Origin: Opeltia flavorubescens
Taxonomy: Eukaryota > Ascomycota > Lecanoromycetes > Teloschistales > Teloschistaceae
NCBI GenBank assembly: GCA_000442125.1
Contig: KE546981.1
Location: forward strand, 372,001-436,000
Direction of reading: 5' to 3'
DNA: 64,000 nt
How positions within the stretch are numbered: the first letter of the stretch is position 1; each line of letters opens with the position of its first letter. The position numbers and the translations under genes were made by a program. The notes below the pieces were generated by a model that saw nothing but the letters and a program-made list of their open reading frames with translations, ran no database searches and was not told the origin of the DNA. Shown piece by piece: positions 1 to 64,000 of the stretch.

Positions 1-3000
1 AGTGGTCACTGCAAAGACCATGTTGTCAAAGATTGGGTCGAGCGGGACTGTGGTGGACATTGTTGGACGGAGAGTAGGCAGTGCGGAGAACTTCAAACGA
101 CGGGACCGAGTGGATGGTGTTGATGGAGTTGATGTTTGTTCTGAAGGAGTCGTGAAACCGGAAGTGGCATTCGCTAGACCTGAAGTAATGGAAAATGATC
201 GATCTTTGAAATTACCCCATAATGTTGATGTAAGGTATATATATTCCAGAGGCACAGTCGTTTGCTCAAAACTTTCTTTGTCTTTGCCGATTGATTGCCG
301 TTGCTTGGTTGAGACAACAACAGAATTGTGGCCATAGATATCTGTAGAAGGATACTTCCCATTTATGTTGGCTTGAACTGTACCTCTTTTTGAGGGTGTA
401 ACTGGATCCAATTCAACGTCTGACTGCTGCAAGCCTTGCAGTCTCTCCACTGTGTAAACTTTTGTGCGTTTTCCTGGCATGTCGATTTTGACATCGTCAC
501 CGACCCTTAGTTCAAGTTTTTTCACAGCGTAGGCGCTGACTCCACCAACGGTTCCGTCATCAAACCGGATCTTGTAACGAAGCTCTTCTCCAGGCATAGC
601 GCCCATACAGGTTGCTGGATAAAAGCCGGAACAGTTGCCATTGAAATAAGCGAAGACTCTATTCGGTGCGACAATCGTGTCAGAGGAGTCTAGTTCTGCC
701 CTTCCAGTTGCAGCACTCGTGTCATTGCGGTGATCATCCGAGAGCAGTATTGGTGGAGCAGCGGTGTTATTGCCGTCATGAACTTCGCTGCCCTGTGGTT
801 GGGCTTGCAACACTAATTTTCTAGGTCTACCAACTGACTTCCGAGCAGTTCCCGGGAGCTGTCTTTTGTCGGTAGCCGCAGCGGGGGTACGCTCTTTGTT
901 TGCAGACGATAACCCTTGTGCTCGGTCGACAGCTACGGGAGCTTTGGGAGTAGTTTTCCCTGCCTCCGTTGAGTGTGAGGGAGGTGGTAGGTTTTTAAGT
1001 ATTACTTCCTCATTGGGTGGACTGCTGAGGGGAGAAGAGCTTCTGATAATCCTACTCGTCGGGATAGGCCGTCCATTGATACCGCGTCGTCGCTTTCTCG
1101 GAAGAGCTATTGGGTCTGAGCCACCACTCACAACACTGTGAAATTCCACATCTTCACTAGTCATCAAGTCAATGTCGACATCAATGCTCCCAATGGCGTC
1201 ACTAGGCGTTGGCTGTGCTACGATCTCAGCCATCGTACGTAGCCGTGAGGACTGTTGGGTTGGGGATCCACCATTAGGTTGATCCTGTAGATTACTAGGC
1301 CCCGTCTCTGCTAATGTCTCTGTTGCATGTGTACGAGCGGTCTCGAAGGCTGTCGATTTACCAGAAATAGGGGCAATTTCACTACGATTGCCGTTTGAAC
1401 CAATCACTGATTCTAGAGACTGCTCGATATTTTTGCTGTTCCGAGCGCTCGTTGGACTGGAGAGGTGATTGCTGGCAGATGATTCTGGTATTGTACTTCT
1501 CGCTGCAATTGAATGATTAATGGTAGCTAATACTGTGTTCCCCAAGGATTGTTGCTCAAGGTTAGTCGCATTTTCGGACCTTGGGATTTCATCACCAGCT
1601 GTACTCTCCTCGGTATAAGTCACGCTAGTCAACTGGCCTTGATGTGGAGCCTGCTTGTAGGTTCCTGCTTGTTCGTCAGATGTGGAGCAATGAGCTGAAC
1701 TAGCTGCCCCAGCGTCTGCGCGATCAGAAGATGGATGCCTTCCTCGAGCCTTTTCTGGCTTTTCTACGCTTGAAACACCTGCACCGCCGCTGACATCGAC
1801 CGAAGAAGACTCAACATGAGGTTCGACGTCACTTGCTGGGATGACTTCATTACCGCTTGATGGTTTTTTGAGCTCATCCTCAGGAGAAGGTTGAGACTGC
1901 GGAACAATAAAGCGCGAATCTGGTGAGGACATAGGTACTATCTGTTTGTTGCCTAAGCCATTTTCAGGCTGTAAAGCTTGTGGTCTACTACTCGAGGGCT
2001 GCGAATCGGCAACATCAAACACTGGTGTTGCTTTCGGGAGTTCTTCTGTGCTTCCAGAAGAGGCCGTACCGCGAAGAGAAACTTCCTCAACCTCTAATGG
2101 TGCTCGACTCCGCCGGTTTGATGGACTTTGTTGTCTTAGTTTTTGATGTGTCCGTCTGTCTCTCGACTTGGACACTGTCATTGGTACTTGAACGCCGCTA
2201 GAATCGATGTTCTCCTTATTCTCTTCCGCCAGATCTTCAGTCTCACTGTGGTTCACCTGAACAGATTCTTCTTCCTGTTCAGTCTCTTCTTCGCTGTAAT
2301 TCGAAGGGGCTTCTGGGCTGTCAGATATGAGGATAGTCTCTCGTTTTATAGTCTTTGGGGTCGCTATGGTCGGGTGGGCTCTTGTTTCGTTGCGACTCAG
2401 TCCCGAACCTCTGCCTCTTCCCCTTCCTCGTCCTCGACCTCGCCCTCGCCCGCTGGAAGTTGGCCGTGGCTCAGCCGTGATTTTACTTAATTCCTCCATA
2501 GCTTCGAGCTCCCGTTTACGTTGGCGATTCCGCTGTCGGAGTCTCTCTTCGTCGGATTCAAAGGCATCATCCGAGTCATCGGCTGGTGCTTCAGACTTTT
2601 TCCTCGATGAAATCATCCGTCGTCTTTCTCTTTCTTCTTGTGATTCTTTCATAAACACATACTGAGTCTGAGGCTCTGTGACGGCCCTCTCGCTATTCAA
2701 TCGCGGGCGTTTGATTGGCGACGATACTGGGTCGGCAGTGGATGGCCTATGAGACTGATCGAAGTTGGGAGATGGTCTGTCAGACAAGTGATCAGAGGGC
2801 GGAAGGATAGGTAAGGGTGAAGAAGGGGCTTGAGTGGCGCGAAAGAGCTGGCTTGAATCCATCAAACCCTCAACACCATTTGGTTGGCCAGCAAAAGGGT
2901 TTATTGGAAGCCTAGGTGTAGTCTGTTTTTGAGGGGTAATGTCGACATCGCGTTTTCGCTTGTTGTTGTGGCTGGCAGGCGTCTCCGGTAGACGAAAGCG

Positions 3001-3687
3001 CTGTGATTCTGGATACAGCTCCGCTCGTACGTCAGGGATCTGGGAGATAGGATCAAGGTCGTCGTCTAGCTCTTCATGAAAAGACTCTTCATCATCTGAC
3101 AGAGATGGAGGTTCGTAGACACCCAGGAGGTCGACATGACCAGTCTCTCCGGGAAGATAGGTCTTTGATGTAGAGTCTCCTCCAGTGCTCCTTCCATAAC
3201 TGGACAAGTTTTTGGCAGCTTGGCCCTCACGGATCTCCTTTGTGAATTCGTCGCGCATCGACTGGGTGATTCGTTGGGTATCACCTTGAGACTGGCTCCA
3301 TAGTGCATTCATTCTGTCCTTTGTAGAGTCGGGAATACTGCTAGGGATTTCGAATTGTGAGGTAGTGAGCCTTATGGCTGCAGCTGTGCTTGAATCATCT
3401 TGGTGTGTGGATGCATCGAAAGGTTGCGGGCTGCCTTTATGGTTCCCTATCTTACTCAGGTATTGACCGCGTTGACCGACTGGAGCATAGTTGTGTTTTT
3501 GTTTGGATGGAGATTCATGAGTCGCGTCGGGATACTATAATTGCAGGGAAGATGGCGTCAGCAATGGTGCATAACCGATGAACAGGCATTGAGCGAGAGT
3601 GCGGTTACTTACTTCTACCTCGGGAGCAGATGACAATAAGATTTTTTTGACTTGAGATATATCCACCCCATCATCTTGTGTGTCCAT
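1..3687 (-). CDS. Crb2/Rad9/53BP1-family DNA-damage checkpoint adaptor (3' partial)
   Basis: Exons 3613-3687 and <1-3534; the 78-bp intron starts gtaagt and ends tatag. The 5' exon gives MDTQDDGVDISQVKKILLSS. About 1,200 residues are visible and the 3' end runs off the window. The long N-terminal part is disordered and rich in Ser, Glu and SQ/TQ sites expected of an ATM/ATR substrate, with an RG repeat near nt 2410-2460. Around residues 980-1090 is a Tudor-like fold (NRVFAYFNGNCSGFYPA, then RYKIRFDDGT and RVGDDVKIDMPGKRTKVYTV). The last visible residues, DPIFDNMVFAV, match the start of the first BRCT domain of this family; the BRCT pair lies outside the window. Family members bind modified histones through Tudor and BRCT domains and pass the signal from Mec1/Rad3 kinases to Rad53/Chk1 in the nucleus. 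Family assignment is firm; the exact start is inferred from the splice model. Confidence 0.85.
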
Positions 3688-6290
3688 GATGGTGAACTTA
3701 CCCTTTCAAAGTCACCGTTGAGAACGCATAACGTGAAAGCGCGTAAAGTGGTCCTTAAGAGAAGGCGCGATCGACATGAAATAGTTCTGCACCAAAGCAT
3801 GTGATGACGGGGCTTCCCGCAGCCGCCATTCCCCATGCGGATGGCCATCTCATGAACACTGATGCACAACTTCTCTCCATTCGAATGCATTGTTCAGAAT
3901 AAAATTGTAAGTACAGACAGAACATCTCATCAGTTTCACGTGAAATATGGTGCACCATTCGACAGAAGAATAGCTCAGATAATTTGGAAGACACAAATCA
4001 GGGCCGAATCCTTAATCTCAATGTTAATTCCTCAATGTAAAACCCTCAAGTTGCATAGAAGAAGCTTCGTGCTGCAAGCAGCTATAATTGTGAGGGCCTT
4101 GAAAGGAAAGTATCAAAACGCTCGCGAGGATTGAAAGCCTTGATCAAGAAAGCTTTGATAGTAAACACATGAGTTTGGAAATTTGCCCGTACGATACCTA
4201 GATGATGAAATCAAGAGCTGATATTATCCAGAAGTAGAATCTTTAACTTGATATGTGAAAATACAATGATATAAGTACCTAATTAAGGTAAGCAAAATGC
4301 TCATGGGTGATGCTCTAATTACCATCTTCCCATTCGATAGAGTATGAAAGCATCCCTTGTCACCGACGCAGAATATCAAAAGCGAAAAGGAAAGTGACCA
4401 TATCCAGTATCAAGATCTTTTCTGTCTCTTCCTCGCTGCCAATACCATGGCTTCACTGGGGGTAAAAAGCTGACATCATGTCCATCAAATGGTCAATCAG
4501 CAACCTCTGATAATCTTACTCTGTCATCCGTTGGGACATAGACAAAGAAGGCTCAAGTTATGGTGAAAGAAGAAAGAGTGGATTGTATAGAAAAGTTGAA
4601 CTGTCTTTCCATCATTTACTTCAGAGAGGATGATACCGAGCGGTTGAATGAAAAGGGATTGGTGAAAGATAGATGTAAATGCAAGCATTGTCGAAACCGA
4701 TTTACTCCCTTATTTTCCAAACGTCTCACAAAGAAAAACAAAAAAAGTTTACAGTATAATAAGGACTCGAGTTTCGAAAACCAGTATTGGATGGGACTCA
4801 GTGGCGAGACCAGTTCTGATGACGTCGAGCTAAAGAAATTCACGGTATCACAGCCTAAACCTGCTGATGTTCCTACCTTTTGTTTTCCCCTTCCGAAGTA
4901 CTGATTCCGATTCACCCTACACTGCCGATCCTTTTTACAAGAAATCAACAGACTACATGCATATGCACCTTTTCCACCCGATGAGTTCCTGTGCTTCTAC
5001 GGCAATAAACATTGTTCTCATACAGTAAATCCTTTAATCATTAAGTCAGTGGAATGAGGATGTTTGTAGTTGCTCCCCCACTAAGGCGCTCTGTGTGAGG
5101 GGAAAGCAAGGTATCGATATCTCAAGCCCATATATCAAACGACATGCATAGTAAAGACAACGAATACTGTGGACCTAGTTTCCTCCTCCCCCTTCCGAAG
5201 TATCAAAATAAGTGTCCTGTGTCTTCATGATCATCGTCTCCTCCAAGTCATCTTCTACGCATGACTTTTGTATTATAGAGCCCAAGGATACGACGCACGG
5301 TCTTGAACTCTAATCATTATCCCGAGGTAGACCCTCGACCTACGAGTACGTGAGCTATGATCAGATATCTCGGTATCAGATTCTAGGTCTGGGATATATA
5401 CTATATGGTTTCGAGGTAGTTGTATATAGCCATGGCTACGCAACTTGGGTGTCCTATCATACGAAAGATCAAGGTTAAGTTTCGCCATTGACAGCGATTT
5501 GACCTGGTGGGAGCCAACAGTGTTGCTTCCGTTATGAGAGCTGTATGAAATACAACAAGGTTATGCTAAGGAGACGTTGGATAGTTTCTGTCCAATTCTG
5601 TGGCATGTTTATCGCGCTTATTTTGATCTTGAGCCGGATGTTTAGTGCTATACCCAGTTGAAATGGGGAACATCAAACATTTTTTACTACCGGAAGCTAG
5701 TGAAGGAGAATTGCGGAAGGGGGCCTGCTATGAAAGGCGGGGAGATACTACAGGTGTTCACCGTATTCATCGTGACCTATTATTTCTCCTATCGAGTCTT
5801 GAGAAATGTCAAAGAATTACTTGTCGTTATCTACGTTATTGGATGTAGCAGCCTTGGCGCCTTTGATAGCTCGGTTACACTATCCTCGTACTCAAAATTC
5901 TTGTAAATCTCCTCGGTTCTCAGAGCCTTCTTCCAATGTCCTAGAAATCTTTCCCTGTTGGCTCACCGTTGAGGTAATCGTTAAATTCAAGCCGTTGCAT
6001 ACTAATGAATGGATCAAGGGAGCAAGAATGGCAGAACGAATATCGATATGTCCAGGTCTAGGACTCCGTGAGATGTACCATAAGCCGCATATTAAGAAAA
6101 GCGATAATCAGCTTTTGACTGCTACAATCAAAAAACAACTTTGTAAGCTGTCAAGCGGTCTGGCAGGTAATAGTTTCATAGCTGAATGCCATAGATCAAA
6201 TCTCCATAATCAGGTGTGTCACAAGAGAGAACTATTGACAACAGTGAAAGGAAATATCGACACGCCAGTGGGGGTGTTTACAGATCAGAA
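3688..6290. other. Long gene-poor interval
   Basis: About 2.6 kb between the checkpoint gene and the first methyltransferase, AT-rich, with only scattered reading frames up to 162 codons that match no family I know and show no spliceable continuation. The first part must contain the promoter of the checkpoint gene. I see no tRNA, transposase or terminal repeat. It marks the left boundary of the accessory block. Confidence 0.6.
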
Positions 6291-7294
6291 TTAATATGGT
6301 TTCTGTGCTGTATGAATCTTCCTGCATTAGCAATCAGCTTACGAACCTTGTAACGTGAATGCAGCATCAACTTACAGGGTAACGTATAAACGGCTACTAT
6401 CGCAATCATCGTTGAGGTTTTTACGGGCATCAGCAACAAGTTTCTCGGCTTCCTGTAGGGCCAGACCAGGAGCTTGGCTGATAATACTGACACCAGCTGT
6501 GCTAAGGAAGGCGAGGCCGTTTTCTAGGGCAAGCTTGCCAATGAGTTTTCCCTGAGCCGACTCCGGCCATGTTCCCATGGGCCATTGCAAATCTTGCTCC
6601 TGAATATTCACAAAACCATTTGCTCGGAGACGCTCCTGGCGCTGAGTCGGAGCGTCATAGTCGATACCTTTCGCTACCCAGTGGTTCTTCGCAATATGAC
6701 TCCATTCAATGAAGCTTGATGTAGCGTTATCGGCATTAGGATCTTGAGCTCGATAAGGGAAGCAGATATCGAGGAGCTCGAGCCAGCCGCCGGGTTCAAG
6801 GTGGTGCCAGCATTTGGAAAACAGCTTGGACCAGTCGTGAATACCGGTCATGATCATACGGCCGTGGATAAAGCTAAATGATTTATCAAAATGCCAATCA
6901 CGCTCTAGGTCTGCTTCGACGATCTGCAGGTTCGGTGGGCATGTCAGCTTAGGGGGCGTCAGGTCTACAGCAGTGATGTGAGAATCGGGACGCTCTTTGG
7001 CAATTGCGAGAGCCCATGTTCCTGTTCCGCAGCCCATATCGAGAATAGTGTCGATATGATCTGGGAGTGGTGCCATGTAGAGGCGACCATCGAGTGACAA
7101 AAGCCAAAGGCGATGCTGGAGATCTGGCAAAGTAAGCAAGCAACATCGTCAAAATGGGAAGAGCTTTGCCTAAGCGATCTCGTTCGGTCCATGAGTTGAT
7201 TAGTCTCGTAGACGTTCTTGTTTAGATTTTGAGAAAATACCACTTCATCCGGCTTCATCATCGGATAGCCAAGTAGCTCACTACGATCCGCCAT
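6291..7294 (-). CDS. UMTA/LaeA-like SAM-dependent methyltransferase, 5' part possibly frameshifted
   Basis: Exons: 6291-6321, 6376-7123 and 7170 to about 7294. SAM motif I is ILDMGCGTGTW, followed by AVDLTPP (acidic loop), HGRMIMTGIHDW and LEPGGWLELLDICFP, as in the LaeA/UMTA group of fungal secondary metabolism. The last intron (6322-6375, gtaagt...atgcag) joins YVTL to a 3' exon reading KIHTAQKPY, the usual C-terminus. The junction before LQHRLWLL needs an intron 7124-7169 starting with GC; it restores TERDRLDLQHR, and the sister gene at 30.2 kb has an intron at exactly this place with GT. Upstream, the ATG at 7294 (MADRSELLGYPMMKPDEV) is in a different frame from TERDRL and no ordinary intron reconciles them, so there is either a one-base frameshift near 7185 or an exon I missed. 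Acceptor substrate unknown; probably tailors the cluster product. Confidence 0.75.
7124..7169 (-). other. Probable GC-AG intron in the first UMTA methyltransferase
   Basis: On the minus strand the donor reads AG|gcaaag and the acceptor tgccag. Splicing gives the conserved ERDRLDLQH junction with G|AT forming the Asp codon. The intron position and phase equal those of the GT-AG intron at 31012-31057 in the paralogue. Inferred from the alignment, no transcript data. Confidence 0.6.
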
Positions 7295-8462
7295 TGACCA
7301 GAACCCTGATATGACTCAAACTACTATGCGTTTTAGGGTTTGTAAGATTCTGTGACTCAATTGTGAAATGGTGAGGTCGCTTCCCAAATTCGGCGAACAA
7401 AAGAGGATGCGACAAGGTGATCAATGATGGCACCCACCATCTCATGATGTGGAAGAGCTTTCGTGAAGGTCATTGGACAGATTATGATGATCCATCGAGA
7501 AAGCGAATAGAAAGAGCTCCCATTGGGTGGGCTTTGGTCTCACTTTACCTATCACGGTAGACGTGCATACTCATGGCTGCTGCCGTGAAAGTGAGTCATC
7601 CACAAAGACGAGATGGGACTGTACATCAGCCTGGACCTTCAGCTTATGAGCACTACCTGGCAGATCATATATATCAGCTGTGATTATCAAGATGACAGTC
7701 CTAGAGGACGCATTGTCAAAACATGTCTATTCTGTGAATTGACCAGATCTGATTGGGCTTAGCGGCTTTCGGCAACTCGTCCGATAGGTTCTTTGATCAG
7801 GTAAGGTAATCAATGCCTATCCGTTCCTGTCTCTCTTTCAACTCTATGACGAGACCAATCACTCGCCGATATCTTGCTTTTGGTCAATGCTTAAGGACCT
7901 TTTGCACCTAGAATCAACCAATACTATTTTCTGATCTTAACAAAGGCTACTCCGTATCCTCTTTGAAGAATGATTTACATTAAAGCGAAGGACTGACGAT
8001 GTCTATGTCTATTAGATACCCTGTTTCTACGGCTTGGCCTCACCATAGTCCTTTGCAATGGAAGTAGAGAGGCCAGTCAATATTTCTGGATACATGTATC
8101 CTGGAACCTGGACTCCTCTCATATCGACTACCCAATCTGTATTACCCACTATCATGCTGTAAGCACTATCAATGTGAAGCGGTTACTAATCTACGTGGGG
8201 GCACAATATTACCTAGCAGTCTGATCCATGCAGCTTTCTCTCGCCCGACTTCCCCTGTACATTTGTATGGTGCTTACCTTAGCTATCCATTTACATGGTG
8301 ACATACCCCCGCACTCCTGCGGAGAAAAGCGCGACCAGACCACCGAAGAATCAAATTTGATGGATCATGCTTGGAAGGGAATCAAAATTAAGATTCAGTA
8401 CGACACTTCAAACCGTTTAGCTAGACCAGACACGTTATCTAGAGATTGCATCTAAGACCATA
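7295..8462. other. Intergenic interval between methyltransferase and terpene synthase 1
   Basis: Nearly 1.2 kb with only short unrelated frames (75 codons or less). It holds the upstream region of the methyltransferase and the 3' flank of terpene synthase 1. No RNA gene or repeat recognised. Confidence 0.6.
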
Positions 8463-10033
8463 TCACAAAACTATTTCGATCCCTCCCTTCAACGTTTTGC
8501 AACCGAGTCCATATCGTCCCGAGACGAGGCTAAACCATCAAATTAGCAAGGAGCTTACATTAATGTGTGCAGGTATCATTGAGAGTCTGACCTCCAATTC
8601 ATATTCGCAGTACAAGCGCACCTGCATCCATGGATGAACTTCTGGAGCACAGACTGCATGTCTGGATCGTTCGCGTGCCGATCGATTAGCTGGCTTGCAG
8701 TCTTGTCAAAAGACGCAATGGCACTGTCTATCATCCGAACCGCATGGTCTATAGATGCCTCCAAGGTGCCATATTGCATATAAAGAAGCGGAATCAAGGT
8801 ATCGACTTGCTCTTGGTTCTGCATTAGAGCACTCGTCAGTCAGATTCGTCACCGATTCCATTCGAAGCAGAGCTCTTACAAATTCCTTCTTGAGTGAAAG
8901 AATGTCGTTTCCCCTAAGAGACACTCTTAGTTACTGCTATCGAAGGGTCACATAATCTAGCAAAAGCACATGGAGCCATACATGGATACAATGATGTTCG
9001 TCTCATGCCAGAGCACTTTCATATCGTCTCCAGCCATGATGTGCTGGGGTACTTCGATTCCAAAAGCATATCTGTTTCAAGTCAGTAGTGATAGATCCAA
9101 ACATCATTGGACACTGGCTCTGTCATTGCGAGACAAACTCGCACTGCACTTGATCCCATCCGTCTTTCTTCATACTCTTCAAGAGTTGGTAGCGTATTGC
9201 CCAATTGAATTTCCTGTTCAACATTGGCCATATTTATGAACAATAGCAGCTCATCGAGCAATTGTTGTTTCTGTGCTGGTTTTCATTTTTAAGCGTGGTT
9301 TTACTTTGTCTGCTTGTTGAAAACTTACCAGTGGTACTGGACTTTGCGATTGCTGGTCCCGATACTTGGAAAAACTCAATGATCGTGCTCGAAGGACGAT
9401 CCACGTCTAAGGCGTGTTCTTTGCTCGTCAAGCACTTCCGAATCCACTCAATAGTTTCTTCGCGGTATTTCTGAGCAGCGTGAAGATCAGACACGAGGGT
9501 AGCAAACTCAGCAGAGTCAGTTTCTGTTCGATGAATTACTTGATATTTTCGTTTGCAAGCTGTTCAAGAGAACCAACCGTCGTCCCACAGAAAAAGCTGC
9601 GAAGATTTCAGTACCGACTACAGTGGATCCAAAGCGAGAGAAATATCACTTAGGAACTCACCCAAAGGGACAGAAAGGTCACTGCCTTCAGCGCTTCGTA
9701 CGGGGCGTAAGGATACCAAGATGCTCCGAATAGTCCAATGTCTGCATGTCGTATCTTTTGCAGTCTTTTGGTTGGGACCAGAAACAGGCTCGTCAACATT
9801 ACATCAACATCCTTACGGAGACGATCGACTTCCGGATTGACGTATTGAGGCCAATGAGCCAAAGATGTCTCTATGTCGGGAATACGAAGACTACGACCTC
9901 GAAGTGATCCAAGGAGTTGATCTCTCAATGATTCTGCCTGTAATCCCATTATCACTGGACTTGTCGACGAAGGTGTATCTGGTCTTGTCTGGGTTAGGAT
10001 CGCAATGCGAAACGAGGCCACAAGAAACCACAA
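8463..10033 (-). CDS. Class I terpene synthase 1 (sesquiterpene-cyclase type)
   Basis: Eight exons on the minus strand: 9662-10033, 9578-9596, 9329-9523, 9119-9275, 8982-9071, 8880-8913, 8592-8818, 8463-8529; 386 aa from the first ATG (an in-frame Met 28 codons later is an alternative). The metal-binding DDxxD motif is WDDETD (Asp129-Asp133), created only after splicing a 19-nt micro-exon to the next exon. The second metal motif is NDILSLKKE (Asn280-Glu288), a perfect NSE triad. The C-terminus has HGCRCACTANMNWS and SGRYGLG, the Arg-Tyr pair of fungal cyclases. All exon phases agree and length fits the family (about 330-400 aa). Predicted to ionise and cyclise a C15 (or similar) prenyl diphosphate with Mg2+ in the cytosol; product unknown. 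It pairs with the methyltransferase just downstream and shares exon structure with synthase 2. Confidence 0.9.
9072..9118 (-). other. Probable GC-AG intron in terpene synthase 1
   Basis: Using donor GA|gccagt and acceptor aaacag gives MTEYAFGIEV, which matches MCLAITEYCFDMQIPPEV of synthase 2 without gaps; synthase 2 has GT at the same position. An alternative donor five bases further on (gtccaa, same phase) would insert two residues (Pro-Val). I prefer the GC site, but both keep the frame. Confidence 0.5.
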
Positions 10034-11200
10034 TAAATGATGGGGATATATACAAATATCATGAACGACAACTATTGCCGGAGAATATTTTCGGGGAATT
10101 ATTGACGGATCTTACCGAGCAACGGCACATATGCATGTCAGGCTTACAAAACACTTAGTTCGGTACGCCACATGTCAGTGCTGCATACATAGTGTTTTTA
10201 GCCGGTCTTGCAAGCCGCATGCTTATTTTCACTGCTTATTTATGGTCCTATGGCATTCATTCCAACCTTTTTTCCTTTTCCCATCTACCACTCACATCTC
10301 GATCTCGCTCTCCGAAATCCTTTGCTTGGTCTTATCTTCTACCACACCTTTTTTGCAACTTTCATACTTAATTACAGCCAAAGCATGTTCTGCAGATGTA
10401 AGCTGAAGCATGTTCATGACAAATCTCTCGAATGGGTTGCAGGCAGCTTGGGCATTGATTTATTTCTTCGACGAACGCTGATCCGTCACTGGCGACACCA
10501 GTCCAGACGAAGCCTCTAAGCACACTGGCTGCAATGCAATTGGCAAGATAGATCAGCTTGAGGATCACATAGTGCTTATCCACGATAAGAGTGCTGAGAA
10601 CAGAGTATTGACCGCAACAGCACTGTCAGCAAGTATGGCCATGCTGACAGGCTTCCGGGTCCCAGCCAAACCGACCGCCGCAATCAGTGGCCTCTTTCGA
10701 GCGCAACAGCCTCTAAGATATATCAAATACGAGGACACGACTCACGGTCTGGCGTGATCTTACAGCATGACGGGATCAGCTTTATCTTCTCCCGCCGACC
10801 ACCCAGTTGGATGAACAAATTGTACGAGCACCCCGTGTCAAAGGAGTCCTCTCGTAAGCAAGATTTCAACTGGCGCTCGCAATTGCTTGACCCCCTCTAT
10901 GTCGCTAATCTCACGGATGCTGGTGGCCTTCAATTCTCTATTTCATATCACGTTTTACATCATTGCGGTGCGCTTATACTATGTCGTCCTTACTTCCATC
11001 CTCGGCGCTTCCTATCGTCTTTCTCAAGTCGGCGCACCAAAAATCGACCGTATGGTTCAGGCTCAAGTTTGATCCATAGAATGCAGCTCGTGGAAATGTC
11101 GATGTACGGATTGACGTTTTTACGGAAAGAAAACGTGTGGGCATGCTGACATACACCGCAGGTATGAGCTTGATCCCCCATTTCGCTATATTCTACTTCA
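10034..11200 (+). other. Unresolved stretch with hydrophobic reading frames, possible broken membrane-protein gene
   Basis: The plus strand carries successive hydrophobic frames: around 10208-10410 (LIYGPMAFIPTFFPFPIY, GLIFYHTFFATFILNY) and around 10900-11000 (LFHITFYIIAVRLYYVVLTS), linked by good-looking donors such as gtaagc at 10398 with an acceptor at 10441. I could not join them into one protein without stops and recognise no family. It may be a degraded membrane transferase or transporter of the cluster, or only chance frames. The 5' flank of terpene synthase 1 also lies here. Confidence 0.25.
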
Positions 11201-13518
11201 TTTTCGTTTCGAAATTAGGACTATGAATCACAGTCCGCGAGGGGAAACATGGATATTGTGCACTCCATAAATCGAGTCATAGTGTTTATTGGAGCGAGCA
11301 ATGCGCGCACGGAGGGATTGTCGGCGCTCGGCATACCCAATTCATGCCAGTATCATCTTCTAAATCTCATTCTGCAAACTTCGAGCAACATGGGATCTTT
11401 TCAATGTGTTTCACCTATCTCATCGAAGAATTACTTAGATTAAAATGCTTCTCATTAGGGAAATATACACGAAATCTTCAAAATCTTTTCAAGATATGAT
11501 TTCTTCAAGATCCTATTCGGTATCAAAACCAATGTGAAATTTTTGCCCTATGCTTTACGCTTTTTTCGTCTGAGAGATATACTGTTCGTGAACTTGAGCC
11601 ATGTGTAAGAATGCCAACGCTAGTTTCCCATTATTTGATATTGCATCTATAGTGCATTTAATTGCACGCTTTCTGCCTGGCTAGAACTCCATCCAGTAGT
11701 TTTTGTTCCCTATATCTATCTTACTTGTCCGGAGGTTTTCATAGAGGCTATGTAATTGACCTCTCAGGATGTTGGTGAGACACATCCAAGGCTGTAATTC
11801 CCCGATATGCTTTGATCGTTTAGTAAAACTATCCATTGCGACCTTCCCCCAAGCGTGATATATGAGCACTACATACCTCTGGGTTCTTCATTTCAGAGAC
11901 TAGAACACGGCAATCTAAGATAAGTATTTCAAGCAATCCATGAGACAATGCATGTAAATCTAAATCCCAGGTACGGAGATGGATACTCACCCGAAGAGTC
12001 AATTCTATGGAGGAGCTCTGTAACTTCAAATCAACAAATAAATCAAATCATATGGGTAGTTACGAGTTTCTCGCCCATAGTCTGTTCAATGTCACGAGGG
12101 TCGGAGAAGTGTCTTGAAATATGCGTATAGAATACGATGTTGGCATGTAAGTCGGTGATCAAACCATAAAACAGAGAAGAGGAGAAGGCGAAAAGATCAC
12201 TTCCTCTCCTTCAACATAAATACCACCCAACAGATCAAAATTAAATCACCAGTGTTTGTTATATATCAATTCTAATACCCACAAAACCCTCATCGAACCC
12301 TTAAAACCCCATAGAAAACAATTCCACTCCAATATATAAATAAAATCTATATATCCCCATCCCCAGTAAGTAGCCAAAATCATCTAGCACACCATTTATC
12401 ACCAGGTCTTATCACTTACATTTATCAGTACAAAAGCCAAGGATAACATAGATGAAAAGTCGAGGTATCGAAACCATAAAACTCGATGTGTCAATGTAGA
12501 AACCTGGAGAAGTCGCTGCCGTGGTCTTGGAGATGGGGGCTGGGTAGAATTGGTGAAAGAGATTTAGTGTGATGGGAAATCCTCGGAGAAGTTATTTTTG
12601 TCTAAGCTATACGAGCTATAGAAGACTTTTATTACCTTTTTGGGGGGGTTTTTCAATGGAGAATTGAGGTCCTTGATATCGGAAATTAATGTTTCGCGTT
12701 TTTATGGTCTTGGTTAGGGCTTGTACCTCCCGCGACATGTTGAGGACGATATATCCCTCAGGGGCCATCCTGTATCAAACAAGCGAGTCCAATATAAAAG
12801 AAAGCTTATGCTTTTGAGATATACTATAACCGTGCGTCCAACTTCAAGGATGACGTGGTGATTCCTACTTCTAAGGCTATCAGTGTGGTAACTTCTTCCA
12901 GAAACCCCTTTCCAAAACACCAGTCGCTGAGTCTTGCTTTATTGAGGTCTTTGAGAAGGATTGGTATTTCCTTGTCACTGCCTTCAGGAGGTGGTTCGGA
13001 GAGAGGTTACTTGAAAAAGACAGACGATCTAACTTTGTCTGATTCTGATATCCAAAAAGTCATGAGTATTTTTATTCCCAGGGTTTAGTTAGGAATTGTA
13101 TGGTGATGCATACCGCTAGTTATTCCAAGGGGGTTTGGGAGAGATGATGAATGTGAAATTGCTAGAATCGAACATTTTTGTTTTTGGGATGCATTTGCCT
13201 TTGCTGGAAGAGTTCCATCCGATGTTTTCCTTAGACGATTCGATACAGCGAGACCAGGGGGGATGTCTTATGAAAAGATCATCTTTGTCAATCAAGCTAT
13301 TTCTTGCTACCTACATTTGAGACAGCACCAGAAAATACTTTTCAGAGGTGCGAGCTTTACATACTCTCTACTACGCTACCTTCTTTCGTCCATCCAATAC
13401 CCTAAACTACCGATGGTGTCATATCCTACGAACATGACGAGTCATATCTACCTAACTCGAACCAAAGGAGCAGTCAATGGTGCTGGGGTCCTGATTTTAC
13501 ATTTTGCTTTTCCTCTCG
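11201..13518. other. Gene-poor interval
   Basis: About 2.3 kb, AT-rich. Part of it (about 12180-12440) is strongly A/C-rich on the plus strand with poly-A and CCC runs and is followed by T/G-rich DNA. Frames are short and unlike known proteins; one 152-codon plus-strand frame at 13263-13721 runs antisense into the GMC gene. No transposase, tRNA or clear repeat seen. Confidence 0.55.
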
Positions 13519-15720
13519 CTAGTCACCGTGCAAGATATCGTCTGCTATCTTCTCTGCAAGAGCATCTGTTCGATGTTACGATTAGCGCCAAGGAATTGTA
13601 TAGCCGAAGCTTATTGCTTACATATTGTCGAAGACGGATGCCCTGGCGGAAGCACAGGGAAGGCCGATGCATCCACAACTCTCAGTCCTCGTACACCATA
13701 AACTCTTGCCTTCGAGTCTAGAACGGCCATAGGGTCTTCAGCTTTACCCATTGCACAAGTTGCCGAAGCATGATAGCTCGCCGCCGCGCTTCTCTGAATC
13801 AAATCCAGTATCTCTGCATTTGACGAGACATTCAAACCTGGGAAGGCTTCATCCCCAAGGACAATTGGACGTGTGGCATTATTCGTGAAAACGGCACGTG
13901 CTCTCTTAAATGCCGCGACTGCAACCTCCTGGTCCCGTCGGTCGAGCAGCCAATTTGGGCTTACGAGGGGACGGTCATTCGTATCAGTAGAGTTGATGGT
14001 GACGTTGCCGCGTGAGAAGGGATTCGTCAGAGCAGTTGAGGACGACACATAGCTTCTTCCATCTGTAGGCGCGCCGCTCGAATCGTTGGCGTAGCCAAAG
14101 TAGGCGTCAAGGAAGAGATGCTCGTAGTCAGGCCAATCTGAAGCAAATGAATCGAGTTGCTCACGTATGGAATCGCTAACAGCGCCGTCAGGCAGCCGAT
14201 CAAATCCTGCCCGAGGTCAACGTGTGCTGTGCGAAAAATGAGCTATACGGTGAAGTCTACCTAGAATGTCACCACCGCAGTTGGTTAGGATACCGGTACG
14301 GTTTGTATTGTAAGCCAGTCTCTGTTCTTCCGCAAAAGCGGGCGAAGAAAGCTGACTGTGTGTGGTTAAGTCTACTGCGTAAGCCGGACTGAATGCAATA
14401 TGATCCTGTTAACGATCAGCCTTTGGTATATACTTCTCCTTGCTTTACGAATGCTGTGCACCTACCCACATATTCTGCCCAACTCCTTGGAGATCAGACA
14501 GTATTGGTATCTGCAACGCTGCCAAAGTTGCACCTGGTCCAATCCCGGAGACCATCAATAGTTGAGGGGATCGAAACTGGAAGAAATAAGATACAAAAAG
14601 AGAGATAATGGGCGTCATAATATACTTACTGCACCAGACGAGACAATGACCTCTTTTGCAGCCTTAATTTGATACGTGATCCCCGCAGTTTCTACCACCA
14701 CAGCGCTAGCTTGCTTGTTGCCATCAAATGTGATCTTCTTAGCCATAGTGTTCTTGTAAACAAGGAGGTTAGCCCCCTCCGCAAGTGCCGCGCGTAGGTA
14801 TGAGGTTTCCGAGGAGCTTCTTGTTTGGCTTCGTGGATCTTTAGTGAAAGCAGTGTAGGTCCAGCCAAATATGTTCCCATCAGTCATTCCGGAAAGTTCC
14901 TTTAGTCCCAATGCACTGAGACCAAGGCCAATCCATGAGGAAATAGGATTCACCCAAGCCGGGTAGCCAACCTGAAGTGGGCCTCCGTCCGGGCTGAAAG
15001 CTGATTGATTATAGAGAGTTGTAGCGTTGGGTAACCGGGTTTTTTGATTTGGCGGGTGGAACTGGGCGCTTTTACGGAAGTAAGTGACGAAATTCTTGAA
15101 TTCATAGCTATCATCGCCGGTCATATCGGCCCACTTCTGATATGAGCCACATGATGATCTAGCCATATATTAGTTCACACCATTATGGTAGGTATCTTAC
15201 ACTCACCGATGGTACCACATGAAATTGCGCGCACTGCTGCCGCCAAGTACCTTACCCGTTGGATAGAGCATGATTCGATCTCCCAAACCCTAGATTCATA
15301 TCATGGTCATCCTTTCCTGGCAAGCTACTTATCGTTCAAGTATCGGAGACTTACGGTCTGCCTCTCTGTGTACTGATACCAGTCAAGTAAGGGGTTCTTC
15401 AATATTGGATTTGAACCAACGAATTGGGCAGCGTAGGCAGGTACCTCGCTGAAGTTCCCATTACTGAACTCGTAGAAGTCTCCAGCTTCAATGACAGCTA
15501 CAGAGACCGAGCCGTTTTCGGCCAACCGTTTTGCCAGCGTTAAACCGGCCGTACCACCTCCAGCGATGACATAGTCAAAGGATGCGTTCACGCCCGGGAC
15601 GCCAAAGTGAGAGCCAATGAGTCCTTGGGCAAGTAAAGTCTCGGTCAAGGTAGATGAGGCAAGAGTCACATAAATCAGTGTTTGCAATGTAATTGATACA
15701 AGACTCTTTGATAAAGACAT
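13519..15720 (-). CDS. GMC oxidoreductase 1 (secreted FAD-dependent, aryl-alcohol-oxidase-like)
   Basis: Seven exons on the minus strand: 15355-15720, 15207-15289, 14630-15158, 14466-14576, 14261-14405, 13622-14206, 13519-13565; phases agree and give 621 aa, the normal family size. The N-terminus [20 protein letters not shown] looks like a signal peptide. The FAD-binding fold follows ([19 protein letters not shown] and [16 protein letters not shown]), then the GMC signature [27 protein letters not shown] and GVGQNMWDH. Active-site residues are His557 in [11 protein letters not shown] and His601 in [10 protein letters not shown], so it should be a working oxidase or dehydrogenase of an alcohol. 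The final exon gives [14 protein letters not shown]. It lies between terpene synthase 1 and the SDR in the accessory block, suggesting oxidation of a terpenoid alcohol; the substrate cannot be read from sequence. Exon layout is the same as in GMC 2 at 22.8 kb. Confidence 0.9.
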
Positions 15721-16729
15721 ATCCGGTAGGCTATATTCAAAGGGAAGAGCACAGGTCAAGAATGAGTAGCAGCTTCGGGATAGATACTGTACTTGTTAGA
15801 TCTTTGCGGGCCAAGATCGGACTTACCGGACACGCTGAATTTGTGTTGAACGAATGATTTAACAGCGGCTACAGTACCGAGAAATGACATGGAGGAGCTC
15901 AGCTATAGTCAACGAATGGTGAATGAGGTTGACGGCATGTCGAGCGGCGCAGTGATTCTCTTTATTTCCAGAAATTGATAGCCGGACTGTTCTTTACGTG
16001 ACATTGACCCAATACACTGGTTATTGGGTGAAATTACACATCAAATGCTGGACCTGTGCCGGGCCACGAAATAACGTGCATGATAGGATTTTCCGTTCAT
16101 CCCACAGATGCGAGCTATGAGCTGCTTACAACATCGGAATGGTAAAGCCGAGTGCTACATCGATAACATGTACAGAGCATAGAAGCCTTGGGCCCCGAGA
16201 CCGGTGTAGATATCCTACCAAATGGCATGGAATACCTACAGATACTGTAATTTGTTGCTCCGAGGGGACACGTGCCACTTACGAACGGAAATGCGAGCTG
16301 TACCTTAGATTGTGCTAGTCAAATCGAGTTAGTGTGAGACTAGCGGCTACCCAACTACCTTCCTACAAAGTTTGTTATTTGATATCTGTCATTCCAGTGC
16401 TCAGGCACATTATTATTCACGTAGGGGGAATCATCGATAGAGTAATCAATCGTTAATAACTACAGTAGAGATACATGAACTAGAATGCCAAGCTGCATTG
16501 ATGTAAAAGCTATAATATGCTTGCCTGTCTCTACATCGCCCCAGATAAAAATAAGGAAGCATATGTAAGGAGGGGGGATAAAACCTTGAAAGGGGAACAA
16601 AAGTGTTACTAGCGCGAGAGGTTCGCTTTGACGCGCTGATACACTTCTGAGCCTTGATACCCTTATCCTCGTCATCTGGATTGCAGACATAGCACTGTTC
16701 CTCCTTATTCTCCAACTCCTTTAATAAAA
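15721..16729. other. Intergenic interval upstream of GMC 1
   Basis: About 1 kb between the start of GMC 1 and the 3' end of the SDR. It must hold the GMC 1 promoter and the SDR 3' flank. No gene, RNA or repeat recognised; overlapping short frames at 16446-16733 are the 3' flank of the SDR read in other frames. Confidence 0.6.
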
Positions 16730-17701
16730 TCACACAAATTCTGCCGTATGCTTACGACAGAAGTTTACGAAGGATTCTTCGACCCCTGTGCCTCCTTCCT
16801 CTTTGCTGTTCATCGCAGCCAGTAGTTCCGGCCTCGGGCTGGGGTGTAGGCGACCCCAAGGTAGTACATACTTCCCTCCGTCCTCGATTGTCAAATCACT
16901 CGCCAAACCCGCCCAGAGCTCGGTATAAGCGCCCATCCTGGCATTGTATAATAACGGTGCAGTAATGAAGCCAACGAAACGTGGTAAATGGCGCAATAGA
17001 GGCGTCTTCAGGTTTCCGGGGTTCTGTGTCAAGCTCAAGATGCCATCCGAGCCAACTTGGGTGGCCAACGCGCTAGCAAGAAACCAATTGCCCAGCTTCG
17101 AATTGAGATAGTTCAGCCGTTGGTCCCGAGGGGGGTTCTCCACGTCGGAGATGTTCATCCCATCTTTGGGGGCCGTGAGGTCGACGGCCATTGAGGAAGT
17201 CCAGACGACACGCACTGACGCCGAGGGTACGGTGTGTGCTGTGCGTCTCATAATCGGAATGAGGAGTTGAGTAAAGAGGTAAGGTCCGAGGCAATTCGTT
17301 GCTATTTGAAGCTCATGTCCCTGTGCTGAGACGGACTCTAGTGGCGGGTTCAAAACGCCTGCGTTGTTGAACAATACATCAAGTCTCTCTTCCGATGATG
17401 TGAAAGCTTCAACTGCTGGCTTAATGGTCTTCAAGTCATCAAGAGAGATTGGGAGGAAGATAAGTTCGCCAGGGGAAGCGGTGGGTAGTGCTTTTACATT
17501 CGAAATTGCAGACTGGGCTTTTTCTTTAGAGCGTCCTGCCACGTAGACTTTCCCGCCAGCTTGGTAGAGCATGATGCAAAGTTGGAGTCCTAGTCCTGAG
17601 TATCCTCCGGTTACCACAAAGACCTTACCCTTCTGGCTGGGTAAGTTAGCCTCTGTAAGGGTGGGTTTAGGTGGGAAGAATTGGGAAAACGTGATGCCCA
17701 T
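16730..17701 (-). CDS. Short-chain dehydrogenase/reductase (retinol-dehydrogenase-like)
   Basis: Single exon, 323 aa, starting MGITFSQFFPPKPTLTEANL, the usual opening of fungal SDRs of this group; the frame also extends upstream to a GTG but without an ATG. Cofactor motif TGGYSGLG (TGxxxGxG), NNAG at the end of beta-4, catalytic Ser in VWTSSMAVDL and the YxxxK pair in YLNSKLGN are all present, so it should be an active NAD(P)H-dependent oxidoreductase. The C-terminal part contains LTQNPGNLKTPLLR, the substrate loop after the active site. It sits between GMC 1 and terpene synthase 2, divergent from the synthase with a 477-bp shared upstream region, which hints at co-regulation and a role in redox tailoring. 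The exact substrate is unknown. Confidence 0.88.
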   Translation of the reverse strand: MGITFSQFFPPKPTLTEANLPSQKGKVFVVTGGYSGLGLQLCIMLYQAGGKVYVAGRSKEKAQSAISNVKALPTASPGELIFLPISLDDLKTIKPAVEAFTSSEERLDVLFNNAGVLNPPLESVSAQGHELQIATNCLGPYLFTQLLIPIMRRTAHTVPSASVRVVWTSSMAVDLTAPKDGMNISDVENPPRDQRLNYLNSKLGNWFLASALATQVGSDGILSLTQNPGNLKTPLLRHLPRFVGFITAPLLYNARMGAYTELWAGLASDLTIEDGGKYVLPWGRLHPSPRPELLAAMNSKEEGGTGVEESFVNFCRKHTAEFV

Positions 17702-18178
17702 GATTGTTAGAATGAGTGATACAGGCGACAGCACAGGTTCACTGCAGAGAAGCCAGGGAGAAGTATGTGATAGACTTAGATATAGATCGAAGATTTGTAC
17801 GAAAGTTCTGATACAAAAGCAAGAGATGCGAAAACATTACTAAGCTCGATACGGAAGCCTGAATGGAGGCGAGAGGCACTCCAACATTCGGAAATGGCAG
17901 CCATGATGCTTGCATGAGGCAATTACCAGAATCCTCGAGGGGTATCTGCATTATAGGAATGATAAGGCATATATTTCAGGCACATTGTAGTACACCATCT
18001 CGAGGTCTAAGGTAGAGATTTGCCCGAAGCGTGCAGCTGACGGCATATGCAAAGATAAGTTTCAAGGCATATTAGCCTGCGCACAGCATCGCAATCTTAG
18101 TGCTACGCCAGATGTCATACATAACAGGAGTTGTCCGGGTTCCTCTCACATCTTTCAATCTCAACATTGAATCTAGCA
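17702..18178. promoter_or_regulatory. Divergent promoter region, SDR and terpene synthase 2
   Basis: The 477 bp between two divergently transcribed cluster genes must contain both promoters. No specific operator could be identified by eye. Confidence 0.45.
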
Positions 18179-19812
18179 ATGGCCGTCGGTCTTGTGGCAA
18201 TGGGTGCTCCCATGGCGCTTTTCCCCCAGCCATCGTTCGGAATGTCCACCGATTTGAAAGTAGTGGAATCCAAAATCGACACTCGAGACGATCTTCTCCA
18301 TGCTCTGCGCGGACAGAGGCTCAATATCCCCGATCTGGAAGCGCTCATCAGTCACTGGCCGCATAGCGTGCATACCCAAATTGATCATTTGCGGGAGGAC
18401 GTGAACCAAAAGCTTCAAGAGTACGGCCGCTAGACTTCCCCATTTCGTCGTGAGCCGCAGACACGAGTTAATATCTAATTCATCTTAAAGGCTGTTCCCA
18501 GAGGGTGAAAGGCTTGGCAAGATGAAAGCTGCAAACGCAGCTCTATTTGGAGCCTCGTGGTGGCCCTATGGATCGTACGAGACCTTGAAAATCGCAACTT
18601 ACCTTTCTATCTGGGTATGGCTTACCCCCAGTTCTCGAATGTACGAGGCGATTTGGCTGACGAGTAATCAGCTTTTCGTATGGGATGACGGCAAGCAAGC
18701 CCACTTCAGAGCAAGCTGGACTTCTGACTGATGTCTTGAAAAGAAAGTGATTCTACCGAATTCTCCTCCTTGATTTGCGATTATGACCGATCACGAGAAT
18801 TCCGGGCGGAGACAATTGAATACGCCAGACATTGCCTATCTGGGCTCGAAGACGAGCCCAAATCGAAAGTGCCGACAAATAAGATCATCGCAAGCTTCAA
18901 GCCGATCGGAGAGGCTATTTCGAGGTCTTGCACAGCAGGTGTGTCGGGGAAATCAGCCGTCGGAAGCCGCAGGGTGAGCTGATTTAGAGTTTGTAGACCA
19001 GATTGAATCTTTCTTCAAAGAATTATTGTTCTTTGTTGAAATGACAGATGTCGAACAACAAGTGCTGCTGAGCAAGCAGCTCCCCAGCGTCGAAGATTAC
19101 CAAAGACGCAGGATGGGCTCAAGTGCCGTAGGCATGTGTCTGGCTATCACGGAGTATCACCCATACGAATATGAAATTTCCGAGGGCCTTCACTAATAAG
19201 CAGCAGGTACTGTTTCGACATGCAGATTCCACCAGAAGTAATGAAAGATAAGGATATGCAATCCTTGTGGAATGAGACAAACGTTATCATCTCGACGTAT
19301 GTATACTGGTCGAGTTCCCCTGAAGACTTGAAAAGGGACTGAAGTAGCTTGTATTTGGCAGGATGAACGATATGCTCTCCATACGAAAAGAGGTTGTAAG
19401 CAGTCCACTTGATACAAAGACTTCACCCTTCAAACGACTAAACTATCATGACTTTAGCTGCAGAGTCAAGTCGACACGCTAATCCCATTGCTGTACGCTC
19501 GACATGGCACCTTGGAAGCAGCAATGGGTAAAGCCATGGAGATACTCGAGGGCTCTGTCGCCGCATTCGACTTGTCCGCACAAGACCTGCTCGGACGTTA
19601 CGCTATGGATGCGGAGCTTCAGGGGAAGCTTCAGAAGTTCATCTACGGGTGCAGATGTTCCTGCACAGCGAACCTTCAGTGGAGGTTAGCCGCCTCAATT
19701 CTCATCGAATTTCACTTCTCCAAAGATACTAATAGAAAACCGTAGTCTTCAATCCGGACGATACAAACTTGGGACAAAATCTTTACGTGGTGGCGTTACG
19801 ATTACACTGTGA
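18179..19812 (+). CDS. Class I terpene synthase 2
   Basis: Nine exons: 18179-18420, 18491-18614, 18672-18690, 18744-18938, 18988-19153, 19207-19296, 19362-19395, 19464-19684, 19746-19812; 385 aa. The second motif NDMLSIRKE (Asn281-Glu289) is an intact NSE triad. The first motif becomes VWDDESDS (Asp127-Asp131) only if intron 3, which begins with GC, is removed; without it the frame reads WDDGKQ and stops. The C-terminus YGCRCSCTANLQWS and SGRYKLG matches synthase 1. Exon lengths 19, 195, 90, 34 and 67 nt are identical to synthase 1, with one extra intron in the 5' part. The acceptor of intron 7 has two candidates (19457 or 19463). Expected role is Mg2+-dependent cyclisation of a prenyl diphosphate. 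Sequence divergence from synthase 1 is substantial, so the two may make different skeletons. Confidence 0.9.
18691..18743 (+). other. Probable GC-AG intron inside the DDxxD motif of terpene synthase 2
   Basis: Donor GACG|gcaagc, acceptor gaaaag|AA. Removal restores DDESDSTEFSSLICDYD, aligned with DDETDSAEFATLVSDLH of synthase 1, whose intron here has GT. No GT donor near this point would keep the frame and the motif. Confidence 0.7.
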
Positions 19813-21157
19813 TCTCTGGACCTTTCCTTGAACGTTGATGGACTCTAGAGACCCTTGACATACATTTGGCTGGGAAGGCAAGATAGACGGATATTGGATG
19901 TCGCCAGAACCTGCCTTTCGTTAGTAGAATTGCGATTGAGCTTAGAGAGGGAATAGCAGGCTTGAGAAACCGTAGTATGCGAGCAAACCAAGGGTAGCAA
20001 GCGTTCTCCAAATCCAATTCGCCTCGGAATCTTGTTCAGGCAGCGTCTGAGCGTATCACCTGCGCCATGGTACTACGTTGATCTCCTACATTGCGGACTC
20101 TTTTCTTTGCGACCATGAACCTTGGTAAGGGCTGAAATTTGCATGCACACATCCTTAGAGCCCATTGCCTGATGTGTGTATCAGTATCACATCCACAGAA
20201 AGCAATCAATCCAGCGGGAAGCCAAATCTTCGATCCGGCGGCGCGGACATATGCATGCATTGAGAACACATGCTGCTGAGCGGACAATGGAGGGTTGTAT
20301 GCGTTCCTAGAGAGGTGCCGTACGGAGGAAGAGAAGTCCTTGGCGTGCAATGCGTGGTCTCCGAATAGCTCATTGTATGGTCACACGAATGCCGGGTCAA
20401 AAGCCTCATCGATCCAAGCCGGCTACACCGCAAGTGCCATCATGACGGTTCAGCTGCACAGGTAGCGCTTAGAGAACTGCTGCAATATTTATCAAGTCAG
20501 GTAGATGCGCTCCAGTTAAATCCGTCCCTGCACGCCAGCTAGCGCGTTTGCCTCGTTTGCCTTAAACGCCGTGGAACCCAGATTGAAACGTCACGGCCTG
20601 ATTCTCAACGGATGTCTGTACAGCATGACTGCAAATATATCTGACAAGGCGAATGAAGCAGCCTTGCATTCGCTTATTATGAGAAGGTGCAATCAACGTG
20701 AGAATGACTGACAAGCGGTAGACTTACAGGCGACAAAGCGGCGTAAGGAGAAGTGGGTGGGGTGTCTACGCATCAGTCACGTACGAACATGCAAACAAAC
20801 GGAACAGTCAGAATTTTGCAGAAACAGGCAAAAACTCTATGTTGTGCAACAAGACATCTATCCAACCAAGTATCAAACAATTTTCCCGACCCTCTACTGA
20901 TCCGTCTCCCAACGTAGTCTTACACCATCAGGTCCTCGATACCAGATACTCCGTACTATCTAGGAAGGTATGTGGGCCAGTCGAAGACCAATCCCATCAG
21001 GTGTTGCTCAAACATCAATAGCGGTATTCGATACATGTTTCTGCTCTTTTTCTTACGTCAAGCAACAACTCTCCTCTAGCTCGCTTAATTTCGATACTCC
21101 AGGACCATTTTAGCGACGCTGCAGAAATCCTCGATCCCAAAGATTCAATGCGGCAAT
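19813..21157. other. Intergenic interval after terpene synthase 2
   Basis: About 1.3 kb between the convergent ends of terpene synthase 2 and the hydrolase. Minus-strand frames at 20036-20433 overlap in two phases but resemble no family I recognise. No RNA gene or repeat seen. Confidence 0.55.
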
Positions 21158-22114
21158 TCAAGATGTGCTCACGCCACCAAGTGCTTGAAACCCGGCGATC
21201 ACGTCAATGGTCCAAGTAGTCAGCTGCTTCGGCTGGCTCAAGAAGGGAGAATGACTTGTGGCAAAATTTTGAACCGTCCACTGAACTCCGGTTTGCTGCA
21301 ACATTGCATCCTGGGCAGCGGGTACAATGGCATTATCAAGAGTGGTGTGTGCATAAGCTCTTCGATTGTCATAGGCATCATCAGCCCATGCTGGGGGGCC
21401 ACAAGGTGTCTCCGCTGAGTGTCGAGACTGATTCCTCAGCTCAGCGATCGCAACTTTGGCTAATGCCTCTGGAACGTCGTTGTACAAAGTTTCCTTGGCA
21501 TCCCGAACACCAAGTTGGCCATCATCCTAAGTCCAAAAAGGCTCATCAGCCATGGACTAGCCAAGTGGCTACCATTGAGCGACAGCCATCTATGTGAGAA
21601 GACTTACATATTCAATCACCCAAGGAGCGTACGCTCCACCACTAGCACTCAAAAGGGATTGTCCTTCTTCGGCAAGGAAGGCACTGATGAAGATCAGGCC
21701 AATGATACCGCCAGGTTTCCCTGCGGCACGACGTTCTGGAATGCTGAGCCCCTTTGCGGCCATGGCTCCTGGTCCCCCGCTGTAGGAATGCATGATGACC
21801 ACAACTTCCCTGCCAGCATTGATGAATGGCATAAGGAGAACACTCCGAATGAATTCAGCATCGCGGCCAACGGACTCAGCTGCTGGGTTGGATGAGTCGC
21901 AGCTCGGTAGACGTCGTGTGCTAATTGTGTAGCCATTGGCCTCGAGCTGATCAGTATACGCACGGTAGTGTACTGGTGCGTGCCAGGCTGCCGGAACAAG
22001 GGCTATTACAGGGTTTCGATCTGCGGGGGCAGCAAAAGAGCCAGGGGAATCAGTCATGATAATTGATACGGCCAAAAGAAGATGCACGACCTTCAAGGGG
22101 AAGAATCTAAACAT
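21158..22114 (-). CDS. Alpha/beta hydrolase with N-terminal signal or anchor
   Basis: Two exons, 21608-22114 and 21158-21526, with an 81-bp intron (gtaagt...acttag); 291 aa. The N-terminus MFRFFPLKVVHLLLAVSIIM is a signal peptide or membrane anchor. The fold starts VIALVPAAWHAPVHYRAY (oxyanion loop) and carries the nucleophile elbow MHSYSGGPG with Ser in HSYSG. A C-terminal ATSHSPFLSQP supplies the catalytic His, as in the group of fungal hydrolases that read HSPFLS there. The acid residue was not assigned. Length and domain order are normal. Such enzymes hydrolyse esters, lactones or epoxides; in this setting it may open or deacylate the terpenoid, but that is inference from position between terpene synthase 2 and GMC 2. 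Confidence 0.85.
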
Positions 22115-22812
22115 GCCAAAGCTCCTATCTTATGTTCTTTTGGCTCTTATGGGATCTGCGGCTGCTGCGGATTTTTCCTGGCCAAAGCCGGTGCTTTTTG
22201 ATCATCTTTATACATCCCCTTAGATCGGACGAAATCTCTCTTATGCCACATGTTTCATTTACCAGATTGGGCCCTGCTGCTAGGTAGGGATTGCAGCAAC
22301 GGCTATTTCCAATATTCGAAGAGGTCCTGGCCACAATCGTTTACAAGCATCCACTGTCATAGCGGAAGTCAAGCTGAACCAGACTCTCAAAGTGTTCCTG
22401 CACGCGACGGAATGCGGACCCACGGCCGCCCATGATTGGATAAACTTCGAGAAAATCCGTACCGCAAATCGCTTGGCTGCAACTGTATGCGATTGTCAAG
22501 CACGTATGCTTTGGCGAGCCTGCATAAGCTCGACGCGCCCCCGATATGTTGCGTCGTCTCTAAGCACCCAAGAACTTCCGATTTGCGTGCTAATTTAGTC
22601 GTCCCTGGTATCTTTACAGACGCATCTTACTTTACAGCTCATGAACGCCGGCGCCGGTGCCACGTAATCTCCCAGTGTATTGCACAGATCGATAGGAGCG
22701 AAGCCGTGAGTATTATGAGCCAATCATATCTTATCAACCACCTACAGTACTCTGGACTATCGGGTTGCGCTATCGCCCCTTTCAATTTCGGCTACTTAGC
22801 TACATGCAATAC
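22115..22812. other. Intergenic interval upstream of the hydrolase
   Basis: About 0.7 kb with the hydrolase promoter and the 3' flank of GMC 2. A 126-codon plus-strand frame here has no recognisable features. Nothing else seen. Confidence 0.55.
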
Positions 22813-25165
22813 CTAGGTAGCTATTGAGTCCAACATGATATCTTCCGCAATCTTCTCAGCCAATGCATCTATAGTATGAATCATCAGAAGAGAACTCTGC
22901 CATATCGTTGGAGTAGGGGGCACGTACAAATTGTTGCCGAAGGCTGGCCGGTAGGAAGAAATGGGAAGATAGAAGCATCTGCAATGCGTAGATCAGATAC
23001 GCCAATCACATGACCTTTGCTGTCGACAACTGCGAGCGAATCATTCCTCCTGCCCATTTTATTGGTTCCAACAGCATTATACACAGAATTGGCACTGTTT
23101 CTTATCATTTCCACTATCTCAGAGCGCGATGTGATATTAGCCCCTGGATATTCTTCCTTCTTGACAATAGACTTGACAGCTTCGGTGGAGAAAAGATGGC
23201 GACCGCGCTGGAAGGCGGCCACCGCCATGTCAAGGTCTCGGGGATCGCTTAGCCAATTAGGACTGATTACTGGGTTATCGGCGGTATTGGATGAGTTGAT
23301 GGAGACATTGCCTCTAGAGAAGGTTGCAGGAAGGCCTACAGACGCTGCAACGTATTGATCGAACGTACCAACACCGGGTACAGGGTTACCGGATCCAGTA
23401 CCGAAATAAGCATCCAGGATCAGATACTCGATGTGCGGCCAATCTTCGGGAAATTCGTTTTGCAGCGCTTGGTATGTTGAATTACTTAATGTGTTTTTTG
23501 GAAACTTTTCAAAGCCTAAAGAATATATTCCATCAGCAGAAACTCGAAAGTATGATGCAACATCCTGGTCCTTGGCTTCGTGTAATGAGTGAGATTGTCT
23601 CCGATTACGAGATAACGCAAAGAGGGGCCAGAATTACCTGCAATATCTCCTCCTACGTTAGTCAAGATACCCGTTCTATTGTTGTTATATTCATCGACTG
23701 CCTGCGCAAGGAAGTCTGGGTTTGAGAGACTGCTGTGTGTCATTACATTGACCGAGTATGATGGCCCCACAAGTACGACATCCTGCGGTAGCATCAGCTA
23801 GACGTCCGTTAAGAGTCTCTTTGCTAGGGAAAGAGGGTAACATCGACAGAATTGGAGAGAAACAAAGCACCGGAGCCTATCATGCCGACATACCCACATG
23901 TTCTGGCCAACTCCTGGGCGATCAGAGACCACATTGATATCATTACTGTCAAGGACATCTTTCGGCCCAACACCACTCACCATCAGCAGTTGAGGTGACC
24001 GCATCTAACAGAATCTGGGATTTAATAAAATCTTGGGCATTCAAAGACGGAGAGGACACACCACTCCAGCTGAGAGTATCACTTCTCGACGAGCATCAAT
24101 ATTGAACGGCATCCCTCCACTATCAACTTCTACCCCTTTTGCTGCTTTGTTCTCAAATCTGATTCGTTTTGCCAGTGTATTCTTATACATGATCAAATTC
24201 GTGTTTTGGATTAATGCTTCGCGGAGAAACGCTTCCGAGGAGCTTCTCGTCTGCGTCACCGGATCTAATTGGTAAGGTAGCCATGACCAGCCCAGTAGAG
24301 TACCGCTCAGGAGACTCGGCAGCTCTTTCATGCCCAATTCGGTGAAAGCTCGACCTAGCCAGGAAGATATCGGATTCACCCATTGAGGGTAGCTCACCTG
24401 GACTGGGCCCCCTGTCGGACTCCAATCCGAAGCGTTGAATTGGACAGCCGTGTTTTCCGAGCGCTGAGTTGCGTTAGGTGGGTGAAATTGCTTGCTCCGT
24501 TGAAAGAATGGTAGGAGGTTGTCGAAGCTGTAGCTGTCGTCACCCACTTGGCTTGCCCATTTGTTAAAGGCACCGCAGGATCCTCTCCAATTCCACATTC
24601 AATCAGTATGATTTCGGGTACTTGTAACACGGATCGGTGCGTCTCCGTTCTTACCGCATTTCCCACAAAAAGTTCCGTCCACTTGTTCCACCTATCATCT
24701 TGCCAGAATCATACAAAGCTCGACGGTGACCGAGAGCCTAGAGAGTTCGTCAATTTTGTCTCAGGCATTGGTTATCAATTTTTCCGAGCCGCCATGACAC
24801 ATACTCACCGGTTGCGGTTCCGTGTAATGATACCAATCTAACTGCCGATTCTTCTGCTCTGGATCATTCCCAGTGAAAAATGACGCATACGCCGGCACCT
24901 CCGACAGGTTCCCGTTGCTGAACTCGTAGAAATCACCGGCCTCGATGATAGCTACACTGAACGTGCTATTCTGTGCGAGACGACGAGCTATCGTCAAACC
25001 AGCTGTGCCGCCTCCTATGACGACGAAATCGAAAATTGCAGAGCGTCCTGGCACGCCGAAATGTGATCCCATCAGGCCTTGGGCGCTTATGGATTCTTCG
25101 TAAAGTCTTGCTGTTGTGATAGAGGTGTAGAGAATGGCGAGGGGGATGAGGATTGTAAGCTTCAT
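22813..25165 (-). CDS. GMC oxidoreductase 2, full length but lacking both active-site histidines
   Basis: Seven exons on the minus strand: 24809-25165, 24655-24737, 24062-24584, 23894-24004, 23638-23782, 22928-23515, 22813-22868; 620 aa. Exons of 83, 111 and 145 nt are the same length as in GMC 1. [21 protein letters not shown] is a signal peptide; the FAD fold is intact ([35 protein letters not shown]), as are [15 protein letters not shown] and [12 protein letters not shown]. The catalytic positions differ from GMC 1: NAVGTNKMG has Asn553 instead of His, and [10 protein letters not shown] has Gln597 instead of His. There are no stops or frameshifts, so the protein is still under selection or only recently changed. 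It may have lost oxidase chemistry and act as a non-redox enzyme or binding protein, as some GMC members (for example versicolorin B synthase) do not oxidise their substrate. It lies between the hydrolase and the P450. Confidence 0.88.
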
Positions 25166-25810
25166 CGCTTAAAAACAGGTGCTTACGCCTTTTGGGAAAT
25201 TGATGGAATTATCCTTGTCCGCTGTGTACACAAAGGAAACTTTGAAGCATATATTATATCAAAAAAACGATTGATTGAGAAATCTATCGACCAGAGGAGA
25301 AGAAAAAGGGGTGCAAGCAATATAGTTCCAAACCTCGAGTACGAGCGGCAAAATTCATCACGTGGATAGAAAATACGAACCACCGCATGCAAAAACCAAT
25401 TGGCACAGTGGAAAATTCTATGTACCTTGCCTTATGATGCAGGTCCGAGGGGGAGCGAATGGCTCAGCCTACGCAGATACGAAGACGCTCAAGATGTAAA
25501 CTTTAGTTCAGCTGGAAGGTATACGCTCCGAAGGATGCTTTGCAGTGCCACTCGCAGCATGTCAAAACTCAAGGCAGATATCACTGGGGGCTGTATCGAC
25601 AGGAATAGATACCCCTATTGTCGAGGTTGAAGGCTAGATTCATCATCCTGGGAATCAGGTTGAGGCTCGACTCGACGGTAAATCCTGCACACTATTTACT
25701 CTCTTTCAAGACTCAGCCTCGAGAAATACACTTATTTTCGATACGTCCTTAACCACCACTAACGACAAAATATATCCCCCAACCAAAAAAAACACCAATT
25801 CGAACAAAAT
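25166..25810. other. Intergenic interval between GMC 2 and P450
   Basis: About 0.65 kb holding the GMC 2 promoter and the 3' flank of the P450. No gene or repeat recognised. Confidence 0.55.
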
Positions 25811-27859
25811 CTACAACGAGCCAGCCAATCCCATCGCCCTGGTGATTTTCACCCTAACCCCAAGACTCTCCGGAGAAGCCACCCCAATGAAGCAGTCCCT
25901 TACAGCATCCACATCCCTCTCACGAATAGTATCGAAAATCTGCATATCGAAGCGTCGGAACAAACAAGCGAAGGTGATGTAAAGCTCCGCCCATGCCAAA
26001 CTAGAAAAGCGCGCACAAGCATTATTAGCATGGTGTGCTACGGAAAAAAATCACTTCTTCACCCAACGGCGATGATGATGATGATGATGGGGTGACACGA
26101 CGACGTACTTGAGTCCAACACACATGCGGCTACCGCGTCCGAATGGTACGTACACCTGATTGATACGTTGGAGGTCCGGGTTTTCTGGAAGCCATCTTTC
26201 GGGTAGGAAGTCTAGGGGATTGGCAAAGACGGTGGGATCGAGGAGGATATCGCGTATGGTCATGCTGACTGGTGTCTGTGAAGCTCATTAAGCGGAATGT
26301 TAAGCGTCGCGCAGATACTGATTTGGAGAAGGATAAGGAAATGACTTACCCCTGCAGGAATTTCCCACTCGTTGTACTTGAGGGCTTCTTTAGGAGAGAC
26401 CAGAGGCAAACGAGACGTTACGAGAGCAGTAATTCGTAAGGACTCTTTCACGACTGCCGTCTGCAGGGCCTATTAGTCAACGTCCGCTACAATAATGAGG
26501 ATCCTCGAACTCACCAGCCAAGGCAGCGATTCCAGAACATGCATAGGGACTCTAGAATCCCAGTCCACCAGAACAGTAGCCAACTCCTTTCTCAATCTCT
26601 CAAGTACTCTCTCCCTGTTCTCCAAGATATGATACGCGCCTGTAGTCATAACCCGAGCCGTTGTCTCGCTGCCTGCCACAAGGATGACAAAGCCTTCTTG
26701 CGCGATCCTATCCCGTCGCTTCTCTTTCTCGGACAAATGCTTGCTTGAAAGAAGAGTTTTGAAAAGGTTCCCATAGCCGGTAGGGGAAGGCGTCCCAGGA
26801 ATCCCAGGGAATTTCTTTTCATTGCCTATTTGATCTTCTTGGATAGCCGTTGCAGCTTGGTTGTACAGACTCTGTATAGATCCAGAGCGTTAGCGGGCGT
26901 GAGACTCCAAACAGCCTCTTGAGTGGAAGCCTACTAAACGCAAAGCCACAATCCTCGCAAGGTCAGGCACCACCAACCGAAGGAGAACCAACGGTATCTT
27001 CAAAGCGGTCGGAATGATCCACGTGAACTGCTTAATGAGTGGTGTAAGAACCGCGATCGCTTTAGTCGTACGTTTCCATTCAGCAGCCGCTTGCTCATTT
27101 GACAGCAGATCCAGCGATCGATCGAACGCATGATGTGAGAGCGTGTCTGTTGTCAGAGCCAGAAAGATTTGCTGCAGTTCCACGACTTCGTTGCGAGCCA
27201 GCTTCCTTTTGAGGAGATGACCTAGCAATTCCATCTTGTCATATATCATGTTCTCGGAACTTGCTATGGTCGCTTTGGAAAAAAAGGGGCTCAGCGCTGC
27301 TCGCCGTTTTCGATGAACCTCGTGTGAAACCGTGCCAAAGACTGGCGATCAAAATTAGCAGTGAGGATCAATGGATAGAGTCTACTTACCACCGTCGGGA
27401 GTACCCGTCATATGCGCCGCTGGGGGATACTTATCCCTTATACCCTTGGAAGCTTGATTAAAAGTAGTGCCGAACGCCTTTTTGGAATACTGACCGACGT
27501 TGGACCCGTATACAAAGTCCCGAACCAGTCCGAGTCTCTGACATGGATTTCTGCCGGATTGATACGAACAATTGGTCCTACATACATCATTACACTCTTC
27601 CTACACCTTTTACAGGAAAAATGTATCAAAAATTACCATAGATATCGTGCATGCGCTCAATCTCGTACATGAAAGTACCACCAGGAGCCACAACAAGATC
27701 GAACCAAAACTCGTACCATTTTGTCGCTGCTGCGAGTCTTGGGCCGGGAAATTTTGAAAGTGGATGGTAGAACAGCCGATAATAGACCAAGCAGATAACG
27801 TACGAGACCGAGGCTGCAAAGGCTAGCAATATCTGACTCCAGGATAGCATGTTGACCAT
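25811..27859 (-). CDS. Cytochrome P450 monooxygenase
   Basis: Eight exons on the minus strand: 27637-27859, 27495-27577, 27390-27444, 27342-upstream start of intron bounds giving 26935-27341, 26515-26871, 26350-26460, 26109-26275, 25811-26000; 530 aa, phases consistent. The N-terminal membrane anchor reads MVNMLSWSQILLAFAASVSY, followed by FYHPLSKFPGPRLAAATKWY, typical of fungal ER-bound class II P450s. The I-helix has AGSETT (residues 322-327), the K-helix ExxR is KESLRI (Glu381-Arg384), the PERW motif is present and the haem loop is PFGRGSRMCVG with Cys464 as the haem ligand. The last intron splits the codon of GLN|LAWAELY. HRKRRAALSPFFSKATI in the middle is the usual C-helix of the group near trichothecene-type P450s. 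Expected to hydroxylate the terpene skeleton with a separate reductase; substrate unknown. Confidence 0.92.
26071..26089. repeat. (GAT)6 microsatellite inside the last P450 intron
   Basis: Six GAT units. Read through on the minus strand it would encode a run of His, but the flanking gtacgt donor and ttctag acceptor place it in an intron. Confidence 0.85.
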
Positions 27860-28679
27860 TAGCTGAGAAGATCAAAGATTCATAGACATTAATAGACAAG
27901 TATCTATGAAAGAGAAAAGGAAGGCTGGCGTGGCCAAAGATTGTAAAGATTACAGTATCCTACCACTAGCTGTTGACATACGTTCTGTATTGTGCCATAC
28001 ACGCAAATATCGAAAATCTGCAGGCTTTATCGCGCTGCATGTAACCGTCGCAGAATCCGAGTAAATCGAACATCACAGATTCGCAAGGCTGACGGACCAT
28101 TGTCAGCTTATGGAAAATTCGTGCAGGTGGCAGAAATAAAAGCTGCATGATGCACTCGAAACCCCCCAGGATTCAGATCGTCCCTTTCAGTCCAATTTTT
28201 TTGAAAGGTGTGGCTCCTAAAACCTGCACGTAAAACGTATCTTACATACATCAGACGTGCATCCTCTGAAGTTTAATCCGTTTGGACCGCTTGAACAATG
28301 ATAGCCCTCGCCCATTGCCTCGAGTTCATCCACAGCCATGTGAGGGCCCTTACATACACGAGGTAACGTGTTCCAGGTGTATGCAAATGCATTCTAATCT
28401 TGGTATTGCCGATACTTTTCTCGACTTCGCCTCCAATATATCCTGCGCTCGAAAGCAGGCGATTGTAAGAGCGCCGCAATTGTGCATTCTTGCCTGGACG
28501 GATGGAGCTGTCGTTTACGAGATCTCAATTGACAAGGCTGCTGGGCTCTTGAGTTTCGGGGAGCGGATCTCTTGATAGACCATGTGAGCACACATGGTCG
28601 GATTGTTTTTTTGCTCCACGGCTACTCTTACAACATCATCAAAGAAAATACCAACATCTGTATTAACAATAAACTCACC
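27860..28679. other. Divergent upstream region, P450 and rhodopsin-domain gene
   Basis: About 0.8 kb between the start codons of two divergently transcribed genes, so it must carry both promoters. Frames of up to 97 codons here have no recognisable motif. Confidence 0.5.
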
Positions 28680-29926
28680 ATGTTGGCTCGAGATGGAAGA
28701 ACGTCGATCATCGTCCTGACAGTGCTTACGATAGTCTCGACCACTTTTCTGGCTCTACGTTTGTTGAAGCGCAAGAAACTTGGTGTCGATGACTGGCTTC
28801 TCTGTCTTACGTTGCTTGTCATCTACCTGGACGATGTCCTTGGTTATCTCTGTAACAATCCCGCCCCCGGTGTATCCAATAGCAACCACACTGATGAAGG
28901 ATATCCTAGGGGCCATCAAAGGTGGCGAAGGTGCGCCGATGTCCTCACTCTCTCCCGACCAGGTTGAATGGTTCCTAAAGGTAGATTTCAAATGTCTTTC
29001 GTCGCAACTTTCGCTAAATCCATGTGATACAGATGGCATTTGCACCGGAGATTGGTTATACTTTTCTTGTCGTGACCCTCAAGATTTCAATTTTGATATC
29101 CTATTACAGGATCTTTGGCACGCTCCGTTGGTTCCGCTGGGCATGCTACACTGTAGCTACATTTGAGGCAATCTGGTTTGTGGGTGTCTTCTTTTCGATA
29201 CTGTTCCAGTGTATCCCCGTTCAGAAGGCTTGGAACCCTACCTTACCGGGGCATTGCATCAATTTCCTGGCTTTTCTTTGGGCGAACTCCATCTCCAATG
29301 CCGTACTGGACTTTGTAGTCTTGTTGCTACCTATCATACCGGTTTTGAACCTTCAAATGAGCATTGAACAGAAGGTCCTGGTCCTGTTATCTTTTTCGCT
29401 CGGGTCCATGTGAGCGCCCACTCTGGACCCCATTCTTGGAGAGGGGCATGAACGCTGACTCGATCAAATACAGAGCGAGTATCGCGAGCACAATGCGTGC
29501 TGTAAGAACTAATACCGTGGATCTGAATAATTTCTCCGGTATTTCTTCTCTTGGTTGTTTCGGCTCTTTCACTAATGGATCTATTTAGGTACGGTTTTCC
29601 AAGATGCCATTTGGACCTACATCGAACCTCATGCAGGAATGCTCTCTGCGTGCTTGCCGTGTCTTGCCAAAACCTTCGGGCAGACGATTCTGAAAGGCTT
29701 CAATACAATACTTAAATCCGGATCCAGATTAGCTTCTCTTGTGAGCTCTCGCTCATCTCGCTCAAGCTCGGAGGGAAGCAAAGCAGAATTCGACATCGTT
29801 AATTCCAAAACGCAAAGAGCCGTCTATGAGTCGTACGAGTTAGGTACCGAAGACAGAAAGGAATTCTCTACTTTCAAAGACAACATGAAAGGCAAGAGCA
29901 ATGAGTCAATGAGGCAGCTCGTCTGA
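28680..29926 (+). CDS. Fungal rhodopsin-domain (SAT4-like) integral membrane protein with a frameshift
   Basis: Exons 28680-28980, 29033-29409, 29474-29538 and 29589-29926. It begins MLARDGRTSIIVLTVLTIVS (first helix), then KLGVDDWLL, the DD motif of the SAT4/PTH11-like rhodopsin-domain family. Later segments are VEWFLK, PEIGYTFLVVTLKISILISY and WANSISNAVLDFVVLLLPII, further helices; the tail is Ser-rich. Inside exon 1 the frame must shift by one base between the VDDWLLCLTLLVIYL part (frame of the ATG) and the VISVTIPPPVYPIATTLM part, around 28800-28820. The only in-phase splice there would be a 31-nt intron (gtaaca...aatag at about 28849-28879), too short to trust and cutting the helix. So the gene is either frameshifted or has a sequencing error. 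Function of this family is unclear; it may be a membrane component or sensor related to the cluster. Confidence 0.75.
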
Positions 29927-30149
29927 ACACATGGCTCCGTAGCACCGTCCAGAAAGAGCATCCGTGCTTGTGGCGAATAGTGTACTACTAGGACTGATAG
30001 CACGCGCGTTCATATTGGGGTTTCGCTTCATTTGACTTGGTGGGAAAATGACGGACAATTCTTGAGAGGTTGGTAACGAGATCGACGATTCTTCAATGAC
30101 CTACCAGCACCTCCCCCTCGGTGAACAGCCTGAAGCCGCACTATTTGAT

Positions 30150-31181
30150 TCATTCGCAGCTTTCGATGCAGTTAGGTTTACGTGCCGTATGGATCATTCT
30201 AGAGTCAGTGTTAGCTTTACCCTACAATCAGAGTAGTATATATGTTGGTACATCGTTAAGTAAAAGTTGCGAGTACAGCAATTCCCTGCCAAGTCCTCTG
30301 AAGCTGCTTTCACCAAATCCTGGGCCTCTTGGTCCGTGATATTCGGGTCTTGCCTTAGGATCTTTGCACCTGCTGCTGTCACGAAATTGTTGAAATTCCA
30401 CAGGGTCAGATCTCCTATCAGCCGCTCTCGTTCGTTCTCAGGCCATGTTCCAAGCGGCCATTTCAACTCTCTTTCTTGGATATCGATGAAGCCAAGTTCC
30501 TCAAGTCGCTTGACATGTTTCGTTGCAGCACGGTAGTCCAGGCCTTTTAGAGCCCAGCAATGCTCAGCCGTACGACCCCATTGTAGGAAGCCTGACTTTG
30601 GGGAGCTACCGTCTTTGCTTGCATCAAGGTTCTCGGCTCCAAATGGGTGGCATATGTCTAGCAATTCTAGCCAGCCGCCGGGTTGAAGGTTTTCGAAACA
30701 TTGACGCAGGAGTCTTGGCCAATCATGGATACCAGAAGTAAGCATACGCCCGTGTATGAAATTGAAGGGCCGTTCAAATGCCCAGTCGTTCTCGACATTC
30801 AGCCTCATGAATTTGACATTTGAAGGATGTGTGACGCTTGGTGGCGTTAGATCAATGGCAGTGATAGTTCTTCCAGGATGATGCTTAGCCATGTCAAGGC
30901 TCCAGGCCCCAGTACCACATCCAATATCGAGGATGTCTCCACTGCCAGTGGGCAATGGCACAGTATAGAGACGGTCGTGGAGCGTGAGTAGCCAGATCTG
31001 ATGCTGGAGGTCTGATAGAATAAGCCAAGATAACTTCGTTGGAACCAAAGGATTTACCCAGCCGTTGCTGCTCATCCTGCGATAGACTTCAGCGATCATC
31101 GACCTCCAACGATAGATCTAGTCTCACCGTCCCATCTGAAGCAACCATCACGTATTCTTCATGCTCCCCCGCATCGGCCAT
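30150..31181 (-). CDS. UMTA/LaeA-like SAM-dependent methyltransferase 2
   Basis: Four exons on the minus strand: 31128-31181, 31058-31076 (19 nt), 30252-31011, 30150-30198; 293 aa. The splice model recreates DEQQRLDLQHQIWLLTLHDR, the conserved entry to the catalytic domain, and a C-terminus MIHTARKPNCIESCE in place of a read-through. SAM motif I is ILDIGCGTGAWSLDMAK, with AIDLTPP after it, HGRMLTSGIHDWPRLLRQ, LQPGGWLELLDICHPF and LKWPLGTWPE. It matches methyltransferase 1 over its whole length with conserved intron positions, but uses ordinary GT donors and has a clean frame, so this copy is probably the working one. The N-terminus before the catalytic domain is very short for the family. Probably transfers a methyl group to the cluster metabolite or acts in regulation as LaeA does; the sequence does not decide. 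Confidence 0.88.
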
Positions 31182-31589
31182 GTTTTGGAATCAAGCAAAG
31201 AAGTTCACCCGATAAATTGCGATGGAACCCAGGGTTGAACTCTCCAAACACTTATCAGTAGCACAGGTGTGTTCATAGCATGTGCGATGTAATTATGCGG
31301 CCTGCATGCATTCAACCCCACCTACTTTGCAACGCGAAAGGCTGTCATCATGTGTTTCCAGATGTTTGGTACACCTTGTCAGCGAACCCGTGCCCAGTGA
31401 AATACTGGAACACAGTTAATACCGTGGTATGACGTTGACTCATTATTTATCCTTTTCTTTGCTGCGGGGGATCATCCTCTCGCAATTTGCCTGGTTGTTA
31501 CACAGTAATTTCGGCTCTTTCTGTAGTCCTGGTTAGCCACGTTGAAAGAAGCTTAATCGGATTGTGCTTGTGTAGCTCGATGAAGAATC

Positions 31590-32345
31590 ACTCACACGCT
31601 CAAGTAGTAAAGTCGCGTCGTACAGTCATAGTTAAGGTCATTTTAAGCTTGATCTCTCAATTTCTGGGCACCTTGCCAATCGATATCATTATCCTGCTCA
31701 AGAATGTTGAGGCCCGAAGTATCTAAGAATTTTTTAAGTTCTCCAGAGTCAATACGCCAATTTGTCGTTCCGTCGGCGCTTGCTGCCATTTATCCAGCGG
31801 CCACTTGGACTGCTCTTCAATTACGTTAACAAAGCCAGGGTCTTGGAAGATTTGAACTCGCTTCAACGTGTTTTTCCAATCGATTCGCTTTGCTGTCTAT
31901 GCCTTCGATCATATATATCCCTATTTGATCCAAGGCGGAGACGGAGGATCATCAGCTGCTGGGAGCTCAGCATGGTCAAGCTCCAGCCAGGCTCTTGGTT
32001 TTGAGATGATCCCAGCACCGACGAAGGAAGGTGGGTCAATTACGTAAAAGAGCAGCGAAGATTCCACCGCGGATAGAAGTAAGCTGCTGCTTGATATTCT
32101 AGTCCTCGTCTGTGTTTCATTTGGTGACCGAGTTATTTAATGGGACTCGAGCAGAGGGAGTCGAATTAGCAGTGATTATCTGTGCTGCTGGGAATTCATT
32201 AGTTATAGCAGTTGGCTGACCTCCATTCCCGCAGCCTATGTCAAGGATAGATGTCGTATCAGCTGGAAGTGGAGCAGCACAGAGCCAATGACCCAGACGA
32301 AGAATCCATACTTGTTGTTAAAAATCTGGACAGTCGGTACTGGCG
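31590..32345 (-). pseudogene. Degraded third UMTA-like methyltransferase
   Basis: Translated on the minus strand the region shows the family in order but broken. LCAAPLPADTTSILDIGCGNG (motif I) lies near 32240, FLRRCWDHLK near 32010, then stops, then a cleaner tail with EEQSKWPLDKWQQAPTERQ near 31800 and NYDCTTRLYYLS near 31600. These align with ELKWPLGTWPENERERL and GNCCTRNFYLT of the intact copy next door. Several in-frame stops (for example before QQVWILRLGHW) and at least two frame changes make a functional product impossible. It is a tandem relative of the 30.2 kb gene in the same orientation. Confidence 0.8.
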
Positions 32346-32929
32346 GAGTAATATTGACTGTACTTACTTAAGCGGTTTTGTCCATCCTAAACGATATGAC
32401 TATGTCAATTGCGAGACATTTTGATAGACTTCTATACACGCACTTACCTCTACATCCAGCTTCGACAGGAGGTAATCAGAGCTTTCGCTTGGAGCCATTG
32501 ATTCTGTGGCCTTCAGATGAAGGTTTGAACTATAGAGAAGGAGAGGAATCGGGTTCTTCGGGCGTCACCTGGTAGTGTACCAAATACAACTACGGAATAA
32601 TTACGGACTGTCAGGTCTTCATCGTAACGAAAGGTAATTCGTCACAGAAAACTGCACTTTGAACAGACAGATGCAATTTTGGCAAATCCTTTTTTTTCTC
32701 CTTCGTCTGCAACAGAGATTATCCTACACACATTACTTGACTTACGGGATTATGACTGGCAGATATAGCACTTCAATAAACTGCTTTCTAAGAACAGTGC
32801 ACGGGCAAATTGTATCGTTCCTGACCTACATGCATCGCCGAGACTTAAGTCTGAATCGCTCAACATCTTGTTGGAAGAATCCAACTGCAGGCTGACCATC
32901 GCTTGAAGTATCTTCTCGATGATTTACGG

Positions 32930-33375
32930 CGGCGTTACATGCAGTCTGTCAATCCCGCTTTAGCTGGAACATCTTGGTGTCCATATGCTTGATTCGATAC
33001 CTTGAGAATAGCTACGTACTTATCAATCCGTGTACGTTGTTGAGAGCCTGAGTAGGTCAGAATGTTCTTTTCGACTTACTGGCAATGCAGCTGTACTGCT
33101 AGGATAAGGGCAAGTTGGCGCAGGCCAGCCTGAGTCAACAATGATTAGTGGTTACAAAATACAGAAATCGAGTTCTTGCAATTCGACATGCTCGCGTCTT
33201 ACTGGGAACGAGCTCAGCGCTTCCAGACAATGACCATAAAGTCTATTCGAGGATGCTTGACCATAGACCGAAGACCGAAAAGGAGTTTAAAACAGAGCCC
33301 CAGCAGCAAGCCATCATCGCGAGTTTTGAAGCGATTGGGACATCTATCCACCAAGCTTACCTACCTGGTGATTAG
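32930..33375 (+). pseudogene. Degraded third terpene synthase fragment
   Basis: On the plus strand MQSVNPALAGTSWCPYA, a stop, then FDTLRIATYLSI (32937-33030) aligns with the segment AANAALFGASWWPYGSYETL and KIATYLSI of synthase 2. Further on KYRNRVLAIRHARVLLG (from about 33151) matches REFRAETIEYARHCL, and IIASFEAIGTSIHQAYLPG (to 33372) matches IIASFKPIGEAISRSCTAG. The DDxxD region between them is unrecognisable and the NSE half is missing. It is a truncated, dead copy facing away from the dead methyltransferase. Confidence 0.75.
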
Positions 33376-33521
33376 AGACGATGACATGGATCAGACCGCT
33401 CAGCTAAATTAGATGTCTGACCACTCCCAACAATGTATGGCATGCAAGATAGATTACACTTTTGTCTCGGGAAATGTACAAGGCCCGCAATCAAAATGCT
33501 AGTTCTTGTTATTTCTAAAGC

Positions 33522-34001
33522 TCATGGAGGTTCACCTTGGCCGAGAGGAGGAAGCTGGATCATATCAATAATCCTATCGTCAAATGCCATATGAAGAACC
33601 TCTACTGAGACAGATGACTTGATCCCCCTCGGTGATATACGAATCGACCGTCGAGCTGCAGCTGCTGATATCGATACATTGGGAGAACCCGGGGAAGGAG
33701 ACTTGCTTTTGATCATCGGCAACTCCACAAAGTAAGCATTGTGAGCGGGGGATCTGATTGCAGACCGGTGACAAGGTAGATCGAGGCGATCTTGAGAACA
33801 GCGATGAACCACTATAGTGCTCATGGCATTGCCAGCCAGATCTTGAACGCTGCTCTCGCTGATGTTCCCTGTGTCCAGAGGGTGACGCTGCAAACGAAGT
33901 GATTCGTATGCTGGACGAAGGCCTCCCTGCGTTGGCATAGCACGACCTTTGAATGAAAATTGAAGATCGACGGAGTGGATTGGGTCCAAGTACTGATCTG
34001 G
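33522..34001 (-). pseudogene. Fragment resembling the C-terminus of a fungal DNA cytosine-5 methyltransferase-like protein
   Basis: The minus-strand frame contains GLRPAYESLRLQRHPLD and then ESSVQDLAGNAMSTIVV. These resemble the ESLRLQG and DLAGNAM..TVV part (motif X region) at the end of fungal C5-methylase-like proteins. Nothing upstream shows the catalytic motifs PCQ or ENV, and the frame runs on into low-complexity sequence to a stop. I read it as a broken C-terminal scrap; another source of this motif cannot be excluded. Confidence 0.4.
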
Positions 34002-34512
34002 AAGTATTTGTTAGAGCCGCGCAGAGGTGCATATCGACTTGTAAGATGAGATCGACCCGCGTAGCTTCCTTATCTTAAGACACCAGGATAACTTCATCCG
34101 GCTTTTGTAAGGTGTCGAGAGTCATTCGTCCTAAAGCTCGTTGCCTGGATACGTTAATAAATCACAAAGACATTCCGGGATGTAGGGTTTTGTAGAGGAG
34201 CGGGAATACCATACGTACTGTGGTCGGCTGACTTCATTCTCTCAGTATCAAGAGTGCCTAGGGAGTGGCAGAAGGGGGAGGATGGAGATCCACTTCCAGC
34301 ACGTCCACGGTCAGGTAAGGTGTGTGGTGTAAGCTGATGAGGTTATAGTTCTGCCATGCCCTCCATATCTTTCACTTCTTTCACTACGGCCTTCCTGCCT
34401 ATGCCGGCTTCCCCAGCTCCACATCCCTAACGCCATTCTCAATACTTCCAACATCCTCCCCCTTAACCCCATTCTCAATCCCACCACCATTTTTAGTCCT
34501 GCCCTCTTCTAC
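34002..34512. other. Intergenic interval at the right edge of the accessory block
   Basis: About 0.5 kb with no recognisable gene. The last 130 bases are C/T-rich, leading into the 3' end of the ankyrin gene. This is where conserved gene order seems to resume. Confidence 0.5.
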
Positions 34513-35130
34513 TTACTGCCCCTCCTCCCCCCTTTGCTGTTCTCCCTCTTCCTCCCTACCTCCATCTCCCACGCCCTTCTCTAGTCCCTGACTCTCACTC
34601 AATAACCACTTTACCACTTCGTCTTTCCCACTCTTCTCAGCCTCAAACACCGCATCGTGACCCGCTTGATTCGTGACCGCGGGATCCGCACCTGCGTTCA
34701 AGAGGAGCTTGACGGCGTCGAGATGGCCGTTCAGAGCCGCCCAATGAAGCGGGGTATTGCCGGACGTGTTTGGGAGGTCGATGTTGAGTTTTTGAGTTGA
34801 AGTAGAGGGTGTTGAGGAGGGGAGGAGGTAGTTGAGGGTTTCTGTAGCGGGTGTTAATTCTAGTTGTCTTGAAAGAGGTGATGATGGAGGATTGTAGGCA
34901 AATAAATGTGGTACCATACCCATACAATTGTTCGCAGCCGCCATATGCAACAACCCATTACCGGACTCCGGATCTATTACTGCGCATAAGATTGTTGAGA
35001 AAGAAGTGTTCTTAGCTTGAGCGAGGGCTTCGATGCTGACTTTGAGGTCCTGGAGTTCATTGATGCGGGCGAGATAGAGGAGGTCGTCAATATCGTCTGC
35101 GGAGAGGGTAGGGAGGATCGCTGAAGGCAT
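34513..35130 (-). CDS. Ankyrin-repeat protein, YAR1-like
   Basis: Single exon, 205 aa, starting MPSAILPTLSADDIDDLLYL. Two ankyrin repeats are visible: NGLLHMAAANNCMGMV and, after a Ser/Thr-rich insert, NTSGNTPLHWAALNGHLDAV followed by LLLNAGADPAVTNQAGHDA. Size and layout match yeast Yar1 (about 200 aa), a chaperone of ribosomal protein Rps3 in small-subunit assembly, and the opening acidic DDIDDLLYLAR segment is common in its fungal homologues. The C-terminus is Glu/Gly-rich and likely disordered. It is the first gene to the right of the accessory block that looks conserved. The alternative, a general ankyrin adaptor, cannot be ruled out. Confidence 0.75.
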   Translation of the reverse strand: MPSAILPTLSADDIDDLLYLARINELQDLKVSIEALAQAKNTSFSTILCAVIDPESGNGLLHMAAANNCMGMVPHLFAYNPPSSPLSRQLELTPATETLNYLLPSSTPSTSTQKLNIDLPNTSGNTPLHWAALNGHLDAVKLLLNAGADPAVTNQAGHDAVFEAEKSGKDEVVKWLLSESQGLEKGVGDGGREEEGEQQRGEEGQ

Positions 35131-35457
35131 GTTTGGCAAAAAGGATTCCGGCGGGGACGCAAGCTTGATCAGCGGAGGGCAGATAAGAATCGGGTAGAGA
35201 GGGTTGGTTGAGCGGAGGAGTTAATGGACGTAAAACAAATGTAGCTACATTCATACCGCTCGACATTTTGTAGCAGTCAATGGATTAATCGAATCTATTT
35301 GCGATTGCAAATGCTATGATAGCTAATCCGCAACACGTATGAACATGATTCTGCAATATCAAGTCTCACCAAGTCGGTTTGCTACACCGAGACAACGCCG
35401 CCCGCTAATTTCAGATCCATGTCCAATATATTTCTCTCGCCCATGTACAAAGAACAT

Positions 35458-36231
35458 TCAGTCGCGAAGCCAAGCTCTCCTCTTCTCCTCTTTCCTTTCT
35501 TTTCGCTTTTCCTTGAAAGCTTTCAATTCCTGCTTGGTCAACTTCTTCCCACTCCGCTCCGCCTTTAGACTTTTCCCATTATGACTATTCGCCGCAGCAT
35601 CAACATCAAAATATGCATTCATTTGCCTCTTGCTTTTATTTTCATCATTGTGGTTCTCAGGGGTGATGGTGCTAGCCTGCCATTTCCCTGTAAAGCGATT
35701 GAACGTGCCAGTCGCTGCATAGATAGCTGACGGATCTGAAGCTTTTGCCATGTTCTCATCGGGCTCTTGATATTCTTGCGCATACGGAGCGGTAGGGTCG
35801 TAGTCACCATGAATAGCAGGGTCATAGCCACCTGGGCGAGGTTTGGGTGGAGGGGTGGTTGTACCGGGGGGCTTCTCTTGAGGTATTCTATCATAGCTAC
35901 CAACACCTGGTGGTCCCGGTTGCTGCGCGTCAGAAATTCTGGGGTTGGTCCATTGGGATACCCCAGAAAACCGGTTGAAGAAGTAGTAGGCTTGTGCAGT
36001 GTCGTCCCATATAGGATCCCATCCATCGTCGGGAGGCGCTTCCGCTGGTAATGGGGGAACGTTTTCCTGTGGTAGAGGCGGCACTTTTTCAGACCCCTCG
36101 TTCACATTTTCCCTCTCTTCAGCACCGTCAGCTTGACCACTGGTAGATCGTTCGTATGGATCTATGTCAGGGGTCTTGTGCTTAGCAGAAGCACTAGACA
36201 CTCGGTCATCTGAAGGCATGCTTGTCCCCAT
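35458..36231 (-). CDS. WW-domain protein of unknown function
   Basis: Single exon, 257 aa from the ATG at 36231; the open frame extends further upstream but without ATG. One WW domain around residues 70-100 reads GWDPIWDDTAQAYYFFNRFS then GVSQWTNPR, with both Trp and the aromatic patch, so it should bind Pro-rich peptides. Flanking regions are Pro-rich (PPLPQENVPPLPAEAPP, TTTPPPKPRPGG). The C-terminal third is Lys/Arg/Glu-rich (KKLTKQELKAFKEKRKERKE), helical and nuclear-signal-like. Proteins of this kind in fungi are often linked to RNA processing or transcription, but I do not recognise a named orthologue. Confidence 0.75.
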   Translation of the reverse strand: MGTSMPSDDRVSSASAKHKTPDIDPYERSTSGQADGAEERENVNEGSEKVPPLPQENVPPLPAEAPPDDGWDPIWDDTAQAYYFFNRFSGVSQWTNPRISDAQQPGPPGVGSYDRIPQEKPPGTTTPPPKPRPGGYDPAIHGDYDPTAPYAQEYQEPDENMAKASDPSAIYAATGTFNRFTGKWQASTITPENHNDENKSKRQMNAYFDVDAAANSHNGKSLKAERSGKKLTKQELKAFKEKRKERKEEKRRAWLRD

Positions 36232-36843
36232 TTTTGTATCACAGGTTTCTTCCAAAGAGGTTTGTACAAGATACTCGACACATGCACAATAGTCGCGCAC
36301 ACATCTAGGATGTTGCTAGTCCGCAAGATTGACAAGTCATATGAATTTGATGCATGTTAATGCAGAGCCCCAAAGTAGTGATGACTAAGATGTCAAGATC
36401 TCGGAACGGGAGATCGAAAACGCCTTACCAGAAACGGGTTCGAGGTACCTAATCTCAGGGCAGGGTTCAGGGACTGGACTGGTGCCGTCATTTTCTAGGT
36501 CATTTATGGCGCCCCGCAGACGTGGGATGGATCATCTGCCCACGAACTAGACGAATATCCTCGGTCATACGTAATGGCAGTTGCGATCCTCCAAGCAACA
36601 TGCTCCATATTTTTTTCGCCCACACCGAGGGCATTGCACCGCATAGCTTTGAAGTATACAAGTAATTATTTACCTCATACATCACTGCACGTTCGCGGGG
36701 TCTCCGTTCATGGATTGATATATATATTTTGTCTTTTTCTCGAGTCATCTCACGTCCGTCTGCCTCAGCCTTCATCCTGAGACCATAAGAAGCCCACAAG
36801 TAATAACAGCTTGTCTTACAGAGGAAATTACGAGTAGGGCAAG
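36232..36843. promoter_or_regulatory. Divergent upstream region, WW protein and sugar transporter
   Basis: About 0.6 kb between two divergently transcribed genes. It includes pyrimidine-rich DNA and TATATATA near 36720, about 120 bp before the transporter ATG. No specific factor site could be assigned. Confidence 0.4.
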
Positions 36844-38489
36844 ATGGACTTCATCAAGAATGTCATCAACGACAAAAAGTCGGAGGTTGTGCTGTTCTCC
36901 AGCACAGCCATTGCGTTGTATGGATATGATCAGGGAATGATGTCCCTCATCAATACAAACTATGACTATCTGGATACCATGGGCATTGGCAAAGAAAGTC
37001 CCCTCGTGGGTGTGATAGTCTCAGTGTACTATCTAGGATGTGCCGTCGGTGCTGTTCTGGCTAGCTACCTCGGAGATGCTCGTGGGCGAAAACCAAGCAT
37101 CTTCGCCTGTCTTTCTGTCACAGCTCTTGGGAACCTCATAATGTTCATTGCCGGTCTCGGTTTCAGTCAAGGAGCAATGACGTTGATGTTCATTGGTCGT
37201 ATTGTCATGGGTCTGGGTGTTGGAGGCATCGATGCCGTCATACCAGTGTATTCATCCGAACTTAATGAAGAAGGCGGACGTGGAAGAGCACTTGCTCAAG
37301 AGTTCCAATCCAACATATTCGGTCTGAATATGGCATTCGCGATCAATCTGGCTGTTACGAATGGGTTAGGGAAGGAGAACCAATGGGGTCAGTATCTTGT
37401 CTCACCGACCTCAAAGTTGCTAAAGATTTGTAGCTTGGCGAATCCCCATCATTGCCATGCAGGTGTACCCGGTCTTGCTTCTGAGCTTCATCTATCGACT
37501 TCCTGAGTCGCCTAGATGGTTCATCTTCCATGATCGAGAGGATGATGCCCATGCGGCGCTGACAGACATTTACGGTGAAGATGAAGCTGGCGGTAAGCTT
37601 GATGATCTCAAGAAGGCCCACGAGGAAGAGTCATCCCATTCTATCGGCTACAGTGACATGATCTTTCCCTCAGGCCAGCAATTCCATGAGACAATGGTCA
37701 CTGTCATGGGCCAGGTCAATCAAGCCTTGACCGGCTATGGAGCGATTAGTGTCTACGGTCCGCAGATATTCCAGCTTCTTGGCTTCGACGTCTCGATTTC
37801 TGAGTACCTGACCCAAGCGAACTATATATCTTATTTCTTCCTCATGACTTTTGCATGGCTGTATATCGAACGGGTTGGTCGGAGATTCTTGATGGTCTCT
37901 GGGGCCTTTGGGATGGCTATATGCTTTGTTATATTGACTGTGCTGGGTGGACTTGCTATGAATTGCAACAAGTTTGGTATTCCGAATCTGGCTGTGTCTA
38001 TTCCGGGAAGCATCACTCTTTTTGTTGCTACTGGTTTCTTTGGCATTGGGTGGCTTGCTGAGGTTTGGCTCATCCCAACCGAGATATTTCCCTCAACGTC
38101 GCGAGCTCAGGGATCGGCTATCTCAGTCATCGTCTGGGGTCTTGCCAATTTTGCTGTCACCTTACTGACTCCGATCGGTTTCAACAACCTGAACTACTGG
38201 CTCTTTCTGGTTTTCGCTGTCACCAACTTGTTTGCTGGATGGTGGACATGGGTTAGTCAGATCCAATCAAAGATTTGCTCGTAAGCTGACAATTTGACAG
38301 GCATACTCGCCAGAGACGGGCGGACGGAGCTTCGAGGATAATCAAGCGTTCTTTACTGACTCCAAAGAACACAATACCTGGCTCGTTACGCGGGTGAACA
38401 AAGGCGAGTTCCGTCACTTGCCGCGCGGTGAAAAGGGTGATGGCGTTGATGATGAACGTCAACCTCTTCTAGCGGCTGATGGTGCATGA
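36844..38489 (+). CDS. MFS sugar transporter
   Basis: Exons 36844-37387, 37434-38251 and 38301-38489; 516 aa. The first intron begins gtcagt and joins to WRIPIIAMQVYP; the second removes a segment after GWWTW and adds AYSPETGGRSFED. Sugar-porter signatures are present: GYDQGMMS in helix 1, GDARGRKP between helices 2 and 3, GRIVMGLGVGGIDAVIPVY in helix 4, PESPRWF after helix 6, ERVGRR and PTEIFPSTSRAQGSA in the second half. The ext-most C-terminus is hydrophilic. Twelve helices fit the family; it should be a plasma-membrane proton-coupled hexose or polyol carrier. It lies outside the terpenoid block and is of sugar type, so I do not count it as the cluster's exporter. Confidence 0.9.
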
Positions 38490-38992
38490 GGGAGGAGAAG
38501 TGTTCTTAACAGCACTCATTGCAACCTGAAATTACAAAGCTTTACTTGCTCAAGGAGGTAACGCAGCAAGCTCAGAAGGACCGAGGCTGAAGAACGCAAT
38601 CACTGCATCGATATTAAAGAATAGATACCCTGAATACTATTACTTATCGTCAATTCTAGGTCCATAACAACCCGTCTCATGTTACAACAGGTCATTTCCC
38701 TTCAATAAATACATGAGTCTTGCTTTGGATATACCTAATTCGGCATAGTCCGATCAAGCGTTGCCGCGAATTAGCACACTTTGTTCACATGCTTTCAAGA
38801 TAGACTCCGAAATCACCACCGACATTCTGACCCCATATTAGTTTATTAAAACATTGTTAGTCTTGCGTAACCAAACCTAATCATCATCACTCATTAACCA
38901 GCTCGATGTGCTAACCATACTCTTTCACTCTTGTCTGTTCCCCATTGAACATGGTGTTGTAGTGGTCGCAAATTTCCGAATTGGATCTCATT
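38490..38992. other. Intergenic interval between transporter and Opi1-like gene
   Basis: About 0.5 kb holding the transporter 3' flank and the promoter of the next gene. Nothing else recognised. Confidence 0.5.
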
Positions 38993-40748
38993 ATGGAAGG
39001 TCCCGAGCAGCCTTCTCCTCGGAGGTCGTATGGAACAAGCGACAATGAAAAAACCCCGGAAGTCCACTACGCCAGTTCTACGGACAACGCATTCAAGCGT
39101 GGAAGAAGTAATCTGTCTATGGACGATATCGAAGCCGCACAAGCCTTGGAGGACCTTCGAGCCAGTAAAAAATCCTTTTGAACATTGGGATCAATGCCTG
39201 CTTACGAACACCTCACCTTTAGATTTTGGCCGTACCAAATATCGTCGACAAGAGAACGATCAGAATGCGAACATCGACCCTGCCCTTCAATCTCCTCCTT
39301 CCTCTTCATCAGCCCAGAAGCAACCAGAGACTGAGCCATTGCTCTCGCTCTTGACCTCTCAACATCCCATTCTCTCAAACGCTGTCAATGGTTCGCTATC
39401 TGCCTATACGTCCTCGAAATCCTACTCCCCACGCTTCAAGTACGGCGCTGAGTTGGTTGAAAGACATATCGGCCATCCAGTTGCTAGCACCGTCACAACT
39501 GCGAGTCGCCTTACTGGGGTCGACTCGGCCGCTAGATGGTTTTACAGACGGCCGGCATCAGGCAAGAAAGAAGGAGGTTCGAAAAAGCGAAGAGTTGGAG
39601 ATAAGGCCTATGATGACGAGAGAGACATCGAGCGGGGGATTGACGATAGCTCCCTCCTTCGTCGGTCCCGCAGAGATTCAGGTATGTCTATGGGTGATCC
39701 ACTGGTATCACCCGGCGAGCCTTTACCTTTGTATGAACCCGAAGGAAGGAGTCCCAGCTATCAATCACACCAATCGTTCGTACAACAGGAATCCGAACTT
39801 CCGTCATTAAGGATTCCAATGACTATCTATCCGGCCCCCAACTATACAAGAAATCCGTCTGTAGATTATTCTTTAGCGTCGCCCACTGAACCTTTACCAT
39901 CTTATGACCCCGAAGGATGCAGTCCTACCTATCAGCAGCGAGAATCCTCGGTACGACGAGGACAAGGTGCCAGACCAACGCAAGACGCAACTGGGCGATC
40001 ATCAATGACCATGGTGACATCAGCTCTCAGCATTGTAATAAGCCAAAGGTCACTCAATAGCCTCAAGGAATGTCTACGTTTCTTGCGCGAGGCCAACGAA
40101 AAAATCGGCTGGATGGCCACAAAATTGAAGGACGTCATCGAAGGAAAGCAGGACGAGCCGGCAACCGAGACAGACGGGGATGCGCAGTCAAAGCCAGGAG
40201 CCATCCTCCAAACCATACACGACTTGAAAACTGGTATCAACGATACATACAGTAAAGCCCTAGGGCATATCTCCGAATTAGGAGCGTTACCAGTAAATAT
40301 CGGAGAACAAATACGGACACACATCTTCTCGCTTCCGCGCCGTGTCTTCTTCGCCTTGCGTTCGAAAGATCGGCCAAGGCCGTCCATTGAGACCGCTTCC
40401 ACTCCAAACACTTCAGATACGAAGGGTGCAGAGGAAAGGTCAGCGGATACCGAAAGTGGCTTGCCAGAGAAAGAGATCAAAAGCGCTCAGCGGGTCGTGA
40501 TCATGGCGACGGAAATGCTCGATGTATTGTCGCAAGTCAGTGGGATAGTGGGTGGAACCATAGACAACGCAGAACAGTGGTTAGATCGGATTGGTCAAAG
40601 ACAGCGTCGCCGGAGCTCAGATGAGGCAAGGCCAACACCGCATGGAAAGGACGGCGGTATCGAAAAGGTGGCGAATGAGAATGTGCACCTCAATGGCTAC
40701 GCTAGAGACGTGAAAACCAAGGATCAAGAGGACGTTGAGATGAAATGA
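38993..40748 (+). CDS. Opi1-family transcriptional repressor (CCG-8-like)
   Basis: Exons 38993-39164 and 39223-40748; 565 aa. The 58-bp intron (gtaaaa...ctttag) joins MDDIEAAQALEDLRA to NFGRTKYRRQEND; reading through it would give a false longer N-terminus from 39030. The Opi1 domain is clear: LLSLLTSQHPILSNAVNGSL, then YSPRFKYGAELVERHIG and GVDSAARWFYRRP. Following is a basic KKRRVG stretch, Ser/Pro-rich repeats (GEPLPLYEPEGRSPSY and EPLPSYDPEGCSPTY, a duplicated unit) and C-terminal helices. Yeast Opi1 represses inositol and phospholipid genes and is held at the ER by phosphatidic acid; the Neurospora relative CCG-8 links the clock with metabolism. Nuclear and ER location expected. Assignment is firm at family level. 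Confidence 0.88.
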
Positions 40749-41485
40749 TTTGGGCATCAACTCCGTAGTACCGGAAACCCACGGATCGACCTGCATTTTC
40801 CGATATGGGAAAGGTCTAAAAGCATTGAGTAGTTGCATCCAGATGTGTAAGTTTTCCTCCTGATGAAAAATCAAAATCCAAATCCTCTGCTAAATACTGA
40901 ATATGTGCATTCCAGACTGTGTAAAGTCATCAAATACACCATTCCCGAAATCCAACAAATCGAGTCCCCCAACAGAAAGCAGGAAGAAAGGGAGGAGGTG
41001 CAGTGATTTGGTTCGAGGCTATGAGAGACTATACCCAATGGGTGAATGGATTCTCAAATTTCGACATCACGTTGTTATTCAACGAAAGCTACTTCGAAAA
41101 CGACCCAGATGATTTTTAAGCAAGTGACGGTTTTATGATGATAGATGATATGGCAACCCTTATACAAAGCGGATACCGATGGACTGGAGGGAATGATAGT
41201 GTATATAATTTGGAACGAATCTATGTCTGTCTTATAGAGATCGGATGAACGGCATTAATTATGGAACGCAGCCTCTTACAGACATGATTACATCACGGAA
41301 GGATTTGCATGCTTCCGCCGATATTCTTGATGAGGAAGGATTGAAATGATATCAATATAGGCGTCGGGTTATACTCTCTGAAATTACACGGCAAATTGGA
41401 AAAGAGCCTTCCAATACATTCGAAAGCCAAAGTAGCAATGTATCTGCCCACATTCCATGCAGAAGGCACCTTCTCTCGTCTAGAT
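40749..41485. other. Intergenic interval between convergent genes
   Basis: About 0.7 kb between the 3' ends of the Opi1-like and EXPERA genes. No gene, RNA or repeat recognised. Confidence 0.55.
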
Positions 41486-42391
41486 TCACCTCATTTTCTT
41501 CCCCTCCCAATCCTTCCTCTCCTCCTTCACTGCCTCCCATTGCCCAAAAGCCCCCCTCACCTCCCCCCAACAAACCCACAGCACCCACCCGGGCACAAGC
41601 ACCCAAACGCCATTAAACCCCGCCAGATAAACCCATTTCCAAATCGCCCTTTCAGTCCTTAAATTCGGACTCCCCGTCAGCCATTCCGGCGCAAAGGTCA
41701 TGAAACCGCCATAAATCTCCCCCGTGGCGAGGACGGTCATCAGGAAGATTGATTTTGCGCGTGATGCGGAGCTGGTTTTGGAATTGATGGGGGGTTTGGT
41801 GGTGGTAGGCTTGGGGGTTTTCGTTGTCGTAGTTGTTGCTGATGATGATGATGCGCTTGGCGAGGGTTTAGAGGAAGAGGTTTGTTGTTGGAGGAGGTAA
41901 CAGATATAAGCCGCCAGTGGCCCAGCAATTAGCACGGTGAGTAGCTCTATGGATACGACGGTGGGATCTGTAGTGTTCCATCTCGTGTCCGCGTTGCTGT
42001 ATTCCTGCCAGAGGAGAGCGGTAGGATGGGTACTGTGTTTGGGGCCATAGGAACGGTGTTTGTACCCCAGCCAACCAGACTGAGTATTTGTGGAGGAGAG
42101 GGAGGCAGGGTGTGGATAGTCGGCGGTGGTTGCAGGGAAATTGATGGTGGTGTAGGTGAAAAAGCAGTGGTAGAGGAAGGACCCTTCGAAGATGGTGTGG
42201 ATCAGGAAATCGAATGTGTGCCAGGTGTGTAGGAGAAAGGTGCGGAGGGACCGGGGTCGCGGGAGGAGGTAGTGGGAGACCAAGAAGGATGTGGCGAGCA
42301 AAAGTAGGGAGAAGAGGAGGGAGATGACTGTTGTGGGTGTGATGAGGGGCGTAGAAGAGGCGAGGGTGGAGACGGGGTCGGAGGTTGTCAT
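41486..42391 (-). CDS. EXPERA/emopamil-binding-protein-like multispanning membrane protein
   Basis: Single exon, 301 aa. Helix 1 is ISLLFSLLLLATSFLVSHYL; the EXPERA block follows, with HTWHTFDFLIHTIFEGSFLY, where the acidic and His residues of the EBP fold sit. Further helices are IELLTVLIAGPLAAYICYLL, FLMTVLATGEIYGGFMTFAP and WVYLAGFNGVWVLVPGWVLW. Between helices 3 and 4 is a long Ser/Thr-rich loop with TTTTTKTPKPTTTK, an insertion relative to sterol isomerases. Family members are ER proteins, including the sterol delta8-delta7 isomerase; this one may be a related isomerase or a chaperone-like member. It is near to but outside the terpenoid block. Confidence 0.78.
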   Translation of the reverse strand: MTTSDPVSTLASSTPLITPTTVISLLFSLLLLATSFLVSHYLLPRPRSLRTFLLHTWHTFDFLIHTIFEGSFLYHCFFTYTTINFPATTADYPHPASLSSTNTQSGWLGYKHRSYGPKHSTHPTALLWQEYSNADTRWNTTDPTVVSIELLTVLIAGPLAAYICYLLQQQTSSSKPSPSASSSSATTTTTKTPKPTTTKPPINSKTSSASRAKSIFLMTVLATGEIYGGFMTFAPEWLTGSPNLRTERAIWKWVYLAGFNGVWVLVPGWVLWVCWGEVRGAFGQWEAVKEERKDWEGKKMR

Positions 42392-43084
42392 TGCCTAGGA
42401 GAGCGGGAAGTGATGGTGGTGTTCGGTCTGGATTTCGTTATCGGCGATCTCTTTCCAGGAACCGCATCGGAGGCTTCGGCTGCAAGAAATTCGTCAAAGA
42501 ATCCGGATGCAATGCCAGTAGTGTGAGGATTCGAGAGATCTCGATGGTGGTCGATGCTTGATCAGATCTACATAGAGGTCGAGATCGCCTTTGGGTCGGA
42601 CAGTGCGACCAGCCCAGTTCTCCCCAGGCCTTAGGTAGGTATGTACGTACTTGTAGATCCCTAAACGCCATGCTTCTCTTCGACCGTTGAGCCCAACAGA
42701 ACGGACTCCACCTGCAGCTTCCCTATTCCCCGCGTGCTGCCTTGCTTGTTTGGCGCCGCCCCCATCGGTGGACATGTAGGACTCTACCAGAGTGTCGGAA
42801 CGCATAGAACGGATGAAAGTACGCGTACGAGACCACCGTGCCTCTTAAAGGACTATCAATTCCTTTTTTCAGCCGAGTTCGTGTGTTCCTGGCTAGCAGT
42901 TTGGGTTCCGTTGCATGATGCACATGCCCTGAAATGATATATCTTCCCGCAAGATATCAGCTTTCCGGTTTTTCCATCCCTTTATCTATCCTCTTTTGCC
43001 CCAGATGAATGGAATACTTGATATGCTTTTTGTCCTTCCTTTACCCATTCACGTTACACAACTTCGACGACGACGTGGAATGAT
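42392..43084. promoter_or_regulatory. Divergent upstream region, EXPERA protein and SDR
   Basis: About 0.7 kb between the two divergent start codons. It must hold both promoters; no specific site identified. Confidence 0.4.
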
Positions 43085-44055
43085 ATGCCAGTTCGCAACC
43101 CCGCAATGGAAGATGTTGACCTCGGTCTCCATCTCAATAGTACCCATGTCGTTGTCACCGGTGGCTGTGGCTATATCGGATTCGCCACCGTGAAGGCTTT
43201 CCTTACTGCCGGAGCGTACGTATCTGTCTTTGACCTCGTTCCTCCAAGAGATAAGACCATACTCGAGAATTTCCACCTCAAATGCCACATCGTCGACATT
43301 ACCTCGGAGGAGCAGTTGACCATCGCCTTTGAAACTGCTCGTAGACACTTCGGAGTCGTTCATTGTTGCGTCGCGCTTGCCAGTCTTGATCTGAGTGTTC
43401 TGCAGCATCATGAGAGTATTATGGATATGCCTGCAGAACAATGGAGGAAAACGCACCGAGTCAATGTCGAAGGGACCTTTTTGACGGCGAAGGCTTGGTT
43501 GAGGCACATCAAGGGCGCCGACCAGAACATGAGAAATGTCAGCTTGATCATCGTTGGGAGTGAGAGTGGTCATTTCGGGGAGAGGATGAACGCCGACTAT
43601 GCAAGTGGGAAAAGTGCGGTGCAATACGGCCTTGTCCAGAGTCTGAAAGGGGATCTCATTCGGCATTTTCCCAGAGCAAGGTAGGCAACCCCTCTGTTTA
43701 GAACACCTTGGAGCTGTTTGGCAGTAAAGGTAGGAGACTGATGATGAGTTGGGCCTTCCAGAGTCAACGCCGTTGCTCCAGGACCAGTTGATACTGAACA
43801 GTTCCGTCGGGAGTGCAAGCAGAACCCGGATCAGTATTGGCTAGACGCACAAGCAACGTATGTTCCACCATGATTTCCTCTCATTGTGTCACTGACGGAG
43901 TCTCCAATAGGACGACATTAGCACAGCCTGTCTCACTTGCATCAGTAGCAAAGAGCATCCTTTTCCTTGCCAGCGAGGCATGGAGTGGTCATATCACTGG
44001 TCAGATTCTGAACGTCGACTGCGGCAAGCAGGGCAAGGTAATGCACATGAGGTAG
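43085..44055 (+). CDS. Classical short-chain dehydrogenase/reductase
   Basis: Exons 43085-43680, 43762-43857 and 43911-44055; 278 aa. The cofactor motif is VVVTGGCGYIGFATVKAF (TGxxxGxG), the Asp after beta-2 in VSVFDLVPPR suggests NAD preference, and the catalytic pair is in DYASGKSAVQY (YxxxK) with an upstream Ser in VGSESGHFGE. Splicing adds VNAVAPGPVDTEQF, the loop following the active site, and SEAWSGHITGQILNVDCGKQ, the usual C-terminal end of classical SDRs. The NNAG position reads CVALASL, so the canonical Asn is altered. Cytosolic; resembles 3-oxoacyl or sugar-alcohol reductases, but the substrate is unknown. Confidence 0.85.
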
Positions 44056-44514
44056 AGGAAGGAACGATGAAATGAAAGGAGTTTATAGGTTTAGCATTGA
44101 AGGCATTTTGATGGGGATGGCAATCGTTCAGCGTTAATGAGCGGCAATCTTTCGTTTCTTAGTTTGTATAGCGAGATAAGAGGAGGAATTTTGTATTTTC
44201 TTGAGATTGAATACTGCCTAATATTGTTTCCTCCCAAAAGCACAAAAGCACCAGCCAATATGCAAGGAGGAAGACCCCATGTGTATCTATCTCATACAAT
44301 CCCAGTTACTGCGCTCCTCTATAGACAAAAGATGCAAATGATCGACCCACATGTCTTCGTCTTCCAGCGTTCTCCTCGTTGAACGCGTGACTTCAGTGAA
44401 CAAACACTGCCTATGAAACAAAATGCAAGAAAAACACTGCGAATATTCACAATAGCCACAACTCCCGTCCCAGCGTCATTAAGGGTGCTTCCTAAAAGTG
44501 CCAAACTTTTACTT
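44056..44514. other. Intergenic interval between convergent genes
   Basis: About 0.46 kb between the ends of the SDR and the histone demethylase. Only 3' flanks; nothing else recognised. Confidence 0.5.
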
Positions 44515-47500
44515 TCAGTGCAAGAAATCGTCCACAAACCTGCTCCCATGCTCGTCGTCCTCGTCATTTCGTCGATCTTCCAAGGCTTCGGCAGCTTCGT
44601 TACGCGGGCCCACATCTTCCGCCGGATCAGTCGTGAACTCGGCAAAAACATGGTCCATGTCCCTCGCAGAAGGTGCCGATGTCGAATAAGGATTGTGTTG
44701 TGGGCTAAGCATACTATTCCCACCTTGTCCGTGGCCGCCAGATAAAGGTGATGGGAAATGATTGTTCGTCGGACTGAAGAGGCTTGGATCCAATGATGGA
44801 CGTGACCGACTCATAGGCGACCGTGGTGGGAAGCCAGGCGAGTCGAGGCGACTCGAATGGGAACTATGAGAATAATGATTCTGGTAGTACGGGCCAGGCG
44901 CGAAGGCCGGAGAACCAGGATGATGGCTGCTGCCCTGCGGTGAGGGGAAATAGGCCGGATATGAAGAGTCCGGATGCGATGAAGTCATTGGCGCAGGCAG
45001 CCGGTGGTTGTGAGTATGAGCATCTCGATTACTACCCAATGAGGCCGAGTTGGGCGTGCTAGACCTACCACGGCCACGTCGTGGCGCTGGTTGCAGCGGG
45101 TGGTTACCCTTACTCGAATTTGAATCACTTGCTTTCCGCTGTTTGGAGAAATTATGCTGTTTCGTTCGAAGATGCTGTGGAAGATCATCAGGGTTGGTAA
45201 TCCCAAGTCGAGTCATCTCCTTTTGCTGTTTGGTTGGACGCGGCTTGCGTGTGGACAGTGACATGTCAAGCATTGGCGGTGGCATGGGCGCCACAGGAGC
45301 CCATTTGTGAAGTTCCTGACGGAAGAAATTCGTCTCCTGCGCAAGTAATATTTCGGCGCCCTCAATTTTGCGAAGATAGAAACGTTGAGTGGTGACTTCC
45401 TCTGGTGTGATCATCATTGGGTTGGTGTATGGTTGCATGAATTCCCTAAATTGCTGGCCTGTTGCGATGATCTCCTCAAGCGTGTCTTCCTCCTCAGGCT
45501 GAAATGGGAGCGTGGTAATCTCCGTCTGCCAGTCTTGTAGATCTTCCAATTTCGGACGGGCTGCATCGCGAGGGATCTTCACTCTCCAGTCGCAGATAGG
45601 GCACGTGTATTTGTCGTCTTCCTTGAATTTTCCGCGGGCGATTTTGAGGCATTTGCCGTGATACCTGCGTATCCTGTTAATATTCACATCGTCTTGCCCA
45701 GCTACAGAGAAGCCTACCATTCATGACATAGCTCGCACTCGATCATCAGACCAGCTTCAGGCTGACGACACATACAAAAGACCTCTCGGACTGGATCAAC
45801 CTCCTGCGAATCGACAGGCGTATGCTCTCTCGAAGCTGGCTCCACCGGCATTCGTGGTTTGTCTTGAAGGTCGAAGCAATATCGGTTGTGCTCAGCGACA
45901 TAGCTCATGTGCACTTGTAATATGTGCAGTGGTGCATTTGCTTTCCCGAATAGCTTCTTGCCTTTTCGCATCCAATCCTCGTGACGCTTGATTTCTTTTT
46001 CCAAATCGATCGTCCCAGTCGGTTTGCTGTTGAGCTCAGACAGCCCGTCAAGCACATCGCGGACGGCTTTGTATTTAGGTCGGCTCCTGAAATCATCGTT
46101 CTTTGATCTATCGAACATGTCTTGAATCTGTCGATGGGCCTCTCGCTGCTTTGCCAGAATTGCATCGACTGCTGCCAATGTTTGACGAGAGACGGGTAAC
46201 GATCCTGCCTGTGTTGACAAAGCCTCAAGCTGCTGATAATGCACTGCCTCTACCGAGATTAACTCCTTCGCCTTTGCTTCCCACAGCTCACCCTTGATTT
46301 GTTGCTCCTGGTAATACTGCAGAAGCTCGCTATGCTCTGGAATCCCGATCTCGCCCGCCTTGGAAATAAGATCAGCGACATCATCGAGCGTCTGAAATTG
46401 CCCTCTTATTTCTCGTGCTTTATCGGTCCATCTCATCTGCTGCACCACCTGATCGAGTTTCTCAACTTCCGGGATATCGACATTAAACCCTTTACCCACT
46501 TCTACCAAATCTTCAAATTCCTGCGTTGATCGAAGGCCAGGGCTTTTAAGAGCAGTCTTTGCGTCACGCTGAAACTCGGCAATTGCTTCCGAGCGCTCCG
46601 TGAGTATGGTGATTTCAGGACAGTCGAAGGATATCTCCTCCGCAGCAGCTAGTAGCTTGTGGATATTCTCGATCTTACGAAGCTCTTTCTCTCGTTCTTC
46701 CTGTTCTGCTGCTTTGGCTGAAGTATTTTTCCGCCAGACGCGATCATTCTTACGCCGATTCTGCTGTTTACGAGTGATGTAGTTCGTGGCTTCATCAACC
46801 CAAGCATTGCACTTGCTGACAAAATTCTTGACATCTAAGAGGCCTGGTAAGTCGTACGGTATGCGCTCTCCTTCACTTACAAGCGACCGAAGCACTTTCA
46901 ATGACGGTTTCGGCTCGTCCTCCAAAATCTTATCTAGCTTCTCCTGCCAAGCCTCCGGCATTTTCGACCGGTCAGTGACTTTCTGTACAACGTTTTCAAG
47001 TGCGCTGTCTGAGTACCGGTATATCAGGCTGTGGCCTGAGCTTGTCAGACGAAGCTCCTCAGCAGCGTCACAGCAGTCGTACGTCCCAGCGTGCAGTAGA
47101 CACATGACCTTTGAGGTCGTGTTGCATCGAAAGCGCGATAAATACGTGTACGCCTTGCAGAAAGTGCATTGGTAATCGTTCTCGGGCACATCTTTTTCGT
47201 CAACGTCGAATCCAAGCTCACAGTGAAAATTTGATTCCACATTAGGCTCATCGATCCTACAGTGGTGGTCGACGAATTCTTTGTGACGTTTTAAAAAGTC
47301 TGCGCGTTGTTGACTTTCCCGTTGTTGCAGTCTTTGAAGCGCTGGAGCAAGCCATTTGGCTGTTTTGATTGTGGTATCCCGATTGGCTGCTGTCATGAGT
47401 AATTCATCATGGGAAAAGCAAGGCTGTTTCCTGAACGCTTGTAGCCTCTCCACTCCTGCCTCCCCGAAAGGCTCCCAGTCGTGTGGTGCGAAATTGACAG

Positions 47501-49927
47501 CCTCGTTAAAGTTGAAACCATGGTTGAACCCGGCATGGTAAGCCTGAGGGAAAGTGATGACAAATTGTCCAGCTCGCTGATCAAGAGCATAGACATTGAC
47601 CCCAGCCTTCTTCAGCTGATCAGGAGGGAGTAGGGTAACAAGCTGGAAGAGGAGATCCGGCTGTGTTTCGAATAATTCTGGGACAGCTTGTTTCATGGCC
47701 TCTTCGAACCGCTCAGCATCAGCACCAGGTATGCCGTACCACGTTTTGGTTGATCCGAAATGCTGATAGTTGGCGGAGTAGCTGTAATGGTCTTCATTAT
47801 GCCAACAAAATGTGGAGAAGCACATTCCCACATACAACCAAGGGACGGTCATGCCGGATATGTCTGACTTGATATGGCGAAAAAGAGATTCAGGATGTAG
47901 GGGAAGAATGTTGAGATTCCACGGATCAGTTGAATATGAATCCAGAGGGTGTCTCTCAATTGTGGGAAAGCCGCTTCCATGCGTAGTAGAATGTATATCC
48001 GCTCCATACTCAACCTCTACTGTTTCAGTGATACTTTCGACCAGCCTCCAGAATTCTCGTTCTACGTCATCCTCTGTCACTTGGCGTTTGGTATTAAGAA
48101 CCGGATCATACTGCATCCTTGGAGCAAAATAGGTGTCCTTGAAGGACTGGGCCTTGTCCTGGAATTGCTTCAAGGAGTATATTCCACCTTCTTCAAAGCC
48201 AAATTCTCCCGTACCGACAAGACAACGTGGACAGTGCCAGTCTTGATTGGCCGGAATTTCCACTGCAGGGTCCAAGCAGTACCAGTGATAACTGTTTTCG
48301 CAGCCATCGCAAACGAAAATGGCTGGTTTATCATCGGTCTTTCCACAAGTGTCACATATCTCACCAGTCTTTCCGTTGACATTGTACCGCTGTACCGGCG
48401 CACGTGGGGTGGTTGGCCGAAGCAAGCTCATGTGTGATCCGACGACAGTAGGAGCTTTCTTCAGCCGTTTGCTTCGTCGACCATTCTCATCGACACTCTC
48501 CCCAGATAGTCCAGGGTCACGAGCAGAACTGTCATTGAGACTATCGTGGCTAAAATTCCTTTTTAGGGGATTCTTAGAAGGATCATTTATTGATGATAAA
48601 CCATTCACCACTGGATGCTGGGGGTCTGCTCCTCTTGAAAAATTTGCGGTCTCAATTGATGGCTGAGGTGGTTGTGTAGAGAAACCATTTGGTTTGTCTC
48701 GTTTGGGCAGTTGACCTGGCGTGTTGACGGCCTGAAATGACGCGGGTGTGAGATTCACTGGAGTGAAGCCGCCAGAATTGACGGCGGTAAAGCCTGACGA
48801 TGTTGGGGGCTGCTGTGGCTCCACACTCGAGGGTCCATCTGGCCGTTCTTCTGGCTGCTGTAGAGTCGCCTGTAGGGCTACAGAAGCCTGTAATGCAGGG
48901 AGATTATCCTGTGGACCCAGGGGCGTAGTTAGCTGTGATTGAGAACGCTTCATCGGAGAGTGTGTGCCTGGTGGGGTGAATGGTCCTCCGTATTCGAACT
49001 CAAGTTGCTGCTGTACGCCAGGTTTCGCCACTCTTAGGTATTCTTCGTACGGATGAAGCCATTTCTGATATGAATTCTTCAAAGAAGTCGATAAAGAGGA
49101 CATGATCTTGCCACTGTAACCGAGGTCGCGACCAATTTCCGCCCACTTCTTCAGCTTGCAGACTTTTTCGAACCCTCCTCTAGTCTCTACTGCTTTCTTG
49201 AGTTTGTACAGATCAAGAGGTTTTTTGTCGACGCTGGGGAAGCGATTCAAATTCAAGCCATGTTGCTTATGGAACTTGGTAAGCTGGTCTAAGTAGTTGA
49301 GGTTGGTCCGAGTCCCTATGGCGAGTGATCAGTATGTAATGACAAGAGATGGTCAGCCTTGACTCTTGAAAGTGACTCATACCTCCTTCCACCGAGTTGA
49401 GTTCCTGACGTCTGGTACGAAAATGGAATTTCTAGCTCGTCATTAGCAAAGTTATTCGTTCAGCTGACGCAGTCCTGAGGCTCTTATAGCATGAAGAGTC
49501 CAGCTGCGCGAGAAATGACCATCTTACGAACCTCTGTATCAATGGCGAAGCCAGGTTTCCAATCTGGTGGTGGGATTATCTTGCAGATGCCGTACTTGCG
49601 ACCCTCGGGGGCGATTTTCTTGATGTACTCCATGGGATCGCGGAACTCGTCCTCGGTCGGTCTGAAAGTAGGCGCATCTTGTAATCCATGAGGCCGAATC
49701 CTTTTGTTTGTCTCCCGGACGGCCATTGGGTGACCCCTGCGCTCGACGGTGGCCATGTCAAGAGGGGGTGCCCGCCGGGCGCTGAATGGAATATGAGAGG
49801 CATAGATCGGATATCCGCCACCGCCGGTGCTAGTTTTCGGAATGCTGACATGGAGGGAATTGGCAGGTGGTTGATCGGTCATTGTAGTGGTGGTGGAGCT
49901 CCCACCCATCGAAGGTGGGACCACCAT
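44515..49927 (-). CDS. JARID1/KDM5-type histone H3K4 demethylase
   Basis: Four exons on the minus strand: 49532-49927, 49383-49431, 45718-49315, 44515-45664; about 1,730 aa (Met 1, 7 and 16 are all possible starts). Domain order is that of KDM5: JmjN in exon 1 (TEDEFRDPMEYIKKIAPEGR), ARID (DLYKLKKAVETRGGFEKVCK), PHD1 (about residues 469-518, ICDTCGKTDDKPAIFVCDGC), and JmjC with the Fe(II) triad CWHNED (about His654, Glu656) and His742 in QAYHAGFNHG. Then come a C5HC2 zinc finger, a PLU-1-like helical region, and PHD2, which is interrupted by the last intron (CELCHEW|YHGKCLK). The tail is low-complexity, Ser/Pro/His-rich. The enzyme removes methyl groups from H3K4 with 2-oxoglutarate and oxygen in the nucleus. 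The gene starts divergently from SLX1. Confidence 0.95.
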
Positions 49928-50709
49928 CGTTGCGCAAGAAATTCCGCCGAGAGCTCCGTGATGCCGAACTTCCCGCTGAAATGGGTCGAGATGGGCATGG
50001 GTGGAAAAAAGATGTAGTCGTCAGAAGAGTCGATCTCCAGCTAGTAGTGGAGAATCATGTGAGACCATAGGCTTGGTTTGACAAATGAATGAATGTCTCT
50101 TCCTATTTTACATATCAATTGTCAGTCTGATGAAGGTCAAGGAGTGACATCAGGCTTCCTCATGGTCAAGGATATTTTGGTGGGTTCGAAAGCGGTGAAG
50201 GAGATGAGAATGTAGGTGGAGATCCGATGAATGGCGGGCTTGAGAGAAGATGGAAGTGGGCGATATCAAACAGCGGTACTACGGTGGTCTGCACAGGACC
50301 TGAAACGCAAAAGTCCTCCGGGTCTTGGATTCTCCCCGCGAGCCTTAGAAGTAGGTTCGCTTATGGGATCGAGGCTCTGCTGAGGTTGTGCATATGCGGG
50401 CAGCTCAATTGGATCATTGGTTCGTTGGATCCCTGACTACCAGGGGTATCCTAGTCGATGAGCCTGTGGCTGCCCGCTGTCGTATGGTTCACTTCGACAT
50501 ATGCTTCCCAAGAGAACAACAGATATCCCGATAGTAGACTATTTCCTTAATAGACTTATCGTGTGTCCACTCTTGTCTAATTTCCTGCATTGAATGTACG
50601 ATGGCGTAATGTGAAGAGTTGTCAACTAGTTATATTGAAGGCGTCTGATCGTGTTCTAGCACATCAAGCAAGCATCTACATCATAACACAAGGAAAAACA
50701 GTGTCATGA
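49928..50709. promoter_or_regulatory. Divergent upstream region, KDM5 and SLX1
   Basis: About 0.8 kb between two divergent start codons, including likely 5' leader of the long KDM5 mRNA. No other gene seen. Confidence 0.4.
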
Positions 50710-52148
50710 ATGCATGAAATGGACCCCAAGCCCATTCCGGCCTTTTATTGCTGCTACCTTTTGCGATCTGCCCAAAGAGACGGCAAGAGGCGTCGTACCT
50801 ATTATATCGGTTCTACTCCTCATCCCCGCCGTCGCCTTGCTCAACACAATGGCCTTGTTCAAGGTGGCGCTCATCGCACGAGTATTAGAGATTGCCGGCC
50901 CTGGGAAATGACCTGCATTATTTCCGGCTTCCCGTCAAAAATCGCAGCATTGCAATTTGAGTACGTTTGATGTTTCTTTTATGGTTATGTTTGCGCTGGG
51001 AGCACTTTGTTTGCTGTAGAGGCTTACTAGAACACTATTCCAGATGGGCATGGCAACATTATCATCGCACAAAGAAAATTACAGAGGAACAGCGCTCGGG
51101 ATTATCAGCGAAATCCAAGACGGGATCGAAGCCTGCCGAACAACTAGGAACCGAAGAGCTCGAAGTACCTGTTACAGACCAGAAAAGTCAGAAACCAAAA
51201 AAGCTCAAAGCTCCTCCGGTGACTCTCAACAAAGGGCTTTCCGTGTTGCATCTTCTGCTTCGAGTACCTGGCTTCAACAGATGGCCTCTTGCAGTCCGCT
51301 TTTTCTGTGGCGATGTCTATAAAGTTTGGTTGGACTTTTGTAGGAAGAACAGCGGCGAACTGCCAAGCGACCTTCAGGTCTCATTAGATGAGAAGCAGCC
51401 AGCCAAGCCAGTAGATACGACCGAGGACCCCAGTGACTTGCAAGCGGGCCGGAAGCGAGGGTTTGCACCAACGGGTATCGGCGGTGTCGAGGCTCTCGAT
51501 GTTACCTATTCCGGCCTCAAGTCACATATCGAGAACAGCATCTCTCTTGTTGCGGAAGAAGGGATGAAGCAATGCTCGGTGTGCAGGAATCAGCTAGACT
51601 TACAAAACTCGACCGTGACGACGTGCCCCTCACAAGGATGTAAAGCAGTATCACATATGGCCTGTCTCGCTAGAAGCGACTCGCAGGACCCTGCACGCGA
51701 AGCTTTGCTTCCAAAACAGATCCAGTGCCCACAGTGTCATATGACACATCAATGGATAGATCTGGTAAGGGAATTGAGCTTGCGTGTTCGTGGTGAGAAC
51801 GACGTAACCAAAATTTTGAAAGGACCGCGTGTACCCAAAATCAAAGCAAACAAAGATCAAACCCTTTATGTAGACTTACCTGTAGCAAAAGAACACAACA
51901 ATGCCAACAGCGACCGCCAAGTTCTTGACAGCACAACGATGGCTGATAATCTTCGGGCAGTGGATAGCGAAGATGATCCGCTCCCAGATGATTGGCACGA
52001 GCTTGCAGAAGACAGTCAATCTGTAGCTAGTACGGACTCCAGGGCTTCGAGCCCACACGGAAGTCCAGTGAGACACATCAAGCGACGACAGCAACTCCCA
52101 GCAGTTATCGAAGATAGCGAGTGGGACTCTGCCGAAGTCCTTGACTAA
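50710..52148 (+). CDS. SLX1: Structure-specific endonuclease subunit SLX1
   Basis: Exons 50710-50960 and 51044-52148; 451 aa (the second Met, 9 nt downstream, may be the start). The GIY-YIG nuclease domain opens [34 protein letters not shown] with the catalytic Tyr and Arg, and [15 protein letters not shown], where the Glu is rebuilt across the 83-bp intron. The C-terminal zinc finger (RING/PHD-like) is [26 protein letters not shown] and [15 protein letters not shown]. With a Slx4 partner it cuts branched DNA, including Holliday junctions and flaps. The linker of about 100 residues between domains and the acidic Ser-rich tail are usual for fungi. The assignment is firm. Confidence 0.93.
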
Positions 52149-52310
52149 AGCCTCCTGTGCGGTCCAGGTAAATTGTTGTCGACGCCACTGTATCTAGAAG
52201 AGCATGCATATCAACTCGTACTCAAGCGAGCCTATGCCGGGTTTCATGAAGACAGCGTTCCTCATCCAGACTCGATAGGCGTTTGATAGAATTGTTTTAC
52301 CGGCCTTCCG

Positions 52311-53018
52311 TCAATAGCCGTCGAACATCTGCATCGGGTCCTGCATTGAACTTTTCTGGAACATCTCGATCGCCAATTGATGAATCTTCTCTTGAATTTC
52401 ATCAATGGATTGACTAGCATCCACCGAAACCATCTCGTCGTTCTTCGGTGCTTCGAGTAGCTTCATGAACAAGACCCGCACCTTTTTTTGCATATCATTT
52501 GTCTCATATCTTTCGGTGCCAAACCCTCCTCTTGTTGCGGCATCGCTCTGAGGTAGGTCCAAGAAGATACAAAGGTCCGGTTTTGGTAGGCCGATATCTG
52601 GCTGCATTGCCCAGTCCATAGAAAGATCGTGCCTCTCCTTCGCGGCTGAGTAGACAATCCCGGAGTAATAATAGCGATCGATGATTATGGTGATGCCGTT
52701 TGCAATGTCCTCCTTAATCTGCGGAGTGGCTTCCCAACGGTTGGCAGAGAATAGTAAATGGATTGCGTGATCCTCCTGATGTGATTCGCCTCTGAGATAT
52801 GCATCAATAGATTGCCCTATGGGCGTCGACCTATCTATTTCACTTGTCAATCTCCAAACGAGCCACTGTTCGTTGGGCTTCGTACTGGGGAATCGCATGC
52901 ACTTTACTGGTCGACCTTCTTTTCGGAGTGCCAGTGAGAGTTTCTCGCATTGTGTCGATTTTCCGGCTCGGTCGAGACCCTCAATGACAATCAGAGCTCC
53001 TCGAAGCTTTGAAGACAT
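52311..53018 (-). CDS. CDC8: Thymidylate kinase
   Basis: Single exon, 235 aa. The P-loop is VIEGLDRAGKSTQCEKL, the DRY motif DRYYYSGIVYSAAKERHDLS, and the base site CMRFPSTKP; PDLCIFLDLPQSDAATRGGF carries the LID region. It phosphorylates dTMP to dTDP for DNA synthesis. Length is close to the yeast Cdc8 (216 aa). It ends 162 bp from SLX1 (convergent) and starts 219 bp from the p24 gene, so intergenic space is small. No unusual residue noted. Confidence 0.95.
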   Translation of the reverse strand: MSSKLRGALIVIEGLDRAGKSTQCEKLSLALRKEGRPVKCMRFPSTKPNEQWLVWRLTSEIDRSTPIGQSIDAYLRGESHQEDHAIHLLFSANRWEATPQIKEDIANGITIIIDRYYYSGIVYSAAKERHDLSMDWAMQPDIGLPKPDLCIFLDLPQSDAATRGGFGTERYETNDMQKKVRVLFMKLLEAPKNDEMVSVDASQSIDEIQEKIHQLAIEMFQKSSMQDPMQMFDGY

Positions 53019-53237
53019 GATCCTGCTAAGAGAAGTTAAGTATCAAGAAAATAAAAACCTACGGACCTTAACTTATCCAATATTTGACAAGCACAGGGCA
53101 AGCGCGACACCTAAACTTGGCTAGGGCCCATAGTGATTCACCGAGGTATAGCCGCTGTCAATCCCTTGAACGTGAGTCTTTGCTAGAACATTGATTTCAG
53201 ACATCTTGTCGCCAGACAACCGAATACACTGCGCATC

Positions 53238-54108
53238 ATGCGGATACTTTTGACCGCGATCAGTCTTATTGGTTGCTTGATTTCTCTCATCTCCGCGACA
53301 GCCCTCACATACAAGCTACAACCCAATGAAAAAGCTTGCTTCTTCTCCTTCGCTGAGCAGAAGGGGCTTAAGCTAGCTTTCTACTTTGCGGTACGTGGAT
53401 GTTTTTCTATGGGCCAATGAATCAACTTGCATGAGACTGACTTCTTGGATTGCTTCTACAGGTACAATCTGGCGGTTCATTTGATGTGGACTACAGCGTT
53501 GTCGGTCCCAACGAAAAGATAATAATGGAGGGCACCAAAGAACGGCAAGGCGATTTTGTCTTTACAGCGAAGGAGCAAGGGGAATATAGAATCTGCTTCA
53601 ATAATGAGATGAGCACGTTTGCGGAGAAGATGGTGGATTTTGAGATCGCGGTATAGCACTACCTTTGAACGGCCACTAGCCCCCTATATCAGCTTTCATC
53701 TATCATGCTCCTTGTTGGCTTCGCGGACGCACAGAACTGACCGGAGCTGTTTTTGGTAGGTTGAGAACGAGTCCCGAGACGCCCAGCTCCCCAGTAAACA
53801 AGGCACATCCCCCGAACAAACATCCGCGCTCGAAGAATCCATCCTCAAGGTCTCCCGCGACCTCTCAACCATAAACCGCAACCAAAAATATTTCCGGACA
53901 CGGGAGAACAGGAACATGAGCACGGTCAAGAGCACGGAGAACCGAATTTTCAATTTCAGCGTTGCGGAGAGTGCATTGATGGTTTCGATGGCTGGGCTAC
54001 AGGTTTTCATCGTGAGGTTCTTCTTTCAGGGGGCTAGGAAAGGTATAGTGGATCTGATCTCTTTGATGACAACACGATTTTGCTAACATCCTTACAGGAT
54101 ATGTATAA
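53238..54108 (+). CDS. p24 (emp24/gp25L/GOLD) family cargo receptor
   Basis: Exons 53238-53390, 53462-53650, 53760-54042 and an 11-nt final exon 54098-54108; 211 aa. A signal peptide MRILLTAISLIGCLISLISA precedes the GOLD domain (ALTYKLQPNEKACFFSFAEQ, QSGGSFDVDYSVVGP, and the two conserved Cys). The coiled-coil has VSRDLSTINRNQKYFRTREN, the single TM is ESALMVSMAGLQVFIVRFFF and the cytosolic tail is QGARKGYV, an FF-containing COPII/COPI signal type. It works in ER-Golgi cargo selection. The terminal exon encodes only GYV and the stop, which a gene finder may miss. Confidence 0.9.
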
Positions 54109-55449
54109 NCAAGTTAACTGTTCTTTTGGCATCTTTACAGGTACGGATAGGCTACTGTATGGAAAGATTCTCCTATATGCCTCATGTCTACGACCAACGT
54201 CAACCCGCCTTGAGATCCCGGCACGAAGAAGTAATCTCTTTTCATCTTTGCGATCAAGCAGGATCGAAGCTGACATCTCCTGATCTTACTATTGGCTGGT
54301 AAGACTAATACGTATGCTCTGAGTCACATGCCATGAATGTCGCATCCCCTCCATATATCGTTCGAAGAAATCCGTGACTCGGTAGGACTTCATGTACAAA
54401 TACGAAAGTTTAGGGAAATTGCAACGACAGTTGAACGAATACCAGTAACTATGTTCTTCCAAGTGGACTCAGTCCTTTTTTGCCATCGGATTTGTGTTCA
54501 GCTTTCCTTGGAAAAGGTATGGGTAAGTGAACTCCTAGTCCAATGAATTTGACGTCTTTCATGTTCGATGTTTCATAGCAAAGAAAGGGTAAATAGCTTT
54601 CGTGTTCGGCTCCACCCCACGTTCAATCGAGATTGATTTATGCTTGGCCATACCTGCGAATGGCTATCGTATCTAGTTACGTAAGCAACCGACGTCATCT
54701 GCCCTGTAAACCCTGGTTGGCTTGAGGCGTTTACTTCCTAATCCGACATATGATGAAACCTTTTCAATCATATTTGTTCCCACTCCATCAAATGTTTACG
54801 CAAGCATTCGCGAGTAAACGTCAAAGATTGCGACCAGGAGATCGAAGATGCACTTTGATCTCGGTAAAAGTCCCCGAACCTAACCCAGGTACGTAAAGCA
54901 CTGCCATAGAAAGCACACATTAGCAGTGCAGATCTCTCTCGATCCCCAGAGCTAGGGATCGACATATTCAGACCGGGGGTTACGAATCGGAAGTCTGCCT
55001 AGGATCAGGTTCCCAGGGCAGGTAATCTTTCCTTATTGGCTGCTAGTATCCGTATGCGTGCATTAGCGAACGTCATTTCACCGGTGATTATGACGAGGCT
55101 CAACCAGCTTTGGAGCTGTACGATTGACACCTTGCCTGCGGGTTTTGCGGTTGAGGCGTCTGGTTACCATGAGCTGGGTTTATATATCAATAGGTTTGCA
55201 TTTTGATTCCTTTTTTAACTACGTTCGAGTTTAAATTCAAAGTTCAAAAAAGTTCTCTCCCAAGTGATCATACCAAGACCTTTCTCCAGTCCCATCTCTA
55301 CCACATCCATACTCTTCCAACCCATCAGCCTCCCAACTCTCCAATCACTACAATCATAACAATCCTCTCCGACAAAAAATCATCAACATACCTCCGTGAC
55401 ATCATATACTACACCTACATCATCAACCCACCTCCCAACCGCCACAACA
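54109..55449. other. Intergenic interval after the p24 gene
   Basis: About 1.3 kb with no recognisable gene. The base at 54109 is an N, directly after the p24 stop codon. The last 150 bases before the next ATG are A/C-rich with few G, typical of a fungal 5' leader. Confidence 0.5.
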
Positions 55450-55713
55450 ATGTCCTCCCCCCTTCAAAATCAAGTCGCCTACCCCCAAGATCCCTTCCTC
55501 TCTCAATTCGATCCCTCCGAAGATCCATCTGCAGCTCTAAACGCCTACATGCGCTCAATACATCAATACACAAAATCCCAGCTCGACAGCCTCCAGCAGC
55601 AACAACAGCAACAAAAACCGATAAAGGAGAGGCGAACAGATACGAAGCCTGTGAGTCAGACGGCAGCGCTGGATTCGCAGAGTAGTATTGAAAGCGAGGC
55701 GTCGAGTGCTTGA
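55450..55713 (+). CDS. Small uncharacterised protein, 87 aa
   Basis: Intronless frame starting MSSPLQNQVAYPQDPFLSQF, then DPSEDPSAALNAYMRSIHQY, a Gln run (LDSLQQQQQQQK) and a Ser/Thr-rich tail. The first half could form a helix (SAALNAYMRSIHQYTKSQL) and looks like a conserved small fungal protein I have seen without a function; the rest is probably disordered. The 5' context (acaacaATGtcc) fits a fungal start. No domain assigned. Confidence 0.55.
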   Translation: MSSPLQNQVAYPQDPFLSQFDPSEDPSAALNAYMRSIHQYTKSQLDSLQQQQQQQKPIKERRTDTKPVSQTAALDSQSSIESEASSA

Positions 55714-56239
55714 TATTCATTTGTTTGAGGGCATGGAATCTACATCTGAGCATGGGTATAGAGAGGGTTAGAGAGTGAGTTTTTTTGGTTGGTAGGGTAT
55801 TGCTGGGTTTGGTGTTTTCGTCATGGAGGGAGGACATTTCGTTTAGAAATTTCGCGATATGAGAGTATTATTCATGTGGATGACGTGTTTCATGAGAGAT
55901 AATGCAATGTATATATATTATACTTGGGGATGCTTGATCATTATGTGTGCAGTACATCATAGCCATAGAAGAACTTTCAAAGTTGAATAACTTTGACTTA
56001 TTTCACTCGTGACGAAGGACAATTGCGTTAAACATTCATGTGAAAGGACGAGTCTGGCTTCTAAGAAGTAAACAAGTATAACGTATCGATTTAAGATGCA
56101 AATTATACACAACTTCATCTCATTCATTTGTTAAATATCTACAAGCTATACCTGCCCCAAAAGATCCCCCACTGCGCAAATTCCACCCCATAGAAGGATA
56201 TCAATCCATTCCCACAAACATCCCCCCAACCCAACCATC
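55714..56239. other. Intergenic interval between convergent genes
   Basis: About 0.5 kb, AT-rich, between the ends of the small protein and the HDA subunit. No feature recognised. Confidence 0.5.
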
Positions 56240-59200
56240 CTACCCAACAACCTCCCCTCTCAACCCACTCCCACCCCTCCTCATCCCCTCCCCTCCAACC
56301 CCAGGCCCCGGCATCGGACTTCCCCCCCGACTCCCCCTCGGACTCTTCCCACTCCCTCCAATCCCCGGCTGCACGCTCCCACCCCTCGTAACAACCCCAC
56401 CCCTCCCCTTCCTCCCCTTCAAAGTCTCAATCTCCTCCTCCTTCCTCCGACATACCTTATCCCTCTCCTCCAACGCGACGTTAAGATGCTGAACCTGCTT
56501 CTTCGCGTCCCGAACCGCATTGTCGCGATTGACCTCCGCCAAACGCACGGCTTCGCCTTTTGCTTTGCGTTCCGCGGTCTCGAGACGGGAGGTCAGATCT
56601 GAGATTTGGGAAGCGAGGTCGGCGGCAGACGTGCTTGCGGATTGGTACGCTTGGCGGGCGAATTCGAGGTCGGAGGTGAGGGATGCGAGTTTGTTTTTGA
56701 GGGTAGTGTTTTCGGTGGCGGAGGCGCGAGCTTCGGATTCGGCGGCGGCAAGACGGGTGAGGTCCGGGTTAGTGGAGTTGAGGAGATCGCGGCGGGCTTG
56801 TTCGAGGTCAGACAGGAGGGATTTCTTGGCTGTTTTGAGGGTGGCGAGCTCGGAGGTTTGGCGTTCGAGCTTTTTGTTCGCATCTTCGAGCGCGACAAGA
56901 GCTGTAGACTTCTCCATGTGGAGGAAGTGGTGGGAACGGTCTTTCTCTTCATAACGGGTCTGGAGATTAGAGAGGGAAACTTCCAGGTCGGAGATGTGGG
57001 TTTCTTGACTCTGGTGGGTCGAGACTTGGGAGGAGAGGGTTTGGTTTGCCTGATGGGCCACTGAGATATCCGCTTGCGCATTTCTTAAGGAAGTGCCCAT
57101 GTGCTCAATTTGCGCTCTAAGGTGGGCGTTTTGTTCGGTAAGGTAGGCATTCTGCCTTTGCAGGTGGTCGATCTGTGCCTAGAAGACGTTTAACCGGTGG
57201 ACCAAGTATGCTACGATCAGGTCATCAAGGCAAGTACGCACCTGACTGCTCTGGAGAATTGAGTCGCTAACATGACTCACGTTCTCTGTTGGCGACATTC
57301 GTTGACGTTTGGCAACTTCCGAATTACTCAAGTCAGGATCCTTGCATCTGTTAATCTCGGTACACGGAGAGACGGAGTGGATGTCACATCGCTTACCCAA
57401 ACGCGTTTGAGGGCAGCGTGCTGTACCGGTGCATCTTGGTCGCTTGATTGAGAGCTACCTTGTGTAGAACCATCCTGCAAAGCTTCCAGAACGTCCAACG
57501 GGATCGCTCTTATTGGTGGTATTGCCCACCTGAGCTGGTGGCCGCTTTGCCTAAGGAAGATGGTGACTTCTTCTGCTGCTGCACCAAATGACATGTCTTC
57601 TGGTGGCATTTTCCCGACGTCGTGCCGTAGTTGGGTCATACAGGAAATTAACTTCCTTAACCTTGCCATCTCGTCCATATGGACGTCGAGGCACCGTGCA
57701 ATATGCTCGGCTGACTTATAGACAAGCAGATGGATTACGGGCATAGGGTAATCAAATCCTGGCTGTGTCCGCATTCTTACTACCTGCACATCTTGTACAT
57801 TAAAGGTGTCATCAAATGCAATCACAAGCATTGCGGGTTGAACAGGAAGATTCATCCCCTCCGCACCAGAAGGGACGATGCTGATCCGAATCCGACAATC
57901 TGCGAAACGTTGGTCGTTTGGTGCAGAGGAGCCTCTTCCATCAGGCCTAAAGTACGCCACGCCTCTGCCCCTGAGAAAGGTCTCGATAAGGTCAAGAGTT
58001 GGTCCAGGTCGTGCAACGACACTAATGTGCACCACATCATTACGCATGTGTGAGAAAAGACGGCTTAGGAATTTGAATTTGAAGCTGCATTCTTCAGCCC
58101 AACCTGCTTCATCTTCCGGGGCGGTTTGCGAAAATTCTTCTTGAGCTTCCTGCACGTCCAAATCCGGATGGGTGGTGATCAAGTTGAGTCGTGTGAGTAG
58201 CTTCTTTACATCTTGAATTGTGTCTTCTCGAGGTAATTCCGAGTTCATGAAATCATCGAGTGGTTTCCGGAAAAGGTTAATGACTGAAGTATATTGATCT
58301 TGCACTCTAAGATTCATGGCAAGACCTATTGTGTGCTCGTTCATGCCCAGACCGTACGGTACTAAGCTAGCAGGTTTAGGTACATACGAGATCTGGGGAA
58401 TGTAAGGTCCTTGATTTTGTGGTATCTGTGGATAATGACCGCTCTGAGTCGTACGGACTGCGAGGGGAACATCTACTTGTGTGGGTGCCGGGCGCACCAT
58501 GAAAGATGTTGTTGGTCCAGGAGGCGGATAAGGCTGAAGTTGCTGCTGGGGTGGTGGTGGTGGTGGTGGTGGGAATGGCGGCTGTGAGGGGATAATTTGT
58601 TGCCCTGGTGGAAAGCCATTGACTCTATGCAGCCCGTGCTTCATTGCTGGATGTGGGGGTGTTGGTTGGGTTTGTCTTGGGCTGTGTGTAGCGGGAGTTT
58701 GAGACGTCCGTCTTTCGGGAGTTTGTGCAACTGAAATTGGTTCTTGGGACGCAAAATTTGCACTGATGGGCGAGCGGTTAGTATTATGGCTGATGTTTGC
58801 AGTACGGGCGTTCTCATTCGCCTTGGATCTATCACGAATCAGCTTCAGTCGTTCTCCCAACTTAAGTCTGGGCGGAGCTTCAGGCTTGGGAGAAGCTTGC
58901 CCAGTGTGCGTAGATAAAGCTGACATATTTGAGTCAGCCATGTGTTTGCGAATGTTGACGTCTTGACCGGATGAAGCTAGAGTGCTGGATATCTCCTTCA
59001 CAGAGAACGGGAGTTTCCGATTATCTGCAATTAATGAAGCGGGCACTTCTAGATTATCATCTGCACACACTTGAGACTGAGACTGGAGAAGGGTATCTAG
59101 CTGAATCAAGGCCGAGCTGCTGGTAGTGTTTTGGGTGATCGATGTTTTACCTCTAAGTTTTTCGGGTGTGACAAAGTGTGTAAGCTGATCTCCGTTATCT

Positions 59201-60524
59201 CGATACAAAGACCGGCAGCTTCTGCTTTGTGACCAAGCTTCGTTCGGTACAGCCTTATCTGATGTGCTGCTTTCAACAGATTGCTGTCTCGAACGATCCT
59301 GAGAACAACAATCAGGATATGGTATACTTCGCTCTATTTCCTTAATCAGACATCTACCTGACGTATTGGAAGATGAATGGCCATATTCTACACCTACCAA
59401 TTAGAGCAGCAGCCGACGGAGCTACTTCTGCCTCTATTGAATTCCTGAAGAAAATTTCCCCACGGATTTGCTTGTTGTCTTGGCTTCTTTGTGAATGCCG
59501 CCCCGCTTGACCTTCTTTGATGCTAAGTGACTCTGGAATCTCGAAAGTACAGTCGAGTGATTCAGAATCACGTAAAGAAGCCGATTGTGTACCTTTTCTC
59601 GATCAGTAGCTCTTGATTATGAAAACCAGTCGAATCTTACTTGTTCTGATACCTAGACTCGAGAGTATAGCTTTAGAAAAGGTCGTCGATGATACTTGAG
59701 AGTCGGGAATAGTTTCCACACGTATAGAATGTTCGTCGAAGAGTCTCTCGGGTACTGAAGAGTAATTCTGGCCTGAGCAACCACTGCCCCGGGTAAGTGA
59801 AGACGATATAGCAGTAGATGAAGATGATATAGCAACAGATGAAGACGATTGATAGAGAAGGTATTGCTCCCTGTCCAGACTACTATGCTGTGAAATCAGG
59901 ACCGTTATATCAGGTGCTGATGATTTTGCTGATGAAGTACGTAGAGACGGTTGAGCTGTCTGAACACGGTTGGGATTACAAGTTGATGATAGGGACTTCG
60001 GTCTGTTTGGTTTCCGAGAGCGGGAACAGTGAATGGTGATGCTTAGGCTACTAGAGCGCTTACGCCGGCGACGTTTACTTTTTCTCTTGGATCCTCTAGC
60101 AATCTTACGATTTTCCCACTTTGCAATGGCTTCTTTGCTGACGTTACGTTTCGGTTGCTGATGCCAAGCTTCAGCCAGAATTCTGATAAATCAAAACTTC
60201 ACAGAATAAAATACTTAAGTGCAAAGAAGAGTCCAAAAACCAGAAAGGAAAGATTCGTTGGAAATGGGAGAAGATCGGAGGTATACATACCCAATCCGGC
60301 GATGCTTCTCCGGTGTAACGATTATCGGCCCAGTCTATTAGGTACTCCCCGGGCTTTTCTCCTATGATGGCGTTTATGGTGTAATCGCTATGTGCTGAGC
60401 TTTGAGTCGACTGAGTGTATTGACGATTATTCAATGACCAAAGATCCGAGAGAAGCCTGGCGCGTTTGGATGGCTGACAGTCTACTACTCGGCTAGAACT
60501 TCGACGCCGTTTCCGGGTACTCAT
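56240..60524 (-). CDS. Chromodomain HDA1-complex subunit 2/3-like protein
   Basis: Six exons on the minus strand: 60291-60524, 59641-60157, 59398-59592, 57397-59357, 57242-57340, 56240-57178; 1,314 aa with phases consistent. The N-terminus has a basic MSTRKRRRSSSRVV and a chromodomain around residues 45-90 (YTINAIIGEKPGEYLIDWAD, ending SPDWQPKRNVSKEAIAKWE across intron 1). The middle is disordered with PPPPPPPP. The HDA2/3 domain follows: SLVPYGLGMNEHTIGLAMNL, HISVVARPGPTLDLIETFL, RIRISIVPSGAEGMNLPV and VQVVRMRTQPGFDYPMPVIH, a helicase-like fold without ATPase residues. The C-terminus is coiled coil (AQIDHLQRQNAYLTEQNAHL) plus a Gly/Arg tail. Partner of a class II histone deacetylase in gene silencing. 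Intron 3 is only 40 nt. Confidence 0.88.
58549..58573. repeat. (GGT)n trinucleotide tract coding for poly-Pro
   Basis: Eight or so GGT units in the HDA-subunit exon; on the coding strand they give a Pro run between QPPFPP and QQQLQPYPPP. Likely variable in length between isolates. Confidence 0.8.
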
Positions 60525-60957
60525 AGTATAAATGCAACAGTCCGTTAGTCATGACGAAAACTGCGCTTCATGCGACTCGTTCAATTCAACACAATCGATG
60601 ATTTTATCTGCCAATGGAGGTGAATCCTGGTAATGAATTTTGTGTTGTTACGCAGACTCTATTCATCTGATATGCGACACTAAACAAGGATACCGCTAGC
60701 CAACCACGCCATTTCCTAAACAAGCCATTCTTCAGCCAATCCACGTGACATTCTAGTGTTTTAGTCTCAATGACCCTGCATATCCACGGCTGGTCACGGA
60801 TCCCATCGTGCCATCAAGAAAGAGAGAGACAGTGATAAGATCGTAAGGACGGTAAGAATGGTATAAAATTGTAAAATTGTATATAAGTCTATCCATAGCC
60901 TACTATGTTCGTGTCTATTATATCCAGAAGCCGTTGATTTCCACGGAATACTAATTA
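60525..60957. other. Intergenic interval between the HDA subunit and the flavin monooxygenase
   Basis: About 0.43 kb with the HDA-subunit promoter and the 3' flank of the monooxygenase. Nothing else recognised. Confidence 0.5.
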
Positions 60958-62421
60958 TCAATCTTGGAGTGTGATTCCCAATTGTCCTACGCTTCTTATG
61001 GTATACCTTGCTTCACCTTGATCCGCAAATGCTTTCTTGATGGCTGGTATATTCTTCCGAACCAGTGTCTCATTCTTAGTCCATTTGGGAGGTGTTCGAT
61101 CGCCTTCTTTCGGCTCACTTTGAAGTGCCCACTCGACCATTTCATTATGATACCGAAAGTCTTCAAGCTTGCCGAGTTCATGGAACTTCTTCCCCGCTCC
61201 TCGCTCCGCAATTCTACTTGCTTCCCAAGCTCTCATGTCCGATTTGGAGGGCAACTCTAATCGTCCTGCCCAGATACGGGCAACGACTGCCGCTTGTCCT
61301 TCGCATGTTCGAAAGGGTATTATCTTGTACGGTAGTCCCACGAATGCCATGCTCGGATGATCCGCGTAGAGAAGATGTTGGTACATGTTTTCTACTCGCT
61401 CCCCAGTTACGATCGGTGCAGGCTGGACTGAAGAAAGAAACGGGAATGAGTAGTAATAGCCAGTACAAAACACAATCGCATCAATATCTGATTCAATCTG
61501 TCCGTCCTTGAAGCGCACAGCGCGAGCATATTTCGAGGGCGGCAAGAACTCCGCTATCTCGGCGACCTCCCTCTTCCAGCTCGCCCGTCGCTGGAATTCC
61601 GGGGCTTCGGAGCGCTTCGAATTGAGAAGCGGGCATCTGCAGACCGTAGCAATCTGAGTAGCGATGTCCAAGCCTGAGGCCGAGTTGCCGACGACGATAA
61701 CTTTCTTGTCTTTGAAGCTGTCCGGGGTACGGTAGTATTTGGAATGCGTGATTGTATCCGGGTACGCGTGATTCCAGCTCCTCATACCTGGAATATCTGG
61801 GACTAGTGGAACATAGTGATGTCCGCTCGCCACGGCAACAGCATCGTACAACTTCTCTGTCACTCTATTTGAGACTAGATCTTTACAACAGACGAGCCAT
61901 CTGTCCCGCCCATCATCATTTTCGAGCCTCACATCATATACTTGAGTTTTGAATTTGATGAGGTGCTTGATGTCGTCTGCATACCTGTTTAAGTATTCCA
62001 GAACGCGCTCATGGCCGGCGAAGAGAGGTCCGTCTTCTAAAGCGGAATCATCCGAATGCTTCATCAAGAAGTGAGGAATATTACTTTCGAGACGGTCATA
62101 CATCGGCGTCACGAAGATAGGTTTCGGCTCGGCACCATCGGAATAATCCCATCTTGGTTCTTCCAAAGGTTGATGAGGATTAGTTTGAGGGATAGCGAGT
62201 TCGCCGGAAGGGGCACATTGAGTGTAATTCCAGACGCCACCAGTAGAAGCTTGTTGCTCAAATACATCTATGGCTTGGAAATGTTTCTCCGCGAGTAAAT
62301 GCCTGAGCCCAGCTCAGCATCTACCATGTATCAATCACTTCGATAGGATCTAATACTTCGCTGTCGCAACTCCAGCCGGTCCAGCACCGATAACAGCAAC
62401 CTTGCGAATGATCTCAAGCAT
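60958..62421 (-). CDS. Flavin-containing monooxygenase (FMO-like)
   Basis: Exons 62357-62421 and 60958-62302; 469 aa. The FAD motif VAVIGAGPAGVATAKHLL is rebuilt over the 54-bp intron. Next to it is FEQQASTGGVWNY, the second flavin contact. The FMO signature is FxGxxxHSxxYR-like (DTITHSKYYRTPDSF), the NADPH site is VIVVGNSASGLDIATQIA (GxSxSG), and FCTGYYYSFPFL carries the C-terminal FATGY-type motif. All needed residues are present. It should oxygenate soft nucleophiles (N or S) with NADPH and O2, or a ketone; the substrate is unknown. It is far from the terpenoid block. Confidence 0.9.
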
Positions 62422-62860
62422 CGTTGAATATGAACCTTTCAAGCTTAGTGAAGAGGTCCTCGAAAAGAACCTACGCATAGAATGAGGCAAACTATGAAGA
62501 ATGATTGTATTGTCTATCATATGAACTACATCGTTGATTAGACCCATAAAGATTTATACTGACGAAAGGCGTGACGAACAGTGGCAGGTAATTCGTCTCC
62601 TTCCGGCCATGGCATTTGGATCGTTCAACATGGATTATCCATCTCTTGGCGGCGCGACATCACCTGCTTACATTGATAGCTCTCTTGCACCTCTCCATGG
62701 AGCTAGCAACTTGCGTTCCTATACGTCTCCTGCCTATACATACAGAGGCAGAGACAGCGGAATCGTACAGTGATAGATATCAAGAATGTAACATGCTTTG
62801 TTCCAAAAAGTCACAAAGAAACGGCATCACGAACTCCTCAATCTCCCTGCGCTGCCAGCC
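62422..62860. promoter_or_regulatory. Divergent upstream region, monooxygenase and telomere-binding-like gene
   Basis: About 0.44 kb between two divergent start codons. Short frames here are not coding. No specific element seen. Confidence 0.4.
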
Positions 62861-64000
62861 ATGACAGCAACCGTAGAAGACATGGCGCTTGAACGCATTG
62901 CCATCGCCGATCTTGACCCGGTTCTTGAGAGTTCGGAAAGAGTAATTGAAGGAGTTGTCACGCTCATATGGCCTTACTCAGTTTCCAACAAATCGTTCAG
63001 CATGCTGCTTGCCGAACCGGACTTTCGCTTACGCCGCCAAAAGGGTCAAGTTCGCATTCATTTTACAGGTCCAAGTGCGAGTGCGGTGTCAAAGTGCGAT
63101 CCAAAAAGCGGAGACCATGTCACACTGCGCCTTTTAGGGGCTCAATGGGAGAAGGACGAGGCGGTGTCAAGGACGCCAGGTAGGGGAATTGATTGGCAGT
63201 TACGGTTTGAGCAAAGGATGGTCTTGAGTGTATGATATAGATCGCATACAAGGCTACTATCTAACTTGTTATCTAGATACAGCGAGAAGATCAGGAACCG
63301 GCCAAGCTGGATATTGATCATCCAACACCATCGCCCGAACCAAGGGTCCGTACGCCTCCCTCGCCCGACAGAAACCTGATGCCACAATTTTCTTCGACCC
63401 CCGTCCTACCTTCTACAATGCCACCTCGGATTCATGCATGGTCAACTCCTGCGTTCCTAAAGCGCGACCGGCTATCCAGCACCACTTTCTTCGGATCAGA
63501 CTATGATCCTATCGACGAAGATGAGTTCAGGGATAACCGAAGAAGGAAGAAGACAAAGTTCGGGAGGCGGAGTAACGAGTGGAGGTTTACAGAGAGTAGC
63601 ACTAGCTCGGAGAGCGCCTCTGAAGCTGAAACATCAATGGCTCAGCAATCAGCGATCGATGAGTCTCGGAATGCAAGAATGAGCAGCCAACATGATGTTG
63701 TGTTGCCGCAAAAGTCTAGCATCACTCACACTACAAGTAACGCACAGTCAGCTGAAGAAGCTCTGGAAATTACAGTTACCCCTGGCGAGTCAAAGGCGGG
63801 AGTCAATGACCGCCAGATACCGCCGAGTACTGAAGACAGGGAAACCTCGCAGCAACCTGCAATAAGTCAGCAACCCACGAAGGTATTCACGGTGGATGAG
63901 GACGTCCAAACTGTTCAGGATGGAGCCGAGCTAGTAGAATATGCACAGCAAGGCGCAGAGGAAATGAATGTGGAGGATCCAGCCGAGGATGTCTCGCTGT
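62861..64000 (+). CDS. Telomere-binding OB-fold protein (Cdc13/POT1-central-domain-like), 3' partial
   Basis: Exons 62861-63229 and 63277-64000 continuing beyond the window; at least 360 aa. The first ATG gives MTATVEDMALERIAIADLDP. Residues about 10-125 look like the OB-fold of the fungal telomere-binding alpha-subunit central domain group: VIEGVVTLIWPYSVSNKSFS, FRLRRQKGQVRIHFTGPSAS and DHVTLRLLGAQWEKDE. The 47-bp intron starts gtatga and ends tatctag. After it the protein is Ser/Glu/Pro-rich and probably disordered, with the basic segment NRRRKKTKFGRRSNEW. Such proteins cap single-stranded telomere ends. The call is from fold and motif memory, so it is moderate; the remaining domains lie beyond the window. 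Confidence 0.65.

What the first reader, a model, noticed from the sequence alone, without database searches (positions are those of the whole stretch)
6291..33375. Possible undescribed terpenoid cluster built from duplicated modules
Two intact terpene synthases with a third dead, two UMTA-like methyltransferases with a third dead, and two GMC oxidoreductases lie within 27 kb together with an SDR, an alpha/beta hydrolase and a P450. Within each pair, exon lengths and intron positions match (for example GMC exons of 83, 111 and 145 nt). I infer a core synthase-methyltransferase-oxidase module that was copied and then diverged. I do not recognise this gene combination from the described clusters I know.
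Basis: partly seen in the sequence, partly recalled or inferred. Interest (0 to 1): 0.82.

Follow-up and report, generated by a model that had tools for sequence, protein, structure and literature searches.

The report
Conserved fungal terpene gene cluster
A stretch of a fungal genome holds a terpene-making gene cluster whose core genes recur close together in other lichens and moulds, and one of its oxidase-like enzymes belongs to a branch that has lost the two amino acids such enzymes normally use for catalysis.

Summary
From about 6.3 to 33.3 kb lie two open class I terpene synthases (TS), two methyltransferases (MT), two PatE-type GMC flavoproteins, a P450, an SDR, an alpha/beta hydrolase, an unlisted rhodopsin-domain membrane gene, and wrecks of a third MT and TS. 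Pairs are 48-53% identical with matching exons; MT1's 5' end finds no GT-AG splicing. 'One module copied' is only partly right: in no family are the window's two copies each other's closest relatives (AU p 0.004 TS, 0.001 MT, 1.7e-65 GMC). The GMC split is old (both types occur in lichens, Leotiomycetes and Sordariomycetes); TS and MT split later, inside a clade whose named members are Teloschistales lichens. Best account: an old, patchily kept TS-MT-GMC1-GMC2 cluster. Of named GMC1/GMC2-type rows 21 of 31 share a contig with a TS or MT hit, against 2 of 65 other GMC rows. New here: GMC2 and its clade (24 of 24 sequences) replace the first catalytic histidine by Asn, and 21 of 22 the second by Gln, so GMC2 is probably no ordinary alcohol oxidase. 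The product is unknown; the papers searched gave no matching described cluster.

The parts
6291..7294 (-). MT1: class I SAM methyltransferase (UMTA/LaeA-like); core intact, 5' end unresolved
   Evidence: Pfam Methyltransf_23 E 8.5e-17; 243 aa of the core read the same as P0103 (by eye); no all-GT-AG route to a start
8463..9949 (-). TS1: class I terpene synthase, 8 exons, 360 aa, DDETD/NDILSLKKE
   Evidence: groups with Seirophora and Kuettlingeria genes, 100/98
13519..15720 (-). GMC1: PatE-type GMC oxidoreductase, 7 exons, 621 aa, catalytic H557 and H601 present
   Evidence: 100% identical to P0222
16730..17701 (-). SDR, single exon, YxxxK present (by eye)
   Evidence: Pfam adh_short E 1e-21
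18179..19812 (+). TS2: class I terpene synthase, 9 exons (one GC-AG intron), 385 aa, DDESD/NDMLSIRKE
   Evidence: groups with Xanthoria and Gallowayella genes, 99/97
21158..22114 (-). alpha/beta hydrolase, 2 exons, 291 aa
   Evidence: Pfam Abhydrolase_6 E 6e-11
22813..25165 (-). GMC2: PatE-type GMC fold, 7 exons, 620 aa; Asn553 and Gln597 at the sites of the catalytic histidines
25811..27859 (-). cytochrome P450, 8 exons, 526 aa, heme loop FGRGSRMCVG
   Evidence: Pfam p450 E 1e-46
28680..29926 (+). fungal-rhodopsin-domain (Pth11-like) membrane protein; exon model not finished
   Evidence: Pfam Fung_rhodopsin E 5e-38 on one exon
30150..31181 (-). MT2: class I SAM methyltransferase, 4 exons, 293 aa
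   Evidence: 100% identical to P0102; AlphaFold model pLDDT 90.3
31568..32365 (-). MT3: decayed third methyltransferase copy
   Evidence: tblastn E 1.8e-20 (P0105), stops in all frames
32864..33271 (+). TS3: decayed third terpene synthase copy
   Evidence: tblastn E 8e-11 (P0001), stops

Best explanation
This is a mono- or sesquiterpenoid biosynthetic cluster of an ascomycete, probably a lichen former near Teloschistaceae. An ancestral cluster held TS, MT and two already distinct PatE-type GMC proteins (GMC1, GMC2); later, on the line to Teloschistales, TS and MT doubled, and a third TS and MT have since decayed. Proposed working (inferred): TS1 and TS2 cyclise GPP or FPP; P450, SDR and GMC1 (FAD, His/His) oxidise the hydrocarbon; MT1/MT2 methylate an oxygen or carboxyl; the hydrolase acts on an ester or epoxide; GMC2, which keeps the FAD fold but has lost both catalytic histidines throughout its clade, does a non-oxidase step (for example a cyclisation or dehydration, as recalled for versicolorin B synthase) or assists GMC1. 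Shown: gene content, motifs, trees, contig co-occurrence, histidine loss. Inferred: every reaction, and the ancestral gene set.
For: Motifs and Pfam. Relatives lie close together elsewhere by locus tag: Kuettlingeria Q9207_000447 (TS1-type and GMC1-type in one annotated protein)/448 (MT1-type)/450 (GMC2-type); Loekoesia Q9225_000728 GMC2/730 MT1-type/731 GMC1; Hymenoscyphus 4247 GMC1/4248 TS/4250 MT; Pleosporales CAS-2024a 6277 MT/6279 TS/6280 GMC2; pairs in Squamulea (two species), Letrouitia, Xanthoria, Plenodomus (types). Contig sharing with a TS or MT hit: GMC1/2 clades 21 of 31 named rows, other GMC rows 2 of 65, Fisher p 1e-11. Trees and AU tests. GMC2 clade: Asn at the first catalytic His in 24 of 24, Gln at the second in 21 of 22 with a residue there; AlphaFold of a clade member, best PDB match PatE, TM 0.91.
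Against: No product, expression or antiSMASH data. For the two non-lichens with both GMC types on one contig (Apiospora, Tricladium) I saw no full set of close tags, so the four-gene ancestral cluster is an inference. The Fisher test treats related species as independent, and rows near the query come from organisms whose TS and MT are near too. Only the best 120 of 493 MT and 120 of 2679 GMC hits were seen. P450, SDR and hydrolase membership rests on position here and on three fused annotations. Subtypes mix: Kuettlingeria has TS1, MT1 and GMC2 types together. MT1 may be broken. The organism is inferred from gene trees alone.
Confidence: 0.68

Rival explanations
1. One reading: one TS-MT-GMC module was duplicated locally as a unit and the two copies diverged.
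For: Pairs share exon lengths and intron positions; in some Teloschistaceae type-1 genes sit together (Kuettlingeria TS1, MT1, GMC1) and type-2 genes sit together (Squamulea MT2 and GMC2, Xanthoria TS2 and GMC2).
Against: Window pairs as sisters rejected: AU p 0.0042 (TS), 0.0012 (MT), 1.7e-65 (GMC). The GMC split is shared with Apiospora and Tricladium, the TS and MT splits are not; so depths differ.
Confidence: 0.12
2. The cluster was spread between ascomycete classes by horizontal transfer, so that the wide GMC1/GMC2 distribution says little about age. (Compatible with most of the best explanation.)
For: Patchy distribution over several classes, with hits in single Aspergillus, Apiospora and Stachybotrys species.
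Against: In the trees the Teloschistales rows group together and apart from the Xylariales and Aspergillus rows, as vertical descent with loss would give; not formally tested.
Confidence: 0.3
3. The genes are an accidental neighbourhood of expanded families, and GMC2 is simply decaying.
For: GMC and P450 families are large in this genome (57 and 93 matches); dead copies are present.
Against: Co-occurrence 21 of 31 against 2 of 65; Asn in 24 of 24 and Gln in 21 of 22 while the glycine-rich FAD motif is kept; only nine positions set GMC2 apart that strongly and two are the catalytic pair.
Confidence: 0.08
4. GMC2 is a photoenzyme like fatty acid photodecarboxylase (FAP), another GMC protein without the histidine pair.
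For: FAP has Q620 at the second His site (PMC7824139, passages), as GMC2 has Gln.
Against: At the first site FAP has Ala, GMC2 Asn. The Arg of patulin synthase that PMC11664916 likens to FAP R451 (R433) seems to fall in a column that is Arg in 9 of 9 GMC1 rows and in none of 24 GMC2 rows (Tyr in 14, one gap) (mapping by my own count, unsure). FAP itself was not aligned.
Confidence: 0.03

Closest known systems
TS-MT-GMC gene neighbourhoods of Teloschistaceae, Hymenoscyphus and Pleosporales (database entries without function)
   Same: same three families, close locus tags, orthologous subtypes
   Different: the window holds both TS types and both MT types at once, plus decayed third copies; no other record with all of these was seen
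Patulin synthase PatE (PDB 8bxl)
   Same: sequence family and fold of GMC1 and GMC2 (E 3e-160 for GMC2)
   Different: PatE and GMC1 keep both catalytic histidines, GMC2 has neither; patulin is a polyketide, not a terpenoid (recalled)
Versicolorin B synthase-like GMC proteins (P0321, P0325, P0332, P0317; 'VBS-like' is my label, from the names given for P0321 and P0332)
   Same: both catalytic histidines lost (Ala, Gln)
   Different: separate clade, 100/100, so the loss looks independent; that VBS does no net redox is recalled
Xylariales mono/sesquiterpene synthases (PMC4757406, passages)
   Same: P0012 from Hypoxylon EC38 is 47% identical to TS1; WDDE and NDxxS motifs of the same kind
   Different: different clade; the words gene cluster and methyltransferase do not occur in the paper's text; whether P0012 is one of its tested enzymes was not checked
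Squalene-synthase terpene clusters conserved in lichens (PMC11457338)
   Same: conserved terpene clusters in Lecanoromycetes
   Different: different core enzyme; abstract and sections 14 and 18 report two widely distributed clans, both squalene synthase

Membership tests
Class I terpene synthase | Aspartate-rich DDxxD/E motif | tested here: met
   DDETD (TS1), DDESD (TS2)
Class I terpene synthase | NSE/DTE motif and C-terminal RY | tested here: met
   NDILSLKKE, NDMLSIRKE, SGRY in both
Class I terpene synthase | Cyclisation of a prenyl diphosphate | not testable with these tools
   no assay
GMC oxidoreductase (PatE type), GMC1 | FAD glycine motif and catalytic His pair | tested here: met
   GGGTAG, H557, H601
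GMC oxidoreductase (PatE type), GMC2 | FAD glycine motif and fold | tested here: met
   GGGTAG in GMC2; fold from AlphaFold of clade member P0224, not of GMC2 itself: best match PatE TM 0.91
GMC oxidoreductase (PatE type), GMC2 | catalytic His pair (AAO H502/H546, PatE H564/H608) | tested here: not met
   Asn and Gln at the aligned sites
Versicolorin B synthase | membership of the VBS-like clade | tested here: not met
   four VBS-like rows form their own 100/100 clade apart from GMC2
Fatty acid photodecarboxylase | active-site Arg and Ala/Gln pair | tested here: inconclusive
   Gln shared, first site Asn not Ala; Arg absent by an indirect mapping
LaeA/UMTA-like class I methyltransferase | SAM-binding Rossmann fold with GCGTG motif | tested here: met
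   Pfam, AlphaFold and Foldseek
LaeA/UMTA-like class I methyltransferase | substrate (small molecule, prenyl diphosphate or regulator role) | not testable with these tools
   Foldseek matches listed include phosphoethanolamine, juvenile hormone acid, GPP and FPP methyltransferases
Local module duplication | paralogues are each other's closest relatives | tested here: not met
   AU tests
Characterised MIBiG cluster | same gene set as a known cluster | not tested
   no antiSMASH or MIBiG here; papers only

The most novel reading that the evidence does not exclude
GMC2 founds an undescribed, class-spanning branch of the GMC flavoproteins that traded the catalytic His pair for Asn/Gln and does a non-oxidase reaction in terpenoid assembly, working beside its canonical relative GMC1; together with TS and MT it marks a previously unnamed, widely kept terpenoid pathway of ascomycetes, possibly with methylation before cyclisation (C11/C16 products).
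Probability: 0.35. Interest if true: 0.75.

Novelty: new variant of a known kind. Interest (0 to 1): 0.6.

Why it matters
In a survey of 111 genomes, mostly lichen-forming fungi, most terpene clusters were unique, apart from two squalene-synthase clans (PMC11457338; abstract and sections 14 and 18 read). A TS-MT-GMC core shared between lichens and moulds would give a further conserved terpenoid pathway, testable in culturable hosts such as Aspergillus avenaceus. A whole GMC clade without the catalytic histidines is a ready test case for new flavoprotein chemistry.

Tried and rejected
Repeat-induced point mutation as the cause of the dead copies: the two indices for 31.3-33.4 kb (0.77, 1.27) are near the whole-window values (0.67, 1.29), so no sign. 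Fatty acid photodecarboxylase reading of GMC2: see rivals. Methyltransferase function from structure: generic class I folds, no decision; sequence search against PDB likewise. Paper searches for a described TS-MT-GMC cluster or for the His loss; open papers only, so absence is weak. Other GMC genes of the own genome: the six taken are 36-49% identical to GMC1 and fall outside both GMC clades; the C20 synthase is on a long branch. The GMC tree used the quick method and defines the clade lists; the 45-row careful tree agrees for the rows it holds. Rows dropped before trees: synthase hits under 300 aa, P0061 and P0079 (P0079's synthase part was used); methyltransferase hits beyond P0191 and unnamed ones under 215 aa; GMC rows under 470 or over 799 aa and all but three beyond P0299, so 'other' includes rows not placed in a tree.
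Full report
What is there. The window is contig C17:372001-436000 of a 34.4 Mb, 23-contig fungal genome. I built spliced models by hand from three-frame translations, checking each intron for donor, acceptor and frame. From left to right: MT1 (-), TS1 (-), GMC1 (-), SDR (-), TS2 (+), alpha/beta hydrolase (-), GMC2 (-), P450 (-), a rhodopsin-domain membrane gene (+), MT2 (-), a dead MT (-) and a dead TS (+). TS1 and TS2 carry DDETD and DDESD, an NSE motif and a terminal RY; their exons of 19, 195, 90, 34 and 67 nt are equal, the 19-nt one bearing the start of the Asp motif. GMC1 and GMC2 share the 83, 111 and 145 nt exons. GMC1 and MT2 as modelled are identical to database proteins P0222 and P0102 from source 'lgn'. 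MT1's core reads the same as P0103, but no all-GT-AG splicing route links it to a start codon.

Borders. To the right lie an ankyrin gene, a WW-domain gene and a sugar transporter, further on a JmjC/PLU-1 gene, thymidylate kinase and an HDA complex subunit. The 10 kb to the left of the window hold long open frames without a match to the cluster's proteins (what they are was not tested).

Relatives. The synthase profile finds 101 proteins, fungal wherever an organism is named; the MT profile 493, of which 120 were listed; the GMC profile 2679, of which 120 were listed; each search scored only about 8000 candidates. The database prints no gene context, but contig lengths and locus tags tell some. 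Close tags join TS, MT and GMC in Kuettlingeria (447, 448, 450), Hymenoscyphus (4247, 4248, 4250) and Pleosporales CAS-2024a (6277, 6279, 6280); MT and two GMC in Loekoesia (728, 730, 731); MT and GMC in Squamulea squamosa (2975, 2977), Squamulea sp. (7401, 7403) and Letrouitia (7999, 8001); TS and GMC in Plenodomus (5804, 5805) and Xanthoria calcicola (9614, 9618). One Kuettlingeria record (P0079) fuses a synthase with a GMC domain, as annotation of neighbours can do. Pyrenochaeta P0155 joins an Abhydrolase_6 domain (31% to the window's hydrolase over 160 aa) with the MT, Ikaeria P0273 a P450 piece (34% over 101 aa) with a GMC, and Chlorociboria P0271 a rhodopsin-domain piece (29% over 78 aa) with a GMC. 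As a control I compared GMC1/GMC2-type rows with the other GMC rows of the same list: 21 of 31 (GMC1 5 of 9, GMC2 16 of 22) against 2 of 65 share a contig with a TS or MT hit (Fisher p 1e-11; 96 rows with an organism name of 120). Related species are not independent, so the p value is too small.

Trees. In the synthase tree TS1 goes with Seirophora and Kuettlingeria and TS2 with Xanthoria and Gallowayella (both also with unnamed rows); together they form a clade (100/98) whose named members are Teloschistaceae (family recalled); next come Hymenoscyphus, Halenospora and the lichen Lasallia. MT1 goes with Loekoesia, Pyrenodesmia and Kuettlingeria, MT2 with Squamulea, Gallowayella and Haloplaca; both lie in a clade (88/95) with Brigantiaea and Letrouitia. 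GMC1 goes with Loekoesia 731, Peltula, Tricladium, Hymenoscyphus, Rosellinia, Emericellopsis, Apiospora; GMC2 with Squamulea, Xanthoria, Loekoesia 728, Peltula, Tricladium, Halenospora, Aspergillus, Plenodomus, Stachybotrys, Apiospora, that is with five or more classes (classes recalled). Forcing the two window copies together is rejected in each family (AU p 0.0042, 0.0012, 1.7e-65). So the GMC pair is older than the TS and MT pairs. Apiospora and Tricladium have GMC1 and GMC2 types on one contig with an MT, Apiospora also with a TS, which suggests an ancestral TS-MT-GMC1-GMC2 set; both contigs exceed 1 Mb, and only the Apiospora TS and GMC1 tags (12251, 12246) are known to be close. The positions of the window genes suggest a lichen fungus near Teloschistaceae; this was not tested otherwise.

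GMC2. Aligned to PatE and aryl-alcohol oxidase, GMC2 has Asn and Gln where these have the catalytic histidines (AAO H502 and H546: PMC12198266, passages; PatE H564 and H608: PMC7824139, section 24 and passages). Over all 120 listed hits: GMC2 clade, first site Asn 23 of 23, second site Gln 20, Glu 1, gap 2; GMC1 clade, first site His 13 of 13, second site His 10, Thr 2, Ala 1; other rows, first site His 80 of 84, the four exceptions being versicolorin-B-synthase-like with Ala/Gln. With the window gene the GMC2 counts are 24 of 24 Asn and 21 of 22 Gln. Nine positions are at least 90% fixed in GMC2 and at most 12% elsewhere; two are this pair. The AlphaFold model of a clade member (P0224, 69% identical to GMC2, mean pLDDT 82.9) matches PatE best (TM 0.91, 1.8 A). 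In the 45-row tree the VBS-like rows are a separate clade, and the nearest relatives of GMC2 (80/85, not strong) are three rows with only the second His of the pair replaced (HQN; Cladophialophora, Flavoplaca, Lecanora), as a stepwise loss would leave. I infer that GMC2 is kept for something other than the usual alcohol oxidation.

Mechanism. TS1 and TS2 should make a mono- or sesquiterpene; family members from Xylariales make both (PMC4757406, passages). P450, SDR and GMC1 would oxidise it, MT methylate it, the hydrolase cleave an ester or open an epoxide. The role of GMC2 is open; a cyclisation or dehydration is my first guess by analogy with versicolorin B synthase (recalled, not from a call). 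The methyltransferase fold does not tell the substrate; methylation of the prenyl diphosphate before cyclisation is possible but has no support of its own.

Known or new. PMC11457338 (abstract, sections 14 and 18, and passages read) found 724 terpene clusters, most of them unique, two widely distributed clans, both squalene synthase, and none grouping with a characterised cluster. PMC9907504 (one passage read) counts 99 terpene cluster families in its data. The word GMC does not occur in the main text of either. I found no paper describing this gene set (searches listed under Tried and rejected), in a library of open papers only.

Noticed in passing
L037 and L038 (own genome C20:213600-224000); L039 (C15:1098400-1101800): A second terpene cluster: a synthase with the 19-nt Asp-motif exon and DDEID, a GMC with both histidines (by eye), a P450 related to the window's and a FAD-binding (BBE-like, by eye) oxidase. 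A further synthase-GMC pair lies on C15.
   Followed up: partly
18691-18743; MT1 at about 7169-7123: TS2 uses a GC-AG intron, and MT1's second intron would too; unusual to see two in one cluster.
   Followed up: no
about 34080-34130 (-): A short stretch reading LQKPDEVILVS resembles the start of MT1 (KPDEVVFS); perhaps the 5' scrap of a further methyltransferase copy. Seen by eye only.
   Followed up: no
rows P0247, P0251, P0274, P0294, P0320, P0323, P0324: GMC rows with the first catalytic His kept and the second replaced (HQN); three of them are sister to the GMC2 clade in the 45-row tree: a possible halfway state.
   Followed up: partly
own genome C6:308939-318155 and C14:1417609-1420835: GMC and P450 matches also lie side by side on C6 and C14, without a synthase hit there.
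   Followed up: no
60958-62313: A flavin monooxygenase-like gene outside the cluster.
   Followed up: no
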